NCBI RefSeq assembly: GCF_037943105.1 | Contig: NZ_CP149803.1 | Coordinates: 1,860,001 to 1,924,000, forward strand | Origin: Pseudomonas sp. TMP9 | GTDB lineage: Bacteria; Pseudomonadota; Gammaproteobacteria; Pseudomonadales; Pseudomonadaceae | DNA: 64,000 nt | Direction: 5' to 3' | Part shown: piece after piece, positions 1 through 64,000 of the stretch | How positions within the stretch are numbered: the first letter of the stretch is position 1 | Layout: every line of letters starts with the position of its first letter | Made by a program: the position numbers and the translations under genes | Notes under the pieces: model-generated | Told to the model about the DNA's origin: nothing | Databases searched by the model: none | Seen by the model: the letters and a program-made list of their open reading frames with translations, nothing else

Positions 1-15
1 CAGAGGGATATCAGC

Positions 16-279
16 ATGGTTAGCGGTAAGGTCAAGTGGTTCAACAACGCTAAAGGCTACGGATTCATCCTCGCTGATGGTCAAGATGACGACCTGTTCG
101 CCCACTACTCGGCCATCCAAATGGACGGCTATAAAACGCTGAAGGCTGGCCAGCCGGTAAGCTTCGATATTATTCAAGGCCCCAAAGGGCTGCATGCGGT
201 TAACATCGGCGGGCCTAGCGTCACCACTGACGCCCCTTCCCCAGTCAAGCAAGCCCAAGGCTTAACTGCAGAAGCCTGA
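16..279 (+). CDS. cspD: Cold-shock-domain protein CspD
   Basis: An 87-residue protein made of one cold-shock domain (about residues 1-67) and a short polar tail. The RNP1-like KGYGFI and RNP2-like LFAHY segments that bind single-stranded nucleic acid are both visible. The start is set by a GAGGGAT Shine-Dalgarno-like element just upstream. The longer-than-CspA length and the position next to icd match CspD, the stationary-phase member that inhibits replication in E. coli; that role is family knowledge and not visible here. It converges with icd across a shared terminator. Confidence 0.9.
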   Translation: MVSGKVKWFNNAKGYGFILADGQDDDLFAHYSAIQMDGYKTLKAGQPVSFDIIQGPKGLHAVNIGGPSVTTDAPSPVKQAQGLTAEA

Positions 280-305
280 GTCGTCCTCGGCAGTTAGACA
301 GCCAC

Positions 306-340
306 AAAAAAGCCGGTCAGATGACCGGCCTTTTTATTTT
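306..340. terminator. Bidirectional terminator between cspD and icd
   Basis: An 8-bp perfect stem (GCCGGTCA / TGACCGGC, loop GA) is flanked by an A-run on the left and a T-run on the right, so it can serve both convergent genes. Confidence 0.85.
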
Positions 341-349
341 CTGATTTGC

Positions 350-1606
350 TTACATGTGCGAAATCATGGCGTCACCGAATGCCGAGCAAGACAGCAGCTT
401 GGCACCGTCCATCAGGCGCTCAAAGTCATAGGTCACAGTCTTGGCCGAGATAGCGCCATTGGTGCCCTTAATGATCAGATCAGCGGCTTCAGTCCAGCCC
501 ATATGGCGCAGCATCATTTCAGCGGAAAGGATCAGCGAACCTGGGTTCACTTGGTCCTTGCCGGCGTACTTCGGTGCAGTGCCGTGGGTGGCTTCGAACA
601 TCGCGATGGTGTCGGAGAGGTTGGCGCCAGGCGCAATACCAATACCGCCAACTTCAGCGGCCAACGCGTCAGACAGATAGTCGCCATTGAGATTCAGGGT
701 GGCGATTACGTCGTACTCAGCGGGACGCAGTAGAATCTGTTGCAGCATGGCGTCAGCGATAGCGTCTTTGACGATGACGTTTCTGCCACTTTTCGGATTC
801 TTGAACTGCATCCAAGGGCCACCGTCGAGCAAGGTGGCGCCGAACTCTTCAGCAGCAATTTCGTAGGCCCACTCTTTGAAGGCACCTTCGGTGAACTTCA
901 TGATATTGCCTTTATGCACGATGGTCAGCGATTCGCGATCATTATCAATCACGTACTGCAGTGCTTTGCGGGCAAGGCGCTTGGTGCCTTCTTTGGAAAC
1001 CGGCTTAACGCCGATACCGCAGTCTTGGTCAAAGCGGATCTTGGTAACACCCATTTCCTCTTTGAGGAATTTGATGACTTTGATCGCTTCCGGCGAGCCG
1101 GCCTTCCACTCGATGCCGGCATAGATGTCTTCCGAGTTCTCACGGAAGATGGTCATGTCGACGTCTTGCGGTTTTTTCACTGGGCTAGGCACGCCTTCGA
1201 ACCAACGTACTGGACGCAGGCAGACGTAGAGGTCCAACTGCTGACGCAGGGCCACGTTGAGTGAACGAATACCGCCGCCCACGGGCGTGGTCAACGGGCC
1301 TTTGATGGAAACGACGTAATCTTTGACCGCGTCCAGCGTTTCCTGGGGCAGCCAGGTGTCTTGGTCGTAAATCTGAGTGGCTTTTTCGCCGGCGTAGACT
1401 TCCATCCAGGAGATCTTGCGCTCGCCGCCGTAGGCTTTGTGCACGGCTGCATCAACGACTTTGATCATCACTGGACTGATATCAACACCTATGCCATCAC
1501 CCTCGATAAACGGGATGATTGGATTGTTCGGTACGTTCAGAGAGGTATCGGCATTAACGGTGATTTTGTCACCGATTGCTGGCACTTGGATCTTTTGGTA
1601 TCCCAT
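350..1606 (-). CDS. icd: NADP-dependent isocitrate dehydrogenase, homodimeric type
   Basis: A 418-residue, full-length E. coli-type isocitrate dehydrogenase that oxidises isocitrate to 2-oxoglutarate in the TCA cycle, cytosolic. The substrate-binding/regulatory loop [13 protein letters not shown] is intact. Its Ser115 is the residue phosphorylated by AceK in the E. coli family to divert carbon to the glyoxylate shunt. The C-terminal [15 protein letters not shown] metal/substrate region is also present. It is divergent from idh, the unrelated monomeric isozyme, and aceA lies about 11 kb away, so the whole isocitrate branch point is in one locus. Confidence 0.97.
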
Positions 1607-1966
1607 GCTGGACTCCGTCTTGTGGTTAAACAGTCAGATTACCCGAGAGTAACCTACTTGAATCAGGTGGAACTATATGTCCGTTGGTCTTATGCGCCAA
1701 GGCATTCTGCGGCGCATGGCCTCGGTGATACACTGCGGCCACGACTGATAGGTCATAAGGCACAGGCGTGAAAACTAACGCTTAGGTCTTGAAACCTTTG
1801 ATTGGCACATCGATTCAAAGGCTCGAACGCTCAACACTCTACTGGTGCATCCAACATCACAGCGCCTAGACCTCGATTTCAAGCCCGATTATTCCTTGGG
1901 CTCAAACGCTTATCAGCGCATGTCGAGTGCTTATGTACGCTCAGCAAAGAAGAGAGTTAACTCTAA
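1607..1966. promoter_or_regulatory. Divergent icd/idh intergenic region
   Basis: This 360-bp stretch has no convincing gene and must contain the promoters of icd (leftward) and idh (rightward). The only clear structure is the perfect 12-bp palindrome AGAGTTAACTCT at 1953-1964, two bases before the idh ATG and overlapping its ribosome-binding region. I could not assign -35/-10 elements with confidence. Confidence 0.5.
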
Positions 1967-4192
1967 ATGCCTACCCCTTCGAAGATCATTTATACCTTCA
2001 CTGACGAAGCCCCAGCCCTTGCGACCTATTCGCTCCTGCCTATTGTAGAAGCCTTCGCAGCCTCTGCTGGAATTGCCGTCGAAACACGCGACATCTCTCT
2101 TGCAGCGCGCATCCTCGCAAGTTTCGCTGACCAGCTAGGTGCCGATAAGCAGATCGACGATGATTTAGCCAAGCTGGCAGTTCTGGCAACCTCACCTGAA
2201 GCCAATATTATTAAATTGCCCAACATCAGTGCTTCAGTGCCACAGCTTAAAGATGCGATCACAGAGCTACAGGCTCAGGGCTATAGCATTCCGGACTTCC
2301 CCGAAGACCCGCAAACAGCAATTGAAAAAGAGGCCCATGCGCGTTATAGCAAAGTGCTCGGCAGCGCAGTCAATCCGGTGCTGCGTGAGGGTAATTCTGA
2401 CCGCCGCGCGCCCGCGGCAGTGAAGGCATTTGTGCGCAAGCACCCGCATTCGATGGGTAAGTGGAGCATGGCCTCACAGTCCCACGCTGATTACATGCGC
2501 GGCGGTGATTTCTTCTCCAGCGAGCAATCGATCACCATGGCCAAGGCTGGTGATGTGCGGATTGAGTTTGTTGGCGAGGACGGCTCTGTCGAGGTCAAAA
2601 AACAACTCACCCTGCAAGACGGTGAAGTCTTCGACAGCATGTACATGAGCTGCCGCAAGCTGCGTGAATTCTTTGAAAAAACCCTGCAAGACTGCAAAGA
2701 GACCGGCGTCATGTGGTCCCTGCACGTCAAAGCAACCATGATGAAAGTCTCACACCCAATCGTCTTCGGTCACGCAGTTAGCGTGTACTACAAGGGTGTG
2801 TTCGATAAGTACGGCAAGCTGTTTGAGGAGTTGGGCGTTAACCCCAATAACGGCATCAGCAGCGTCTACGACAAAATCAAATCCCTACCCGCATCGCAGC
2901 AAGAAGAAATTCTCGATGATATTCACGCCTGTTACAGCGATCGTCCAGAAATGGCCATGGTGGATACGGTCAAGGGCATCACCAACCTTCACATCCCCAG
3001 TGACGTGATTGTTGACGCCTCAATGCCAGCGATGATCCGCAGCTCCGGGCAGATGTGGGGTAAAGACGGCAAGCTCAAAGACACAAAAGCAGTGATGCCG
3101 GAAAGCACCTATGCCCGCATCTACCAGGAGATGATCAACTTCTGCAAAACCAATGGCGCATTCGACCCCACCACCATGGGCAGCGTACCAAACGTCGGGT
3201 TGATGGCGCAGAAGGCTGAGGAATACGGTTCCCACGATAAAACATTCGAAATGACCGCCAATGGCAGCATGCGCGTGGTATTGGCCGACGGCACCGTGTT
3301 GATGCAGCACGAAGTAGAAGCTGGTGATATTTGGCGCGCGTGTCAGACCAAAGATGCGCCGATCCGTGATTGGGTCAAGCTGGCCGTTACCCGCGCCCGC
3401 CAGTCCGCTACCCCGGCGATTTTCTGGCTCGATCCTGAGCGTGCCCACGACCGCGAGTTGCAAAAGAAAGTTGAAACCTACCTGCAGGACCATGACTTAA
3501 CCGGTTTGGACATCCGCATGATGGATTACAACCAAGCCATCCGTCTGAGCATGGAACGGCTGATTCGCGGTCTGGACACCATCTCGGTTACCGGCAACGT
3601 GCTGCGCGACTACCTCACCGACCTGTTCCCAATTATGGAGCTGGGCACCTCGGCAAAAATGCTCTCTATCGTGCCGCTAATGGCCGGCGGTGGCATGTAT
3701 GAAACCGGCGCTGGCGGCTCGGCGCCCAAGCATGTGCAGCAATTGATCGAAGAAAATCACCTGCGCTGGGACTCTCTCGGTGAGTTCTTGGCCATCGCCG
3801 TTTCGCTGGAAGAAACGGGTATCAAGACCCACAACCCTAAAGCCAAGCTGCTGGGTACAACCCTTGACGCCGCCACTGGCACGTTGCTTGACAGCAACAA
3901 ATCGCCATCGCGCAAAACCGGCGAACTGGACAATCGCGGCAGCCATTTTTACCTAGCCCTGTATTGGGCGCAGGAGCTGGCGGCGCAGCGTGAAGATTTA
4001 GAGTTGCAGGCGCAGTTCGCCCCTCTGGCCAAAGCCTTGAGTGACGGTGAAGCAAGCATTCTTGCGGAACTCGCGGCTGTGCAGGGAAAGCCTGTTGATA
4101 TTGGCGGCTACTACCGTTCTAACCCGCAACTGACTAGTCAAGTGATGCGCCCGAGTGCGACGTTTAATGCAGCTTTAGCTACCCTGAATTAA
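1967..4192 (+). CDS. idh: Monomeric NADP-dependent isocitrate dehydrogenase (IDH-II)
   Basis: A 741-residue protein, the usual size for the monomeric IDH family (about 740), which is unrelated in sequence to homodimeric Icd but catalyses the same reaction. Recognisable family segments include the N-terminal start [20 protein letters not shown], the core [12 protein letters not shown], and [20 protein letters not shown]. Many pseudomonads keep both isozymes side by side; the monomer is not an AceK target. The purine-rich GAAGAGAG before the ATG serves as ribosome-binding site and lies partly inside a 12-bp palindrome. A strong terminator follows. Confidence 0.96.
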
Positions 4193-4223
4193 AACCACAC
4201 CGACGCTGAATACCCTGTAACAC

Positions 4224-4260
4224 CCCAAACCCCAGCCTTGCGCTGGGGTTTGGGCGTTTT
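4224..4260 (+). terminator. idh terminator
   Basis: A perfect 13-bp stem (CCCAAACCCCAGC / GCTGGGGTTTGGG) is followed by CGTTTT. Confidence 0.85.
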
Positions 4261-4313
4261 GGCAGCGGTATGTTCACGTTATGATCAATTTTTTCTTAAC
4301 AGGTCAGATTTCA

Positions 4314-4754
4314 ATGGATTGGCAACCCCACATCACCGTCGCCACCGTCATCGAGGACCAAGGTCGCTTCCTCTTAGTCGAGGAAATGGCCGAAGGGCGC
4401 GCTGTCTTTAACCAGCCCGCCGGGCATCTGGACCCCAATGAAAGCCTGTCGCAGGCAGCTATTCGTGAAACCCTCGAAGAAACGGGCTGGGATGTCGAAC
4501 TAACCGGCGTGACCGGCATTTATCTGTACACAGCACCCAGCAACGGCGTGACGTACCAGCGCGTCTGCTTTGCCGCCAAGGCGCTGCGTCATCGCCCCGA
4601 GTACGTACTGGATGATGGCATTATTGGCCCACACTGGTTAACCCGCGACGAGCTAGTTGCGCAACCTGAGCGCTGGCGCAGCGAGTTAGTGCTGCGCTGC
4701 ATTGATGACTACCTCAGTGGGCTGTGTTTTCCATTGTCACTGATCCGCGATTAA
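4314..4754 (+). CDS. nudJ: Nudix hydrolase, NudJ-like
   Basis: A 146-residue Nudix protein. The Nudix box G(5x)E(7x)REx2EExGW reads through [20 protein letters not shown], with all metal-binding glutamates present. NudJ members hydrolyse thiamine or nucleoside di/triphosphates. I prefer the ATG at 4314 ([10 protein letters not shown]), which matches family N-termini; an in-frame ATG at 4281 would add 11 residues. It sits directly upstream of mnmA, hflD and purB, as in E. coli, supporting the NudJ assignment. Confidence 0.85.
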
Positions 4755-4800
4755 CGGCCGAGCGCTGCAGCCTGCTAGAATCGCGCTCTTTTTCTCAGCC

Positions 4801-5934
4801 GTGTCGCGTATTCCCATGCCAGATCCTACTACCCAGCGCGTCATCGTCGGCATGTCCGGCGGCGTCGACTCTTCCGTCTCTGCTCTCCTGCTGCTAGAAC
4901 AGGGCTATCGGGTCGAAGGCCTGTTTATGAAGAACTGGGACGAGGACGATGGCACTGACTACTGCACGGCCATGGACGATCTGGCCGATGCGCAGGCTGT
5001 GTGTGACAAAATTGGTATCAAACTGCACACCGCCAACTTTGCCGCCGAATACTGGGACAACGTATTCGAGCACTTCCTGGCCGAATACAAAGCCGGGCGC
5101 ACACCCAACCCGGACATCCTGTGTAACCGCGAAATCAAGTTCAAAGCCTTCCTCGACTATGCCCTGATGCTCGGCGCCGACCTCATCGCCACCGGCCATT
5201 ATGTGCGCCGCCGTGACGTTGATGAGCGCACCGAGCTGCTCAAAGGGCTAGACCCGAACAAAGACCAAAGCTACTTCCTTCATGCAGTGGGCGGCGAACA
5301 GATTGCTAAAACCCTGTTCCCAGTCGGTGAGTTAGAAAAGCCTGCGGTGCGCGCTATTGCCGAGAAATACCAACTGGCCACGGCGAAAAAGAAAGACTCC
5401 ACCGGCATTTGCTTTATTGGTGAGCGGCGCTTCAGTGACTTTCTCAAGCAGTATCTGCCTGCTCAGCCCGGCGCCATCGAAACCACAGACGGTACAGTGA
5501 TCGGTACTCACCATGGGCTGATGTATCACACCATGGGGCAGCGACAGGGCTTGGGTATTGGCGGCCTCAAAGACGCCGGTGACGAGCCTTGGTACGTCTT
5601 GCACAAGGATCTGACACGCAATGTACTGGTGGTTGGCCAAGGCAATGATCATCCATGGCTGTTTAGCCGTGCACTGCGGGTGTCGGATATTTACTGGGTT
5701 AACCCGGTTGATCTCAGCGCACCGCGAGTGCTCACGGCCAAAGTACGTTATCGCCAAAGTGATCAGGCCTGCACCTTGGAGCGCACCGCCACCGGCTATT
5801 GTGTAACCTTCGCTGAACCGCAACGCGCCGTGACGCCAGGGCAATCCGTGGTCTTTTACGACGGTGAAATCTGCCTAGGCGGCGGTGTAATCGAAACAGC
5901 CGAACCCTGGACCCGCCGAGAGCAACGCCCATGA
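4801..5934 (+). CDS. mnmA: tRNA-specific 2-thiouridylase MnmA
   Basis: A 377-residue enzyme that installs the 2-thio group on U34 of Lys, Glu and Gln tRNAs. The PP-loop SGGVDSS (residues 19-25) binds ATP. The two catalytic cysteines are at 108 ([12 protein letters not shown]) and 204 ([12 protein letters not shown]). The called start is GTG; an ATG five codons on (4816) is an alternative. It overlaps hflD by ATGA, implying translational coupling. Confidence 0.96.
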
Positions 5935-6551
5935 ATCCGATACAAGAACAGCTGGTCGCCCTCGGCGCGGTATTTGAATCTGCGGTTCTGGTCGATAAGC
6001 TGGCCCGCACCGGCCAAATCGGCGAACCCGCCGTAGCTTGCATGATCAACAGCCTGCTGGTGCGCGACCCAAAGCAGACGCTGGATGTTTATGGCGGTGA
6101 TGACCTTAATTTGCAAGACGGTTACCGCGCGCTGATCAGCGCCCTTGAACGCGACCCAGCCAGTTTGCAGCGTGATCCACTGCGCTATGCGCTGGCCTTG
6201 ATCTCACTGGAACGTCAGCTGAATAAGCGCGGTGATATGTTGCAAGTGATGGGCAGCCGTCTCGATCAGGTGCAGCAGCAGGTTGAGCACTTCGGTCCGA
6301 CCCATGAAAATGTCATCGCCAACTGCGGCAGCCTTTATCAAGACACCATCAGCACTTTTCGCCAGCGTATTCAGGTACAAGGCGACATGCAGCACCTGCA
6401 GCAGGCCAACAATGCCGCAAAAATTCGCGCATTGCTCCTCGCCGGTATTCGCTCTGCACGGCTATGGCGGCAATTGGGCGGTCACCGCTGGCAGATGGTG
6501 TTTAGCCGCAGCAAATTGCTCAAGGAACTCCACCCGCTGCGGCGAACGTGA
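5931..6551 (+). CDS. hflD: HflD-like high-frequency-lysogenisation protein
   Basis: A 206-residue, largely helical protein of the HflD family, identified by its position between mnmA and purB and by segments such as [18 protein letters not shown]. In E. coli, HflD is membrane-associated and sequesters lambda CII, affecting lysogeny; that activity is family knowledge. It overlaps mnmA by 4 bp and ends inside the GTG start of the next gene. Confidence 0.85.
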
Positions 6552-7414
6552 GCATGGGTATGCGCGCCGACAAAACGCTGCAGGGCGCCGCACTGCTGAC
6601 GGTATCTGCCCTGCTGTTTAGCCTGATGGGTGTCGGTATTCGTGAGGTATCTGTCAGCGTCAACAACGAATCGGTGGTGTTTTTTCGCAACCTGGTTGGG
6701 GTGCTGTTCTTTCTGCCGTTGATTGTGTTTAAAGGCTTTCGCCCACTCAAAACCACGCGACTTAAATCCCACCTGTGGCGCACCACTTTTGGCCTGGCGG
6801 CGATGTATTGTTTTTTCTACGCCATTGCCCAACTGCCCCTGGCTGACGCCATGCTGTTTACCTACTCAGCGCCGCTGTTTACCCCACTGATTGCGTGGTG
6901 GTGGCTTAAAGAGCCGTTGACTAAGCGCATGTTGCTGACCACAGGCATTGGCCTGGTTGGAGTGCTTCTGGTGGCCAAGCCATCGGCTGCACTGCTGGAC
7001 AGTCAAGCCTTGGTTGGTCTGGCTGCCAGCGTTCTTGCGGCGTTTGCGTTTGTCTCCATTCGCGAGATGAGCGACAGCGAACCGGCTTTTCGCATCGTCT
7101 TCTACTTCTCCTTGTTCAGTGCTTTGCTCTCGGCAGTTCCCTTGACCTGGGCTTGGCAGCCCATGAACCAACATGAATTGGGCTTGCTGCTGGTGATCGG
7201 GCTGCTGGCCACGGCCAGCCAGATCATTATGTCCAAAGCTTACGGCCTGGCATCCCCCGGCCTGATCGGCCCCTTTGCCTACTTGGCTATTGTGTTTGCT
7301 GGGCTGATCGCCTGGCTGCGTTGGGGTGAAACACCAGACGCAACCTCGCTGATCGGTGCTGCACTGATTTTCAGCGCCAGCTTGCTGTCGATAGCGCGCA
7401 GTGCGCGCCGCTGA
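6548..7414 (+). CDS. EamA/DMT-family inner-membrane transporter
   Basis: A 288-residue protein with about ten hydrophobic segments arranged as two EamA repeats, typical of drug/metabolite exporters. The first repeat ends near a conserved WWWLKEPLT motif. The GTG start overlaps the hflD stop; an ATG three codons later is possible. It is inserted between hflD and purB, unlike in E. coli, and its substrate cannot be deduced. Confidence 0.85.
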
Positions 7415-8872
<1,458 letters not shown>

Positions 8873-8890
8873 ACAACACCTGCACCCAGA

Positions 8891-8918
8891 CGCCCGGCTG
8901 CGCCGGGCGTTTTTATTT
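8891..8918 (+). terminator. purB terminator
   Basis: A GC-rich stem (CGCCCGGC / GCCGGGCG) is followed by TTTTTATTTAT. Confidence 0.85.
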
Positions 8919-8949
8919 ATGGGTATTCACTTACTTCAAAGGCTTAGCG

Positions 8950-10116
8950 ATGAATGCTGATACTCCGCTACAACTGCTGGGTGGACTGACCGCACGCGAG
9001 TTCATGCGTGACTACTGGCAGAAAAAACCCTTGCTGGTGCGCCAAGCCATCCCCGGATTCGAGAGCCCTATTTCGCCAGACGAACTGGCTGGCCTAGCAC
9101 TGGAAGAAGAAGTCGAATCACGCTTGGTCATCGAACACGGCGAGCGACCGTGGGAGCTGCGTCGCGGCCCCTTCGCTGAAGACGCGTTCGCCGAACTGCC
9201 GGAACGCGACTGGACGCTGCTGGTTCAAGCCGTCGATCAATTTGTCCCGGAAGTGGCCGAGTTGCTTGAAGAATTCAAATTTCTGCCCAAGTGGCGCATT
9301 GATGATGTGATGGTCAGCTTCGCCGTAGCCGGCGGTGGCGTAGGCCCGCATTTCGATAATTACGATGTGTTCCTGCTGCAGGGCTTAGGTCAGCGCCGCT
9401 GGCAAATTGGCCAAGTCTGTAACTCCGACAGCCCGATGCTGCCGCACGCGGATCTGAAGATCCTTGCTCAATTCGCTAAAACTGAAGAATGGGTTCTGGA
9501 GCCCGGCGACATGCTCTATCTGCCGCCGCTTCTGGCCCACTGTGGTACCGCTGAGGATGACTGTATGACGTATTCCGTAGGCTTCCGTGCGCCCAGCGCC
9601 GCTGAAGTGCTGACCCATTTCACTGATTTTCTCGGCCAGTTTCTGCCTGATGAAGAACGCTACAGCGACGCCGACGCGATGCCTACCAGCGACCCGACGC
9701 AGATTCAACGTGACGCCCTAGACCGGCTCAAAGCCCTGCTCACCGAACACATGAGTGATGAGCGCTTGCTGATGACTTGGTTCGGCCAATTTATGACCGA
9801 GCCCAAGTATCCGGAGCTGATTACTGGCATCGAGATTGACGAAGACGCCTTCCTGGCAAGCCTCGAAGACGGCGCGGTGATGATCCGCAACCCCAGCGCC
9901 CGCATGGCCTGGTCAGAAGTCGGCGACGACTTGGTGCTTTTCGCCAGCGGCAACAGCCGCCTGTTTTCAGCAGGCCTGCGCGAGTTACTGAAATTGGTGT
10001 GCGCAGCCGATGCGTTGCACATCGACAACCTCGGGCCGTGGCTCACCCATGACGAAGGGCGTAATCTGCTGGTTGAGTTGGTCAAGCAAGGCAGTTTGGA
10101 GTTTGCTGATGAGTGA
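8950..10116 (+). CDS. roxA: Cupin-fold ribosomal protein uL16 arginine hydroxylase, RoxA/YcfD-like
   Basis: A 388-residue Fe(II)/2-oxoglutarate oxygenase with a JmjC-like cupin domain. The iron ligands are visible as H134-x-D136 (PHFDNYD) and H197 (LAHCGTAED). In the E. coli homologue the substrate is an arginine of ribosomal protein uL16. The C-terminal winged-helix portion is of normal length. It overlaps the next gene by 8 bp. Confidence 0.9.
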   Translation: MNADTPLQLLGGLTAREFMRDYWQKKPLLVRQAIPGFESPISPDELAGLALEEEVESRLVIEHGERPWELRRGPFAEDAFAELPERDWTLLVQAVDQFVPEVAELLEEFKFLPKWRIDDVMVSFAVAGGGVGPHFDNYDVFLLQGLGQRRWQIGQVCNSDSPMLPHADLKILAQFAKTEEWVLEPGDMLYLPPLLAHCGTAEDDCMTYSVGFRAPSAAEVLTHFTDFLGQFLPDEERYSDADAMPTSDPTQIQRDALDRLKALLTEHMSDERLLMTWFGQFMTEPKYPELITGIEIDEDAFLASLEDGAVMIRNPSARMAWSEVGDDLVLFASGNSRLFSAGLRELLKLVCAADALHIDNLGPWLTHDEGRNLLVELVKQGSLEFADE

Positions 10117-10534
10117 GATACACGTTCGACTGGCCGACTGGCAGAAGGACAACGCTGATTTGCGGCGCATTCGCGAAACCGTATTTATCGCGGAACAAGC
10201 CGTGCCACCAGAGCTCGAATGGGATGCTGAAGATGCCGATGCTGTGCATTTTCTTGCCCTTGAAGGCGAATACCCAATCGGCACCGCACGCTTACTGGCC
10301 GACGGCCATATCGGCCGGGTGTCGGTGCTCAAGGACTGGCGCGGCTTGAATGTGGGCGTGGCGCTGATCAACGCGGTGATCGCGGAGGCGGAAAAACGTA
10401 ACCTGACCGAGCAGATGCTCAGCGCCCAGGTGCAGGCCACCGCCTTCTATGAAAAGCTTGGGTTTGCCATCGTCAGTGGAGAGTATCTGGACGCCGGCAT
10501 CCCCCATGTGGACATGGTGCGCAGCAGCACCTAG
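10109..10534 (+). CDS. GNAT-family N-acetyltransferase
   Basis: A 141-residue acetyltransferase of the ElaA/YjgM-like type. It has the early motif RRIRETVFIAEQAVPPELEWD, the acetyl-CoA binding strand/loop around GHIGRVSVLKDWRGLNVG, and the C-terminal YEKLGF element. The start at 10109 overlaps roxA and gives MSEIHVRLADWQ. Its substrate is unknown. Confidence 0.88.
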   Translation: MSEIHVRLADWQKDNADLRRIRETVFIAEQAVPPELEWDAEDADAVHFLALEGEYPIGTARLLADGHIGRVSVLKDWRGLNVGVALINAVIAEAEKRNLTEQMLSAQVQATAFYEKLGFAIVSGEYLDAGIPHVDMVRSST

Positions 10535-10542
10535 AGGCTGAG

Positions 10543-11184
10543 ATGAACGACGAAAACGCCCCGAGTGAACCAACCGAATGCCGCGAGCCCACAGAGCTTC
10601 CTGCCATCGAGTTCCAGTCACCGGGGCGTTTTACTGTGCACAACCCCAGCAGCTCTTGCCCAGACAACCCACGCGCCGAGCCGGCACCTTTCACGCTTGG
10701 CGTACACACCACGTTGGAACGCTTCAGCCAGCCCGAACAAGCCCGCGCCCACGCCTTGGCGCTGCTGCAACAGGCGCAGCGTAGTCTGTGTATTTACAGC
10801 CACGATCTGGAGCCTTGGCTCTACCACCACAGCAGCGTGCAAGCTGCCTGTAGCCGCTTTCTTCTGGCCAGCCCGCGCAACCAACTGCGTATTCTGCTGC
10901 GCGATCCAGGCCGCGCCGTCAAAGAAGGTCACCGCTTGCTAAGCCTTTCGCGTCGGTTGTCGAGCAACCTGCAGATCCGCAAACTACACCCCGATTACCC
11001 TAATGAAAGTCTCGCGTTTCTGCTGGCCGATGACCGTGGCTTGCTGTTGTTGCCCGAAGTGGGCCAAGCCAGCGGTTACGCTCTGTACCAAGACCCGGGC
11101 CGCAATCGCCAGCGCCGCGCACAGTTTGATCAAGCCTGGGACACCAGCATTACCGACGCTGATTTACGGAGTTTTCTGCTATGA
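10543..11184 (+). CDS. Conserved protein of DUF7931/PLD-like type
   Basis: A 213-residue soluble protein. The first 50 residues are polar and probably disordered. The remaining domain begins with FTLGVHTTLERFSQPEQ and has alternating strands and helices (LCIYSHDLEPWLY, LRILLRDPGRAV) reminiscent of a phospholipase-D-like fold, but I see no HKD motif, so catalysis is unproven. It overlaps the following exported protein gene by 4 bp, suggesting co-expression. Confidence 0.6.
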   Translation: MNDENAPSEPTECREPTELPAIEFQSPGRFTVHNPSSSCPDNPRAEPAPFTLGVHTTLERFSQPEQARAHALALLQQAQRSLCIYSHDLEPWLYHHSSVQAACSRFLLASPRNQLRILLRDPGRAVKEGHRLLSLSRRLSSNLQIRKLHPDYPNESLAFLLADDRGLLLLPEVGQASGYALYQDPGRNRQRRAQFDQAWDTSITDADLRSFLL

Positions 11185-11990
11185 AAGTTCGTGCCTTGCT
11201 TATTACCGCCCTGCTCTTTTGTAGTCTGCTTGCTGGCGCCGCTACCGAGGTGATCCCGCTCAATTTCCGCACCGCTGATGAAGTACTCAGCGTGGTGCAA
11301 TCAGTGCTTGGCCATGAAGGCAAAGTTAACGCCTATGGCAATCAGCTAATCGTCAATGCTGCGCCTGAGAAAATTGCTGAAATACGCACCCTGCTGCTGC
11401 AACTTGACACCGAACCCCGTCGTTTACTGATTAGCGTTGACAGCAATGAATCAGGTTTTCAGTCAGACCGTGGTTACCGCGCAGACGGCAGCATCAGTGC
11501 GGGTAATGCTGACATTCAAATTGGTCAGGGCGAAATTAATGGCCGCGACCAAGTGCGCATCATTCGCCGCAGCACCGACAGCCGCAGCGGTGGCACTCAG
11601 CAAGTCCAAGCGACTGAAGGCTATCCGGCGCTGATTCAAGTCGGTCAGAGCGTGCCGCTGACTACCCGAGGCCGTGATGCGTATGGCCAGCCCTACAGCA
11701 ACACCCAATATCGCACTTTCACCCGCGGTTTCTACGTGACCGTCAGCCTCAGCGGCGAGCGCGTGCACATCGCTATTAGCAGCAACCGTGATCGCCTTAG
11801 CCAGTCGCAACCTGGCGTTATCGATGTGCAAAGCACCGACACGCGAGTGAGTGGGCGGTTGGGCGAATGGATTAGCATTGGCGGCGTCAGCGAGCAACGT
11901 CAGGGTGAGAAAAGTGACGTTCTGCAGCAGCGTGCAACCCAAGGCCGTGAAGACATGAGCCTGCGCGTCAAGGTCGACGTAGTGAACTAA
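11181..11990 (+). CDS. Exported secretin-N-like protein
   Basis: A 269-residue protein with a signal peptide (residues 1-21, cleavage after GAA) and an N-terminal secretin-type N domain: IPLNFRTADEVLSVVQSVLG is followed by the typical AEIRTLLLQLD helix. It lacks the long C-terminal beta-barrel of a true secretin, so it is not an outer-membrane channel on its own. Such stand-alone proteins are common beside aceA in Pseudomonas; their function is unknown. Confidence 0.75.
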   Translation: MKVRALLITALLFCSLLAGAATEVIPLNFRTADEVLSVVQSVLGHEGKVNAYGNQLIVNAAPEKIAEIRTLLLQLDTEPRRLLISVDSNESGFQSDRGYRADGSISAGNADIQIGQGEINGRDQVRIIRRSTDSRSGGTQQVQATEGYPALIQVGQSVPLTTRGRDAYGQPYSNTQYRTFTRGFYVTVSLSGERVHIAISSNRDRLSQSQPGVIDVQSTDTRVSGRLGEWISIGGVSEQRQGEKSDVLQQRATQGREDMSLRVKVDVVN

Positions 11991-12643
11991 ACACGTCATA
12001 CGCAATGTGTTGCAGCACCCAATGCCAGCGCACACGACCGCTCATCACCTCGCCTCACCAGATAAACGTGCAGCCGCTGCAAAGGCTTTCCATCACGGGC
12101 AAAACCTCATGCCGCGAACCGCCGTCTAGAGCCACCCCAGCGAATGACGCGTAGGTTTTCAGGGTTATGTAGTAGTCATTCAAAAAGCACTACAAAATAA
12201 TTGACGAACACTTTGAGCGGAGGCATCATGGCCGCGCTCCCGCTAATCAGAGGTGCTGAAAAGCCCTCCGAATCGCGCTCCAACTTACCGTCAGAGCCGA
12301 TTTGCGTTGTAAAGCTCACAAGGCCGTTCAATGAGATCGCGACTGGAACGAAGTTGTCCTGAGGGACGGGGAAGCGTTTAGCAACAGCACGTATTACGCA
12401 CAGCCAGTTGAGTCGTATAACGGCCATCACCCGCCGGAAACGCCAAACGACCTAGTCATTTGCAACAGCTGAAGCAAGCGTTCTGTTAGCACGTCACCCT
12501 CCTCCCGGATCAATTCCGTCTCACGTCGATGTCTCGGCGATCTGCAGTTGGCTGCAACAACCTCCAGCAACATTGGTGATCAAACACTGATGCTCAGCGG
12601 GGAAGTCGGTGCTTAACCACACACATACTTTGAAGGATTGACC
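11991..12643. other. Gene-poor region upstream of aceA
   Basis: This stretch of about 650 bp contains the aceA promoter/leader and one weak open frame on the - strand (12176-12430, 84 codons). That frame has no recognisable family and no clear ribosome-binding site. No terminator, repeat or insertion sequence was recognised. Confidence 0.4.
12176..12430 (-). CDS. Doubtful short ORF upstream of aceA
   Basis: An 84-codon frame with a moderately protein-like composition (KRFPVPQDNFVPVAISLNG...). It has no recognisable domain, no strong ribosome-binding site and no neighbour on its strand. It could be a small orphan gene, a remnant of a longer gene, or chance. Confidence 0.2.
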   Translation of the reverse strand: MMAVIRLNWLCVIRAVAKRFPVPQDNFVPVAISLNGLVSFTTQIGSDGKLERDSEGFSAPLISGSAAMMPPLKVFVNYFVVLFE

Positions 12644-14239
12644 ATGTCAGCTTATCAAAACGACATCAAAGCCGTTGCCGCCCTTAAAGCCGCTGCTGGC
12701 AGCAGCTGGAGCGCCATTGACCCTGAGTCTGTGGCCCGTATGCGCGCACAGAACCGCTTCAAAACCGGCCTGGAAATCGCTCAGTACACTGCTGACATCA
12801 TGCGCAAAGACATGGTCGAGTACGACGCTGACTCCTCCGTTTACACGCAGTCGCTGGGTTGCTGGCACGGCTTCATCGGTCAGCAGAAGCTGATTTCGAT
12901 CAAGAAGCACCTGAAGACCACCAACAAACGCTACCTCTACCTGTCGGGTTGGATGGTTGCTGCTCTGCGTTCGGATTTCGGTCCGCTGCCAGACCAGTCC
13001 ATGCACGAGAAAACCTCGGTTTCCGGCCTGATCGAAGAGCTGTACACCTTCCTGCGCCAGGCTGATGCCCGCGAACTGGACCTGCTGTTCTCCGCTCTGG
13101 ATGCTGCCCGCGCTGCTGGCGACAACGCCAAAGCCGCTGACCTGCAGAATCAGATCGACAACTACGAAACCCACGTCGTGCCAATCATCGCCGACATCGA
13201 CGCTGGTTTCGGTAACCCAGAAGCCACCTATCTGCTGGCCAAGCGCATGATCGAAGCAGGCGCTTGCTGCATCCAGATCGAAAACCAGGTGTCTGACGAG
13301 AAGCAGTGCGGTCACCAGGACGGTAAAGTAACTGTTCCTCACGCCGACTTTATCGCCAAGATCAACGCTGTTCGTTACGCGTTCCTCGAGCTGGGCATCG
13401 ACAACGGCGTGATCGTTGCACGTACCGACTCCCTGGGTGCTGGCCTGACCAAGCAAATCGCCGTGACCAAAGAGCCGGGCGACTTGGGCGACCAGTACAA
13501 CTCCTTCCTCGATTGCGAAGAAGTCTCTGCTGCTGACATGCAGAACGGCGACGTTGTGATCAACCGTGGCGGTAAGCTGCTGCGTCCTAAGCGTCTGCCT
13601 TCCAACCTGTTCCAGTTCCGTGCTGGCACCGGTGAAGCACGCTGCGTACTGGACAGCATCACTTCGCTGCAGAACGGCGCTGATATGCTGTGGATCGAAA
13701 CCGAGAAGCCACACGTCGGCCAGATCGCAGAAATGGTTAACGAAATCCGTAAAACCATCCCGAACGCCAAGCTGGTTTACAACAACAGCCCATCGTTCAA
13801 CTGGACCCTGAACTTCCGTCAGCAGGCTTACGACAACCTCGTTGCCGCCGGTAAAGACGTTTCCGCCTACGACCGTGCCAAGCTGATGAGCGTTGATTAC
13901 GACGCCACTGAACTGGCTCAGACCGCAGACGAAAGCATCCGCACATTCCAGCGCGACGCTTCTGCTCAGGCTGGTATCTTCCACCACCTGATCACCCTGC
14001 CGACTTACCACACCGCCGCGCTGTCCACCGACAACCTGGCCAAAGGGTACTTCGCAGACCAAGGCATGCTGGCCTACGTGAAAGGCGTTCAGCGCGAGGA
14101 GATCCGTCAAGGTATCGCCTGCGTTAAGCACCAGAACATGTCCGGTTCCGACCTGGGCGATGCGCACAAAGAGTACTTCGCTGGCGAAGCCGCTCTGAAG
14201 GCCGGCGGCAAAGACAACACCATGAACCAGTTCAGCTAA
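12644..14239 (+). CDS. aceA: Isocitrate lyase
   Basis: A 531-residue isocitrate lyase of the long subfamily typical of Pseudomonas. It splits isocitrate into glyoxylate and succinate, the first step of the glyoxylate shunt. The catalytic-loop motif is visible as DEKQCGHQDGKV. The start at 12644 (MSAYQNDIKAV) follows a GAAGGA ribosome-binding site; an ATG two codons upstream is less likely. It competes with Icd and Idh for the same substrate. Confidence 0.95.
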   Translation: MSAYQNDIKAVAALKAAAGSSWSAIDPESVARMRAQNRFKTGLEIAQYTADIMRKDMVEYDADSSVYTQSLGCWHGFIGQQKLISIKKHLKTTNKRYLYLSGWMVAALRSDFGPLPDQSMHEKTSVSGLIEELYTFLRQADARELDLLFSALDAARAAGDNAKAADLQNQIDNYETHVVPIIADIDAGFGNPEATYLLAKRMIEAGACCIQIENQVSDEKQCGHQDGKVTVPHADFIAKINAVRYAFLELGIDNGVIVARTDSLGAGLTKQIAVTKEPGDLGDQYNSFLDCEEVSAADMQNGDVVINRGGKLLRPKRLPSNLFQFRAGTGEARCVLDSITSLQNGADMLWIETEKPHVGQIAEMVNEIRKTIPNAKLVYNNSPSFNWTLNFRQQAYDNLVAAGKDVSAYDRAKLMSVDYDATELAQTADESIRTFQRDASAQAGIFHHLITLPTYHTAALSTDNLAKGYFADQGMLAYVKGVQREEIRQGIACVKHQNMSGSDLGDAHKEYFAGEAALKAGGKDNTMNQFS

Positions 14240-14286
14240 GAATCGGTTTACTCAACCCCGATTACGATCGAGGTTGATGTGTTGAT

Positions 14287-14318
14287 AAAAACCTCAGCAG
14301 AAATGCTGGGGTTTTTTT
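14287..14318 (+). terminator. aceA terminator (last recognisable host element on the left)
   Basis: A stem ACCTCAGCA / TGCTGGGGT with loop GAAA is followed by seven T. Confidence 0.85.
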
Positions 14319-14523
14319 CTGCGCGGTCAAAGACGGCGGCGTAAGAGTTGCCCGTATCAATTAGGCACCTGAGTTCACCTGCGCAGTGCGGAGTGTTGAG
14401 TTATCAAAGTGACGCCGCGCGCGAAAAACTCGGGGCTTGAGTTGAGATAATCACCTTTTACTCAAATTGCGAGTGTGGCAAAAGAATTGTACCCGGTGAG
14501 CCTTGCGCCCAGTCAGCATTAAA
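14319..14523. other. Left prophage/host junction region
   Basis: No gene is seen. It contains TTGAGTT twice (14396-14402 and 14437-14443) and a TTGAGATAATC element at 14442. The GAGATA in the latter is the reverse complement of the TATCTC repeats at the right end, consistent with a transposase-bound terminus. Confidence 0.45.
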
Positions 14524-14553
14524 GAACAAAGCCGCCCTGAGGCGGCTTTGTTC
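14524..14553. terminator. Terminator at the left end of the late genes
   Basis: A perfect 13-bp stem (GAACAAAGCCGCC / GGCGGCTTTGTTC, loop CTGA) lies just past the last - strand late gene. Confidence 0.75.
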
Positions 14554-14556
14554 TTT

Positions 14557-14700
14557 CTACCTTTCGGGATTATCCAGATCCCTATGTATCTTCTTGAGTT
14601 CAGCTTCAAACCACTGCGCGGTCTGCACCGCTTCTTTGGCCTTACGCTGCTTCTGCGGTAAAGCACATAGCTGCTTCAACTTATTTATCAGGTTCATCAT
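14557..14700 (-). CDS. Small basic phage protein, 47 aa
   Basis: A short frame beginning MMNLINKLKQLCALPQKQR and ending DLDNPER, rich in Lys and predicted helical. It ends immediately before the terminal hairpin and lies downstream of the adenine methyltransferase on the same strand, as a last late gene would. No family recognised. Confidence 0.45.
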   Translation of the reverse strand: MMNLINKLKQLCALPQKQRKAKEAVQTAQWFEAELKKIHRDLDNPER

Positions 14701-14781
14701 GTTAGTTCTCTAACTGACCGGAGTTGGCCAACACCAGTCTATGAGTCGCTTCCGTAGTCAATTGGCTGCGGTTTCCGATAT

Positions 14782-15576
14782 TCAGAACAAACCAGCAGGC
14801 TCAGCTTGAACGTCCCAGCTGAAGATCAGCACCTCCTTCGCATCACTCCCCTTACCACCGCCCACCGTGTACTTAATGTCAGTCGTCTCCATGTGGAAGT
14901 CGGCGAAGCATTCGCGGATGGCTGGGTGGTCGTTGAGGCTAATGATCGCCTTACCCTTGATCTCCTTCAGCAACCTGGCCATCTCCAGGTACTGCTCGAA
15001 CCCGAAGGGCACGCCATAACCCTCGGTCTCCCAGTACGGTGGGTCGCAATAGAACAGCGTGTGCTCGCGGTCGTACTTCTTCATGACCTCCTGCCAGCTC
15101 AGGTGCTCGATGTAGGTGTTGCTGAGCCGCAGGTGAGCTGCTGAAAGCGCCTCCTCGATCCGCAGTAGGTTGAGCCCAGGTGGCTGTGTGGTGGCTGTGC
15201 CGTAGCTCTGGCCATCCACGCGGCCACCGAAGGCGGACTGCTGCAGGTAATAGAAGCGGGCTGCGCGCTGGATGTCGGTAAGGGTTTCAACTCGGGTCAT
15301 CTGCAGCCACTTGAACACCTGGCGGCTACTGAGCGCCCACTTGAACTGCCTGACGAACTCTTCCAGGTGGTTCTGCACCACCCGATAGAGGTTGATCAGG
15401 TCGCCATTAACATCATTGAGCACTTCGACTTCGGCCGGTACCGGCCGGAGGAAGAACAGCGCTGCGCCGCCCGCGAACGGTTCGACGTAGCAACTGTGCT
15501 GAGGGAACAAGGGGAAGATCCGGTCTGCAAGGCGGCGCTTGCCACCTATCCAGGGGATGATCGGTTGTGCGTGCAT
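14782..15576 (-). CDS. D12-class N6-adenine DNA methyltransferase
   Basis: A 264-residue Dam-type methyltransferase. The AdoMet motif FAGGAALF (residues 34-41) and catalytic DPPY (178-181) are intact, as is the N-terminal IPWIGGKRRLADRI typical of the D12 class. It probably methylates phage DNA late in infection to resist restriction. Its start lies 31 bp inside com. This is the position that mom occupies in Mu, so it appears to be a functional replacement for mom under Com control; that is inference from arrangement. Confidence 0.88.
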   Translation of the reverse strand: MHAQPIIPWIGGKRRLADRIFPLFPQHSCYVEPFAGGAALFFLRPVPAEVEVLNDVNGDLINLYRVVQNHLEEFVRQFKWALSSRQVFKWLQMTRVETLTDIQRAARFYYLQQSAFGGRVDGQSYGTATTQPPGLNLLRIEEALSAAHLRLSNTYIEHLSWQEVMKKYDREHTLFYCDPPYWETEGYGVPFGFEQYLEMARLLKEIKGKAIISLNDHPAIRECFADFHMETTDIKYTVGGGKGSDAKEVLIFSWDVQAEPAGLF

Positions 15577-15737
15577 GGTGCCTCCTGATGGCTGGTTGCG
15601 CTCGATGGCGTTAGCAGGAGGCTCTCGGCCTTCAGGTGATTAAGCGTCCGACAACGTGGACACTTGATCTGTAGTTCGGTAAAACCACTGGCGCTGGCCA
15701 GCTTTCGGCCACACTGGCCACAACGAATGTCTTTCAT
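15546..15737 (-). CDS. com: Com-like zinc-finger translational regulator
   Basis: A 63-residue protein with a CxxC(16x)CxxC zinc knuckle (C6, C9, C26, C29: IRCGQCGRK and IKCPRCRTL). It closely resembles Mu Com, an mRNA-binding protein that opens the mom translation start. It overlaps the downstream methyltransferase start by 31 bp, reproducing the com-mom overlap. An AAAGG ribosome-binding site precedes the paired ATG codons at 15740/15737. Confidence 0.85.
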   Translation of the reverse strand: MKDIRCGQCGRKLASASGFTELQIKCPRCRTLNHLKAESLLLTPSSATSHQEAPCTHNRSSPG

Positions 15738-15776
15738 CATCTGCAAACCTTTTGCACTTCTGGTAGGCTCCCCGCC

Positions 15777-15790
15777 GCTCACGCGTGAGC
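15777..15790. promoter_or_regulatory. Perfect palindrome upstream of com
   Basis: GCTCACGCGTGAGC, a 14-bp perfect palindrome flanked by CCCC and GGGG, lies about 40 bp upstream of com. It could be a regulator site or an RNA hairpin. None of the four 19-bp late motifs occurs here. Confidence 0.35.
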
Positions 15791-15874
15791 AGGGGGCCTT
15801 GGCTGGCTTGCAGGCCTGATCTGCAGGTTGGCGGTCAGCTTGGGTGTTAGCGCACCCAGGCTGGCAGCCCTCTC

Positions 15875-16333
15875 TTATCCTTCTATTGCGCAAAGCCCTC
15901 GCTCAGGCGACAGCATCCACAGGTGCTGAGGCGTTATCCGACGCAGCGCCTCGAGCCGGAACCATGGCTCTCCCGCCTGATCAGCCGCCCAGGCCACCAA
16001 CTCTGAGCAAAACCACGAATCATCTTCCTGCCATTCACGGTGTAAGCCGAGACCGGCAACGGCCGTCCAGTCGTAAGGCTTGCCGAGCTGGCTACGCGCT
16101 GCGTCGATGATTGCCTGCGGATTACGGGCTGGCAGATCGACCAGGCTAAAAGCCGAGGCGCGCTGGATGGCGTAGTCCTTGGAAACTTGACGCACACCCT
16201 CTAGGGCAACGGCTTCAATTACATGCCCCCCAGCAACCAGAGAAACGTGGCTCCAGCGTGACCAGGTTGCTGCGCGGATTAGCCCGCTGAATGGGTGATG
16301 TGTTGTGCTGAACAACAGCTGAATGCTACCCAT
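15875..16333 (-). CDS. YiiX/NlpC-like permuted papain-fold protein
   Basis: A 152-residue protein with a candidate catalytic dyad: His29 in RWSHVSLV and Cys109 in WFCSELV. The His-before-Cys order is that of the circularly permuted YaeF/YiiX-type papain-like hydrolases. Homologues are common at the distal end of tail operons in Pseudomonas Mu-like phages. It may process cell-wall or lipid-linked substrates; this is unproven. Confidence 0.6.
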   Translation of the reverse strand: MGSIQLLFSTTHHPFSGLIRAATWSRWSHVSLVAGGHVIEAVALEGVRQVSKDYAIQRASAFSLVDLPARNPQAIIDAARSQLGKPYDWTAVAGLGLHREWQEDDSWFCSELVAWAADQAGEPWFRLEALRRITPQHLWMLSPERGLCAIEG

Positions 16334-16335
16334 GC

Positions 16336-17079
16336 CTACACCCCTGCGTTGTTGCCGATGCCAGCCACTGCGGCCTCGATGCTGGCGATGGTTTCAGCTG
16401 CAATGTCTTCGGCTTGCTCGGTGTTGCCGGCGGCCATGGCGTTGCGAATCAGTTCTTTGGCATTCAGGCGCACGGTGCGTAGGTACACCAGAGCGGTGTT
16501 GTACTGCGCGGCTTCTTCCAAGATGTTCTCTGCAGCCTGCTGCGCGGTGCGCCCGCCAATGGCCCAGGCGGCGACCATGGGCGGTACTTCACCCAGGTAG
16601 TCGGCAGCGGCAAAGGCCTGGGCCTGCTCAGCGGCCTTGTCATATTCCACTGCGCGCAATGGGTCACCGGCAACGGCACGGCGGGCGGCGTCAGCGGCAG
16701 TGTCCACGGCTGCACAGAGGCTTACCGATAACGCCAGCCGGTTGGCTGCCTGTTTGGCTGCGTCGAAGGCCCACGCACCGCGTGACCAGAGGTGATCCGC
16801 AGACGGGCGTGGTGTTGAAGTGAGGCCTTCGGGCAGCTCGCCCAGTTCGGCGTGGTGTTCGGCGGCACCTGTAGCGGTGCTGTAAACCGCGCCGCGATGG
16901 TCAGCCAGCTGCTGCGGCTGGCCATTGACCAGCGCCCAAACGCGGCCCGCTGGTGGCTCATCAAGTAGCGCTTCAACTTGAATAGCGTTGCTCGGAATCT
17001 GGATGCCGACGCCCGGAGTAACTGGCAGCTCGACCGGGCCGGTGAGGACGCGCGCGCTGTCTTCGATGTATGTGTGCAT
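16336..17079 (-). CDS. Tail fibre-associated protein (probable fibre chaperone)
   Basis: A 247-residue protein immediately downstream of the tail fibre gene. The N-terminal half is beta-rich (LPVTPGVGIQIPSNAIQV); the C-terminal 120 residues are Ala-rich and helical. Position argues for a fibre assembly factor or fibre subunit; no signature motif is seen. Confidence 0.5.
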   Translation of the reverse strand: MHTYIEDSARVLTGPVELPVTPGVGIQIPSNAIQVEALLDEPPAGRVWALVNGQPQQLADHRGAVYSTATGAAEHHAELGELPEGLTSTPRPSADHLWSRGAWAFDAAKQAANRLALSVSLCAAVDTAADAARRAVAGDPLRAVEYDKAAEQAQAFAAADYLGEVPPMVAAWAIGGRTAQQAAENILEEAAQYNTALVYLRTVRLNAKELIRNAMAAGNTEQAEDIAAETIASIEAAVAGIGNNAGV

Positions 17080-17089
17080 ATTGGGCTCC

Positions 17090-18166
17090 TCAGATTAGTT
17101 TGATGCGACCGGGGGGCGCGAGGTTGCGGGAGCGTGATACGCCCGAAACGGCCTCGGCACCGCCAGATAGTGGGTAGATAACGTCAGGGTTTGAACCTGA
17201 TATGGAAGCGCCTGTGTAATCAGATAAAGTGGCGGCATCGACGCCAAGCCGCATCCTTGATGCGGCAGCATCCGCAATGTTGGAACCAGGCGAGAAAGGG
17301 GCAGGAGCGTTTACATCTACAGCGACAAGCGACCCCTTCTGATAGCTGCCCGCAATGCGAGACGCGTCAATCCCTCGACCCTCGTCTAATGCACGCAAGA
17401 ACTCAGCGCGCACATCTGGCGACCGCACAGTCGTAGCACCATCCCCGCGCGTCCAGCAGCCCTCAAAACCTGCGCGCCCAGCATCATCAACAAGCATGCC
17501 GCTGGCCTGGGCGTGGTCCCACACCCAGGGCCATTCCGCGCGAACAAGAAGCACGCCGTGCGGCAACGCATAGCCGCCCGGCTGGATTGCGGTTGATGTT
17601 TCAAAGCTCAGGCGTCCAAGTGGCGTGCTGTCATGCCGGCCAATTAGCCACCAGCCACCAGCTCCGTCGCTACGCAGGTGCCACCAGTCGCCCGCACCCA
17701 TCAGGTACAAAAAGCTGTACCCGGCTGCATTAAGGTGGGTGTGAAACTTGATTTTGTCCGCACCACTGGCCTGCACCTTGGCCCGGTTGCCGCTGTTGTC
17801 CGTTCGGCGGATGAGCAGGTCACGCACGCCAAACGCGGCATCGTTGACCGGCAGCGTTAGCGTGCGATCGCCTGCCGTTGCATCCAGCACGATCACGCCT
17901 TCATGGGCGGCGGTAAGCGTGGTGTTGGAACTGAGGCTGGTGAATACCCCACGCAAGCGGTACTGCTTGTGTGGATCGGGGGCTGACGCATGAACGATCA
18001 TCCCTGCTTGCGCGGACTCCACCTGCTGTTTTAGCCAGGCCGTGCGATTGGCCAGCTGTTTAGCCTGTAAATTGTCGATCCCTTCCGGGCCAGCGAGCAC
18101 AGGGTCGCTGGTTTCAAGCTGATAGATGCCCGGTGCCCACTGTGTCGTTTCGGTGAGGTCTGTCAT
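17090..18166 (-). CDS. Tail fibre protein
   Basis: A 358-residue protein. The N-terminus (TTQWAPGIYQLETSDPVLAG, then LQAKQLANRTAWLKQQV) is typical of Pseudomonas phage fibres that attach to the baseplate. The C-terminal half resembles a tail-collar/tip domain (GCWTRGDGATTVRSPDVRAEFLRALDEGRGID) and should determine receptor choice. It follows the gpI-like gene with a 1-bp overlap. Confidence 0.8.
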   Translation of the reverse strand: MTDLTETTQWAPGIYQLETSDPVLAGPEGIDNLQAKQLANRTAWLKQQVESAQAGMIVHASAPDPHKQYRLRGVFTSLSSNTTLTAAHEGVIVLDATAGDRTLTLPVNDAAFGVRDLLIRRTDNSGNRAKVQASGADKIKFHTHLNAAGYSFLYLMGAGDWWHLRSDGAGGWWLIGRHDSTPLGRLSFETSTAIQPGGYALPHGVLLVRAEWPWVWDHAQASGMLVDDAGRAGFEGCWTRGDGATTVRSPDVRAEFLRALDEGRGIDASRIAGSYQKGSLVAVDVNAPAPFSPGSNIADAAASRMRLGVDAATLSDYTGASISGSNPDVIYPLSGGAEAVSGVSRSRNLAPPGRIKLI

Positions 18167-18747
18167 TAGCTGCTCCCGTAGTTGTATTGGCCGTCCCGGC
18201 TTGCCACGCTGTTATGGCGGATCGCGACGGCCTGATAGTCGAGCGATGCCAGGCGGCAACGCGCTGGCGCGATAGTGAGTAACAGGCTACGCAGCAGCAC
18301 GGCCTGGTCGTTGGTGATGGCACGCTGAAGGAACACTCGGTAAATGGGCCAGGAGCCTGGGTCACCGTGCACTTGGTTGCCGTCGTGGCTGATGGAGCCG
18401 TTGCGGGTGTGGCCGGCTAGGCCCTCTTGCAGGGTTACTTCACCGAAGCCCAAAAGCCGAATCACCTCACGAATCGCCCAGGGCGTGCCCTTATAGCGGT
18501 GCAAGGTGACGGCGTTTTTGATCAAGTTGCGGCTGGTATATTCGGACTCGGCAAGCAGCCAGGCCGCTTCATCGAGCAAGGAGAACTGCTCTGCCAAAGT
18601 CGGCAGCAGTGATGCCTTTACGTGGTCGACCAGGTAAACCGCTATCGCCCCGATATCGAGGTCGGCGTAAGTCTCTGCGAGTAGCTCGCACAGCTGAGCG
18701 AAGCGCTCATCACCAGCCAGCGCCGGTGGCAGTTGCTGCTCAGCCAT
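18166..18747 (-). CDS. P2 gpI-like baseplate/tail protein
   Basis: A 193-residue protein matching the gpI family. It has the LPPALAGDERFAQLCELLAE opening and the central HRYKGTPWAIREVIRLLGFGE motif. It connects baseplate wedges to fibres. It overlaps gpJ by 8 bp. Confidence 0.85.
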   Translation of the reverse strand: MAEQQLPPALAGDERFAQLCELLAETYADLDIGAIAVYLVDHVKASLLPTLAEQFSLLDEAAWLLAESEYTSRNLIKNAVTLHRYKGTPWAIREVIRLLGFGEVTLQEGLAGHTRNGSISHDGNQVHGDPGSWPIYRVFLQRAITNDQAVLLRSLLLTIAPARCRLASLDYQAVAIRHNSVASRDGQYNYGSS

Positions 18748-19858
18748 CGACCACCCCGGCGTCCGTCAGCACGATGCCAGTACAGTTGGCCCACTGGTGC
18801 GACTGCACGTCAGTCAGCACCGGCAGGGCCACAGCGGCGCGGTACACCCCGGCCACCTGCAGCACGGCCGTTAGCTGCTCGGGAACAATGTCTCGGCCCA
18901 GGCCAGCACGTCGATCAGCAGCCCAAGCATCGGCGGCTATTTGAGCCTGCTTCATAGCTCCTGCTCGGTCTGCAGTTGCATAAAAAGTCAGGCTGGCCTG
19001 AATGACGAACGCAACCTCGGGAGGTGCCAAGGCATGCACGGTGTCGCACAACGGTCGGCGCTTCTCGCCGCTCAGGTCGTTTAGCACAAGGGCGAGCATC
19101 TCTGCAGACGGCAAGCCACTAGCGGTCAGCGGGTAGACGGCGACATGGCCATCCAGTTGACCATCGTCCGGGCCATGCACGGCCACGTCGATGATCGACT
19201 GGTGAACCGACAGCGCGTGGTAACGGTAGGAGCCCCGACTGCCGGCGTTGGTGTAAGCCTCAGGGGCCAGGATGATGCGCTCACGGTAGCGGTCATCCTG
19301 CTCTTTGTCGGCACCATCGACCGGCACGGTCACATTGCTGGCCACCAGTCCGTCGAAGGGAGAGTTTGGTAATACACTGATCTGCCCCGCAGCCCAGCCG
19401 TTTCCTTCGAAGCCTGCCGTCTCGCAAGATGCCGAGACATGCACTTGGATCTGCCCAGCTTGGATGGTGGCATCCGCGTCGGTAGTGAAAACCAGACGAC
19501 CATCCTGGTTGGTCACCTGGGTGCCGGCAGGGATGAGCAGCGGCAGTGTCGCGACCTCGCTGACGCTGAACTGCAGAGTGCAGCGTGCAGATTTCGCGAG
19601 CAAACGCGGCGTTCCAACCAGCTCGCCCAGGTAATCGAGGATCGGGGCTGAGCTGAAACGTACCAGGAGCTGCTCGCCGGCATGCTGGATAGCCATCAGC
19701 GCCAGGGACTGCGAGTAGGCCACCTGATCGATAAACAGACGCTCTATCTGTGCCGGATACAAGGTCTTACCGGACTTAGCTTCGTACCGAGAGATCAGAG
19801 AAGCCTCAATGGCGGCAGGGTCGATCTTGACGAATTCAGGCGGCGGCAGAGCGCGCAT
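18740..19858 (-). CDS. P2 gpJ-like baseplate wedge protein
   Basis: A 372-residue baseplate J protein. Start chosen at 19858 (MRALPPPEFVKIDP), preceded by GAGGTG; the frame stays open to 19888. Family segments include LGELVGTPRLLAKSARCTL and DRYRERIILAPEAYTNAGSRGSY. It forms the wedge with gpW and gpI. Confidence 0.87.
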   Translation of the reverse strand: MRALPPPEFVKIDPAAIEASLISRYEAKSGKTLYPAQIERLFIDQVAYSQSLALMAIQHAGEQLLVRFSSAPILDYLGELVGTPRLLAKSARCTLQFSVSEVATLPLLIPAGTQVTNQDGRLVFTTDADATIQAGQIQVHVSASCETAGFEGNGWAAGQISVLPNSPFDGLVASNVTVPVDGADKEQDDRYRERIILAPEAYTNAGSRGSYRYHALSVHQSIIDVAVHGPDDGQLDGHVAVYPLTASGLPSAEMLALVLNDLSGEKRRPLCDTVHALAPPEVAFVIQASLTFYATADRAGAMKQAQIAADAWAADRRAGLGRDIVPEQLTAVLQVAGVYRAAVALPVLTDVQSHQWANCTGIVLTDAGVVDG

Positions 19859-20219
19859 AGGGCACCTCGGTTTGCTGGATAACCCCATCAGCCAACTTCC
19901 ACTGCACGCGCAGAGTGATGCGCTCCTCCACGATCTCGACCAGTACCGTCACCACCGTGACGCGGGGTTCCCAACGGCGAATGGCTTCCACAGCCTCGCG
20001 GACCAGGTGCGGCACTACGCGGTTGGTGGGCCAGTCGATATAGAGGTGGATGTCGCTGCCGAACTCAGGACGGTGGGGGTCGCTGCCACGCGGCGTGATC
20101 AGGATGATGCGAATGGCCTGGTCGATATCACGCAGGCCCTCGACCACTTCACCGGGCGTACCGAGAGCCGGCTGCCAGTGGGCGGAGGTAATGCTGGTAT
20201 AGGGGGTGGGCGTGGTCAT
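19836..20219 (-). CDS. P2 gpW/T4 gp25-like baseplate protein
   Basis: A 127-residue gp25-like wedge protein. The lysozyme-like-fold family signature appears as DIDQAIRIILITPRGSDPHR plus PEFGSDIHLYIDWP. It is the first gene of the baseplate/fibre block and lies about 30 bp downstream of late motif copy A. Confidence 0.87.
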   Translation of the reverse strand: MTTPTPYTSITSAHWQPALGTPGEVVEGLRDIDQAIRIILITPRGSDPHRPEFGSDIHLYIDWPTNRVVPHLVREAVEAIRRWEPRVTVVTVLVEIVEERITLRVQWKLADGVIQQTEVPYARSAAA

Positions 20220-20251
20220 GTGCCCATGGTGATGAAACTAACCCGCTCGGC

Positions 20252-20270
20252 CTTTTAATCAGGTTTAAAG
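20252..20270 (-). promoter_or_regulatory. Late motif copy A
   Basis: CTTTTAATCAGGTTTAAAG, an interrupted palindrome shared with three other late-operon heads (27058, 33273, 40578). It lies upstream of the gpW-to-methyltransferase block on the - strand and also just before the + strand DUF6338 cassette. Proposed activator or promoter site. Confidence 0.65.
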
Positions 20271-20309
20271 ATGGGCAAGATCACTCCAGTAAACAAACAA
20301 GGAATCATC

Positions 20310-20924
20310 ATGGACATCTGGGAAGTCGACAAACTGGTGATTTTTATAGCCTTCGTGGTGCCGGGCTTTATCAGTCTGAAAACCTATTCGCTGTTACAAC
20401 CAGCCGACAATAAAGACACATCGCAGCAGTTGGTCGATGCCGTCGCATATAGCTCTGTTAACTACGCGCTGCTGCTAGGTCCCATTTACGCTGTCGAGTA
20501 CAGCGGCCTTCAAACCATCAGCCCAACACTTTACGTACTGTTCTATGTGATGGTGCTGCTGGTCGCTCCTGTCCTTTGGGCTTGGGCCTTTCTGCGACTG
20601 CGCAAAACCCAGCTTCTTCAACGATCAGTAGCCCATCCGACAGGTAGGCCATGGGACTTTGTTTTCAGTCAGCGTATGCACTACTGGGTGATTGCTACGC
20701 TGATTGACGGACGTCAGATTTCAGGAAGGTTTGGGGGGAAATCGTTTGCCTCAAGCAGCCCATCGCCGGAGCAAATATATCTAGAAGAAGCATGGATCAT
20801 GAGTGAAGGCGGAGGGTTTGAGCGCGCCCGAACTGATTCAGCAGGGATCATTATTCTCGCCAAAGAAATAGCAACCCTTGAGCTGTTCCACGTCAGAGAT
20901 GCACAACAAGGAGAGGAAGCATGA
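20310..20924 (+). CDS. DUF6338-family membrane protein (phage cargo)
   Basis: A 204-residue protein with three hydrophobic segments in the first 110 residues (FIAFVVPGFISL; ALLLGPIYAVE; LYVLFYVMVLLVAPVLWAWAF) and a soluble C-terminal domain. The start at 20310 follows AAGGA; an upstream ATG at 20271 abuts the late motif and is less likely. It is on the opposite strand to the surrounding tail genes, the classic moron arrangement. Function unknown; superinfection exclusion is only a guess. Confidence 0.7.
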   Translation: MDIWEVDKLVIFIAFVVPGFISLKTYSLLQPADNKDTSQQLVDAVAYSSVNYALLLGPIYAVEYSGLQTISPTLYVLFYVMVLLVAPVLWAWAFLRLRKTQLLQRSVAHPTGRPWDFVFSQRMHYWVIATLIDGRQISGRFGGKSFASSSPSPEQIYLEEAWIMSEGGGFERARTDSAGIIILAKEIATLELFHVRDAQQGEEA

Positions 20925-21058
20925 GCGATAAACGTCAAGGCAACCGTACTGAAGAGCGTGGTTACCAGCCATCCCGGAATGATCGAAGCCCCGCGCAAGG
21001 CGGATACACCCCACCGGCGAGCGAAAGAGCACCCGCACCGCCACCCAAAAATCCATGA
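20921..21058 (+). CDS. Small Pro-rich partner of DUF6338, 45 aa
   Basis: A 45-residue polar, probably disordered protein (start MSDKRQGNRTEERGY, end APAPPPKNP). Its ATGA overlaps the DUF6338 stop and a GGAG element precedes it, so translation is coupled. Confidence 0.55.
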   Translation: MSDKRQGNRTEERGYQPSRNDRSPAQGGYTPPASERAPAPPPKNP

Positions 21059-21083
21059 CCCTAGATTTAGTAGAGACTCTCTA

Positions 21084-21212
21084 ATGGCAGACGATCCCAA
21101 AAAAGGCTCAACCCGAGTGGTCTTTAAGGATGGGTGGCAACCAACACTGCAGCAAAAGCCTCAACCTGTTAGTGCAAGTAAACCTGTCGCACCACCGCCG
21201 AAAAAGCCTTAA
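21084..21212 (+). CDS. Small Pro-rich protein, 42 aa
   Basis: A 42-residue protein (MADDPKKGSTRVVFKDGW..., ending PVAPPPKKP). Its C-terminus echoes that of the preceding 45-residue protein, suggesting a shared binding partner or duplication. It is followed at once by a strong hairpin, closing the + strand cassette. Confidence 0.5.
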   Translation: MADDPKKGSTRVVFKDGWQPTLQQKPQPVSASKPVAPPPKKP

Positions 21213-21214
21213 AG

Positions 21215-21240
21215 AAAGCCCCGCATGCGGGGCTTTTTAA
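21215..21240. terminator. Terminator closing the DUF6338 cassette
   Basis: A perfect palindrome of 22 bp (AAAGCCCCGCA and its complement) is followed by TT on the + side. It overlaps the gpV stop and so may separate convergent transcripts. Confidence 0.8.
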
Positions 21241-21818
21241 TGGCTGTGATGGTTCGAATTTCCGCCCTGATCCAGCACCTTGCCCTGAGTCTGGATATCC
21301 CCAACAGCCTGCAGGCCTGCGGCCAGAGTGACCGCCCCAGCAACCTGCAGGCTACCGGTCAAGATTGTTTCAGGCGTATCCAAGGTAACCCTGGGCGCTA
21401 CTACCAGCACTGGCTGACCGGCCTCAACAGTAACCGTGGTGGCGGTCTTGATCAGTGCGCTCCCTGCGCAGTCAGCTACCAGCGCATGGCTGGCTCGGTC
21501 ATAGGTTAGGGTCGTACCGTCGTTGAAGCGCAGGTAGTGGGTGTTCTCGTCCGTTACGGGTGGCGGTTCGGCGGTCGAATAGATCCCGCCCAGCACCACC
21601 CCGTTGACGCCGTCGCGCTGAAGCAGCACAGCCACCTGCTCGCCGATCTCCGGCATCAGTGGGCGGCTCTTGGTGGCCTTGGTGTGCCGTTGTGGCACCT
21701 TTAGCCACCAGCTCTCTAAGCCCTCGAACTCCTCCAGCCGCACCTTCACCCTGCAGCTGATGTAGTCCACCGAGCTGACCAATCCGAACTGCAGGCCGTC
21801 CAGCGTTTCACTGCTCAT
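21237..21818 (-). CDS. P2 gpV-like baseplate spike protein
   Basis: A 193-residue baseplate assembly protein: OB-fold N-terminal half (SSVDYISCRVKVRLEEFEG), then a repetitive beta-helix-like region. The extreme C-terminus QGGNSNHHSH carries the HxH element that binds iron at the tip of the P2 spike, the part that pierces the outer membrane. Confidence 0.88.
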   Translation of the reverse strand: MSSETLDGLQFGLVSSVDYISCRVKVRLEEFEGLESWWLKVPQRHTKATKSRPLMPEIGEQVAVLLQRDGVNGVVLGGIYSTAEPPPVTDENTHYLRFNDGTTLTYDRASHALVADCAGSALIKTATTVTVEAGQPVLVVAPRVTLDTPETILTGSLQVAGAVTLAAGLQAVGDIQTQGKVLDQGGNSNHHSH

Positions 21819-22921
21819 GCGGTTGCCTCGGCGTTGGTCTGGCTGGATTCACCGGTCAGATATGGCATCGCCGGTACCGGCGCGGCCGTGACTCGGCGGA
21901 TCTCGATATCGGCCGTGGTGCCGCTGCTGCGGCGTTTGTTGTGGCGCGCTTGGTTGATCAGATAGTCACCGGCCATACGCCCCCAAGTGGCATCCAGTGT
22001 CACCACTGCGCCAGCCACCAGGCGACGGTCTGCAGGCAGGGTCAGGCTGCCACCGGCACGCTCGTCATTGGCCTCACCGAGGGCCGCATCAGCCTGGGCT
22101 TGGGCGCTGGCGGCGTCCGGGGCGCGCTGGTTAATGCGCAGTTCGTCGGCGCTGGTCTCCATGCCCACCTGGCTATCCGGGGCGCGGGTGTCCTGCGCCT
22201 GGCTGCTGATAGTTTTCTGGGTGTCCGGGTCGTGGTGGGTGTTCTTGGCTGTGCGGAACACATCCTTGATCTTGTCTTTAATGTCGTAACGGCTGCACTC
22301 CTTGCGGCTGATGGTGCGTACCGGTGCCCCATCGCGTAGGCCAGCCATGGCCGTGAAGATCAGCTTGTTCTCACGCAGTTTGACGGCATAGCCATACTGC
22401 CGGCCCACGCGGGTGATAAAAGCCAAGTCACGCTCCTGGAACTGGGTGATGCGGTCGATCCGCAGAGGCTTGATCTCGCCAACCAGCTCGAATTTATTGC
22501 GCTTGGCCAACTGTGCAGCGATCTCGGCAAGCGTGGTGCTCTCATAGGCATAGCCCTTGCGGGTGCGCACGCCCTTGCTGATACCCGCCGCCAAACCGCG
22601 CATGACCACCGTCGAGGGCGGCCCACTGACGTTGATCTCATCCACCTCAAAGCTGCCGCAGTTCAATGGGGCCTGCCCTGGATAGGTCATGCTCAAGGTC
22701 AGCGCGTCACCCTTGATTGGGTACCAACTGGTGAGCCACTTGTCGTCGGTGTCTTCCAGCTCGATGCTGATCTCGTCAGACTGGCCGCTGAGGTAATCCG
22801 TCCAAGTCACGCCCAGCACGTAGGGGGCCAGATCGGCTGTCAGGTCGCGGCCCTGATAGCCAATACGCCACACGGTAGGCTCGGCCGTGTCACGACCAGG
22901 GATATCGATCACTTGAACCAC
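21815..22921 (-). CDS. P2 gpD-like tail hub protein
   Basis: A 368-residue hub/late-control D family protein. The N-terminal VWRIGYQGRDLTADLAPYV and the internal FQERDLAFITRVGRQYGYAV are typical. It forms the hub above the spike. It overlaps gpV and gpX by 4-13 bp. Confidence 0.87.
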   Translation of the reverse strand: MVQVIDIPGRDTAEPTVWRIGYQGRDLTADLAPYVLGVTWTDYLSGQSDEISIELEDTDDKWLTSWYPIKGDALTLSMTYPGQAPLNCGSFEVDEINVSGPPSTVVMRGLAAGISKGVRTRKGYAYESTTLAEIAAQLAKRNKFELVGEIKPLRIDRITQFQERDLAFITRVGRQYGYAVKLRENKLIFTAMAGLRDGAPVRTISRKECSRYDIKDKIKDVFRTAKNTHHDPDTQKTISSQAQDTRAPDSQVGMETSADELRINQRAPDAASAQAQADAALGEANDERAGGSLTLPADRRLVAGAVVTLDATWGRMAGDYLINQARHNKRRSSGTTADIEIRRVTAAPVPAMPYLTGESSQTNAEATA

Positions 22922-23124
22922 GGCGGCAGATCCTCGCTGCTGGTAACGACATCGAGCACGGGAATGCGCAAGGTCAGCCCAGAGGTAAGTGAGCGGGTTA
23001 TTGGCACCTGCGGGTTGGCACGGACAATCGGCTCATAGCGCATGGCATCGCCGTAATAGATGAAGGCCAGCTGATCCCAACGCTCCCCCTCAACGGTGGT
23101 GTGGGTTAGATATTCGGCAGGCAC
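22909..23124 (-). CDS. P2 gpX-like tail protein
   Basis: A 71-residue LysM-like tail protein (HTTVEGERWDQLAFIYYGDA, then NPQVP and LRIPV), the normal size for gpX. It lies between the gpU-like and gpD genes as in P2. Confidence 0.85.
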   Translation of the reverse strand: MPAEYLTHTTVEGERWDQLAFIYYGDAMRYEPIVRANPQVPITRSLTSGLTLRIPVLDVVTSSEDLPPWFK

Positions 23125-23125
23125 G

Positions 23126-24187
23126 TCAGGCTCTCCTGGTAATCACATTGACGGCCAGACTGGCCAAGCGAGTAGAGCTGGCATCCAAACGGCTCACGGC
23201 TAACTGCATTTGACTGGACGCGTAGTCAACTTTGCCCACCACGCTCTCAACGGACACAGGACTAAAGGCAGCGACCGCGCGCTGCACGTCACCAGCTGCA
23301 TCAACGCCCAGCTTCAACAAGTCGCTACCACCCGCCAGCAAACTGACCGCTGAGCTTTGCAGGCCATCCAAGGGCATCCCCTGGCTGATCCGACCGAGTA
23401 GCTGCGGAGCCTGATCGAGCAGCGCCAGTGGGTTATTGCGAAGGCTCTGAACCACTTCCACCGCCTGGCGCACATCACTGGCCACATTGTTGCCCATGGT
23501 CACAAGGTCAGCGCCACTGGCTAGCATCTCGGCTGCCGCACTCTGCAACCCCTGGAATGGAGCCAACGCTTGCCCAGCCAGCCCAAGCAAACGCGGAGCC
23601 TGGCTCAGCATGGCAAGTGGGTTATCACGAAGGTTTTTTACAAAACTCAAGGCCTCCACCCCGGCCTGCAGGTAGTTGGCAGCGGTTTTAGCAAGGCCCA
23701 ACACTTTTTGCGTGGGTGTAACCAGCGCAGGCGTTGCCCCGTCAATGCGGGCCAGCGGGTTGGCGGCTAGGTTGGACACCAGCGCCCGAGGCTTGGGCAA
23801 CGGCTTGGTGTATTTACCGGAGTACTCCAGCAGGTTGATGCTCACCGTTGCGGAAACCAGCCGCCCTTCGGCATCGGTCTTGCGGGTGGTCACCGACACC
23901 TCAGTCAGCAGGTAGATCCCGCGATAGTCACCCGAGCCCAGCACATACGGCAGCGGCTCATGGGCACTCTTCGCCGCCTTGAGGCGACGGATCTGCAGCT
24001 CGGGGTCGACCAGCATCGAGTGCAGGGTCAGCTCCAGCGTCAGTTCGTCCAGGCTGTCGCCCACCCATTCCGCACGTGGCTTGCCCTGAATCAGCGCATG
24101 CTGGGCATAGTCCGCGGCTGAACGCTCATCTTGCCGGCCAGGGTGATACTTCACTTCAAATTCGATATCGCCGAGTACTGCCCACAT
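23126..24187 (-). CDS. P2 gpU-like tail terminator protein with long repeat extension
   Basis: A 353-residue protein whose first 130 residues match gpU (MWAVLGDIEFEVKYHPGRQD... LEYSGKYT). The remaining 220 residues are an extension with two similar units of about 63 residues, each starting LR(D/N)NPLA(M/L)L and ending in a valine-rich helix, plus a partial first unit. Classic gpU is only about 160 residues, so the extension is a lineage-specific elaboration. Confidence 0.75.
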   Translation of the reverse strand: MWAVLGDIEFEVKYHPGRQDERSAADYAQHALIQGKPRAEWVGDSLDELTLELTLHSMLVDPELQIRRLKAAKSAHEPLPYVLGSGDYRGIYLLTEVSVTTRKTDAEGRLVSATVSINLLEYSGKYTKPLPKPRALVSNLAANPLARIDGATPALVTPTQKVLGLAKTAANYLQAGVEALSFVKNLRDNPLAMLSQAPRLLGLAGQALAPFQGLQSAAAEMLASGADLVTMGNNVASDVRQAVEVVQSLRNNPLALLDQAPQLLGRISQGMPLDGLQSSAVSLLAGGSDLLKLGVDAAGDVQRAVAAFSPVSVESVVGKVDYASSQMQLAVSRLDASSTRLASLAVNVITRRA

Positions 24188-26577
24188 CAGAAGGCCCTCC
24201 GCTGTTGATCCGCCAAGACTTCACGCATCAATTTCTCCAGGTCATTACGCGAAAGCTGCAGGGCTTGCTGCACTGCCTCCTGGGTACCAGGGCCACCGCC
24301 CTGGACGGTGATTTGTGGGGAGTAGTGGATGGTGACGCCACCACCGGATTGACCTGCCAATGCGGCCGAGCCTGCACTGCGCGCCAAGTTCGCCACGCGG
24401 CTTGCCGTTGCTGCTGGCCCATCAGCTGCAGCAAGTTGCGGGGTGGCAAAGGTGATGGCCGTCGCTGCAGCCATGCCCAAGGCGGCACGCTTGACCAGAC
24501 CCTGCTTGGCAGTGATGCCAATCGCTGCGCCTTCCGAGACGTTGGCCCCAGCTGCCATGAAGACGCGGCTTGGACTTTTGATCCCCAACTTGTCTTTGAA
24601 CCACCCGGTAACATCATCACCTAGGCCAACAACGGCATCCTTGGCGGCCCCGGCCATGCTCTTGATACCGTTGACCAAACCAGTAACCAGCATGCTGCCA
24701 AAGTCGGTGAACTTGCCCGGTAGCTCGATCCCGAAGTAGTTCATCACGCCGCTGAATGCCCGGTAGAACATGCCCAGCGGACTGAAGTTAACCAGCAGCC
24801 CGAGAATGCCCGTAAGACCACCGCTGAAACCGGCTTTTATCTCCGTCCACAACCCACCGAAGAAGCTCTTGATCGGCTCCCAGTAGCGGTAAATCAGGTA
24901 AGCACCGAGCGCGATACCAGTGATCATCAGGCCGATGGGGTTCATCAAAAGTGCGCGGCCCAGCCAGAGTACCGCCGTGCGTGCCATGCCAAGGGCAGGC
25001 GCAAGCCGCATCGCCCCACCACGCAACAGACTAAGCCCGGTGATGAACGGCCCCAGCCGGCCACCCAGCAATAGCATCGCGCGCATCATGGTGAACTTGC
25101 CGGATAGCAGCGAGATCGCGATGCCCACGCCGTTCAGGCCAGAAGCCCCGAGACTCAGCCCATACGACAGGCCGACGACGCCCAGCTTCAGCGCAACGGC
25201 TCCGGCCACCAGCTTGATCACGCCGCTGACCAGTTCCGGGTTCTCTTTGGCCCAAGTGGCAAAGCCAGACACTACCGGACGTAGTGAACTGACTAGATCA
25301 TTCAATCCCGGCAGCACAGCGGAGCCGAGATTGATCCCCAGCTCAGTCATGCCGTTTTTCAGCAGCTGCAAGTTGTTTGCAGTGGTAGATGCTCGCGCCT
25401 GGAATTCCTTCTCCATCGAGCCATCGTAGTCCGAGGCCTTGTTTACCAAGGCCAGGGACTTGGCATAGGTCTCCATCGAACCCGCCAGTACCGCTACATC
25501 ATCGGCGTACTCCAAGCCAAACAGGTCGACCAGAACGCCCATTTGATCGGCTTTCGGGACTTTGCTGATGGTGTTGAGGAAGCTGGTCAGTGTCCCCTGA
25601 GCGTCTTTGCCGATAGAGGCTTTCAAGCCTTCAGCCGTCATGCCCATTTCCTGCAGGGCACGCTGGAATTTCTTCGGTTGCTTGTCGGCGGTGGCCAGCT
25701 TCGCCAGCATGCCGTTGATGGCGGTGCCGGCTACTTCTGGCGGCTTGCCAAGGCTGACAAAAGCGGTGACCAGAGCTGCTGCCTGGGTCTCGACCAGACC
25801 AAACTGCTTGGCCACACCACCCACCCGGTTCAAGCCTTGAACGATGTCGCGCGCCTTGGCCGGTGAGGAGTTGGACAGGTGGTTGATCGCATCGCCGATA
25901 CGGCCGATCTGCGCGATAGGGATCTTGTACACGTTGGCCAGCTTGGCCATCGAGTCACCGGCTTCCTCGGCCGACATGTCGAAGGCCGTGGACATCTTCG
26001 CCACAGTCTCGGTGAACTTGGGAATATCAGCTGCAGCCACACCCAGTTGGCCACCACTGGCGGCAATGGCAGCCAGATCCGAAGCGGCCAAAGGCAGTGT
26101 TCGGGTCATGCGCAGCAACTCGTCACCGAGCTTGACGATGCCATCCGGCGTATCGAAGTCGACCACCTTCTTCACATCGGCCATGGCCGACTCATAGTCG
26201 ATGGCCAGCTTCACTGGCAGCGCCGCACTGGCACCGATTGCCACGGTTTCTAACAAGCCAGAGCGCAGCTCGGCGCGCTGACTGCGCAACTGGTCGCGGC
26301 GCGCCAGGCGAGCGGTCAGTTGTTCCTGCTTGCGCCGCACCGTGTCGAGGGTCTGCCCAAGGCGCACGTAGTCTCGGTTGAGCGCGGCGACGGTACTGGG
26401 TGCCAACGTGCCAAGGTTGCGCTTGATGGAAGCGCCCAGCTCGGCATGCTGCCGGGTCAGCTTGCCGGCCGTATCACCCAGGCCCATCAGGGTACGGCGC
26501 ACACCACCCAACAGGGGCATAACCCCACGGGCGGATGCGCCGATCTCAAGACCTACTCTAAGGCTACGGTTGCTCAC
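24187..26577 (-). CDS. Tail tape measure protein
   Basis: A 796-residue tape measure (P2 gpT type), which sets tail length and is ejected on infection. It has an N-terminal coiled coil (about 30-100), a TP901-type core (DYESAMADVKKVVDFDTP), several hydrophobic segments (about 450-560), and a late KDKLGIKSPSRVF motif. It is the longest late gene, preceded by the E/E' chaperones as expected. Confidence 0.9.
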   Translation of the reverse strand: MSNRSLRVGLEIGASARGVMPLLGGVRRTLMGLGDTAGKLTRQHAELGASIKRNLGTLAPSTVAALNRDYVRLGQTLDTVRRKQEQLTARLARRDQLRSQRAELRSGLLETVAIGASAALPVKLAIDYESAMADVKKVVDFDTPDGIVKLGDELLRMTRTLPLAASDLAAIAASGGQLGVAAADIPKFTETVAKMSTAFDMSAEEAGDSMAKLANVYKIPIAQIGRIGDAINHLSNSSPAKARDIVQGLNRVGGVAKQFGLVETQAAALVTAFVSLGKPPEVAGTAINGMLAKLATADKQPKKFQRALQEMGMTAEGLKASIGKDAQGTLTSFLNTISKVPKADQMGVLVDLFGLEYADDVAVLAGSMETYAKSLALVNKASDYDGSMEKEFQARASTTANNLQLLKNGMTELGINLGSAVLPGLNDLVSSLRPVVSGFATWAKENPELVSGVIKLVAGAVALKLGVVGLSYGLSLGASGLNGVGIAISLLSGKFTMMRAMLLLGGRLGPFITGLSLLRGGAMRLAPALGMARTAVLWLGRALLMNPIGLMITGIALGAYLIYRYWEPIKSFFGGLWTEIKAGFSGGLTGILGLLVNFSPLGMFYRAFSGVMNYFGIELPGKFTDFGSMLVTGLVNGIKSMAGAAKDAVVGLGDDVTGWFKDKLGIKSPSRVFMAAGANVSEGAAIGITAKQGLVKRAALGMAAATAITFATPQLAAADGPAATASRVANLARSAGSAALAGQSGGGVTIHYSPQITVQGGGPGTQEAVQQALQLSRNDLEKLMREVLADQQRRAF

Positions 26578-26740
26578 GGCTGACTTCGCTTTGCTGGCGG
26601 ATTTGTTGCTCGGCCTGTTCGCACCAGGTCAGGAAGCGTTCTACTGTCAGCGCCTCGATCTCCGAGGGCTGAAAGCGGAACCACCTGGCGAGCAAGGCTT
26701 CGCATTCGTCGAGGTGGCTGGTATCAATCCGACAGTTTTT
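26564..26740 (-). CDS. GpE'-like tail chaperone extension, made by frameshift from gpE
   Basis: This frame encodes a GpE'-type domain (LLARWFRFQPSEIEAL...WCEQAEQQ) with no suitable start codon of its own. It is in the -2 (equivalently +1) frame relative to gpE. The junction is a run of five A on the - strand (26736-26740) in the context CAA AAA C, where a lysyl-tRNA can slip back two bases. Mu uses a -2 shift for its gp41/gp42 pair. Confidence 0.65.
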   Translation of the reverse strand, partial: KNCRIDTSHLDECEALLARWFRFQPSEIEALTVERFLTWCEQAEQQIRQQSEVSREQP

Positions 26741-26978
26741 GAAATCGCTCCTGGGCAGCCTTGTAGTCCGCAATGTCCATGGCATCCAGATCTTCAGTAA
26801 CGAGACCAACGGAGCGCGACATCAGTACCAGCTCCTCGACTGCAGCATTGCCAGAGGCTTGCTCATTGGCTGCGCGCAAGTCTTTAACGGTCAGGCGGCG
26901 GAACTCCAATCGCTCTACTTTCTGGCCGGCAGCAGTGGTGAAGGGATACTTGAGAGTGACGTTGGTTTTATCGGCCAT
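26724..26978 (-). CDS. GpE-like tail assembly chaperone
   Basis: An 84-residue protein (MADKTNVTLKYPFTTAAGQK..., VERLEFRRLTVKDLRAAN) of the P2 gpE/Mu gp41 family that coats the tape measure during assembly. It is the first gene of the block headed by late motif B. Near its end it contains the proposed slip site giving the E+E' fusion. Confidence 0.82.
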   Translation of the reverse strand: MADKTNVTLKYPFTTAAGQKVERLEFRRLTVKDLRAANEQASGNAAVEELVLMSRSVGLVTEDLDAMDIADYKAAQERFQKLSD

Positions 26979-27057
26979 GCTTTATGCTCCAGGTTGATCA
27001 ATGAGATCGGTTGCTCTGTACAAGAGTCCTGAGCATCGCGCCTAAGCGTGGCGCTGC

Positions 27058-27076
27058 CTTTTAATCTGATTTAAAG
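27058..27076 (-). promoter_or_regulatory. Late motif copy B
   Basis: CTTTTAATCTGATTTAAAG, 80 bp upstream of gpE on the - strand. On the + side it is followed within 33 bp by a small cargo gene. It matches copies A, C and D at all but a few central positions. Confidence 0.65.
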
Positions 27077-27108
27077 AGATGTACCCATCACCCAGCGCGG
27101 AGGCTGCA

Positions 27109-27300
27109 ATGGAAGAAGACGTAACCCTGGAGCATGAAGGCGAGACCTATACGGCCAGCTATATCGAGATCGATGACGAGCTGCTGACCTACCTGCCTGA
27201 TGGCAGCGAGCGGCGCACTGAGCTGCGCGGGCTCAACCCTGAGCATGCCGCACTGACCCACTTGCGCGGCTATATCAGCACCCTGAAGCGCAAGGCTTAA
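27109..27300 (+). CDS. Small acidic cargo protein, 63 aa
   Basis: A 63-residue protein (MEEDVTLEHEGETYTASYIE..., ending ISTLKRKA) on the strand opposite to the tail genes. The start at 27109 has a GGAGG ten bases upstream, better than the ATG at 27079 that touches the late motif. It has its own terminator. Similar small proteins occur beside tail tube genes in Pseudomonas phages; function unknown. Confidence 0.6.
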   Translation: MEEDVTLEHEGETYTASYIEIDDELLTYLPDGSERRTELRGLNPEHAALTHLRGYISTLKRKA

Positions 27301-27305
27301 AAGAA

Positions 27306-27330
27306 GAAGCCCCGCACTTGGCGGGGCTTC
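27306..27330. terminator. Bidirectional hairpin between cargo gene and tail tube
   Basis: A perfect 10-bp stem (GAAGCCCCGC / GCGGGGCTTC, loop ACTTG) lies between convergent genes. Confidence 0.75.
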
Positions 27331-27370
27331 TGACTTCCGTGTCCTGGGCATCCATGCCCATCCGTTACAG

Positions 27371-27895
27371 CTATGCCTGCCCGATGTTGCGCCGGTACTT
27401 GGCCAACTGATCCTCGCCATTGACGCGGAAGATGTTCGCCAGGTAATCGAGCAGCAGTACTTCCTCACCGTTCAGCAGCTGGCGCACGTAGATGGCCGAG
27501 AACGGGGTCTCGAACTTCGAGGGGTCGCGCGGTTTGAAGCTGCCCAGGTTGTACTCCTTGGGCATGATGGTCATCAGGGTGACCAGCGGAATCTCGTCCA
27601 CCAGGCCACTGTTGTTAAACACCTGGACGTTGCTGCGGCACTGCAACTGCACTGTCTTGAAGGGGCTGGCCAATTTGCTGCCAGCTTCCTTGTACAGGCT
27701 GTTCCAGACGATCTTGCCTTCCAGCTTGTCGAGGCCATCCGGCAGCTCGATCAAACCAACCATACCCAGCCCCTGGAAGTCGGACATGACCGCCTTGACG
27801 CTGCCCAGCTCGATCTCCTCGGACTTGGCGAAAAAATCCTGACCATCCAGGTACAGGTTGGCGTTGGTGATGCGATGTGCGTTTACGCCTGCCAT
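27371..27895 (-). CDS. Tail tube protein, P2 FII-like
   Basis: A 174-residue major tail tube protein, close to P2 FII length (172) rather than Mu gpM. Family segments are ITNANLYLDGQDFFAKSEEI and LGMVGLIELPDGLDKLEGKI. It is the last gene of the head/tail block headed by motif C. Confidence 0.88.
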   Translation of the reverse strand: MAGVNAHRITNANLYLDGQDFFAKSEEIELGSVKAVMSDFQGLGMVGLIELPDGLDKLEGKIVWNSLYKEAGSKLASPFKTVQLQCRSNVQVFNNSGLVDEIPLVTLMTIMPKEYNLGSFKPRDPSKFETPFSAIYVRQLLNGEEVLLLDYLANIFRVNGEDQLAKYRRNIGQA

Positions 27896-29323
27896 TTATG
27901 CAGTCCCCTTCAGGTTGGCCAGGTATTCCCCGGTGATCTCAGTCTCGAAGGTGCCGCGCTCGAATGGCAACGGTACCGTCAGTTTGTAGTTGAACAACAC
28001 ATGCCCCAGCTCCAGCTCCGTTTGTGGGTTGCGTGCCGGGTCATACCAGCACTCGCCACCCAGCAACGCGCCGTCACCGATCAGCTTGCGGAAGAACAGG
28101 TTGACGCTCTCCGTCACGCTATCGAGCAGCGCCTGGGTAACCGGCATGTCAACGAACTGCAGCGAGCTGTAGCGGATCGACTCATCGACAATGTCCTTGG
28201 TGCGGCGCACGTTCTCGAAGTTGCGCATGTGAGTCACGGTCGGCCAAGCGGCCGTGCGGTTACCCCACAGGCGCAAACCAGTACCGAAACTGTTGAACAC
28301 CGTGGTCACGCCCGCTTCGTTGAGCAGGTTGACCTCGCTGTCCGGGTCATCCACCCGAGCAGTCAGCGGACGTTCCAGGCCGACCACGCCGATCAGCTCC
28401 TGGTTTGAGCTGCTCCACCAGTAGCCCTTGTCATAGTCGATCTTGGCGCGCAGGCCTGCCGCGCGGATCGACAGCGGCTCTAGGCGTTCGCCATCGGTAG
28501 CAGCGTCGTACACCTTGACGTGCGGATAGCACAAACGCACCCGGTCGCTGCTGGTGTTGAAGTTGATGCTACCGGCCGGGCCACGACCAGCCAGAACCTG
28601 CTGCGGCGTGGTGCCGATAGGTGCATCGATGTAGGCCACGCCGCCCATCATCTCTGCTGCAGCAATCAGATCAACGCTAACCGCACTAAGCGTGGAGAAA
28701 CCTGGTGCGATGAACAGCTTGGGGAAGAAGCCAAACAGGTTGTAGCTATCCGGGAATGCCTTGAGGCCGGTGCGTAGGCCGGCAATCGTCACCGCGCCGA
28801 TGATATCGGCCGAGGTCACTTTGCTTGGGTCGGCGTAGGTGTAATCGGCCTTCACCTGGGCATTGGCTGGAATGCTGCCACCTGCCTTGCGCACCACCAC
28901 ACCGCTCAACAGGTCGCGGGTGTAATCGGTGTCGAGCTGATAGGTGGTGGCACCGTCACTCGACTTAAGCGCCAACACCTGCAGTGCGCCATGGGCCAGC
29001 TGGAGGCGGTCGTTATTGCCGAATTGACTTGCCTCAGCCACAACGTCCGTGCGGTGGATAAGCGGGTCGAGAACGTTGACCACAATGACGGTGCCCGCAC
29101 CGAAGTCATAGATCCCGCCCAGCGCTTGCGGAATGCTGAAACCAGCTAACTCAGGGCCAAACTGCGCGCCATCGCGATCATTCAGCGACAGCGTAAGGCT
29201 GTTCACCGGGCCAGCCGGGGCGGTGCCAATCAGGGCGATCACCGCAGACTTGACCACGCGGATGGCACGCGGGCCGCGCTCGACTTCCAGGGTTTCAATA
29301 CCGTGTAGATAGTTGGCAGCCAT
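27896..29323 (-). CDS. Contractile tail sheath protein
   Basis: A 475-residue sheath protein (P2 FI/Mu gpL family), showing that the virion is a myovirus. It begins YLHGIETLEVERGPRAIRVV and contains the sheath core GIYDFGAGTVIVVNVLDP and a C-terminal LGHVLFNYKLTVPLPFER. It directly precedes the tube gene. Confidence 0.92.
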   Translation of the reverse strand: MAANYLHGIETLEVERGPRAIRVVKSAVIALIGTAPAGPVNSLTLSLNDRDGAQFGPELAGFSIPQALGGIYDFGAGTVIVVNVLDPLIHRTDVVAEASQFGNNDRLQLAHGALQVLALKSSDGATTYQLDTDYTRDLLSGVVVRKAGGSIPANAQVKADYTYADPSKVTSADIIGAVTIAGLRTGLKAFPDSYNLFGFFPKLFIAPGFSTLSAVSVDLIAAAEMMGGVAYIDAPIGTTPQQVLAGRGPAGSINFNTSSDRVRLCYPHVKVYDAATDGERLEPLSIRAAGLRAKIDYDKGYWWSSSNQELIGVVGLERPLTARVDDPDSEVNLLNEAGVTTVFNSFGTGLRLWGNRTAAWPTVTHMRNFENVRRTKDIVDESIRYSSLQFVDMPVTQALLDSVTESVNLFFRKLIGDGALLGGECWYDPARNPQTELELGHVLFNYKLTVPLPFERGTFETEITGEYLANLKGTA

Positions 29324-29538
29324 TACGCTTTATCTCCTTTCTTCTCGGTCGGTGCGGGTTCATCCGCCAGCGGCTCAAGGTGTTTCAACGCCAGCAGTAC
29401 CAGGGTGTATTCATGGTCTGCCGGAAGGTCGACGGGCTGGCCAGGCTGTAGCTGTACATCCAGCAACTCACCAGACTTACCGACGCGCAGCGATGCGGCG
29501 CTCTGTGGGCCGGAGTAGCGGTAACGTTTGAGTTTCAT
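29323..29538 (-). CDS. DUF2635 protein (Mu gp38-like)
   Basis: A 71-residue DUF2635 protein always found just before the sheath in Mu-like phages. It overlaps the sheath start by 1 bp and the gp37-like gene by 4 bp. Role in tail assembly unknown. Confidence 0.8.
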   Translation of the reverse strand: MKLKRYRYSGPQSAASLRVGKSGELLDVQLQPGQPVDLPADHEYTLVLLALKHLEPLADEPAPTEKKGDKA

Positions 29539-30005
29539 AGGGTTCCCTCAAAGGTGGGCGGCAACAGCGGTGCGCCCGCCGTTGGTGCCATGGATTGCAA
29601 TTGGGTTGCACGGGTTGCGATGTCCAGGCCGTACTGCCACACGCCCTGCAGATGACCAATGAAACGCTCGGAGACCGGGCGGCATGCCTGGTCGCAATGC
29701 GGTGGCCACCACCCCGTCAACGTGCCGCGGATGCTATCCAGGTAACTGACTGCACCGTCCTTGCCGTTGAGCTGGCGAAACACCAGGGTCAGGCTGATGA
29801 CCAGGTTGCGTTCCTGGAACATTGCATCGGTGGCTTGAGAACCACCGAAGGTGGACTTGCCGAACGCCACCAGCACAGCGCCGCGCGGATGGTTGAGGCG
29901 GTACTGCGCCGGGTTCTCCGGGAACAGCTCCACCATCAGGTCGCGGCCCATTGCGGTTTTCAGCCGCTCGACAATCGCATCCAGGAGCTGCTCGGTCTGG
30001 CTCAT
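29535..30005 (-). CDS. DUF1834 protein (Mu gp37-like)
   Basis: A 156-residue head-tail connector/tail terminator-type protein. It has an N-terminal helix EQLLDAIVERLKTAMG and a central MFQERNLVISLTLVFRQLNG. Position between gp36- and gp38-like genes matches Mu. Confidence 0.8.
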   Translation of the reverse strand: MSQTEQLLDAIVERLKTAMGRDLMVELFPENPAQYRLNHPRGAVLVAFGKSTFGGSQATDAMFQERNLVISLTLVFRQLNGKDGAVSYLDSIRGTLTGWWPPHCDQACRPVSERFIGHLQGVWQYGLDIATRATQLQSMAPTAGAPLLPPTFEGTL

Positions 30006-30436
30006 CAGTAACGCTCCAGGAGGTCACTGCCGAACTGCTGACGGCGAGCACGGGCGCGAATCTTGCCCGGCTCCGGGGCCGCCTCACCCGTAGGCATGCC
30101 CAGGGTGACCACACCATCACGGATGCTCTCCAGCAGCTTGAGGGTGTCCTTACGGCTGTCCTTCACCGCCTCGGGGAGCGCTCCCTCGGGGCGGCGTTGA
30201 TACAACCAATGGCGAGCCAGATACACCACGGCATCGCGCAGCACGCTCGGTACCGGATCGAGCGGCAGGTCGTAGCGGCCTCGCAGGTAACCGTCCACCA
30301 GCTCTTCAGCCTGGCGGACGCCGTCCTCGATCACGCTCTCATCGGGCAGCTCGGCGGTAGGGTCATCGTTGGAGAGCTGAATCAGCGTCAACTCCGGGAT
30401 GGCCTTGCCGATATCGGTGCGGGTGCAGTAGTGCAT
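30005..30436 (-). CDS. DUF1320 protein (Mu gp36-like)
   Basis: A 143-residue connector protein. It has the DUF1320 opening YCTRTDIGKAIPELTLIQLS and the internal AEELVDGYLRGRYDLPL followed by YLARHWLYQRR. It is the first of three Mu-type neck genes. Confidence 0.85.
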   Translation of the reverse strand: MHYCTRTDIGKAIPELTLIQLSNDDPTAELPDESVIEDGVRQAEELVDGYLRGRYDLPLDPVPSVLRDAVVYLARHWLYQRRPEGALPEAVKDSRKDTLKLLESIRDGVVTLGMPTGEAAPEPGKIRARARRQQFGSDLLERY

Positions 30437-30444
30437 GGCTAACC

Positions 30445-30777
30445 TCAGATACCGCGAACGATGCGGATCACATCGCCAGCCGTCGTAGCGGCGTCCCAGG
30501 CGATGCCGTTGCTGACACCAGCCGCCTTGGTGATGGCCTTGCCACTGGCATCAGACTGCACCTCGGCACCGGCCGAGATGGCTGCAGCGGCTTCGACCAG
30601 GATCACGCCGAGCACATTGGCCGGAGCCACATTTCCAGCAGCGGTATCAGCCTCAGCCACACCCAGCGCTTTAACACCATTGGCGCAGACGTTGCCGTCA
30701 AAGCCAACGAAGCGACGGCGAATCAGGTCGGCTGCAGCGACCACCGAAGTGGTCAGAATCACTTGTTGCGACTTCAT
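30445..30777 (-). CDS. DUF2190-like capsid decoration protein
   Basis: A 110-residue Ala/Val-rich protein (RRRFVGFDGNVCANGVKALG..., VLVEAAAAISAGAEV). This composition and position after the major capsid gene fit small capsid cement proteins of the DUF2190 kind. Confidence 0.7.
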   Translation of the reverse strand: MKSQQVILTTSVVAAADLIRRRFVGFDGNVCANGVKALGVAEADTAAGNVAPANVLGVILVEAAAAISAGAEVQSDASGKAITKAAGVSNGIAWDAATTAGDVIRIVRGI

Positions 30778-31139
30778 GCTTTGTTCTCCTCAGCGTTGTC
30801 GGCGGCCTTCTTGTCGTCGCCTTCGTTGCCCTGGTTATCACCCGTGGCCGATGCATCAGCAGCCGGCTTCTCGGCCTTGGCCGGAGCCGCAGGTTTAGTC
30901 GGCTTCTCGGCCTTGGCCGGAGCCTCAGGCTTGGTGGGCTTCTCGGCCTTGGCCGGAGCCTCAGGCTTGGTGGGCTTTTCTGGGTTGGAGGGTTCTACGG
31001 TGCCCAGCAGCTCCAAGTAGCGAGCGAGCTTGGGTGACGGCTCGGCCACCAGTTCGATCTCGCTGCCCTCGGGCACGCGCTCGCCGTCGATGTCCAGATC
31101 GATGCCTACAACGCGGTAGGCCTTGGTTTTATCAGTCAT
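30774..31139 (-). CDS. Lys/Pro/Ala-repeat phage protein
   Basis: A 121-residue protein. Residues 1-55 form a small folded part (AYRVVGIDLDIDGERVPEGS). The rest is disordered and carries three tandem 12-residue repeats of the type EKPTKPEAPAKA, then an acidic tail. It lies between the decoration and major capsid genes and may be a capsid-bound flexible protein. Confidence 0.65.
   Translation of the reverse strand: MTDKTKAYRVVGIDLDIDGERVPEGSEIELVAEPSPKLARYLELLGTVEPSNPEKPTKPEAPAKAEKPTKPEAPAKAEKPTKPAAPAKAEKPAADASATGDNQGNEGDDKKAADNAEENKA
30865..30985. repeat. Tandem 36-bp repeats inside the Lys/Pro/Ala-repeat gene
   Basis: About three in-frame copies of a 36-bp unit (GGCTTCTCGGCCTTGG plus CCGGAGCC(T/G)CAGG...) encode the 12-residue repeats. 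Unit number is likely to vary between relatives by slippage. Confidence 0.75.
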
Positions 31140-31147
31140 GGCTCACC

Positions 31148-32071
31148 TCAGGTGATGATGCCGGAGATCAGGTAACCGGCGTCAGCGCCGACCACCACGG
31201 GCTTGTACATGTCGGTGTGGCGCACGTAGCGCACCTTGCCGCCGTTGGTGTCGTACTTGTCGGTTTCCGGCATGCCCTTCTTGCGCAGGGTGTAACCGAA
31301 GGACGGCGTCTCGTAGTCCGACTTCTCGCCTGCACCTTGCTGAGCCACATAGGCCAGTACCAGGTTGTCACCCCAGATATCCGCCGTGGCGGTATCGCCG
31401 GCCAGCGCTTCACCGATCACAATGTTCTGGATGCCGAACAAGGCGCGTAAATGCTCAATAGTGAGGAGTTTCTTGTCGCCCGCACTGAGTGCGTTCTGCA
31501 GCTTGGTGTGGAACTTCAACGCGGCGTATACCGAGGCACCCATCAAGATGGTGTTGGGCCGCATACCAATGCGCGAACGCATCACTTCCTTACCGGTTTC
31601 GATCACCTGGATCGGATCACCGCCATTGGCACTCCATTGGCTGGCTCCAGCCAGTGCAACCTTCCCACCAGCAAGGTAGGTGTTGGTGTTCTGCGCCAAG
31701 CTGGCACAGGCCACCTCGCGGCGTAGGTCGATGCTCTCCTTAACGCGCTTGGCGGCACGGGATTCGGCGTCGAACATCGACTCGGCCTGCTCGCGATAGT
31801 CCACCGGGTAGGCCAGGTCATGCTCACGCAGCACCACGTCCAGGGTGTTCACATCGTCCGGGGTCATCACGTTGGACTGGGCGCGAATGGCGCGCTCGGT
31901 ATCCCACAGGCGGAATGCTTCCTTGCCGAACAGCGGCACGATGCCCGCTTCCTTGTCCATGTCAGCGAGCGGAAACAGCGCCTCGCCGACAAGTTGTGCG
32001 TTGCGGTAACCGCGCGCGATGTTGGTCAGTACCGGATCGACGATCCGCAGTTGCTTGAGACGGTCAGCCAT
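31148..32071 (-). CDS. Major capsid protein (Mu-like head)
   Basis: A 307-residue HK97-fold-type capsid protein. It has an N-terminal RIVDPVLTNIARGYRNAQLV, a central KESIDLRREVACASLAQN helix, and a C-terminal RYVRHTDMYKPVVVGADAGY. It directly follows the protease/scaffold gene, as in Mu-like heads. Confidence 0.85.
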   Translation of the reverse strand: MADRLKQLRIVDPVLTNIARGYRNAQLVGEALFPLADMDKEAGIVPLFGKEAFRLWDTERAIRAQSNVMTPDDVNTLDVVLREHDLAYPVDYREQAESMFDAESRAAKRVKESIDLRREVACASLAQNTNTYLAGGKVALAGASQWSANGGDPIQVIETGKEVMRSRIGMRPNTILMGASVYAALKFHTKLQNALSAGDKKLLTIEHLRALFGIQNIVIGEALAGDTATADIWGDNLVLAYVAQQGAGEKSDYETPSFGYTLRKKGMPETDKYDTNGGKVRYVRHTDMYKPVVVGADAGYLISGIIT

Positions 32072-32085
32072 GGCTGGTCAACTCC

Positions 32086-33246
32086 TTAGTGGTTGATGAG
32101 CTGGCGCACGGCCGACTCGTAGGGGATGTTCTTATCCACGGCCAGTTGCTGTGCACGGGCATGCAGGGCAAGGCGGTCGGGGTCGGTGTTCTTCTCGGCG
32201 AACTCCAGATCAGCGGCCGGCACAGCGCCACCACGGCGAGCACCACTGGCCTGCTCGGCGAAGTCGATCTGTTGCGGCAGGTCACCGAAGATGGCCTTGA
32301 GGCCGGCAGACACCGGCTGACGGTCATCACCTTCACCAAACTCCAGCGGTGCATCACCGTCTTCGGCGAAGTCCAGAGCGGCGATCAGTGCGGCGGTGTG
32401 TTTAGGCAGCAACTTGCCCGTGCCCACCAGTTCCTCCGCGAACGCCACGTTGGCGGCATGGGTGGTGTCCTTGCGGGACTTGAGCTGTTGATCCTGGTGC
32501 AGTTGCACCTGGTTCTGCAGACGCAGGTTTTCAGCCTGGATAGCGGCGATTTCTTCGGGCGTCACAGTGCTTTCCTCTTGGGTGGATGGCTCGGTGGTTG
32601 CGGCCGTGGTGGTGGTTGGTTCGGAAAAGGAGGGACGCGGCTCGTCTTCACGGCGTGCGACTTCGTCCAGGGATTTGATTTGCCAGTCGGGGATGACCTG
32701 GTCAGCGACCTCCAAGCCACGGTCGGAGATCAGCCAGTCGCGCATGCGCCGCCAAAGGCTGGCACCCACTTCGTGGCCGTAGTCTGAGAACTCGACGACA
32801 CCTTCCTCGCCCTCTGCAAGATCGACAGAGCGCAGACCTTTCACTGCAGGTGGCTGAGCACCGAGAAAGCCGACATGGCGCAGGTAGTAAACGCCTGGCA
32901 CTGGGTTGCTCGGCGAGTCAGGGTGATAGAAGGAAGCGGAGATCTTCTTGTAGCGCTTGCTGGCCACCAGCTCGGCGAAGGCCGGATCAATTTCGTGCGG
33001 CACGGCCTCCAGACCGTCAGCACAACTGGCCAGTGACTTGACCCAGCCACCGGCCGGGGCGTCGTGCTTGGGGTGACCAAACACCAGTGGCGCTTCGTGC
33101 AAGGCTGGGTCGTAGACGCGCACCGTTGCGGCCAGGTCGGATTCACTGAAATTGAGGCTCGCACCGCTCATAGCGACGTGCTTACCGGGCTTGAAGATAT
33201 GGATTGGCTTCATGGGCTGTGCGCTTGGGTGGTAGTACATGCGCAC
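32086..33246 (-). CDS. Mu gpI-like prohead protease/scaffold
   Basis: A 386-residue Mu protease I family protein. The N-terminal half is the protease-like part (VYDPALHEAPLVFGHPKHDA, PVPGVYYLRHVGFLGAQPPA). The C-terminal part has a coiled coil (IAAIQAENLRLQNQVQLHQ) that serves as scaffold, comparable to Mu I/Z. The start is uncertain among GTG 33246, ATG 33240 and ATG 33213. It is the first gene after late motif C. Confidence 0.85.
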   Translation of the reverse strand: MRMYYHPSAQPMKPIHIFKPGKHVAMSGASLNFSESDLAATVRVYDPALHEAPLVFGHPKHDAPAGGWVKSLASCADGLEAVPHEIDPAFAELVASKRYKKISASFYHPDSPSNPVPGVYYLRHVGFLGAQPPAVKGLRSVDLAEGEEGVVEFSDYGHEVGASLWRRMRDWLISDRGLEVADQVIPDWQIKSLDEVARREDEPRPSFSEPTTTTAATTEPSTQEESTVTPEEIAAIQAENLRLQNQVQLHQDQQLKSRKDTTHAANVAFAEELVGTGKLLPKHTAALIAALDFAEDGDAPLEFGEGDDRQPVSAGLKAIFGDLPQQIDFAEQASGARRGGAVPAADLEFAEKNTDPDRLALHARAQQLAVDKNIPYESAVRQLINH

Positions 33247-33446
33247 AGCCTGGCCTGTGACCCGGCCACAGACTTTTAATCGGGTTTAAAGAGTTTTCTG
33301 GGGGATTCGCGATGCGCTGCTGGATTTGCATCCGAGAGCTAGGGTGGGGACGGGGCAATACGGCTTTATAAAGCCTTTACAGCGATTCTATGAGGTGTGG
33401 GGCGATGAACCGGAGCGCATACCCCCGCAGAACGCAGCAGAAGGCC
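33247..33446. other. Boundary region between head-assembly blocks
   Basis: This 200-bp gap carries late motif C. On its + side is an open frame of about 48 codons with a coherent-looking sequence (LDLHPRARVGTGQYGF...) but no good start and a run into gpG in antisense. It may be a decayed + strand cargo gene like those after motifs A and B. Confidence 0.4.
33273..33291 (-). promoter_or_regulatory. Late motif copy C
   Basis: CTTTTAATCGGGTTTAAAG, 27 bp upstream of the protease/scaffold gene on the - strand. This is the position of the Mu PI late promoter relative to gene I. Confidence 0.65.
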
Positions 33447-33923
33447 TTACAGGCCGGCGGCTCTTTTCAGGTGATCCATGGCCAGGTCGAGGATGGCTTC
33501 CTCGGCCTCGGGCTGCAGTTGGCCATCGGCACCCATGGGCAAGTACTCACGGCCAGGAATGTCACCCCACAAGTGCGGGAAGTCGGACTTGCTACCGCCG
33601 AACTGCATCATGGCCGCGTAGGGCTTGTTGCTGCCGACCAGGGCGGAGCTGTCGTCTGACTGGCTGGAGATGGATGCAGCCAACCCGGCAGCACTTACCT
33701 GCAGCATCTGACCCGGCCAGTTGCCGGAATTCTTCCGGCGCTCGGTGGTGACATCCGACAGCGGCGTCCAGTCGGGCCGACCTTCCTCCTCGAAGTTCTC
33801 CTCCGTCTGGCTGGCCAGCTCGGCGGCGATGCCACGCATCAACGGAGTCAGGTCACCTATGGCCCACTCGATAGTGCGCAGGGTTTCCTGCAGACGTTGG
33901 TGTTCCAGCTGGACGGTGAACAC
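33447..33923 (-). CDS. Mu gpG-like virion morphogenesis protein
   Basis: A 158-residue protein of the phage virion morphogenesis family (tail completion). It has the opening FTVQLEHQRLQETLRTIEWA and the typical GRPDWTPLSDVTTERR, followed by a MMQFGGSKSDFPHLWGDIPG C-terminal motif. It ends the lysis/packaging block. Confidence 0.85.
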   Translation of the reverse strand: MFTVQLEHQRLQETLRTIEWAIGDLTPLMRGIAAELASQTEENFEEEGRPDWTPLSDVTTERRKNSGNWPGQMLQVSAAGLAASISSQSDDSSALVGSNKPYAAMMQFGGSKSDFPHLWGDIPGREYLPMGADGQLQPEAEEAILDLAMDHLKRAAGL

Positions 33924-33924
33924 T

Positions 33925-34761
33925 TCAAACCTCCTGCAGGCCAGCGCTGGCCTGCTTGCGTTTCAATGCCTCAGCCAGCCCGGTACCTGGTGCATGGTTG
34001 AAGCCTGGGTCGGTACGGAACATCACTGGCTTACCGGCTGCATTGGTGGTGCGCACACCAGTCACCTGCGCTGTGCGGATCTCACCTGTGCGCTTGTCCA
34101 CGCCGATCTCCACTGTTTCGGTTTGCATGCGGCCGGAACTGCTCTCCGCCTGGAGTCCCTTGCGCTGGAGCGCAGCACCGGACAAAGCAGTTACCCGGCA
34201 ACGGCAGTTGAAGCCGTTGGGCGGGTAGATCGCCGACCACACCGGATCGTCGTGGCGGTACACCTTGCCACTCAGGGCGCTGTGGCTGGGCCGGGTGCGG
34301 CCGTCGAGGATGGCCACGTAGCGCCAGTACGGGTGGCTGTCGCTGCTGTCTTCCATGCTGGCTTTGCGCCCGGCCATGTAGGCGCTCTGCAGATTAGTCT
34401 GGTAGATGGTCTTGAGCCGGCGTGGGCTGCCCAACTGCACCAGTTCGGCGTTGCCCGCACCGTCGACGATCACCTGTTTGCCCCACCAGCCCTGAGTTTC
34501 CAGCACAGGCTGCAGCTGCTCGATGAACTGCGCGAGGGTTTGCCCATCCTGCAAGGCGGTTTCCAGGGCGGCGCGGATGTCCGAGAGCAGATCGAGGCGC
34601 ATCGCTTTGGCCACAGTGAACGCTTGGTCATGCGCTTGATCGAGCATCTCTTGCCAGTTCCAGGTGATGGCGTAGTCCTTGGCCTTCAGGTAGGCGATGG
34701 CGTTCTCTGGCTCTAGGCCAAAGATCGCCTGCAGGTCGGCTGGTGTCGGTGCCTTGGCCAT
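33925..34761 (-). CDS. Mu gpF-like minor head protein
   Basis: A 278-residue SPP1 gp7/MuF-type minor capsid protein. The C-terminal domain signature is clear: AILDGRTRPSHSALSGKVY followed by YPPNGFNCRCRV. It joins the portal in the prohead. It overlaps the portal gene by 1 bp. Confidence 0.88.
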   Translation of the reverse strand: MAKAPTPADLQAIFGLEPENAIAYLKAKDYAITWNWQEMLDQAHDQAFTVAKAMRLDLLSDIRAALETALQDGQTLAQFIEQLQPVLETQGWWGKQVIVDGAGNAELVQLGSPRRLKTIYQTNLQSAYMAGRKASMEDSSDSHPYWRYVAILDGRTRPSHSALSGKVYRHDDPVWSAIYPPNGFNCRCRVTALSGAALQRKGLQAESSSGRMQTETVEIGVDKRTGEIRTAQVTGVRTTNAAGKPVMFRTDPGFNHAPGTGLAEALKRKQASAGLQEV

Positions 34762-36257
34762 CAGTCCTCCCGATCCGCGCTGGCAGTCAACTGGCCCCAG
34801 GTACCGGCGATGAACAGCAGGCGGGTCAGGGTCTGCTGCAGGGCCTGGTCATCCATCAATGGGTAGGCCTCGGCCAGCAGGCCCAGAGCCTCGGTCTCCG
34901 AGCGACCGCGCAGCAGCGCCTCGATCACCGGAGCGATGGCCTGCTGAGCCTGCTCCTGGAGCAGCTCGGCCGGCAGGTTGTCGATTACCTGGTCGACCGC
35001 GACCTGATCCAAGATCGGCCGCAGGGTCGGCTCAGCAAAGGCCGGATCGGGTTCGACAGCAGGCGCCTCAACGATGTCACCCTCTTCCAGGTTGTACATG
35101 CGCTTCCAGTAGGCCGGGGTGAACATCACGCCGGCATCGGTGAGGTTCTTGTCGCGCTCGGCCAGCGTCTTGTCGATCTCCTCTTGTTCCCACAGCTCAT
35201 ACACGGGGGCAGCGACGTTCTCCCCGAAGTTGAGGTCGACCACCAGGCGGATGGCGGCATTGAGGGTGGCGGCAACTATGCTCTTGTCGCCATCGCGGAT
35301 GTCCTTGGTAACTTCCAGACCAGCCGTGGCGCTGGCGCGGTTGCTCTCGGCCTCTGTGGTTTGATTCTGGCCAAGCAGGCCCACGTTGATCTCGCTACGG
35401 CAGTACACCAGCAACTCGCGAAATACATCGGCACTGGCGCTCTTGCCTGCCGCTTCGAGTATCTCGACACTGGAGTCATCCGGGATCGCTGCCACGGCGT
35501 CCTGCACCATGGTCTCCAGGCTGTCGAGCAGCAGGTCGGTCTCGTAGGTGGCCGCGCCACGCGGGTGCTTGCCAATCACCCAGGGCGTGCCGTACTTCTC
35601 GGTGAACTGCACCCAAAACTTGAGCCCGCCTTTCATGAACACCACAGGCCAGAAGCACATGGACAGGTCAGCGAAGCCGTAGGGGTTGTTGTAGGTCGCA
35701 TCCTGGCGCGCCACCACAAAGCGCTGCGGATCGCACAGTTCGCCCTGCAGGCCGGCATCACGCGCACGGAAGCGCAGATGGTTGTCCTGGTCGTAGAGGA
35801 ACCACTCGGCCGGTTTGCCCAGCAGATCCTCGGGCACCAGGTGCAAGCCCAGCGGACGCCACATCAGCTCGATTGGCTGGAAGCCGAACAACGGCGCATC
35901 GAGCATCTCGCGGATGATGCGGTCGAGATCGAGGTCGGCCAGCCAGTCGCTGATGAAGCGCTCGACCCGCACCGGGGCATTGCCGCGCTTAAGGTCGCGC
36001 TCCAGAGCGAGCACTGCAGACTTGCGACGACGGATATTCCCACCTACCAGGGCCTGACTGCGCAGATCGCGGTAGACGGTGATGTCCTTGCCCTGGGCCT
36101 TGAGGATCGGGTCAGGGTTGGGCAGGTACATACCCAAGGCCTGGGAGTCAAAGCTGCGACTGCGGCTGGCGATATGGTCGGTGAGCCCTTTGCCTGATGC
36201 AGGCTCACTGAAACGGACGAACTCGGTGGGGCTAACCCACAGACCTTTGCTGCTCAT
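34761..36257 (-). CDS. Portal protein (DUF935, Mu gp29-like)
   Basis: A 498-residue DUF935 portal. Family segments include SFDSQALGMYLPNPDPILKA, KRGNAPVRVERFISDWLADL and TPWVIGKHPRGAATYE. It forms the dodecameric DNA channel. The downstream minor head and upstream terminase order is exactly Mu-like. Confidence 0.92.
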   Translation of the reverse strand: MSSKGLWVSPTEFVRFSEPASGKGLTDHIASRSRSFDSQALGMYLPNPDPILKAQGKDITVYRDLRSQALVGGNIRRRKSAVLALERDLKRGNAPVRVERFISDWLADLDLDRIIREMLDAPLFGFQPIELMWRPLGLHLVPEDLLGKPAEWFLYDQDNHLRFRARDAGLQGELCDPQRFVVARQDATYNNPYGFADLSMCFWPVVFMKGGLKFWVQFTEKYGTPWVIGKHPRGAATYETDLLLDSLETMVQDAVAAIPDDSSVEILEAAGKSASADVFRELLVYCRSEINVGLLGQNQTTEAESNRASATAGLEVTKDIRDGDKSIVAATLNAAIRLVVDLNFGENVAAPVYELWEQEEIDKTLAERDKNLTDAGVMFTPAYWKRMYNLEEGDIVEAPAVEPDPAFAEPTLRPILDQVAVDQVIDNLPAELLQEQAQQAIAPVIEALLRGRSETEALGLLAEAYPLMDDQALQQTLTRLLFIAGTWGQLTASADRED

Positions 36258-37582
36258 GCGTACCCCTGGGTAATACGTACGCCCTGACGTGGGCGACGGG
36301 ATTTGACGGTGACTGGGCCATTAGGGCCGTCGCTGGCGTTGAGGGCGAGGAAGCACGCCCAGGTGCGGTCGGCGTGGCCCGCTGAGTCGGACTCGGCAAT
36401 GAAGCGCGGGGCTCCAGTTGGGCCAGCGACTTTCTGTAATTTGTGCAGGTCGTTGCGCAGTTCGGTGTCGCCCAAGGGAATGCGGATCTGCATGTCCTGG
36501 AACACTTCTTTGCCACGTGTGGCCATGGTCAGTTTGCTGGCGGTACCGAAGATCACACCCTCGACACGCGTGGAGCCGTGACTGCGTTTGGCGTCTTCCA
36601 CCGGCTTCTCGCCCATGCCGGTCTGATCCATGCAGCAGCGCAGTACGCGGTAGCGGGCGAACACGTCATCGAGCAGTGCGTCCTGTTCGTGGAACGAAGC
36701 CCGCTTGCGGGTGATGATCTCCCGCGTCCAGTACACGTCACCGATCTGCTCAAGTACCCAGATAACGAACAGGTCATTGCGCGCGCCGATATCGACGCCG
36801 ACAAAGCACGGCCCACCGGTATACAGCTCGGGGCGTCCGGCCTGGTCATGCTCGACATCGTTGATCAGCTCGTAGCTCAGCCAGGAGCTGGCTTCGTCCA
36901 GCCACTTCAGCTCGAACTCCTGGGCCCAGGCATCCTCATCATTGAGAGCCGCGCGCATCTCGGCGATGTTGCGTGGCAGGCCATCGGCCACTGCTCGGTG
37001 GATATCGACCACATGACGCGACCAGATATCGGCGAGTTTCTTGTCGGTCATCAGCTCGTAGAACTTGTTGCCCTTGCCGTTGGGCGTGCTGGTGATGCGC
37101 AGCTTCCAGCCGTTGGAGATCACCGGGAACAGCGCCGTCCAGATCTTGCGGCTGTCCTGGTGAAAGGCGAATTCATCCAGGAACACGTTGGCACTGAAAC
37201 CACGGGCCGTGTCGGGGTTGGCTGGAAGCGCGGTGATGCGTGAACCACCCGGCAGCACCACATCCAACATGGTGAAACGCTCACCGTTGCTACCTTTGAA
37301 CTCGCCCTCGATCTCCTGCACCGCCATGTTGTAGGCGCGACAGTGCTTCTTCACGCCTTCCTCCATGGCCTCCTTGGCCTGGCGCTCGCCTCGGGACAGG
37401 ATCACCCAGCGAGTGCGGCCACCGCGCGACTCGACATCGAAACAGTCATCGACGATCTCCAGCGTGCTGGTGAAGGTTTTGCCGGTTTGGCGGGCGAACA
37501 TGGCGATCTTGAAGCGCTCACGATCCAGCAGCCATTGCTTCTGGTAGTTGAATAACTGGATAGCAGGCTGCTTATCGCTCAT
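36254..37582 (-). CDS. Terminase large subunit (Mu gp28-like)
   Basis: A 442-residue packaging motor. The ATPase P-loop region is MFARQTGKTFTSTLEI; the Walker B-like segment is ANVFLDEFAF. The nuclease part begins near GPCFVGVDIGARNDL, with acidic residues suited to metal binding. Mu-type packaging is headful, with host DNA at the ends. Confidence 0.92.
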   Translation of the reverse strand: MSDKQPAIQLFNYQKQWLLDRERFKIAMFARQTGKTFTSTLEIVDDCFDVESRGGRTRWVILSRGERQAKEAMEEGVKKHCRAYNMAVQEIEGEFKGSNGERFTMLDVVLPGGSRITALPANPDTARGFSANVFLDEFAFHQDSRKIWTALFPVISNGWKLRITSTPNGKGNKFYELMTDKKLADIWSRHVVDIHRAVADGLPRNIAEMRAALNDEDAWAQEFELKWLDEASSWLSYELINDVEHDQAGRPELYTGGPCFVGVDIGARNDLFVIWVLEQIGDVYWTREIITRKRASFHEQDALLDDVFARYRVLRCCMDQTGMGEKPVEDAKRSHGSTRVEGVIFGTASKLTMATRGKEVFQDMQIRIPLGDTELRNDLHKLQKVAGPTGAPRFIAESDSAGHADRTWACFLALNASDGPNGPVTVKSRRPRQGVRITQGYA

Positions 37583-38124
37583 AGCCCGTAGACCTCCTGA
37601 CGGATGCGCTTGAGTGTTTCTGGGCTCAAGGCTCCGGTCTTGCCCAGGTCGTCGAGCTTGCTTTGCTGTTCGCGTATCAGCCGCTCTTCTGTGGCCTTCT
37701 CGACAGCCAGGCGCTCCTTCACGCTCATGGTGCGGGCTTCCATGGTGGCCTTGGCGGCGCGGGCCAGGGCCGAGACTTCGGCGATGGTCACCTCGTCCTT
37801 TTCGTGGGCACCCATGGCAGCCTGGTAGGTCAGGGTCGAGATGGCCTCGACCAGCAGCACACCGGTCTTGTCGGAAGCGTCCTCGCCAAAGGCACCGACA
37901 AACGCTTCAGCCATCTCACGCTGGGTGCGGACTTTTTCTGTCAGCTCGTCGAAACCCATCTTGAAGCGGCCCAGCGCACTGCGGCTTGGGGCTTTCTCAT
38001 TGGGGAAGCGAGATTGGATATCGGACAGCATGTCATCCAGCGTCATGCGGTCTTCGCGCAACAGCTTCTGGATGTACGCCTTGACCATCGGTGGCAGGCG
38101 GGTGATGGATGACTTGCCAGCCAT
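37579..38124 (-). CDS. Terminase small subunit-like DUF3486 protein (Mu gp27-like)
   Basis: A 181-residue DUF3486 protein: SSITRLPPMVKAYIQKLLRE, MTLDDMLSDIQSRFP, then a long C-terminal coiled coil. It probably recognises DNA for packaging. It overlaps the large subunit by 4 bp. Confidence 0.83.
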   Translation of the reverse strand: MAGKSSITRLPPMVKAYIQKLLREDRMTLDDMLSDIQSRFPNEKAPSRSALGRFKMGFDELTEKVRTQREMAEAFVGAFGEDASDKTGVLLVEAISTLTYQAAMGAHEKDEVTIAEVSALARAAKATMEARTMSVKERLAVEKATEERLIREQQSKLDDLGKTGALSPETLKRIRQEVYGL

Positions 38125-38126
38125 GG

Positions 38127-38420
38127 TCAGGCCCCCGGACGCTTGATGCCAGGCACGCGGGCGCGGCCGGCTGCAATGTCCTGGCCGCGCTCAGTGAGGG
38201 TGGCCACCAACACCGGGCCAACATCCTCAAGCGTCAAGGCACTTTGCTCAGCCAGCCAGCTCAACTCGGTTTTGACCTGGTCGCGGCTGAGTGTATGACC
38301 GTAGCTGTCTAGGGCCATGGTCAGTACCGAGCTGTTGGCGCGGTACGCGGTCATTTCAACCAGCAGGCGCAGGATCACCAGGCGGATATCCTGGCGCAGG
38401 TATTCGGCATATTGGCTCAT
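38127..38420 (-). CDS. Mu gp26-like winged-helix protein
   Basis: A 97-residue protein (YLRQDIRLVILRLLVEMTAY..., VLVATLTERGQDIAAGR) with a winged-helix look. It is conserved at this place, between gp25- and gp27-like genes, in Mu relatives. Function unknown. Confidence 0.7.
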   Translation of the reverse strand: MSQYAEYLRQDIRLVILRLLVEMTAYRANSSVLTMALDSYGHTLSRDQVKTELSWLAEQSALTLEDVGPVLVATLTERGQDIAAGRARVPGIKRPGA

Positions 38421-38728
38421 GCTCGCGACTTCTCCTGAAGCAGGTAGGCATTGATGTTCTCGACGGAGCGCTGCACGCCACCAATCGTATTTTTCATTCC
38501 GCCCAGGTCACTCCGCACAGCCTCTAAGCTAACCAGCAACCCTGTGATTGAGGTTTGGCTTGGCAGATGGCGCGCCTGTTCTTCCAGGGCGACGATGCGC
38601 GTGCGCAGTTCCAGCAGCTCTTGGGTACTGGCTGCCTGTCGGCTCATAAACCAGGAGTACACACCGATGGCAGCGGTGATCAGCCACTGCATGGCACCGA
38701 AGCCGAAGTTGAGTTGTTCAAAGTTCAT
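38417..38728 (-). CDS. DUF2730 membrane-anchored coiled-coil protein (Mu gp25-like)
   Basis: A 103-residue protein with one N-terminal membrane segment (GAMQWLITAAIGVYSWFMS) and a long coiled coil. Start set at 38728 (MNFEQLNFGFG), overlapping the zinc-finger gene by 4 bp. Confidence 0.72.
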   Translation of the reverse strand: MNFEQLNFGFGAMQWLITAAIGVYSWFMSRQAASTQELLELRTRIVALEEQARHLPSQTSITGLLVSLEAVRSDLGGMKNTIGGVQRSVENINAYLLQEKSRA

Positions 38729-38943
38729 CGCAAACCTCGCTTCTGCAGCTGTTCCAATGTGCTTTTGCATTCGATGCAATGTTCGGTACCGGGCTCGGCC
38801 TGGCGTCGATTTTCGGGAATGGCATCGCCGCATTCCTCACAGCGGTAAGCGGATACACCCGAGCGACGCTGCAGGCCGGACTGGTGAGCAAGCAGCGCGG
38901 CTTCGGTGAAGTCGTTGTCTTGCGCGAGGTCAGCTACATCCAT
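38725..38943 (-). CDS. DksA/TraR-type C4 zinc-finger protein
   Basis: A 72-residue protein ending in a CxxC...CxxC finger (YRCEECGDAIP, EHCIECKSTLEQLQ), the phage TraR/YbiI kind (Mu gp24-like). TraR proteins bind RNA polymerase and mimic DksA-ppGpp, so it could tune host or late transcription. A RelA/SpoT gene also occurs in this prophage. Confidence 0.78.
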   Translation of the reverse strand: MDVADLAQDNDFTEAALLAHQSGLQRRSGVSAYRCEECGDAIPENRRQAEPGTEHCIECKSTLEQLQKRGLR

Positions 38944-39251
38944 GTGGTGTCAGTCCTTTTCCTGGAGATCGAGCAGAGCATTGAGCTGGGCGTGTAGAGC
39001 GCGGGCCCATATTCCATAGTCTTTGGCGTGGGCCAGGATGTCGGCTGGGGTGACGCCGCTTTCCAATAGTTCGGCGTCAGTGCCGGGGGCAGCCCAGGCC
39101 GTTTGCGCAGAGTGGATGGCAGTGGTGCCTGTTCCTGGGGCGGGCACACCGAGGGCGAGGTTGTAGTCGCGCAACCAACCAGCAGTGAAAACGCAATGAG
39201 GGATAGCAACAGGCTCGGCAGCAGGTGCCGGCCGGTAGAGGGTGGTGACAT
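38934..39251 (-). CDS. Rz1-like outer-membrane spanin lipoprotein, embedded in Rz
   Basis: A 105-residue frame inside the Rz gene in another reading frame. It has a lipoprotein signal (LLPSLLLSLIAFSLLVGC, lipobox LVGC) and a Pro-rich mature part (PPQEQAPLP), the hallmarks of Rz1. Start set at 39251. Confidence 0.75.
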   Translation of the reverse strand: MSPPSTGRHLLPSLLLSLIAFSLLVGCATTTSPSVCPPQEQAPLPSTLRKRPGLPPALTPNYWKAASPQPTSWPTPKTMEYGPALYTPSSMLCSISRKRTDTTWM

Positions 39252-39597
39252 GCGGGATGCGCTCCTCGATCTGTTTGGCATTACCTGCGATCAGATCCTG
39301 CGTGGCCAGCAGCAGGGTCTCGGTTTCGTTGGCACGGGTTACCTGCTGCTGATAGCGCAGCAGGTTGTCCTCAGCGGCCTGTCTGGCCTGGTCGGAAAAA
39401 CGGCGCTCTAGGCGCTCTAAATTTGCGGTGCCCTGCGCATCGGCGTAGCGGTAGCCGAAGCCATAGGCGATGCCAGCACCTGCTGCGCCGCTCACAAGGC
39501 AGGCCAGCAGGGCTAGGGTTAAACCGGACGGCAGCGGCGTGCTCAGGCGCTCAAGCATGGCGGCGTGCTCGGCGCTTGTTACGGGCTTTCCGGGCAT
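38950..39597 (-). CDS. Rz-like inner-membrane spanin
   Basis: A 215-residue protein with one N-terminal membrane segment (LTLALLACLVSGAAGAGIAY) and a periplasmic coiled coil (residues about 60-120). With the nested Rz1 it fuses inner and outer membranes in the last step of lysis. ATG at 39597 or 39615. Confidence 0.77.
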   Translation of the reverse strand: MPGKPVTSAEHAAMLERLSTPLPSGLTLALLACLVSGAAGAGIAYGFGYRYADAQGTANLERLERRFSDQARQAAEDNLLRYQQQVTRANETETLLLATQDLIAGNAKQIEERIPHVTTLYRPAPAAEPVAIPHCVFTAGWLRDYNLALGVPAPGTGTTAIHSAQTAWAAPGTDAELLESGVTPADILAHAKDYGIWARALHAQLNALLDLQEKD

Positions 39598-39781
39598 GGC
39601 GGCGCGCGGCGGCAATGCCTGTCTTACCAGGGCGACCCATGGGGATCACACGCGGCGATATCCAGCTACCCGCCGAGCTACCCGCAGAGCAGGTGTCGAC
39701 CCAACGGCATGCATCCACCAAGAGGCCAAGCACCGACAGTGCCAACCCGCCGAGGCGACGGCCAAGCATGCGTGCGCTCAT
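39551..39781 (-). CDS. Small basic membrane protein in lysis cassette
   Basis: A 76-residue protein: one hydrophobic segment (LGGLALSVLGLLVDACRWV), then the conserved-looking ISPRVIPMGRPGKTG and a very basic tail (RRHARKARNKRRARRHA). It overlaps the holin by 4 bp and Rz by 47 bp. It may assist holin or spanin; no family function recalled. Confidence 0.55.
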   Translation of the reverse strand: MSARMLGRRLGGLALSVLGLLVDACRWVDTCSAGSSAGSWISPRVIPMGRPGKTGIAAARRHARKARNKRRARRHA

Positions 39782-39996
39782 GGCGACACCTCTGTCTTTG
39801 GCCCCTGCTTGATCAGGCGGGCGACAAACAACAAGCTGGCCAGTAGGCTGTTGAGTACGGCGTAAGCCGTGGGCGACAGCTGTACCTGCCAGATCGGCAA
39901 CAGCGTGACCTGCAGGAAACCAAACAAGGCGATCAACGCCGCCAGTTGCACGCTGTAGAAGGTATGGCAACGACGCCACTCGGCGATCAGCTTCAT
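39778..39996 (-). CDS. Probable holin
   Basis: A 72-residue protein with two membrane segments (VQLAALIALFGFLQVTLL and YAVLNSLLASLLFVARLI) and a charged tail, located between endolysin and spanins. Confidence 0.65.
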   Translation of the reverse strand: MKLIAEWRRCHTFYSVQLAALIALFGFLQVTLLPIWQVQLSPTAYAVLNSLLASLLFVARLIKQGPKTEVSP

Positions 39997-40493
39997 ACCT
40001 CCACCTGCAGCTGGCCGTGCTGCGCACCCGCCACGATGCCGGCCAAAGCCAAGCCATCAGCGATAATGGGCTCGCCATACCAAGCGCCACCAGGCAGTGG
40101 GCCGAGGCCGTTTTCGTGGCGGATGATGGCCAGTACCAGGGCGCGCATGGTGTCGTAGCGGTAAACGTCTACGGCCTCATCATTCGGACCAATGCTCAGG
40201 GCACTGGCAACGGCCTTGGCGTAGGCGTCGGTGTTGTTCTCGCTGGCTGGTGCCCAGCGCTCAATGAACTCGCGCACGCTGTCGATGCGGCTGCCATCTT
40301 TGGCGCGGCGTTTGTCTTGATAAGTGATCAGCACCCGCGCAATAGCACGGACGCCCCAGCGCGGGCCGTTGAACACGACAAAGCGCGCGTCGCCACTCTG
40401 GTCAGTGGCCTGGCCCTGCCAACGCACGCCGGCTACGCGGTCGATATTGCCAGGGTTAAAGTTGCGGATACCGCGTGGGGTTTCAGGTCGCAT
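39993..40493 (-). CDS. Probable endolysin (lysozyme-like, structural P5 type)
   Basis: A 166-residue protein starting MRPETPRGIRNFNPGNIDRV, the RGIRNxNPGNI start shared by phage lysozyme-like proteins often annotated as structural protein P5. It has no signal peptide, fitting holin-dependent release. It is the first gene downstream of late motif D and two leader hairpins. Confidence 0.7.
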   Translation of the reverse strand: MRPETPRGIRNFNPGNIDRVAGVRWQGQATDQSGDARFVVFNGPRWGVRAIARVLITYQDKRRAKDGSRIDSVREFIERWAPASENNTDAYAKAVASALSIGPNDEAVDVYRYDTMRALVLAIIRHENGLGPLPGGAWYGEPIIADGLALAGIVAGAQHGQLQVEV

Positions 40494-40510
40494 AGCGCTT
40501 CCTGCTGCTG

Positions 40511-40566
40511 GGCGCTCAGGAAGACTGAGCGCCAGAAACGAACACGCCGCCATAATCGGCGGCGTG
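40511..40566 (-). other. Two stem-loops in the lysis-block leader
   Basis: Perfect stems GGCGCTCA/TGAGCGCC (40511-40533) and CACGCCGCC/GGCGGCGTG (40543-40566) lie between late motif D and the endolysin start. They may terminate RelA/NA37 transcription or structure the late leader. Confidence 0.6.
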
Positions 40567-40577
40567 CTGCAGGAGAG

Positions 40578-40596
40578 CTTTTAATTGGGTTTAAAG
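40578..40596 (-). promoter_or_regulatory. Late motif copy D
   Basis: CTTTTAATTGGGTTTAAAG, 85 bp upstream of the endolysin gene. This corresponds to the Mu Plys position heading the lysis/packaging block. Confidence 0.65.
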
Positions 40597-40625
40597 AGAT
40601 AACTTACAGACCAACCAAAGTAGCA

Positions 40626-41609
40626 TCAGCGGCTCGGTCGGCGATCAAGATCACTCAGAATAGTGTCCAGCGAACTCCGATAGCCTGGAAGAGGCCACCT
40701 ATTCACTAAGTCATCGGTATCGTGGTTGAGTGCCAACCAGTACACGAACAATACTGCTGCTTGGTTGAACAATGGCACAGAGGCTGCCCGCTTAGTGATC
40801 TGTAAAGGGATGTACTTCTTGCACTCTAGGAGCGCACGGATATCGCTCGCCAATCCATCACTAAGTCGCTCACGGAATTCGTCTATCAGTACGATGGCGC
40901 TCTTGTCATCAGCAGCCAAATACTGGCCGCCAACTTTATCGCGATAGATTGCGGTGATGTCTTTCAGCAGCTCTACGCGCGGGGCATTTGCTTCTTTCAA
41001 ACACCCCATTGTTTGGCTGAATAGCTCATCTGTCGTTTCCATCAGAGCCATGCTTCGAGCGACATATCTTTCGGCCTTAACGGGCACTAAACCGCTAGGC
41101 TTGTAGATGTTGTCGTGAACCATTTCTGCATAGGCATGCTGCAACAAGGTTCTAACTTGAACTTCACAACACATATCAGTGGAGATGGTCTCTCCGTCCA
41201 AAACCATCGGCTCCCGTGGCCGTACTTCAAAGTGTTGCGACTGATAGTCAAAAATTTTGGTGTTTTTTTTGATTTCTTCTTCGACATCTCGGGATACGTT
41301 GGCATCCCATGACGTTTCTCTTTGAATTGCATCGCAGACAAGATCCACTTCTTCCGCGAGCAACACAACAAAGCGGACACCCACCAAATCAGTCATCTGC
41401 CGGAGTGGGTCGGTGTAACCCTTGCGGCCCAGCTTGCCAAGGGCCGACTCAGGCGCCTTCACTCGTGGCGTTACAGGTATCTTGATGAAGCTTACCGGCA
41501 GACCATCAGCCCTAAGTAGCGCCTCTATTTTTTGGGCAACATGCAGCCCCCACTGCTTATAAGACAAATGAGTTTTCTGGAGATATTGTTGGAACGCTTC
41601 AATGTCCAC
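40626..41609 (-). CDS. RelA/SpoT-domain nucleotide pyrophosphokinase-like protein (cargo)
   Basis: A 327-residue protein with a synthetase-only RelA/SpoT domain. Visible motifs are R49/K51 and K59/R62/K63 (phosphate-binding loop), D74 in MTDLVGVRF, Y122-x-S124-x-H126 (guanine-stacking Tyr), and E149-V-Q-V-R-T with H158, E162, H165 and K170. No HD hydrolase domain is present, so any product would accumulate. About 130 C-terminal residues are of unknown type. It overlaps the NA37 gene by 1 bp. It could make (p)ppGpp/ppApp or pyrophosphorylate tRNA like toxSAS enzymes; which one is unknown. Confidence 0.8.
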   Translation of the reverse strand: MDIEAFQQYLQKTHLSYKQWGLHVAQKIEALLRADGLPVSFIKIPVTPRVKAPESALGKLGRKGYTDPLRQMTDLVGVRFVVLLAEEVDLVCDAIQRETSWDANVSRDVEEEIKKNTKIFDYQSQHFEVRPREPMVLDGETISTDMCCEVQVRTLLQHAYAEMVHDNIYKPSGLVPVKAERYVARSMALMETTDELFSQTMGCLKEANAPRVELLKDITAIYRDKVGGQYLAADDKSAIVLIDEFRERLSDGLASDIRALLECKKYIPLQITKRAASVPLFNQAAVLFVYWLALNHDTDDLVNRWPLPGYRSSLDTILSDLDRRPSR

Positions 41610-42712
41610 TATTGCTGCCGTTCAAGGCCACCCTTAATTGTGACGACTGTTTCGCCATCGTTGGTCGTATCTATTTCGACCATATCTTTGGCTTCTCCTG
41701 GTGGAGTGACCAACCAAACACCGTTAGTAAACACATACTTCCTGCGGCGTTTGAGCTTGGCTTGAATATAGCCTGTGTCTTTGTTGATCGCGTTTTCAGG
41801 AAACCCTTTGGCACTCATGAAGCCGGAGTACTCAGCCCGTATAGGGTCCGGCATGTGCTTGGTTGCAAAAGCCGAAACGCTAATGGTGGCATCCTGGCTT
41901 TTCAACTCTGTCCGTAGCGCTTCGTGTAGATCCAGTTTGTCGTCCTGCGGGATCGGTGCAGTATCGATAAATGCCCTAGTGAACTCGAAGAAATCTTGGG
42001 TCAGTTTCTTGGATGACGCCTGAATACTCATTCCAAGGAAACCGCTGTAAAAATAAGCAGCAGCGCTTCTAGTCTCTGTTGCTGTCATCAGATGGTCGAA
42101 CAAGAAGGCCCGATAGCCTCCTGCCGAGCGCCCGTCCTTGCCAGCAGGTGTGCTAGCAACTTCAACGAGAAAACCAATTTTGTAGAGTCGCTGAGTCTCC
42201 GTCAGCAGAATTTCCGAGAGGTACTCAGCATCTACTTGGCCGTCATGTTCTTTGGCACGGAAACCATCTTGAGGTTCCGCCTTGATTACGGCGACAAACG
42301 GCAGTGTTTGTTCACCTACTCGACCGCGAATCACTACAAGCATCCCGCCTGGAGCGTTTGTACTTAGTTGTGCCTTACTGAGTGATTTGGCCAGCCCCTT
42401 AGATTCTTCGATGAAGTCTTCTTTGAGCGCGTGAACCATCCCCGAAGCCACTTGGAAAAAGCTATCAGCCTCTGTGCTTGCAATAGACATTTCTATGCCA
42501 TGAGACTTGTTTCCGAGGGCATGCTGAATTCTTTTCTGAAGGGTATCCAATGCCGGCTGTGAGAGCGTAATCACCTTATTGCTGGTGGTCGGATCGGTCA
42601 GTTCTTTCTCGGGAGATTTCGGATGAATACGGTGCATGATGACATGCTCGATCATCACGCCATCAAATTTGAACTGAGTCTCTACTAGCTTTTCAGCAGC
42701 GGTCATTCTCAT
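41609..42712 (-). CDS. NA37 (YejK/NdpA-like) nucleoid-associated family protein (cargo)
   Basis: A 367-residue protein whose architecture parallels E. coli YejK. It has a central AFLFDHLMTATETRSAAAYF / FYSGFLGMSIQASSK block, then FMSAKGFPEN, and a C-terminal KYVFTNGVWLVTP and VVTIKGG strand pair. The family binds nucleoid DNA. An AGGGGT ribosome-binding site precedes the ATG. The gene starts a two-gene unit with the RelA/SpoT protein and looks more AT-rich than the flanking late genes, consistent with separate acquisition. It might act as sensor or antitoxin for the synthetase; that is inference. Confidence 0.7.
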   Translation of the reverse strand: MRMTAAEKLVETQFKFDGVMIEHVIMHRIHPKSPEKELTDPTTSNKVITLSQPALDTLQKRIQHALGNKSHGIEMSIASTEADSFFQVASGMVHALKEDFIEESKGLAKSLSKAQLSTNAPGGMLVVIRGRVGEQTLPFVAVIKAEPQDGFRAKEHDGQVDAEYLSEILLTETQRLYKIGFLVEVASTPAGKDGRSAGGYRAFLFDHLMTATETRSAAAYFYSGFLGMSIQASSKKLTQDFFEFTRAFIDTAPIPQDDKLDLHEALRTELKSQDATISVSAFATKHMPDPIRAEYSGFMSAKGFPENAINKDTGYIQAKLKRRRKYVFTNGVWLVTPPGEAKDMVEIDTTNDGETVVTIKGGLERQQ

Positions 42713-42823
42713 ACCCCTAGTATTGTTGTGCGTCGATGCACAGTTATCCGCTTATCCCTGACAGTCTCTGACTTAGGGTATGCGAATTTTTTGAATAAGC
42801 AGCCATGCCTTGCAGGCTCTCCT

Positions 42824-43138
42824 TCAAGTATCAAAAAAATCTAAAAGTAGCTCAGCAAAAGTGTCGTCTGGCAATTTCCGAGCGCCCACTATGCGGCAAC
42901 GGCAGTTCTCATGTATCGGCGGTAGACAGTCTTTCCACGCAGAGTCCATGACACTGAAGTGCTTACCGTGCAGAAGCCGGCATTCTGTGCATGAAGATAA
43001 ATCTTCGACTGCAATCCAACGGATGTAAGGATGAGTTTCTTTCACGGCCTTTGCCGCCTTCAGCCTTCCCAGCATCAGTTTCCGATGCTGTTTGCCGTGG
43101 GCGGTTTGGGGTTTGTGTTTAACACTCCGTAGCAGCAT
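42824..43138 (-). CDS. Stand-alone MuF-C-terminal-like zinc-ribbon protein
   Basis: A 104-residue protein consisting almost wholly of the C-terminal module of SPP1 gp7/MuF proteins: CTECRLLHGKHFSVMD followed by LPPIHENCRCRIVG. There is no minor-head N-terminal domain, and a full MuF gene exists elsewhere (33925). It lies in the lysogenic strand block between the repressor and NA37. Function unknown. Confidence 0.6.
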   Translation of the reverse strand: MLLRSVKHKPQTAHGKQHRKLMLGRLKAAKAVKETHPYIRWIAVEDLSSCTECRLLHGKHFSVMDSAWKDCLPPIHENCRCRIVGARKLPDDTFAELLLDFFDT

Positions 43139-43155
43139 TTCTAGCTTCCTTGCTC

Positions 43156-43701
43156 TCAGCGGCGTTTACGTATTTCAGTTCGAATAGCGTCTATCGTCGC
43201 CCGACTTTCTGCCATGACGCGCCCTTCAATGCGGCGAATATGCGTCAGCCAGAAGCTGAGGCCGAGCATGGCTAGTACTGTTGGCGCTAGCACCAGCCAC
43301 ATGTGCTGCGGTTCGCGGATAGGTAGGACACCCGCAAATAGGCTGCCAGCAACACCAAATAACAGTGCCAACATGAGCACGCACGGGATGTTCAGCCAGT
43401 AGCCGCGAAAGCCGCTCCACCACTGGGCGCGATAGTGGGCCAACGTAGCTTTCAGCTCTGCTACCGACCACTGGTGGAGCTGGCGAGCATGTACATTTCC
43501 ACTACATCCGTCGCCACTACCTCTGCCCCCTCCAACGGAAAGCGTACCGATGTTGTACTGGTTGCCGAAATTGATGTTGCCACTGTTGGCTTTTATTTTG
43601 ATTCCGGCTTGGGGTGCCGGTTGCTCATCAAGGGGCTGACTGCTCATCCCCTCGACTACTTTGTCGGCCAGCCTGGCCAACCTTTCTTCTTCGCTATGCA
43701 T
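43156..43701 (-). CDS. Two-TM membrane protein downstream of repressor
   Basis: A 181-residue protein. It has an acidic N-terminus, a short Asn/Gly motif (NSGNINFGNQYNIGTLSVGG), a linker, then two membrane segments (YWLNIPCVLMLALLFGVAGS and MWLVLAPTVLAMLGLSFWL) and a basic coil. It may be co-transcribed with the repressor, so it could be a lysogenic-conversion or exclusion protein. No family recognised. Confidence 0.55.
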   Translation of the reverse strand: MHSEEERLARLADKVVEGMSSQPLDEQPAPQAGIKIKANSGNINFGNQYNIGTLSVGGGRGSGDGCSGNVHARQLHQWSVAELKATLAHYRAQWWSGFRGYWLNIPCVLMLALLFGVAGSLFAGVLPIREPQHMWLVLAPTVLAMLGLSFWLTHIRRIEGRVMAESRATIDAIRTEIRKRR

Positions 43702-43717
43702 CTCAGCTCCTGCTACT

Positions 43718-44149
43718 TCAGCGATTGACTACCAACTTTAAAATCCTTTCCACCTTGGGCTCGTCCAGGGCCGGCTCATCGGCCAGGACGTTGTAGACCT
43801 CAGCCGCAACGGCTACCAGCTTTTTGATCTGCCACTTACGTCCCGCCAGCCGAGCGGTTGTCTCCAGCATTTCCACGATGCGCGAGAGGCGTTCAGGGTC
43901 GATTACGCTGGATGGCTGGGCTGGCAAATGGTGCGACGTCGCACCATTTGATTCAGCGCGATGCCCAGTCAACACGTAGAGCACATCAACACCGACTGAT
44001 GAAAGTGCAGCAATCTGCACTGCGTTAGGAGAGGTGCTGCCTTTCTCCCACTCAATGAGTGTTCGCTTTGCCGCCCCAGCAGCGGCTGCAAAATCAGGCT
44101 GCGTGAAACCAAGGCGCTCACGCTCTTCTTTTAGTCGCACATTAATCAT
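43718..44149 (-). CDS. Prophage repressor, XRE-type
   Basis: A 143-residue regulator with an N-terminal helix-turn-helix (LKEERERLGFTQPDFAAAAG, then RTLIEWEKGSTSPN). The C-terminal helical region is probably for oligomerisation; no S24-type autoprotease motif is seen. Start set at 44149 (MINVRLKEERERLG). It is divergent from the early operon, and an operator-like array lies at its start. Confidence 0.75.
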   Translation of the reverse strand: MINVRLKEERERLGFTQPDFAAAAGAAKRTLIEWEKGSTSPNAVQIAALSSVGVDVLYVLTGHRAESNGATSHHLPAQPSSVIDPERLSRIVEMLETTARLAGRKWQIKKLVAVAAEVYNVLADEPALDEPKVERILKLVVNR

Positions 44150-44205
44150 GCAGATTTCAGCACCAAATATATTGACAGGTGCCGAAATCAGCACCATCAT
44201 TGCCC
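44150..44205. promoter_or_regulatory. Operator/promoter region at the repressor start
   Basis: TCAGCACCA occurs twice as a direct repeat (44157-44165 and 44188-44196, 31 bp apart). GGTGC at 44179 forms inverted pairs with both GCACC cores. Between them is a perfect -35 TTGACA (44172-44177), 17 bp from CATCAT, pointing rightward. This arrangement suits repressor control of an early promoter. Confidence 0.55.
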
Positions 44206-44350
44206 ACACACCACAGCGCAACACCTCGTCTAGCCACGAAGAGAAACGCCATGAACCCTTTAACTGAACGCCCGCACTCAGTCATAGCTCAAGCGTTAGT
44301 GCTTGAGTCCACCCGCAGCGATGGTCGGCAACTGTTAACCATTCGATCCG

Positions 44351-44689
44351 CTAACGCTTTGCTCGGCTTACTTGCTCTACCGACTCGTGAGCTGCTTGCT
44401 GCGGGTCAACCCCTGGCCACACACCCTGCACGCCAAACAGGCGGTTCAGAATTTTGCCCGGCTCATACAGACCAGGCCCTTGTGACGTTTCAGGGTGGGC
44501 ACTCAGCTCCTCATAGCGACGGTCTGCCTGCTGCAACAGTTGCTGCACCTTCTCAACCTCGGGGTGCCCTCGCAGCAGAAACGGCAACACATCAGCCAGC
44601 ACTCGATGTACGCCAGCCGCCCAGTCATCCACTGCTTCGATCTTGGCGCGTAGTTCGGCAATTTCTTGCCGCAATGCTTGCTCGCTCAT
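44351..44689 (-). CDS. Coiled-coil phage protein opposing the early operon
   Basis: A 112-residue protein (MSEQALRQEIAELRAKIEAV..., LADVLPFLLRGHPEVEKVQQ) with a leading coiled coil and good codon usage on the - strand. It lies between repressor and early operon, antisense to any transcript starting at 44172. The overlapping + strand frame from 44251 looks like its shadow. Confidence 0.6.
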   Translation of the reverse strand: MSEQALRQEIAELRAKIEAVDDWAAGVHRVLADVLPFLLRGHPEVEKVQQLLQQADRRYEELSAHPETSQGPGLYEPGKILNRLFGVQGVWPGVDPQQAAHESVEQVSRAKR

Positions 44690-44738
44690 AAGCCTGCCTC
44701 ATCTGATAACCGCAATTTACCACAGGGAATAGCCCCCC

Positions 44739-44984
44739 ATGAAAAGCCAATACACGCTCGACACGGCACCGCTGCCGTACCCACAAACCCCGGAAAGCGC
44801 CAATGCCTGGTTTCTCCGCCATGGCATCTGCAAAACCCACTGGGCCCAGGCCCAGGGCATCGACCGCATGATCATGGTTGACCTACTGCGAGGTCGCCTC
44901 AAAGGCCTACGCGGCGAAGCACACCGTGGTGCCGTTGCACTTGGCCTGAAAGCCAACCCGAACACTGCCAGCCAGGCTGCGTGA
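44739..44984 (+). CDS. BcepMu gp16/Ner-like DNA-binding regulator
   Basis: An 81-residue protein with the family pattern AWFLRHGICKTHWAQAQGID, then LLRGRLKGLRGEAHRGAVAL-GLK, a compact helix-turn-helix found as the first early gene of many Mu-like phages. It probably regulates early transcription or the repressor. An AGGGA element precedes the ATG. Confidence 0.72.
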   Translation: MKSQYTLDTAPLPYPQTPESANAWFLRHGICKTHWAQAQGIDRMIMVDLLRGRLKGLRGEAHRGAVALGLKANPNTASQAA

Positions 44985-44992
44985 GGTTCGTC

Positions 44993-45100
44993 ATGAACTC
45001 CGTCATATCTATTGTGCAGATCGCAACGCGATTGCCAATTCGCAAACCCAGTCTTTGTTTGGAAGGCGTTCCAGCCCATCAGCGGAGGACCTTCCAATGA
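44993..45100 (+). CDS. Possible 35-aa leader ORF coupled to the next early gene
   Basis: A 35-codon frame (MNSVISIVQIATRLPIRKPS...) begins after GTGAGG and ends in an ATGA overlap with the following gene, which favours translational coupling. No family recognised. Confidence 0.3.
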   Translation: MNSVISIVQIATRLPIRKPSLCLEGVPAHQRRTFQ

Positions 45101-45576
45101 CCCCAGCACAATGGAAACGCGCCCAGCCCATCGCACTGCGTGACGCCCTCAAGCTTTGCCAGCAGCACGCCAAGGAGCGCTTTAACTTCGGCATCGAACG
45201 CATTGCTGCGCTGATGGGGCTGGATGATCACTGGACGCTCTACAAGTGGATCGCCAACGGCCGCATGCCGGCTGTGCTAATCCCGGCTTATGAGCAGGCT
45301 TGTGGCATCAACCTGGTCACCCGCTGGCTGGCTGGCAGCGGTGGCAAGCTGCTGATCGACGTGCCCACCGGGCGCACCAGCAGCGCCCACGACATCCAGA
45401 CCTTGCAGACCACCCTGCATGAGGCTGCTGGCCAGTTGATGGGCTTCTACTCGGACAACGTCGAGGCCAGCGCCACTCTCGCCGCCATTCAGGCTGGCCT
45501 TGAAGAGCTGGCTTGGCACCGGGGCAATGTGCAACAGCACGCCCAACCACAACTCGAACTGGGAGAACGGCCATGA
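45097..45576 (+). CDS. Early phage protein, regulator-like
   Basis: A 159-residue protein. Start at 45097 (MTPAQWKRAQPIALRDAL), with GGAGGA upstream. It contains a helix-turn-helix-like stretch (IERIAALMGLDDHWTLYKWIANG) and a long C-terminal helical part. It overlaps the next gene by 4 bp. Function unknown. Confidence 0.62.
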   Translation: MTPAQWKRAQPIALRDALKLCQQHAKERFNFGIERIAALMGLDDHWTLYKWIANGRMPAVLIPAYEQACGINLVTRWLAGSGGKLLIDVPTGRTSSAHDIQTLQTTLHEAAGQLMGFYSDNVEASATLAAIQAGLEELAWHRGNVQQHAQPQLELGERP

Positions 45577-45875
45577 GCCGCACCTTTACCTCCGCCACCC
45601 GTGTGTTGCGGGCGCTTAAGGCGCTGAAGGGCAATGCCCTGCATGGCCTTTCTAACACCGAGCTTGCCCAGCTTACCGGCGACAGCCCAAGCAACATCAC
45701 CCGAGCGATGCAGACGCTGATTGATGAGGGCTTAGCGGTAAAGCTGGACACCGGCCGCTTTGCCCCTGGTATGGCCCTGCTGCAGATCGCCCAGGCGCAT
45801 GCCGAGGAGATGTCGCGTATGCAGGGCCGCATCAACGAAATCAACCAACGGGTGCTGGCAGGCACCCGCCACTAA
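45573..45875 (+). CDS. Winged-helix (IclR-N-like) early protein
   Basis: A 100-residue protein: SATRVLRALKALKGNALHGL-SNTELAQLTGDSPSNITRAM matches an IclR-type winged helix without effector domain. GGGAGA precedes the ATG. Likely an early transcription regulator. Confidence 0.68.
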   Translation: MSRTFTSATRVLRALKALKGNALHGLSNTELAQLTGDSPSNITRAMQTLIDEGLAVKLDTGRFAPGMALLQIAQAHAEEMSRMQGRINEINQRVLAGTRH

Positions 45876-45893
45876 TAAAAGAAGGAACCGACC

Positions 45894-46823
45894 ATGGGAC
45901 GTACCGCAAATAAGGGTGTGGCACCTATTGAACTGCAAGCGCTGGATGGCGATACGCTGCTGGCCACGCATAACCGCATGGCTGTGCTGCACAGCGAGCA
46001 GGACGCCGCAGTGCGGACACTGGCTGTGCAACTGGGCTACCAATTGCCTGCCGACTGCACCGATCCAGACTTAATTCAGCGCGATATCGCCGCCAATATG
46101 CGCCGCAGCGTAGAGGCTTGTTTGGAGGTGGGGCGCGGCCTGTCGGTACTCAAGGCTGCCTGCGAGCACGGGCAATTCATTCCGCGCTTAGAGGTGCTCG
46201 GAATTGACCATAGTGTAGCCAAACGCTTTATGCAGACCGCAGCCAAGTTTGCCAGCCGTTCTACGCCGATGCTTAAGGCCATCGGCAGCCAGAGCAAGCT
46301 GTTCGAGTTGTTGCTCCTTGATGACGAACAAATCGACGAACTGGAGTTGAGTGGCCAGACCGGTGAGCTGAGCCTTGATGACGTCGCCAGCATGTCGGTT
46401 AAAGAACTGCGCGCCGCCTTACGCGAGACCCGCGAAAGCTACAGCGCCCAGGGCGAGGTGATGGCACGCAAGAATAGTGAGCTGGATGAAACCCGCCAGA
46501 CCCTGGAGAAAACCAGGCGTCAGGTGGCGGCAATGACCCCAGACGAACGCGCCAAAGCGCTGCGCCAAGAGGTTGCAGCGCTGGCCTATGAGGCCGAAAC
46601 GGACATCACTGGCAAGCTGCGTGAAGGCTTCAGCAAACTCGCCGAGCATGCCGAGGCGCACGGGGTGGACCACCGCAGCTTCAAGGCCACCCTGGTGCGC
46701 CAGCTGGAAACTCTGCTGGCGGGCATTCGCAGTGAATTCCACCTGCCAGAGGATATGGAAGGCGCACCGGACTGGCTGACTGCCGATGTTGATTCGCTTC
46801 TTGGCGAGCAGCAGGGAGCCTAA
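45894..46823 (+). CDS. DUF3102-like early protein
   Basis: A 309-residue protein. An N-terminal helical region leads to AACEHGQFIPRLEVLGIDHS and AKRFMQTAAKFASRS, a DUF3102-like segment seen before transposase genes in Pseudomonas Mu-like phages. A coiled coil (about 190-225) follows. It may be a DNA-binding accessory factor. Confidence 0.65.
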   Translation: MGRTANKGVAPIELQALDGDTLLATHNRMAVLHSEQDAAVRTLAVQLGYQLPADCTDPDLIQRDIAANMRRSVEACLEVGRGLSVLKAACEHGQFIPRLEVLGIDHSVAKRFMQTAAKFASRSTPMLKAIGSQSKLFELLLLDDEQIDELELSGQTGELSLDDVASMSVKELRAALRETRESYSAQGEVMARKNSELDETRQTLEKTRRQVAAMTPDERAKALRQEVAALAYEAETDITGKLREGFSKLAEHAEAHGVDHRSFKATLVRQLETLLAGIRSEFHLPEDMEGAPDWLTADVDSLLGEQQGA

Positions 46824-46826
46824 GCC

Positions 46827-48593
46827 ATGAGCGCCGTGATCACTCAACGCCTCGTCGATCTGGACCGTCAGCTGCAATCCGCAGCCCACGGCCAGGGCAC
46901 GACGCTGTGCAAAAGCACGGCGCAGGAGCTGGGCATGTCTATGGCCACGCTCTATCGCAAATTAAAGGAGGTGCGTGTGAGTGCTCCCCGTAAGCGCCGT
47001 GCGGATGCCGGCCAGAGCGCACTCCGCCGTGAGGAGGCACTGACTATCAGCGCCGCCATCATGGAGTCGGCCAGACGCAATGAGAAGCGCCTGTATGCCT
47101 TGGGCGATGCCGTAGAAGCACTGCGTGCCAGCGGCATGATTCGCGCTGAAGCGCTGGATAAGAAAACGGGCGAACTGCGGCCACTGTCGCTTAGCGCCAT
47201 CGCTCGCGGGCTATACAGCTACCGCTTACACCCGGACCAGCTGTTGGCTCCTGCACCGGTCACCGAGCTGGCCAGCTTGCATCCAAACCATGTTTGGCAG
47301 ATCGATGCCTCCATTTGCGTCCTTTATTACCTAAAGCCCGGTGCTGATACCCGCGCCAATGGCCTGCGGGTAATGAACCAGGACGAGTTCTACAAGAACA
47401 AGCCGAAGAACCTGGCGCGCATTGCGGCCGACCGGGTGTGGTCGTATGAAATCACCGATCACACCAGCGGCTGGATCTACCTGGAATATGTGATGGGGGC
47501 TGAGTCTGGCGAGAACATGACCAGCGTGCTGATCAATGCCATGCAGGAACGTGGCGGCGCTGATGTGCTGCACGGCAAGCCGTCTGCTTTGATGATGGAC
47601 CCAGGCTCTGCCAACACCGGTGGGCTGGCCAAGAACCTGTGCCGCTCGCTGGGCATTCAGATGATTGTGCATGCACCAGGTGCTGCTCGGGTAACTGGCC
47701 AGGTGGAGAACGCGCGAAACATCATCGAGCGCAAGTTTGAGGCGGGCCTGCGCTTTCAGCCGGTGGCCGACCTTGCAGAACTGAATGCCATGGCCAAGAA
47801 GTGGCGCAGCCATTTCAACGCTACAGCGGTGCATTCGCGGTATGGCAAAAGTCGCACCGCCATGTGGTTGAGCATCCGCCAGGATCAACTGATCAAGGTG
47901 CCAAGTGTTGAGGTGTGCCGCCAGTTGGCGGTAGCCGAGCCGGAGAGCCGTAAGGTCAACAGCAAGCTGCGCGTCAGCTTCCTGGGCACTGAGTACGATG
48001 TGTCCTCGGTACCGGGCGTGATGGTTGGCGAGAAGGTACTGGTCACTCGCAACCCGTGGCGCGACGACGCCGCCCAGGTGGTGAGCGTGGATGCCCTAGG
48101 GCACGAGGTGTACTACGTGGTGCCGGTGATTGCACGCAACGAGTATGGCTTCGATGTTTTGGCTCCGGTGGTTGGCGAAGCATTCAAACGCCACGCGGAA
48201 ACCCCGGCCCAGATCGCCCGCAAGGAAGCCGCCAAGTTGGCCATGGGCGTCGACACCCAGGAAGAGTTAGATGCCGCGCGCAAGGCCAAGGCCATCCCTT
48301 TCGGCGGGAAGCTCAAGCCATATCAGCATATCGAAGACGCCCAGCTACCAACCTACCTGCCCAAGCGTGGCACGGCGCTGGACGTCAATCTGCCGACCAT
48401 CGAACTGCAACCAATGACCCATGTCGCCGCCGCCAAGCTGCTGCGCGCCCGTGTACCCGCTTGGTCGGCAGAGTCGATGGCTTGGCTGAAATCCAACTAC
48501 CCGAACGGCGTGCCTGAGGCTGATCTGGATGGCGTCGCCGCAACCCTTAACAAACCCACGCGCCCAGGCCTGCGCGTGGTTGGAGGTGAATGA
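46827..48593 (+). CDS. A: MuA-type DDE transposase
   Basis: A 588-residue transposase. The catalytic triad is D160 (VWQIDAS), D258 (LMMDPGS) and E294 (GQVENARN), giving exact DD35E spacing between the last two. The N-terminus has a helix-turn-helix (AQELGMSMATLYRKLKEV) for end binding. The C-terminal 150 residues follow the Mu-transposase C domain. It carries out integration and replicative transposition with the B protein. Confidence 0.93.
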   Translation: MSAVITQRLVDLDRQLQSAAHGQGTTLCKSTAQELGMSMATLYRKLKEVRVSAPRKRRADAGQSALRREEALTISAAIMESARRNEKRLYALGDAVEALRASGMIRAEALDKKTGELRPLSLSAIARGLYSYRLHPDQLLAPAPVTELASLHPNHVWQIDASICVLYYLKPGADTRANGLRVMNQDEFYKNKPKNLARIAADRVWSYEITDHTSGWIYLEYVMGAESGENMTSVLINAMQERGGADVLHGKPSALMMDPGSANTGGLAKNLCRSLGIQMIVHAPGAARVTGQVENARNIIERKFEAGLRFQPVADLAELNAMAKKWRSHFNATAVHSRYGKSRTAMWLSIRQDQLIKVPSVEVCRQLAVAEPESRKVNSKLRVSFLGTEYDVSSVPGVMVGEKVLVTRNPWRDDAAQVVSVDALGHEVYYVVPVIARNEYGFDVLAPVVGEAFKRHAETPAQIARKEAAKLAMGVDTQEELDAARKAKAIPFGGKLKPYQHIEDAQLPTYLPKRGTALDVNLPTIELQPMTHVAAAKLLRARVPAWSAESMAWLKSNYPNGVPEADLDGVAATLNKPTRPGLRVVGGE

Positions 48594-49771
48594 TGCTGAA
48601 GCTAAAAAATGCACTAGCCGATCTCGATCAGCGGCAAATCACGCTGGCCAAACATTTGGGGGTGAGTTCAGCCACGGTTTCCCTGCTGATCAACCACAAG
48701 CAGTGGCCGCGCACCATCGATCCAGTAGATCTGCGCACTCGCGTTGAGGGCTTCCTCAAGCAGAGCGGCGCTAACGATATTGCGGTGAATACCGCATTTG
48801 AAGAGGTGGAGCCTGAGCGCGCCAACGCCCAGGCCCCTGCAAACCCAACCAAAAAATCCAAATCCGACCAGGAGTGCGAACCTATGTTGCTACGTAAACA
48901 GGTGTTACTGCCAGACACTAAACGTGCTTTCGGCATTTTCCGAGACCCGTTTGAGGATCTGCAGTGCGCTGAAGACATGTACGTGAGCCCGGATATTCGC
49001 TACATCCGGGAGTCCATGTATCAAGCAGCCAGACACGATGGCTTCTTGGCCATCATCGGCGAGTCCGGTGCAGGCAAAAGTACTTTGCGCCGGGATTTGA
49101 TCAACCGCCTGCGTACTGAAGATGCGCCGGTCATTGTGATTGAGCCCTACGTACTGGCGATGGAAGACCGGGGGGACAAGGGCAAGGCCCTGAAAACGCC
49201 GCACATTGCTGAGGCCATCGTAGACACCATCACGCCTCTGGAGCGGCCAAAGTCCAACCCTGAGGCCCGCTTCCGGCAAATGCACCGGGCACTTAAAAAC
49301 AGCTATGAGAGTGGCTATCGGCACGTGCTGATCATTGAGGAGGCGCACAGCCTGCCTATCGCGACCCTTAAGCACCTCAAGCGTCTGCGTGAACTGGAAT
49401 CTGGTTTTACCAAGCTACTCAGCATCATCCTGATCGGCCAGCCTGAGTTGAAAGTGAAACTGAGCGAGCGCAATGCCGAGGTGCGCGAGGTGGTGCAACG
49501 CATTGAAGTGGCTGAACTGCAGCCTGTTACTGCCGCCAGACTCGACGAGTTCCTGACATTCCGTCTCGGCCGCGCCGGAAAAAAACTGGATGACGTCATT
49601 AGCGCTAAGGGGATTGAGGCCCTGGCCGAGCGTTTGACTGCCACCAGCCGTGATCGCCTGCAGAGCCTGCTGTACCCGCTTGCCATCGGCAACATGATGG
49701 TTGCTGCAATGAACCTGGCCGCTCGCGTCGGCGAGTCCCTTGTCACTGACGAAATCGTTCGGGAGGTGTGA
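48590..49771 (+). CDS. B: MuB-type AAA+ ATPase (target capture)
   Basis: A 393-residue protein. The N-terminal XRE-like domain (QRQITLAKHLGVSSATVSLL) is followed by an AAA+ ATPase: Walker A IIGESGAGKSTL and Walker B HVLIIEEAHS. MuB activates the transposase, selects target DNA and provides target immunity. It overlaps A by ATGA. Confidence 0.92.
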   Translation: MMLKLKNALADLDQRQITLAKHLGVSSATVSLLINHKQWPRTIDPVDLRTRVEGFLKQSGANDIAVNTAFEEVEPERANAQAPANPTKKSKSDQECEPMLLRKQVLLPDTKRAFGIFRDPFEDLQCAEDMYVSPDIRYIRESMYQAARHDGFLAIIGESGAGKSTLRRDLINRLRTEDAPVIVIEPYVLAMEDRGDKGKALKTPHIAEAIVDTITPLERPKSNPEARFRQMHRALKNSYESGYRHVLIIEEAHSLPIATLKHLKRLRELESGFTKLLSIILIGQPELKVKLSERNAEVREVVQRIEVAELQPVTAARLDEFLTFRLGRAGKKLDDVISAKGIEALAERLTATSRDRLQSLLYPLAIGNMMVAAMNLAARVGESLVTDEIVREV

Positions 49772-49772
49772 C

Positions 49773-50192
49773 ATGGCTATCAATATCGCGATGCTTATGG
49801 AACAGGCCGGTGTGTGGGCCTCGGCTTGGAGCCTGGTAGGCGGCCGGTTCGACCAGGGTGATCAGCTGCAGGCAGCCAACGAGGAGAAGGCTCGCCTGGA
49901 AGACATGCTCGAATTGTTCGAGGAACAGATCGATGCAAGTGCTGCACCCGGCAATCTGCAGGAGATCGCCGAAGGGCTGATCAAGTGGCATAAGAACAAA
50001 CTGCGCAACTTCGACACAGTTCTCGACGCACCTAAGGATACCGAGGTACGCCTCGGCTCTGGGGATGATCCGTTAATCCTAGCGGGCGAGCAGCTCAAGG
50101 GCTTTCGCATCGGTTTGAACATCGCGCGGGAGTGGATTCAGAAGTTCCCCCTGAGCATCGACCCCACTATGTCCAGCGACGAGGAGGTGTGA
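49773..50192 (+). CDS. Early protein of unknown function, 139 aa
   Basis: A 139-residue protein with a short amphipathic start (MAINIAMLMEQAGVWASAWS) and a coiled-coil centre (EEKARLEDMLELFEEQID). GGAGGTG precedes the ATG. It follows B in the early operon; no family recognised. Confidence 0.6.
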   Translation: MAINIAMLMEQAGVWASAWSLVGGRFDQGDQLQAANEEKARLEDMLELFEEQIDASAAPGNLQEIAEGLIKWHKNKLRNFDTVLDAPKDTEVRLGSGDDPLILAGEQLKGFRIGLNIAREWIQKFPLSIDPTMSSDEEV

Positions 50193-50193
50193 C

Positions 50194-50511
50194 ATGGCCA
50201 GTCTTCAGCTTGTAGCACCACCTGTTCAGCGGCCAATGAGCATCACTGCGCCTGAGTTCCTGCCGAAGCTGGCTGAGTTCAACGAACTGACCCGCGCCGT
50301 GCGTGATGCCGGTCTGCAGATCACGGCGATGTCCTTCCTGGACAACACCATCATCATCAGCATCGACAGTGTTGAGCTGCTGGCCCGCCGCTTCGGCCAC
50401 GAAGTACGCGGCCAGCGTCACCGCACCGAAGGCCGCTTCACCCGCAACGCGGTGACCATTCGTGGTGTCGACGTTGCGTGGTTCTCCCTGGTGAAGGAGC
50501 AGAACCGATGA
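50194..50511 (+). CDS. Early protein of unknown function, 105 aa
   Basis: A 105-residue protein: FNELTRAVRDAGLQITAMSF, IIISIDSVELLARRFGHEV and a basic C-terminal half. GGAGGTG precedes the ATG. It overlaps the next gene by 4 bp. Confidence 0.6.
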   Translation: MASLQLVAPPVQRPMSITAPEFLPKLAEFNELTRAVRDAGLQITAMSFLDNTIIISIDSVELLARRFGHEVRGQRHRTEGRFTRNAVTIRGVDVAWFSLVKEQNR

Positions 50512-50786
50512 GTACTCCTGCCAAGCGTTACGACACGCTGGTTATCTGTGGCGCCAACAGCAATGAAGTGCCTCGCGAGGCCGCTGGTGGCGAGGTTATC
50601 GCCTGGTCGGCCGGTCACGCCATTGCTGAGTATGGACCGCTCGAAGAGTTCGTCAGTGGTCTGGCTGACGGTGAGTGGTATAGCGACGTGGAAGCCATCG
50701 CTACTGAGGCGCAACGGGTACTGGAGTTGTCGCGCCGCCAGCGTGACCACGGCTGGCTTAATAATGAGGAGAAGAACAATGGCTGA
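50508..50786 (+). CDS. Early protein of unknown function, 92 aa
   Basis: A 92-residue acidic protein (MSTPAKRYDTLVICGANSNE...). Start ATGA overlaps the previous stop. It ends inside the next gene's start. Confidence 0.55.
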   Translation: MSTPAKRYDTLVICGANSNEVPREAAGGEVIAWSAGHAIAEYGPLEEFVSGLADGEWYSDVEAIATEAQRVLELSRRQRDHGWLNNEEKNNG

Positions 50787-51405
50787 TACTCACCAAACGC
50801 CGGTACCGGCCGGCTATGTGCGCAACGGTGCTGGCCACCTGGTGCCTGAACACCAGGTGCGCGAGCACGACAAGCTGCGCGACCAGGTCGCCCGAGATCT
50901 GGCCCGCATTGCGCTGGAGATCAACAAGGCCCTGATCGAGTTCAAGGCCAAAGCCCTGGCCGATATCGACGATCTCATTGCACTTTCAAACGAGCGCTAC
51001 GGCGTGACCATCGGCGGCAAGAAGGGCAATGCCTCCATCACCACCTATGATGGACAGTTCAAAGTCGAACGCCAAATGGCCGAGCGCCTGACCTTCACCG
51101 AGGAAATTCTCGCGGCAAAGGAGCTGATCGACCGCTGCATCCGCAAGTGGAGCGAAGGTGCCGACCAGCACCTGCGCGTGCTGGTTGATCGCGCATTCCG
51201 AGCAAACAAGCAGGGCCAGATCAAAACCGGAGACGTGCTCAGCCTGTTGCGTATCGAGATCGATGACGTGGACTGGAAGCTCGCCATGGAAGCCCTTAAG
51301 GATTCCATCCAGGTAAACGGTACCGCCGTCTACATCCGCGTCTATCAGCGTGTAGGTGATACCGACCGCTACGACCCTATCAACCTCAGTATTGCGGCGG
51401 TGTGA
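50779..51405 (+). CDS. DUF3164 early protein
   Basis: A 208-residue DUF3164 protein, the family that sits between B and gemA in Mu-like phages (Mu host-nuclease-inhibitor-adjacent region). Diagnostic parts are VPAGYVRNGAGHLVPEHQV, GKKGNASITTYDGQFKVER and NKQGQIKTGDVLSLLRI. Molecular role unknown. Confidence 0.8.
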   Translation: MADTHQTPVPAGYVRNGAGHLVPEHQVREHDKLRDQVARDLARIALEINKALIEFKAKALADIDDLIALSNERYGVTIGGKKGNASITTYDGQFKVERQMAERLTFTEEILAAKELIDRCIRKWSEGADQHLRVLVDRAFRANKQGQIKTGDVLSLLRIEIDDVDWKLAMEALKDSIQVNGTAVYIRVYQRVGDTDRYDPINLSIAAV

Positions 51406-51875
51406 CGATGAAAGCTGCGCCTCCCAATCCTAACCGTCTCCGCTTTATCAAGCTGATCCACGTTGCTCGTCGTGAGCTGCGTATGGATGACGATACCTAC
51501 CGCCTGATGCTGGCTGGGATGAAGGGCTTGGACGGCGCAACATCTACTGCTGACTTGAGTGTTCCAAACCTGCTGAGGGTTTTGGAACAGCTTAAGCAGC
51601 GAGGCTTCATCGTTCGTCCAAACAAAAAGACCAAGCGGCCACTGGCCCAGGATGAGCAGTCAAAAAAGATTCGTTCTCTCTGGCTAACACTCCATGGCTT
51701 GGGCGCTGTACGCGATTCATCCGAGGAAGCCCTGGCTAAGTTTGCCCTGGGCATGACGAAGGTGGCCGCGCTTCAGTGGCTATCGGCAGACCAGGCTAGC
51801 CAAGTCATCGAGAACTTGAAGAAGTGGCACCAGCGCGTTCTTCGCGCCGCTAAATCTGACAAGGGGGATGCATGA
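51402..51875 (+). CDS. gemA: GemA-like protein (Mu gp16, DUF1018)
   Basis: A 157-residue GemA family protein. It opens with LRFIKLIHVARRELRMDDDT-YRLMLAGM and has a C-terminal ALQWLSADQASQVIENLKKW. In Mu, GemA influences host gyrase and transcription. ATG at 51402 or 51408; the latter has a GGCGGTG ribosome-binding site. Confidence 0.82.
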   Translation: MTMKAAPPNPNRLRFIKLIHVARRELRMDDDTYRLMLAGMKGLDGATSTADLSVPNLLRVLEQLKQRGFIVRPNKKTKRPLAQDEQSKKIRSLWLTLHGLGAVRDSSEEALAKFALGMTKVAALQWLSADQASQVIENLKKWHQRVLRAAKSDKGDA

Positions 51876-52234
51876 CCGACTTCCGAAGCAAAGGCCCTGA
51901 GCTGCTGATAGACCTGACTGAGCACATCGCCATTGCTCTGGCCGAACTTGTCTCAATGGAAAGCGCAAAGGCTCAGCACGTTGCGAAGGAAGTGTCAGAC
52001 CGTATGGCGGCGCACTGGGGTGGCCAAAACATCTACTTCCCGATGGGCCAGTCGATCAAGCTGAGTCGCCGTGATCGGCAGATCTACGATGACTTCAACG
52101 GTTCCAACCACAGCGACCTCGCCCGCAAGTACGGAGTGTCGCTGCAGTGGATTTATAAGATTGTGAAAGCGGCGCGTAAGGAGGCGATCGCACACCGACA
52201 AGGTGATATGTTCAGCCCGGCCAGCGACGCCTGA
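51872..52234 (+). CDS. mor: Mor-family transcription activator
   Basis: A 120-residue Mor/C family activator. It has the dimerisation part ELLIDLTEHIAIALAELVSM, the beta-strand linker NIYFPMGQSIKLSRRDRQIY, and the HTH SDLARKYGVSLQWIYKIVKA. It is the last early gene and the only Mor/C member seen, so it may combine the middle (Mor) and late (C) activator roles of Mu and act at the four 19-bp late motifs. Confidence 0.87.
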   Translation: MTDFRSKGPELLIDLTEHIAIALAELVSMESAKAQHVAKEVSDRMAAHWGGQNIYFPMGQSIKLSRRDRQIYDDFNGSNHSDLARKYGVSLQWIYKIVKAARKEAIAHRQGDMFSPASDA

Positions 52235-52529
52235 CCGGGCCTCCCGCCCATTGCAGTATCTGCAACTCTATTTAAAATTCCTCTCGTTAGAATCCCAGGC
52301 CGTGCCAGCTTGTCCCGGCTTATCTCACGTTTCTCCCTGGGAATATCTCGGTCTAACTCATCAAAGCGTTATCTCGGGCCTATCTCGAAGCTATCTCGAA
52401 GCTGGAGCGTTGTGGAGCGTGCCTGCTATTGCGCTTAACGTCGATCTGCAACAGATAAAAAGGACCTGGCGCAGGCCAGCCAACGGCAAGCCCAGGCATG
52501 AGCACTGCTTAGGCGACGCCAATAAAAAC
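52235..52529. other. Right prophage end and junction
   Basis: No gene is seen. The region holds the TATCTC iterons, a 10-bp-spaced direct repeat TGGAGCGT (52403 and 52413), and the candidate terminal CA at 52452-52453. The exact end cannot be fixed because no target duplication matches the left side. Confidence 0.5.
52319..52402. repeat. TATCTC iterons at the right prophage end
   Basis: TATCTC occurs five times in 77 bp (52321, 52344, 52370, 52381, 52392). The last three are 11 bp apart in the tandem unit TATCTCG(A/G)(A/G)GC. Helical phasing close to the terminus suggests transposase-binding sites or another regulator array. Confidence 0.6.
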
Positions 52530-52555
52530 GGGGCTACCGATTTCTCAGTAGCCCC
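52530..52555 (-). terminator. Terminator of the antiporter-family gene
   Basis: Stem GGGGCTAC/GTAGCCCC; on the - strand it is followed by GTTTTTATT. First host element right of the prophage. Confidence 0.85.
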
Positions 52556-52607
52556 GCTTACGCGCTCACTGTCTAGTGCTAGTACTTGGTAAATAAACGA
52601 TGCACGT

Positions 52608-53927
52608 TTAAAGCACCATGGCCGCTACCCAACCGAATACCAACAGGGGCAAGTTGTAGTGCAGGAAGGTCGGTACAACGCTGTCCCAAATATGGTTGTG
52701 CTGGCCATCGACGTTAAGGCCAGCCGTTGGCCCCAAGGTCGAATCAGAAGCAGGCGAGCCGGCATCACCCAGCGCGCCGGCGGTGCCCACGATGCACAAA
52801 ATAGCCAGCGGGCTAAAGCCCAGTTGCAACCCCAGCGGCACAAAAATCGCTGCAATGATCGGCACGGTCGAAAACGATGAACCAATGCCCATGGTCACCA
52901 GCAAGCCGACCAGCAGCATCAGCAGCGCGCCCAGTGCTTTGTCATTGCCAATCAGTGCGGCTGAGCTTTCAACCAAGCTTTTCACTTCGCCGGTAGCCTT
53001 CATCACTTCGGCAAAACCTGCGGCGGCAATCATGATAAAGCCGATCATCGCCATCATCTTCATGCCTTCGGTAAACAACCCGTCAGCTTCTTTCCAGCGC
53101 ACCACGCCGGACACCGAGAAGATGATAAAGCCCGCCAGCGCACCGATAATCATCGAGTCCAGCCACAGCTGAACGATAAAGGCGGCAGCAATAGCGACCC
53201 CGGCCACCAGCAGGCTTAGCGTGTTGTAGGCGACATCAACACGCTCGACCTGCTCGATTTTGCTGAGGTCATACACACGCTTTTTGCGGTAGCTAAACAG
53301 CACTGCAATCAGTAACCCGCACAGCATACCCAGCGCGGGAATAGCCATGGCATGAGTCACTTTTAGCCCGGTGACATCCACTCCGCCACTGGCCACATTG
53401 GCTAGCAAAATGTCATTAAGGAAAATTCCGCCAAAGCCCACTGGCAGGAACATATACGGGGTGATCAAACCAAACGTCAGCACACAGGCGATCAAACGGC
53501 GGTCAAGTTGCAGCTTGCTCAGTACATACAGCAGCGGCGGCACCAGCAGCGGAATAAAGGCAATGTGAATCGGTAGAATATTCTGCGAAGAAATCGCCAC
53601 CGCCAGCAAAAGAGCGATTAATAACCACTTGAGCAACCCCGCACTTTTAGCGTCTTGTTTGCCGACCATCGACAAGGCTTTATCCGCCAACGCATGGGCC
53701 AAACCGGATTTGGCAATCGCCACCGCAAAGGCACCCAGCAAGGCGTAAGACAGCGCCACGGTAGCTCCGCCGCCCAAGCCTTTGTTAAAGGCCGCCAGTG
53801 AGCCCTCAATACCTAAGCCGCCGAGTAAACCTCCGGCCAATGCGCCAATAATCAAGGCCACCACCACATGCACACGGCATAAGCTGAGAATCAGCATGAT
53901 TCCCACGGCCGCAACAACTGCGTTCAT
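52608..53927 (-). CDS. Na+/H+ antiporter-family (NhaC/YuiF-like) permease
   Basis: A 439-residue polytopic protein of about 11-12 membrane segments: [20 protein letters not shown] near the N-terminus and [20 protein letters not shown] near the C-terminus, a motif of the Na+/H+ antiporter-2/YuiF group. Some members move amino acids instead of sodium. It is divergent from a chemoreceptor, so the pair may take up and sense the same compound; inference only. Confidence 0.78.
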
Positions 53928-54197
53928 CCAATTACTCCCACTCTTGACTTAGTCTGCAAGGCCTTGGCCTTGCGTGTATGCACCGCCGGTTTGGCGAAGG
54001 GCGCGTACTCTGCACAATGCTGACCAACCTGTCAAAACAGCCGTAAATTATTTACTACAACGCGTAATTAATTTCTCTTACTCTCGTGCTTGCGGTTCTG
54101 CTGGTCTGTAATTTGCTGCTTTAATCCGCGTGAACTTAAAGAAAAGCGCTCAAGCGCCGATAGTCGCCGTAAGCCTCCTCCATAAAAGGTCCTGAAA
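53928..54197. promoter_or_regulatory. Divergent antiporter/chemoreceptor intergenic region
   Basis: This 270-bp AT-richer region must hold the promoters of both neighbours. No operator-like repeat stood out. Confidence 0.4.
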
Positions 54198-56342
54198 ATG
54201 CTGTTCAGCCGGCTCTCCATCCAGTTAAAAATTACCCTATTGGCAGGTCTATGCCTGCTGGCCATCGTTGCTGTGCTCGTTTCGGCTTCGGTCATTCAAG
54301 CCTCACGCAATGCCGAGCTGGTTAAAAAGACCAGCACTAAAATGCTTGAAGAGTCAGCGCAGCTGCGCATGACGGCGCGCAGTGAGTCCCAAGCGCTGCA
54401 GATACAACGCTATTTTATGGATGCTTACCAATACGGTCGCGGCGCGGCCACACAAGTACTGTTTATCCGCGAGCAGGCAGAAAAACGCTTTCTTGACGCA
54501 TTTGATCTGCGTGAGGACTTAACCCGTCATGTGCGCAGTGCGCTGGAAGGCAACCGTAGCTTATTGGGCGTCTATGTCGCCTTTGAGCCCAACGCGCTGG
54601 ATGGCAAAGATGAGCTCTTCCCCGACCAGGCCAACCTCGGCAGTAATGATAAGGGTCGTTTCTCGGTGTACTGGTCGCAGGGCGATAACGGCGAACTTAG
54701 CTCAGAAACCATGCCAGAAAAGGATCTAACCAACACCACACCAGGCCTCAGCGGTGCGCCCTACAACGCGTGGTACAGCTGCCCATTGCAGAAAAAACAG
54801 GTGTGCCTACTTGACCCCTATATTGATGAGGCGGATGGGGTGAAAATCTTAATGACCAGCATCGCCTTCCCACTGGAACAAGACGGTAAAGTCATTGGCG
54901 TTTTGGGTGTGGACATCAGCCTCGCCAGCTTGCAAGCGCTCAGCATCGAAGCTCACCAGGGCCTGTTTGATGGTGCCGGACACGTCAGCATCATCAGCCC
55001 AGCCGGCTTGCTGGCAGGTTATAGCCGTGACAGCAGCCTGCTGGGCGGTAAACTGGATAAAGCATTCAGCACACGGCACAGCGAGATACTCAGCCGGCTC
55101 GCCAGCAATCGCCCGGATGCCTCGCACTATGACGGCGCGCTGCAGGTGCTGCAGCCGCTGCTACCCATTCCTACTTCACCGCCTTGGGGCGTTTTAATTG
55201 AAGTCCCTGAGCAGGTTTTGCTTGCCCCAGCCGCTCGTCTCGAAGCCGAAATGGATGCAGTTGGCACGCGCAACACGGCTGTTTCCCTTGGCCTGGGTTT
55301 GGTTGTGGGGGTTATTGGCATTCTACTTATTTGGCTGATGGCATTGGGCGTTACCCGCCCGATACTTGGCGTAGCAGCCATGTTGGAAAATATTGCCAGC
55401 GGCGAAGGTGACCTCACTCGCCGCTTGGACTATGCCAAGCAAGATGAACTGGGCCAATTGGCCAGTTGGTTCAACCGTTTTCTCGACAAGTTGCAACCGA
55501 TAATCGCTGACGTGAAACGCAGCGTGCAGGATGCCCGCAACACAGCCGACCAATCCGCCCTGATCGCCAACCAAACCAGCGACGGTATGCAACAGCAATA
55601 CCGCGAGGTTGATCAAGTGGCCACGGCCTTCCAAGAAATGAGCGCCACGGCGCAAGACGTCGCGCACAACGCGGCCCAAGCAGCGGAAGCCGCGCGCACC
55701 GCCGACCAAGCCAGCCGCGAAGGGATTGATGTTATCGCCCAGACCACTTCAAGCATTGAGTTGCTCTCCAAAGAAATGAGCGTAGCCATGCAGGAAGTTG
55801 AAGGCTTGGCTGACAGCAGCGAGAAAATCGGCTCAGTGCTCGAAGTCATTCGTTCAATCGCTGAGCAAACCAACTTACTGGCCCTGAATGCTGCGATTGA
55901 AGCCGCTCGCGCGGGTGAAGCCGGACGTGGCTTCGCAGTCGTGGCCGATGAGGTGCGCAACTTGGCCAAACGCACTCAGGATTCGGTTGAGGAAATCCGT
56001 CAGGTGATTGAAGGCCTGCAAAGCGGCACCAAAGAGGTGGTCAGCACCATGCACAGCAGCCATCGCCAAGCCCAAGGCAGTGTTAGCCAAGTTGAACAAG
56101 CGGTGGCTGTGCTGCAACGCATCAGTCAGGCGGTCAGTGTCATTACCGACATGAACCTGCAGATTGCCAGCGCAGCTGAGGAACAAAGCTCGGTGGCCGA
56201 GGAAATCAACCGTAACGTGGCGTCTATCCGTGATGTTACTGAGTCAATTTCATCTCAGGCTGATGAATCAGCAAAAATCAGCCAGGGTTTGAATAAACTG
56301 GCTAACCACCAACAAAGCTTGATGGACCAGTTCCGCGTCTAA
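54198..56342 (+). CDS. Methyl-accepting chemotaxis protein with dCache sensor
   Basis: A 714-residue chemoreceptor. TM1 is about residues 11-33. A periplasmic double-Cache domain spans about 34-350 ([51 protein letters not shown]). TM2 is about 360-382, followed by HAMP and a signalling hairpin with the conserved tip [20 protein letters not shown]. It has no C-terminal pentapeptide tether for CheR/CheB. Its place next to a transporter resembles the polyamine/histamine receptor TlpQ of P. aeruginosa (recalled synteny); ligand unproven. Confidence 0.88.
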
Positions 56343-56394
56343 TGACCAACACATGACACCACTGGACTGTTGTTCGGGTGGTTGTTTACGTGTG

Positions 56395-56426
56395 ACGCAG
56401 GCTTGCAATCGTTAGCCTGCGTTTTT
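56395..56426 (+). terminator. Chemoreceptor terminator
   Basis: Stem ACGCAGGC/GCCTGCGT followed by TTTTT. Confidence 0.8.
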
Positions 56427-56458
56427 AATTTTTTGACGCGCTTATTTAGAGGTACACG

Positions 56459-57055
56459 ATGCTCAAAATCGCTTTGGTGGCTGGGTCCAGCCGTAACAAC
56501 AGCCAATCGGGGAAGGTCGCCCGCTTCCTTCGCCAGCGGCTTATTCAATTAGGTTATACCGACGATGCGCACAGCCGAGTCATTGACCTTGGCCTTGCGC
56601 CTTTGCCACTTTGGCCAGCTGAGGACAGTGGCCCTTGGGGGCTCTACAGCAAGCAATTGATTGCCGCAGACGCCGTGGTCATTATCTCGCCGGAGTGGAA
56701 TGGCATGGCCTGCCCGGCCATCAAGAACTTTTTCATTTACGCTGGCAAAGCGGAACTGGCGCACAAGCCAGGGTTACTGGTGGGGGTCTCGTCAGGTGTG
56801 GGTGGGGCTTATCCGATCAGTGAACTTCGCGCCTCCAGCTACAAGAACTGCAGGCTCTGCTACCTGCCTGAACACCTGATTGTGCGTAATGTTGAGAAGG
56901 TCTTGAACACCCCCGCGCCGAGTAATGAAGATGATCAGCGCCTGCATGCACGCATCGATTATGAGCTGGATATTCTGGTTAAGTACGCGCACGCCCTCGT
57001 TCCGGTTCGCGCCGCTATCGACATGACGAACCCTGAGTTTGCCAACGGCATGTGA
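56459..57055 (+). CDS. NADPH-dependent FMN reductase-family flavoprotein
   Basis: A 198-residue flavodoxin-like protein. The FMN phosphate-binding loop is VAGSSRNNSQSGKVARFL. The ISPEWNGMACPAIKNFFIYA motif is typical of the NAD(P)H-dependent FMN reductase family. The physiological electron acceptor is unknown. Converges with the sensor kinase gene. Confidence 0.8.
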   Translation: MLKIALVAGSSRNNSQSGKVARFLRQRLIQLGYTDDAHSRVIDLGLAPLPLWPAEDSGPWGLYSKQLIAADAVVIISPEWNGMACPAIKNFFIYAGKAELAHKPGLLVGVSSGVGGAYPISELRASSYKNCRLCYLPEHLIVRNVEKVLNTPAPSNEDDQRLHARIDYELDILVKYAHALVPVRAAIDMTNPEFANGM

Positions 57056-57065
57056 GCCTTGGGTT

Positions 57066-57093
57066 AAGCGTGCCTGAGTTCTCAGGTGCGCTT
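57066..57093. terminator. Convergent terminator hairpin
   Basis: Stem AAGCGTGCCTGAG/CTCAGGTGCGCTT with two wobble pairs. It overlaps the sensor kinase stop and serves the FMN reductase side. Confidence 0.55.
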
Positions 57094-58401
57094 GAGCGGC
57101 AGCGTTACTCTAACGCGTAGACCGCCCAGTGGGTTTTCTGTTAGCTGCAATTGCCCGGCCCACGCATCGACAATGTCGCGCACGATGCCTAACCCTAAGC
57201 CATGCCCGGCCACCGCTTCATCCAAACGGTTGCCGCGACTGATGACCTCTTCGCGCTGAGTCGCGTCGATACCCGGGCCATCATCATCGATCAGCAATTG
57301 ATAGCCTTCTGCTTGTCGGCTGATGTGTAACTGCACATCGCTGTCAGCCCACTTACAGGCGTTATCCAGCAAATTACCCAGCAGCTCCAACAGGTCTTCG
57401 CGATCCCAAGGCAAACGCAGCCCGGCTTCAGCCTGCCAGTTGAGTTCTAGGTGGTTGCCATGGATCATCGTCAGGGTCGAGAACAGTTCCGGCAGCTCAT
57501 GCGCGCAATCGAAGTGCGCGCCCGGCAGTGCTTCCCCAGCCAGCCGCGCGCGGCCCAGCTCGCGGGCGATACGTTGTTCGATCTGTTGCAATTGCACGTT
57601 GAGGCTCTCGCGTAACTGTGGAAATTGCTTGAGCTCATCGCGGGTGGCTAAGTTGAATAACACCGCCAGTGGCGTTTTTAGGGCATGGCCGAGGTTACCC
57701 AAGCCATTGCGTGAACGTTTAAGAATGTCCTCGGTGTGCGCCAGCAGATGATTGATCTGCGCCACCAGCGGCTCAAGCTCCAGCGGTACGTGCTGGTCTA
57801 ACTGACTGCGCTGGCCTTGTTGCAGCTGCATAAGCTGCAAACGCGCTTTTTCCAACGGGCGCAGAGCGCGGCTAACCGTCAGGCGCTGCAGCAACAGAAT
57901 CAGCACCAGAGCCGCTATTCCAAGCGCTAGGATAATTTTCTGCACCTGGCTGAAACTGTTAAGGATGGGCGTGTAATCACGCGCCACGTGAATGACGATT
58001 TGCTCGCCATAACGCTGATAATCAGCGCGGTAAACCAACCAAAGCTGGCCTTGCGGGCCATCACTAAGAGCCTCCTGCAGCCCTGAGGTTGCAGCAGGCG
58101 TCAGCTCACGGTCCCACAACGATCGCGAACGCCAGTTTTGCCCGGCAAGGTCAATACGAAAATACAGACCTGAATAAGGCCGCTTAAACGCGGCGCTAAG
58201 GCGGCGTTCATCCAGCTGCAAGCCATTGGGGCCGCGCACAATCGCCCCCAAAAGGGTTTGTGTTTCATCTTGCAAGGTTGCTTGCAAATAGTTGCGCAGG
58301 CTGCGGTCAAACAACCACAAGCTACTTTGCCCAAGCAGCAGACCCACAATCAGCAGCACGCTGATTAGCCCTAGGCTCAACCGTCGCTGGATCGACCTCA
58401 A
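57082..58401 (-). CDS. Sensor histidine kinase (BqsS/CarS-like position)
   Basis: A 439-residue kinase. TM1 is about 9-31, followed by a periplasmic domain of about 120 residues and TM2 about 154-172. The phosphoacceptor is H239 ([14 protein letters not shown]), and the ATPase domain has [16 protein letters not shown] and GHGLGLGIV. With the regulator and two PepSY genes it matches the order I recall for P. aeruginosa bqsS-bqsR-bqsP-bqsQ (also carSR; iron/calcium responsive). The only RE pair near the periplasmic motif reads RELTP, not RExxE. Confidence 0.8.
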
Positions 58402-59066
58402 GCCCCATCCCCATTAAAGCGATAACCTTGGCCACGGCGTGTTTCAATGATCTCGCGACCCAATTTGCGCCGCAGGTGATTAACGTGGACTTCAATTACG
58501 TTGGAGTCGCGCTCGTTCTCGCCGTCATACAAGTGCTCGGCTAGGTGGCTCTTGGACAGTAATTGTCCGGCATGCAGCATGAAGTAACGCAGCAAGCGGA
58601 ACTCAGCAGCCGTCAACTGAACGTCTTCATGGTTACGCTTGACGGTTTGCCGACTTTCATCCAACTGCAACCCCGCCGCTTCCAGCTGAGGCTGGTTAGC
58701 CAGACCACGAGCGCGCCGCAGCAGCGATTGAATGCGCAGTTGCAGTTCTTCTGGGTGGAACGGCTTGCTCAGGTAGTCATCAGCGCCGGCTTTAAGCCCT
58801 TCAATACGTTCCGCCCAGGAGCCACGCGCGGTGAGGATCAACACTGGCGTGCTTAAGCCGCCCGCCCGCCAGTCCTGCAACACCTCAAGCCCCGGTTTGC
58901 CGGGCAGACCGAGGTCAAGAATAATCAAATCATAGGGTTCGGTTGCGCCCTGATGGCTGGCGTCGCGGCCATCGGCGAGCCAGTCAACGGCATATCCTTG
59001 GCGATTTAGGCTGGCCAGCAGTTCATCAGCCAAGGGGACGTGATCTTCAACCAGTAATAATCGCAT
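58398..59066 (-). CDS. OmpR-family response regulator
   Basis: A 222-residue regulator. The receiver has acidic E7/D8, phosphoacceptor D51 ([10 protein letters not shown]), T79 and K101 (DDYLSKPF). The C-terminal winged helix includes [19 protein letters not shown]. It overlaps the kinase by 4 bp. It probably binds the ACTTAACC repeats upstream of the first PepSY gene; inference. Confidence 0.9.
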
Positions 59067-59384
59067 TCAGTCTTCCGCCTCGTCCTTGAGCACTTCACCT
59101 GTGCCCGCCTGTAACTCGAGCTCACGCACGACGCCTTGTTTGGTCACTAACTCAACCTCATAAACCAGCACGCCGTCTTCCTCCTCCAGCTCAACTTCGA
59201 GTAAAACGGCGCCGGGATGGCGCTGCAATGCCTTCTGCAATAACTGATCAAGGGGCATGATCAACCCTTCGCTGCGTAGGCGAAGGGCTTCATCTTGGTT
59301 CAGGTCGCGGGCACTGCTGTTAAACGCTAGCGTCAACAGCAGGCAGGCCAGAACTGGGCGTACAAGACAAGCCATGCGGCTCAT
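59067..59384 (-). CDS. Exported PepSY-domain protein 1
   Basis: A 105-residue protein with a signal peptide (LVRPVLACLLLTLAFNSSA) and one PepSY domain (VLLEVELEEEDGVLVYEVEL, AGTGEVLKDEAED). The acidic mature part suits metal or cation binding. It overlaps PepSY protein 2 at a TAATG junction and is paralogous to it. Confidence 0.82.
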   Translation of the reverse strand: MSRMACLVRPVLACLLLTLAFNSSARDLNQDEALRLRSEGLIMPLDQLLQKALQRHPGAVLLEVELEEEDGVLVYEVELVTKQGVVRELELQAGTGEVLKDEAED

Positions 59385-59692
59385 TAATTATCTCGTTGGT
59401 TCTTCAGGACCTGGCCGCTGGTCGCATCCAACTCGATATCCCACTGCACGCCTTGAGCATCGCGAACTTCCACTTGGTAGATGTAGCGGCCGTATTCTTC
59501 TTCCAGCTCAGTGTCTTCGGTGGTGCTGCCGGCATGCAGCGCCATAGCTGAGGCGTTAAGTTTTTCAAAAGATTGAATGGTGCCGGCGTCACGCAGCTTA
59601 AGGGCCTCATCAGGACCCAAGTCACGGGCATGAGCTAAGCCTGCAGTGAGGGTCAGGGCAGTGGCAGCAACTACAGCGGTCAATGTTTTCAT
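59384..59692 (-). CDS. Exported PepSY-domain protein 2
   Basis: A 102-residue protein: signal peptide MKTLTAVVAATALTLTAG-LAHA, then PepSY (TELEEEYGRYIYQVEVRDAQ, ELDATSGQVLKNQ). Start taken at 59692, the upstream in-frame ATG at 59746 being unsuited to secretion. It heads the four-gene operon with the two-component system. Confidence 0.82.
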   Translation of the reverse strand: MKTLTAVVAATALTLTAGLAHARDLGPDEALKLRDAGTIQSFEKLNASAMALHAGSTTEDTELEEEYGRYIYQVEVRDAQGVQWDIELDATSGQVLKNQRDN

Positions 59693-59747
59693 ATTCAAGT
59701 CCTTGGCTGGGTATTGGCTTTCGATGGAGATCACGTTACTGCACATG

Positions 59748-59787
59748 ACTTAACCCAACCTGAATTTACTTAACCTGCTGCTTTAAG
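59748..59787 (-). promoter_or_regulatory. ACTTAACC direct repeats upstream of the PepSY/two-component operon
   Basis: ACTTAACC lies at 59748-59755 and 59768-59775, 20 bp apart (two helical turns). A related CTTTAAG is at 59781. In operon orientation this reads GGTTAAGT twice. This pattern suits a tandem site for an OmpR-type regulator and autoregulation. The spacing differs from the TTAAG-N6-TTAAG box I recall for BqsR. Confidence 0.5.
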
Positions 59788-59889
59788 CCTGATTTATCCA
59801 GACCCATGCGCGCATCATTCACGCGCTGAAGTCGCTTGGTCTGTGTTCAAGGGGCTTTATAATCACCGCCTTGAGCGATAGAGGCCAGC

Positions 59890-60969
59890 ATGAGCGCGAT
59901 AATAATCAAGTCCCCCGCCCTGACTATTAAGGCCGGTAAACGTGCATTCGCACGCATTCGCCAACAAGGCCTTCAACCGGCAGATGTCGGCATTTTGCCG
60001 GGTGCTGCAGGCGGGCCAAAGGCGTTGGGTATTCAGGGGCTAGACTTGGCACTGTTCGGCGACTGGTTGCCGCGAGTACCGCGTGAACGCTCGTTGATTG
60101 GTGCCTCTATCGGTTCTTGGCGTTTCGCCAGTGCATGTTTACCCGACGCTGCAGCCGGCATTCGACGCCTCGGTGAACTGTATACCTCACAACGCTATGC
60201 CAAAGGCGTGAGCATGGCTGAGGTGTCGCACAGTTGCAGCCTGATGCTGGAACACCTCCTGGGTGACGACGCAGCCAGCATCCTCACTAACGCCCACTAC
60301 CGCTTGAATATCGTCGTGGTGAAAAGCCGTGGCTTGCTCCAGCATGATCATCGCGGCGCTCTATGTTTGGGCCTTTCTTCGGTGATTGGCAATAACCTGC
60401 TGGGTCGCGCGCGCTTGGGCAAACACTTTGAACGGATAATTTTGCACGACGCACGCCAGGCGCCACCGCTGGAAGCCCTCAGTGACTTCCCCTCGCGCTG
60501 CCTTGAGCTTGATGGCGAGAACTTGCGCCAGGCCTTGCTGGCGTCGGGCTCGATCCCGATGGTTATGCAAGGGGTGCGAGATATTCCCGGCGCTGGACCT
60601 GGAACTTACCGCGATGGTGGCCTGCTCGACTATCACCTCGACCTGCCTTACAGCGGTGATGACATCGTGCTGTACCCACACTTCACCGATAAGGTTATCC
60701 CCGGCTGGTTCGACAAAGGTATGCCTTGGCGCCGTGGTGACGAGGGGCGTTTGCAAGATGTGCTGCTGCTCGCGCCTTCACGCGACTATTTGGCAGGCTT
60801 GCCCCATGGAAAACTCCCTGACCGCAGAGATTTCAGCCGTTACCTCGGCGATGATTCCGGTCGTGAGCGCTATTGGCGCACCGCTATGAGCGAAAGCCGG
60901 CGCCTCGGTGATGAGTTCCTCGAACTGGTTGAAAGCGGTCGCCTCGGCGAGCAACTGCAAGCACTTTGA
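59890..60969 (+). CDS. Patatin-like phospholipase
   Basis: A 359-residue patatin-family protein. Oxyanion loop GAAGGPKAL (38-46), nucleophile Ser73 in GASIG, and partner Asp242 in RDGG are all present, so the Ser-Asp dyad is intact. No signal peptide is seen; probably a cytosolic or peripheral lipid acyl hydrolase. Substrate unknown. Confidence 0.85.
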   Translation: MSAIIIKSPALTIKAGKRAFARIRQQGLQPADVGILPGAAGGPKALGIQGLDLALFGDWLPRVPRERSLIGASIGSWRFASACLPDAAAGIRRLGELYTSQRYAKGVSMAEVSHSCSLMLEHLLGDDAASILTNAHYRLNIVVVKSRGLLQHDHRGALCLGLSSVIGNNLLGRARLGKHFERIILHDARQAPPLEALSDFPSRCLELDGENLRQALLASGSIPMVMQGVRDIPGAGPGTYRDGGLLDYHLDLPYSGDDIVLYPHFTDKVIPGWFDKGMPWRRGDEGRLQDVLLLAPSRDYLAGLPHGKLPDRRDFSRYLGDDSGRERYWRTAMSESRRLGDEFLELVESGRLGEQLQAL

Positions 60970-61037
60970 TATCCGCTTACCCGCTCGATTACCGGTGACC
61001 TGCGAGCCCGCTCCCTCAACCTATTTCTAGTATTGAT

Positions 61038-61060
61038 CCGATAAAACTGTGTTTTATCGG
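61038..61060. terminator. Perfect stem-loop after the patatin-like gene
   Basis: CCGATAAAAC / GTTTTATCGG with loop TGT. Probably a terminator, though the following T-run is weak. Confidence 0.55.
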
Positions 61061-61190
61061 ACATTTTCGTGCATTTCTTAGCCAGCATGTGACTTAGCGG
61101 TCAGCTTTGTTCATCAACAGCTATGACTGGCAAGCGTGTAATCACCGCTTGCCCTTGTGTAGCTGGGACCACCTCGGAGAAACCGACCCC

Positions 61191-61460
61191 ATGAACGCAC
61201 CGCTGCGTTTTAACGAAGCTCTGCTGATTGCTGACCGTGCCTTTAAACCTTTCCAATGCATTGCATGGGCCCAGCAAGACGGCACTGGCAACCTCAGCCT
61301 TAGCGTGATCGACCGCACCAGCACACGCGTGCTCGGCCGCACTCAATTGTCCAGCAGCACTTACAGCGACCCCGTTGAGTTTGCAGGCCTGCTAAAGCAG
61401 TCCCGCGACCAACTTAGCGAGCAAAGTTTTGTGCTGGAGCCGTGGAGCATGCCGGAGTAA
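61191..61460 (+). CDS. Conserved Pseudomonas hypothetical protein, 89 aa
   Basis: An 89-residue soluble protein (MNAPLRFNEALLIADRAFKP, then LSLSVIDRTSTRVLGR). Start at 61191 with GGAGA upstream. No recognised domain. Confidence 0.6.
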   Translation: MNAPLRFNEALLIADRAFKPFQCIAWAQQDGTGNLSLSVIDRTSTRVLGRTQLSSSTYSDPVEFAGLLKQSRDQLSEQSFVLEPWSMPE

Positions 61461-61654
61461 TCCGCTGCTTTCTCAAGGGCTCTGAGTTGCCGACCTACCT
61501 TTATCAGAGCCCACAGCGTCTTTTGTGCAGCGCGAATAAAGCTTTGCGCTTATACAGTTACTCGTAGTCATTGCCATGGATTTGACTGCAGAGCTTTCTG
61601 CATTCCGGCGTTAGCGCTTATGCTCAATGCAACAAGCATTTCGAGGAGCCGGCC

Positions 61655-61882
61655 ATGCTGCAATTACGCCCCAACTGTGAGCGCTGCGATTGTGACCTGC
61701 CGGCGGACTCACCGGATGCAGTGATCTGCTCTTTTGAGTGCACCTTTTGTCAAACATGTGCCCAGCAAAGCCTTCAGGGCAGGTGTCCAAACTGCGGCGG
61801 TGAGCTGCTACGTCGGCCGCGACGACCGCCAGCCGAATTGTTGCAACATCCAGCGTCAACAGTGCGGGTCAATAAGCCCTGA
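61655..61882 (+). CDS. DUF1272 zinc-ribbon protein
   Basis: A 75-residue DUF1272 protein. The family signature LRPNCERCDCDLPADSPDA, then ICSFECTFCQTC and CPNCGGEL, supplies multiple Cys pairs for zinc. Function unknown. Confidence 0.85.
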   Translation: MLQLRPNCERCDCDLPADSPDAVICSFECTFCQTCAQQSLQGRCPNCGGELLRRPRRPPAELLQHPASTVRVNKP

Positions 61883-61936
61883 CACTCCGCATTGCCAGCC
61901 TTCGCAGCTACTCTGTACAGACAAGAGGATTGCACA

Positions 61937-62152
61937 ATGGACAATGATCAAGATAAACCGCTAACACTGTGGGAAATGCTGCAGAGCATTTTAAGTGCAG
62001 CGCTGGGCGTGCAGAGCGGTAAGAACCGCAGCCGAGATTTCTCGCGCGGCAAGCCCAGTCACTTCATTATTCTCGGGGTACTGTTTACGGCCGTATTTGT
62101 GCTGGTGATCTTCGCTGTAGTCAAACTGGTGCTGCACATGGCGGGGGTTTGA
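61937..62152 (+). CDS. DUF2970 single-TM protein
   Basis: A 71-residue DUF2970 protein: LTLWEMLQSILSAALGVQSG, then NRSRDFSRGKPSHFI and a C-terminal membrane helix (IILGVLFTAVFVLVIFAVVK). The start at 61937 fits the family. Confidence 0.82.
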   Translation: MDNDQDKPLTLWEMLQSILSAALGVQSGKNRSRDFSRGKPSHFIILGVLFTAVFVLVIFAVVKLVLHMAGV

Positions 62153-62153
62153 G

Positions 62154-63266
62154 TCACTGCAACAGGGGTTTAACAGAAAAGCCATAGTTTTTGATTTGCG
62201 GCCGATACACCGCGCTGAACTGTCGAAAATCCACTGCGTAACCCGGCACGTTGAGGCGTTGCTGCAAGCGCGCGGCCTGCTTTGCATCGAGCAAACTGAA
62301 CAGCCGATCAACCCGATCCTTACCGCCTCGCTTCGCAAAATCCAGCCCAGCATGGTAGTCATGCAGCATGACCATGGCCCAGCCACCCAAGGTAAAATGC
62401 CCGCCGACCAGCACACAAATTCTGCCGTCAATGCGCGCCTGTAACACCTCATCGGAATTGTTTAGCGCTGCCAAGTGGATATCTTTTCCAGGCTGTTTGC
62501 CCAATTCCTGCGCCGCCTGCATCACCCCAAACGCCATCTCATCATTGGCCGCCCACACCAACTGCACGTCGGGATAGCGCGGCAGCATCAGTTGCGCTTG
62601 CTCATAGGCCCGCTGGCGGGCCCATTCACCGAATAACAGCTGTTGCAGTTTAATTTCCGGATGCTCGCGCAAGGCGCGTCGCAGGCCATCTTCACGTAGG
62701 TTGGAGGATGGCGTATCGCGAACGCCAGCAAAGGCCAGCAGGCTGCCCGGCTTACCCTGCAACTTGGCGATTAAGGCTTTAGCCATCCAATAGCCGGCCT
62801 GCTCGTCATTGGGGACCAAGCTACCGATCCAGTTGCGATACTGCCCACGCGAACCACCAACCATCTGCTGTTGTTCGAGCGTTAACGTGCTGTGCAGGGA
62901 AAACAGCTTGATTGGGCTATCGGCGAACAACCTCAGCAACTCAGGCGCTGTGTACATTTCATTGACGAACAGCAAGTAGTCCGGCTTGTTTTCGCTGGCC
63001 AGCACGTTGCGGGCTTTGTGCAGCAGAAGCTGCGGATCACGCTCGCCGTAGATAACTTGCAACTGCATACCTAAGTCATCAGCCGCCGCCTGCATAAATG
63101 CGCTGTAGCCAACCCAAAAAGGCTCATTAGAGAACCCCGGATTAAGAAACACCACAGACGCCGGTGGCTTTTCTGCTGCACGCGAGTTGTCGGCTGCAGC
63201 TTGCGCGACCTGGAAAAAAACTAATAAACACACGGCGCTGACGGCAGTTAAAACGGACCTGAACAC
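62154..63266 (-). CDS. Periplasmic sugar-binding-like protein (ABC/LacI-type fold)
   Basis: A 370-residue exported protein: signal peptide MFRSVLTAVSAVCLLVFFQV-AQA, then a type-I periplasmic binding fold (VVFLNPGFSNEPFW, VQLVWAANDEMAFGVMQAAQ, IHLAALNNSDEVLQ). I choose GTG at 63266 because AGGAG lies 7 bp upstream; an ATG at 63308 would place 14 polar residues before the signal. No transporter genes are adjacent, so it may serve a sensory system. Confidence 0.75.
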   Translation of the reverse strand: MFRSVLTAVSAVCLLVFFQVAQAAADNSRAAEKPPASVVFLNPGFSNEPFWVGYSAFMQAAADDLGMQLQVIYGERDPQLLLHKARNVLASENKPDYLLFVNEMYTAPELLRLFADSPIKLFSLHSTLTLEQQQMVGGSRGQYRNWIGSLVPNDEQAGYWMAKALIAKLQGKPGSLLAFAGVRDTPSSNLREDGLRRALREHPEIKLQQLLFGEWARQRAYEQAQLMLPRYPDVQLVWAANDEMAFGVMQAAQELGKQPGKDIHLAALNNSDEVLQARIDGRICVLVGGHFTLGGWAMVMLHDYHAGLDFAKRGGKDRVDRLFSLLDAKQAARLQQRLNVPGYAVDFRQFSAVYRPQIKNYGFSVKPLLQ

Positions 63267-63410
63267 GACACGACTCCTAAAGGGGGCGAAGTATATCGGT
63301 AAAGCCATAGCTATTTGCCATCAAGCTGACGTGCGTCGTTCGACAGCAAAGACCTCAGGTACGCTAATCGTTACAATCGTCGCCCACTATCACTCGTACA
63401 TCGGTAACTT

Positions 63411-63977
63411 ATGTCGCCTCTGGAAATCATCGCGTCAACGCTTGGCGTATGCGCCGTTTGGCTGACCGTGCGGCAAAACCGTTGGTGCTGGCCACTGGGC
63501 TTAATCATGGTGTTGCTCTACGCTTGGATTTTTTATGACGGCAAGCTGTATTCGAATATGCTGCTGCAAGGCATTTATGCGGTGCTGCAAGGCTACGGCT
63601 GGTGGCTATGGACGCGCGGTGGCAGCAGTCAAAGCGGCGTTCAAGTCAGTCGGCTGAGCCAGCAAAACATACTGCTAAGCCTGGCCATCGGTGCTGTCGG
63701 TGCTCTCGCTCTCGGTTATCTGATGGCGACCTTCACCGACGCTACGGCGCCTTGGCAAGACGCGGCACTCAGCGCATTCAGCCTGGTGGCTCAGGTGTGG
63801 ATGGCGCAAAAACGGGTTGAGTGTTGGCCGCTGTGGATCGTTCTTGATCTATTGTTCGTTGCCCTGTTTGTGCAGCAGGGCCTGTACCCCACCGCTCTGC
63901 TGTATGGCGTATTTACCCTGCTGGCCGTCAACGGCTGGCTGACTTGGCGGCGTGACCGTGCGCTGGCTGACGTATGA
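63411..63977 (+). CDS. pnuC: Nicotinamide riboside transporter PnuC
   Basis: A 188-residue, seven-helix PnuC protein. It opens ASTLGVCAVWLTVRQNRWCW and has the conserved LYSNMLLQGIYAVLQGYGWW region near the substrate site. It imports nicotinamide riboside for NAD salvage. It overlaps the next gene by ATGA. Confidence 0.9.
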   Translation: MSPLEIIASTLGVCAVWLTVRQNRWCWPLGLIMVLLYAWIFYDGKLYSNMLLQGIYAVLQGYGWWLWTRGGSSQSGVQVSRLSQQNILLSLAIGAVGALALGYLMATFTDATAPWQDAALSAFSLVAQVWMAQKRVECWPLWIVLDLLFVALFVQQGLYPTALLYGVFTLLAVNGWLTWRRDRALADV

Positions 63978-64000
63978 AAGTGCTGGTACTCACAGGGCCG
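63974..64000 (+). CDS. Start of a gene after pnuC (cut by window end)
   Basis: The first nine codons read MKVLVLTGP, the beginning of a P-loop nucleotide-binding protein. Overlap with pnuC suggests an NadR-type nicotinamide riboside kinase, but only nine residues are visible. Confidence 0.5.

Follow-up and report, generated by a model that had tools for sequence, protein, structure and literature searches.

Among described systems, phage Mu comes closest to the late-gene control considered here: its Pm promoter depends on Mor and its Plys, PI, PP and Pmom promoters depend on C, activators of the family to which the regulator of the present prophage belongs. Mu and prophage promoters are alike in having a -10 element but no -35 element and in placing their sites at the heads of late blocks, and the Mor dyad of Pm is centred at -43.5, compared with a predicted -42 in the prophage. 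Mu possesses two activator genes and the prophage one, and the recognition helix of the prophage activator differs from that of Mu. Two further themes are relevant. Leaderless mRNAs, for example lambda cI transcribed from PRM, carry the AUG at or next to the 5' end and have no Shine-Dalgarno sequence. In T4, according to PMC2988022, the ribosome sites of e, soc, I-TevI and segB, as well as mobE of phage Aeh1, are hidden in read-through RNA; these late genes lie on long early or middle messages, and the late promoter is placed so that its own transcript misses part of the ribosome-site hairpin. For Fc02, a B3-like Pseudomonas phage, RNA-seq defined three late clusters (PMC9936078). Fc02 resembles the prophage in that a Mor-family gene closes its early operon.

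In this work, we analyzed a Mu-like prophage in a 64,000-nucleotide stretch of Pseudomonas sp. TMP9 DNA (the window). As the best explanation of the locus as a whole, we propose with good confidence a set of four self-insulated late promoters served by a single activator. Each of the four tandem late promoters would have one Mor/C activator site on its upstream side. Read in the late direction, the dyad CTTTAAAYCNRATTAAAAG near -42 would be separated by a 20-nt spacer from a weak -10 (NANNNT), and +1 would follow after a further 6 nt. Once produced from the early operon, the activator would bring host RNA polymerase to all four promoters or license it there, with no middle step of the Mu Mor-then-C kind. 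Each promoter would also be insulated against transcripts arriving from the block upstream. In read-through RNA a hairpin would enclose the ribosome site or start (at gpE, at the protease and, through the outer stem, at endolysin), and read-through into endolysin may alternatively run into a terminator-like hairpin; RNA born at the promoter would be devoid of the 5' arm and stay open. At gpW, a message beginning at the ATG itself may produce a comparable outcome. We lean, with moderate confidence in the joint reading, towards a broad lineage of transposable phages that gates its late programme twice, through one-step opening by a Mor-type activator and through good translation from each block's own promoter only, and that has kept this arrangement across hosts even after activator and site changed.

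Putative activator sites and the -10 element

The four putative activator sites are as follows:
20252..20270, minus strand: site of the gpW/baseplate block (exact copy, genome scan, model score)
27058..27076, minus strand: site of the gpE/tape-measure block (exact copy, genome scan, model score)
33273..33291, minus strand: site of the protease/head block (exact copy, genome scan, model score)
40578..40596, minus strand: site of the endolysin/packaging block (exact copy; predicted centre -42)

The original prediction had placed four copies of a 19-bp motif at 20252, 27058, 33273 and 40578, where we recovered them exactly. Allowing up to three mismatches, the plus strand of the window contains these four copies only, and three of the four places are also matched on the reverse strand; the mean after dinucleotide shuffling of the window is 0.05 matches. 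The genome scan proposed at that time as a check (one contig, 3,749,562 bases, 3.75-Mb) returned the same four places at up to two mismatches and zero further ones, and the frequent occurrence in host DNA that had been named as evidence against the proposal was not seen. A position model with the -10 built in gives the four sites late-strand scores of 49 to 63, against -1.5 for the runner-up on that strand, a partly circular result in that all four are within the 62 training sites.

No consistent -10 had been recognized previously. In fact, a hexamer NANNNT is present, with A22 in 60 and T26 in 59 of 65 non-redundant sites from the window, genus relatives and viral contigs, a count that includes two chance-like loci lacking a -10 (L029 and L034); neither column played a part in choosing these sites. 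Six of the 65 do not show both A22 and T26: two of them (both L119) fit a 21-nt spacer, and two are chance-like loci. Two further columns, C32 (52/65) and T34 (39/65), are in line with a 'CAT' start. The predicted +1 lies at offset 33 past the motif, which sets the motif centre at -42, near the -43 of Mor/C promoters. Neither a -35 hexamer nor a TGn ahead of the -10 was found when the four window sequences were read by eye. The predicted -10 elements are:
20226..20231, minus strand: CACCAT of the gpW promoter (A22/T26 hexamer)
27032..27037, minus strand: GATGCT of the gpE promoter, predicted +1 at 27025
33247..33252, minus strand: CAGGCT of the protease promoter, predicted +1 at 33240, the A of an in-frame ATG
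40552..40557, minus strand: GATTAT of the endolysin promoter (offsets 21-26), predicted +1 at 40545

Sites, spacing and -10 are established by sequence statistics, and the start points are predicted from them. The distance from motif to the start of the longest ORF is 33 nt for gpW, 80 for gpE, 27 for the protease (GTG) and 25 for endolysin; the likelier starts are at offsets 33, 80, 60 (or 33, in frame) and 85, respectively. A leftward row of ORFs from 45865 to 40626 leads directly into the endolysin promoter.

A similar layout occurs in Escherichia, Klebsiella and Pasteurella phages (the PhiKM, KP12 and AFS-2018a set), where all 12 promoters, anchored by eye, show A22 and T26 at the 20-nt spacer. 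Four sites in the same orientation were found in 10 of the 21 whole or near-whole records scanned (G149, G151, G156, G168, G129, G045, G095, G098, Komp_PAO1_1 and the window) under a scan rule that itself included A22/T26. Altogether 207 sites were collected with the model that already includes the -10, 26 of them unclassified; the numbers of sites in viral and genome contigs are at least those counted.

The Mor-type activator

The window carries one candidate activator gene:
51872..52234, plus strand: Mor/C-family activator gene, the sole one in the genome, in the early region after the DUF3164 and GemA genes

The profile search assigned it to PF08765 (E 5e-41) and found a single copy in the whole genome; the original prediction had likewise counted one such gene in the window. 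The pair of genes behind the Mu Mor-then-C cascade is not present. Mor copies were counted in 42 of the 50 records scanned for the motif, themselves drawn from 80 Mor loci kept, and in five named phages: all 46 non-Mu records have one copy each and Mu has two. The motif matched in 48 of the 50 records at two mismatches, a threshold that admits chance matches. Among 149 genus genomes, the motif occurs in 8 of 11 Mor-positive and 8 of 138 Mor-negative ones (Fisher p 4e-7), the latter eight having a site and no Mor at E 1e-10. The single Mor gene and its co-occurrence with the motif support the earlier proposal of one activator for all late blocks, and late-block promoters under one Mor-type activator are the best fit to these data, binding by Mor itself being what we infer.

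A parallel with three Mu late promoters had also been drawn. Two of them match, endolysin corresponding to lys and the protease to I; the third does not. The Mu P promoter is presumably located at gene P, which in the Mu annotation follows the tape-measure and DNA-circularisation genes. The other prophage sites precede gpE and gpW, and the gpE site lies before the tape measure.

Predicted hairpins and the gpW start

Inverted repeats were found at the three promoters with leaders:
26983..27037, minus strand: gpE hairpin GATGCTCAGGA / ACCTGGAGCATA (own-site p 0.02; class p 0.007 and 0.0012)
33214..33251, minus strand: protease hairpin AGGCTGTGCGC / AGCGCACAGCCC (-21.5 vs -9.1 kcal/mol shuffled, p 0.0005)
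40543..40566, minus strand: endolysin hairpin CACGCCGCC-GATTAT-GGCGGCGTG (class test, fold, terminator-like scan)
40499..40575, minus strand: endolysin outer pairing (class p 0.0008; own-site p 0.033)

The gpE hairpin covers the Shine-Dalgarno GGAG ahead of the ATG at 26978. In the protease hairpin the 5' arm is upstream of the predicted +1 and the 3' arm immediately ahead of the ATG at 33213. The endolysin hairpin has the -10 in its loop and the predicted +1 in its 3' arm, with TTCGTTT next, and the outer pairing joins offsets 3-12, just past the motif, with the Shine-Dalgarno region at offsets 69-79, before the ATG at 40493. The gpE hairpin and the endolysin outer stem therefore have the T4-type layout, with the 5' arm upstream of the predicted start and the 3' arm on the ribosome site; the protease, in contrast, pairs just ahead of an ATG that has no Shine-Dalgarno. 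Such a sequence is present at 30 of 31 gpE and 13 of 13 endolysin starts; of 21 protease starts just one has it, and any sequestration at the protease would have to affect the start region itself.

A helix scan in fixed register relative to the start codon gave uneven results (gpE p 0.005, endolysin inner 0.01, gpW 0.06, protease 0.14, endolysin outer 0.62), since hairpins and starts are spaced variably, and an alignment-free duplex test was used next. An earlier duplex test over whole windows of sequence had given p 0.0004 for endolysin, 0.0002 for gpE, 0.0002 for gpW and 0.14 for the protease. The class tests used sites scoring above 25, thinned at 80% (and 70%) identity, leaving out gpW sites L100 and L109 and protease sites L267, L269, L138, L369 and L375; the 26 thinned protease sites comprised five with no start found, two starting at offset 33 and the 19 tested, among them L006, whose start at offset 47 is doubtful. 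A MAFFT alignment of 16 protease leaders misplaced the other-host sequences, and covariation was therefore not counted.

The duplex test shows that the leader or ribosome site is complementary to DNA preceding the predicted +1, and hairpin formation is therefore expected in read-through RNA alone. Pairing is stronger for cognate arms than for arms exchanged between members of a class (endolysin outer p 0.0008 and inner 0.0004, gpE 0.007 and 0.0012, protease 0.0004, gpW 0.0016), remains so at 70% thinning (p 0.0002 to 0.042), and at class level also exceeds that of shuffled arms. In-gene controls were flat except for gpW (p 0.04 and 0.05). For the window's own endolysin promoter, the -10-proximal arm is no better than shuffles (p 0.87), and support thus comes from the outer stem (p 0.033) and from the class. 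Among other-host phages, seven of nine leader-bearing promoters reach p < 0.05 (Fisher p 9e-9; 3e-7 when KP12 is left out) with arms at offsets 20-32, which were chosen after the whole upstream stretch (offsets 1-32) had given only two of nine; taken singly, KP12 E (p 0.10) and AFS I (p 0.16) stay above this level of significance.

By partition-function calculation, the ribosome sites of gpE and the protease are less accessible in read-through RNA than after shuffling of the sequence upstream (p 5e-4 and 7e-4); when another member supplied the upstream sequence, no such difference appeared (p 0.82 and 0.08), and in the endolysin class accessibility did not change. Complementarity, like the Mor association and the ATG positions given below, is a statistical property of the sequences, from which an effect on translation may be expected. 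The single Rfam match at the gathering score is at 12246-12488.

The fourth block begins differently:
19836..20219, minus strand: gpW (baseplate wedge gp25 family), with its ATG at the predicted +1 and no Shine-Dalgarno

Among 28 non-redundant gpW sites scoring above 25, the ATG lies at offset 33 in 23 and at offset 34 in five, that is, at the predicted +1 or +2, and none has a Shine-Dalgarno; the window's own site was thinned out of this set and likewise has its ATG at offset 33. The low-scoring sites L100 and L109 have no ATG at +1 and instead a hairpin with a T-run ahead of the ATG. The late gpW mRNA is accordingly predicted to be leaderless, as lambda cI is, with no Shine-Dalgarno and the AUG at its predicted 5' end. 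Unlike cI, gpW is a structural late gene whose putative leaderless start is conserved across hosts, and its message could offer a simple system for the study of leaderless initiation.

Alternative readings and related phages

The alternative that survives best, although we consider it unlikely, is that of ordinary Mor/C late promoters whose inverted repeats serve mainly to terminate the block before them, overlap the next promoter by chance and have no translational role. The endolysin hairpin is indeed terminator-like in the scan, and T-runs follow the stems in the Pasteurella AFS lys and E leaders and in gpW leaders L100 and L109. However, the gpE and protease stems of the window's group have long loops and no T-run, their 3' arm falls on the ribosome site or just ahead of the ATG, and cognate pairing is conserved. 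It is very improbable that transcription begins upstream of the hairpins, making them 5'-UTR structures of normal late mRNA (stability elements or switches). This would account for the same stems, and the start points are predicted ones, but A22/T26 are near-fixed and the motif centre is at -42 wherever the stem sits, and no Shine-Dalgarno precedes the ATGs that gpW and some protease genes have at offset 33 or 34.

A little less credible still is a repressor operator or a processivity/antitermination site in place of an activator site, which the original prediction had kept as an option and the near-palindromic motif would suit: the motif has a single orientation and a single, near-fixed 20-nt spacing to a -10 without a -35 hexamer, lies upstream of and outside the predicted transcript, and tracks the Mor gene. 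Palindromes acting as DNA, through a cruciform at the -10 or as sites of a second protein, are the least probable, since arm sequences vary among promoters within one phage and the gpE and protease -10 elements lie at or in an arm, although at several promoters the -10 is in the palindrome loop.

Under the preferred reading of self-insulated promoters, the late-block layout in Mu-like phages would parallel the hidden ribosome site known from T4. It differs from T4 in that every late block head of a temperate Mu-like prophage appears to have either the device or a leaderless start, together with a Mor-type activator. We recognized no description of the start-in-stem layout in Mu-like phages in the mainly open-access literature searched. 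If true, the reading would explain how tandem late blocks, including the lysis genes, stay silent during transcription of upstream genes, and it provides a concrete promoter model (site, -10 and start point) for many Mu-like prophages otherwise argued by analogy with Mu. In Mu itself, with -10 elements placed by eye, lys has no start-in-stem layout (p 0.89 and 0.90) and the stem at I is borderline for one of three candidate starts (p 0.052).

Fc02 differs from the prophage in its site, its Mor recognition helix and its number of blocks, three versus four. Its shared motif TTTTNGCNNCTTCCAAAA, first noticed by eye and then searched genome-wide, occurs exactly three times (0 expected), ahead of the genes for holin, protease and tape measure, and the predicted starts lie at 11753, 20152 and 25658 of MH719189. 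Shuffled sequences pair as well as the proximal arm at holin (p 0.87) and the outer arm at the tape measure (p 0.41), and the outer stem at holin is of borderline significance (p 0.055). Hairpins are present, the -10 geometry is that of the prophage, and the protease ATG coincides with the predicted +1, the protease promoter fitting only with a 21-nt spacer.

Putative late promoter motif and its -10 element

The four copies of the 19-bp motif (CTTTAAAYCNRATTAAAAG in the late direction) reported in the original prediction at positions 20252, 27058, 33273 and 40578 were all recovered exactly and occur at no other place in the window. A search with 3 mismatches returned the same four places only (0.05 matches expected), and the proposed genome-wide scan found no further copies in the 3.75-Mb genome at 2 mismatches. 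All four copies are located 5' of minus-strand late blocks.

Late blocks and the activator gene
Late block 1, minus strand: endolysin-family gene, then terminase, portal and neck genes
Late block 2, minus strand: protease and major head genes, with the genes that follow
Late block 3, minus strand: gpE and the tape-measure gene
Late block 4, minus strand: gpW
51872-52234: Mor/C gene, after the DUF3164 and GemA genes (Pfam Mor, E 5e-41)

Using selection on the 19-mer alone, at least 138 sites were gathered, 16 of them from genomes of one genus with G000 (the window's four sites included) and at least 122 from IMG/VR contigs, and were thinned at 75% identity to 65 sites. Downstream of the motif, two aligned columns stand out: offset 22 is A in 60/65 sites and offset 26 is T in 59/65, with binomial tails of 6e-35 and 2e-33 at a base frequency of 0.21; offsets are counted past the motif in the late direction. 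A and T at this spacing are the two key bases of the sigma-70 -10 hexamer, and a -10 of the form NANNNT is present where none had been recognized originally. Only six of the 65 sites do not have both bases; two of them (both in contig L119) fit with a spacer longer by one base, and two are chance-like loci. The columns C32 (52/65), A33 (27/65) and T34 (39/65) suggest a transcription start at offset 33, which would place the motif centre at -42. The -35 places of the four window promoters (AAGGCC, AAGGCA, AAGTCT and AAGCTC) are unlike TTGACA. This layout resembles that of Mu, for which part of PMC4287176 gives a Mor dyad centred at -43.5 and a Pm promoter with neither a -35 nor a TGn element.

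Four sites in one orientation were present in 10 of the 21 whole or near-whole records scanned; the others, AFS-2018a excepted, had 1 to 5 sites and mostly represent a more distant Mor or incomplete records. Neighbouring sites are some 6 to 8 kb apart in the window and in records G149, G151 and G129. In the genome_contigs collection, at least 17 sites have the full -10, and the 10 titled ones include 7 from Pseudomonas, 1 from Burkholderiaceae and 2 apparent chance matches (Draconibacterium and a Clostridia bin).

A single Mor-type activator

The genome contains a single Mor/C-family gene, the one originally described from the window. Among 149 genus genomes, the motif was present in 8/11 with a Mor relative versus 8/138 without, and two or more sites in 7/11 versus 2/138. 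Two genus genomes, G005 and G020, have two motif copies each and no Mor at E 1e-10, and may represent either decayed prophages or the use of another activator. The Mor gene is present as a single copy in 42/42 IMG/VR records and in phages Komp_PAO1_1, PhiKM, AFS-2018a and KP12; Mu has two genes of this family. Read by eye, most Mor proteins encoded by phages with the motif have a recognition helix near S[LM][QA][WF][IV]Y, and this holds down to 35 to 44% Mor identity; an exception, TLVWLY, belongs to contig L326, which has four sites. By the same reading, the helix differs more in Mu C, Mu Mor and the Mor relatives of three motif-free genomes (G012, G040 and G053).

In Escherichia PhiKM, Klebsiella KP12 and Pasteurella AFS-2018a (Mor 49 to 50% identical), the block heads are holin or lys, protease, gpE and gpW, and the sites are looser than the window motif. 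With anchors picked by eye, A22 and T26 follow a 20-nt spacer in 12/12 promoters, which amount to fewer than 12 independent ones because PhiKM and KP12 are closely related. The AT-rich AFS-2018a has 11 sites, chance hits included.

Pseudomonas phage Fc02, whose Mor is about 36% identical with a different recognition helix, has a different site, TTTTNGCNNCTTCCAAAA, first spotted by eye at late-gene heads. The phage genome contains three occurrences and no more (0 expected), one ahead of each of the holin, protease and tape-measure genes, with a -10 at 20, 21 and 20 nt past the motif, respectively.

In contigs L355, L357, L358 and L343, a site lies 0 to 14 nt past the Mor-matched stretch; in the first three, an arm, ACCCTCC, could pair with the next gene's Shine-Dalgarno.

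Upstream arms, leaders and gene starts

A set of 207 sites, found with a position model already including the -10, was classed by downstream gene into protease (54), gpE (47), gpW (46) and endolysin (34), with 26 unclassified. In all four classes, DNA upstream of the predicted +1 is able to pair with the leader, and cognate arms pair better than arms swapped within the class or shuffled.

Pairing energies of cognate, swapped and shuffled arms (kcal/mol)
Endolysin outer, offsets 1-11 with Shine-Dalgarno region (n=13): -13.7, -12.1, -8.4
Endolysin inner, offsets 10-20 with 27-37 (n=13): -16.6, -14.4, -8.6
gpE, offsets 20-32 with start region (n=31): -10.5, -9.7, -6.7
Protease, offsets 21-33 with leader (n=19): -16.2, -13.9, -7.4
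gpW, offsets 22-32 with codons (n=28): -8.7, -7.8, -5.3

At 70% thinning, permutation p-values were 0.0002 to 0.042, to be taken as guides only because the phage sets are related. Protease pairing exceeded its own shuffles in 19/19 cases, and in-gene control segments gave no cognate effect, save a marginal gpW control. Support from the partition-function and fixed-register tests was weaker or mixed. In the window, stems exceeded shuffles for protease (-21.5 vs -9.1 kcal/mol, p 0.0005), gpE (p 0.02), gpW (p 0.006) and the outer endolysin arm (p 0.033); the proximal endolysin arm did not (p 0.87). The minimum-energy fold of the window's read-through RNA contains the stems, and the protease leader, when begun at the promoter, has little structure (-4.0 kcal/mol, vs -34.0 for the read-through RNA, which is the longer stretch). 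In the other hosts, 7/9 leader-bearing promoters were below 0.05 (combined p 9e-9; 3e-7 without KP12). In Fc02, TGCTCCCC in the holin leader folds onto the Shine-Dalgarno GGGAGCA (p 0.055 vs shuffles) and a stem spans the tape-measure start (p 0.019); two further arms were no better than shuffles. The protease (p 0.0018) and gpE (p 0.013) classes have a further small inverted repeat in the spacer that separates site and -10 (offsets 1-21); the same pairing test found none in the gpW class.

Most gpW messages should be leaderless, because the ATG lies at the predicted +1 or +2 (offset 33 in 23/28 and 34 in 5/28 non-redundant sites) and a Shine-Dalgarno precedes it in 0/28; one is present in 30/31 gpE and 13/13 endolysin sites. 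The gpW ATG is likewise at offset 33 in PhiKM and KP12 and 34 in AFS-2018a. Two low-scoring gpW sites outside the 28 (contigs L100 and L109) have a hairpin with a T-run, then a later ATG. Some relatives (L189, L369, L375 and L380) have the protease start codon, too, at offset 33 or 34, the annotated Fc02 protease ATG is the predicted +1, and the window protease has an in-frame ATG at this position too.

Proposed late regulation and neighbouring genes

We propose that one activator, made early, would open all four late promoters at once, and that RNA reading in from the block before would be translated poorly or, in the case of endolysin, would be terminated. At endolysin the need for insulation is evident, since a row of minus-strand ORFs (45865 to 40626) leads straight into its promoter. 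For Fc02, part of PMC9936078 describes RNA-seq in which, after induction, three late clusters are transcribed one after another. The start-in-stem principle is already known from T4 late genes, according to part of PMC2988022; here it would apply at the head of every late block in a Mu-like phage, with gpW predicted to be leaderless instead, an arrangement for which no description was found in the literature searched, with partial coverage. In Mu itself, with the -10s placed by eye, the start-in-stem layout was not seen at lys and was only doubtful at I.

Further features
40626-42712, minus strand: adjoining RelA/SpoT-domain and 37-kD nucleoid-associated (NA37) protein genes, flanked by the regulatory region and the endolysin promoter; they look like an accessory (moron) pair
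42824-43138, minus strand: second, short Mu F-like fragment (PF04233) on the early/regulatory side, separate from the F-like gene at 33925-34761
20271-20924, plus strand, opposite to the late genes: DUF6338 gene (E 2e-43) in a gap between late blocks, its ATG abutting the gpW motif on the far side
14782-15576, minus strand: D12-class DNA adenine methyltransferase gene (PF02086), towards the distal end of the late region
12246-12488, plus strand: SrbA small RNA (Rfam RF02872, 114 bits), beyond the late region by the present reading
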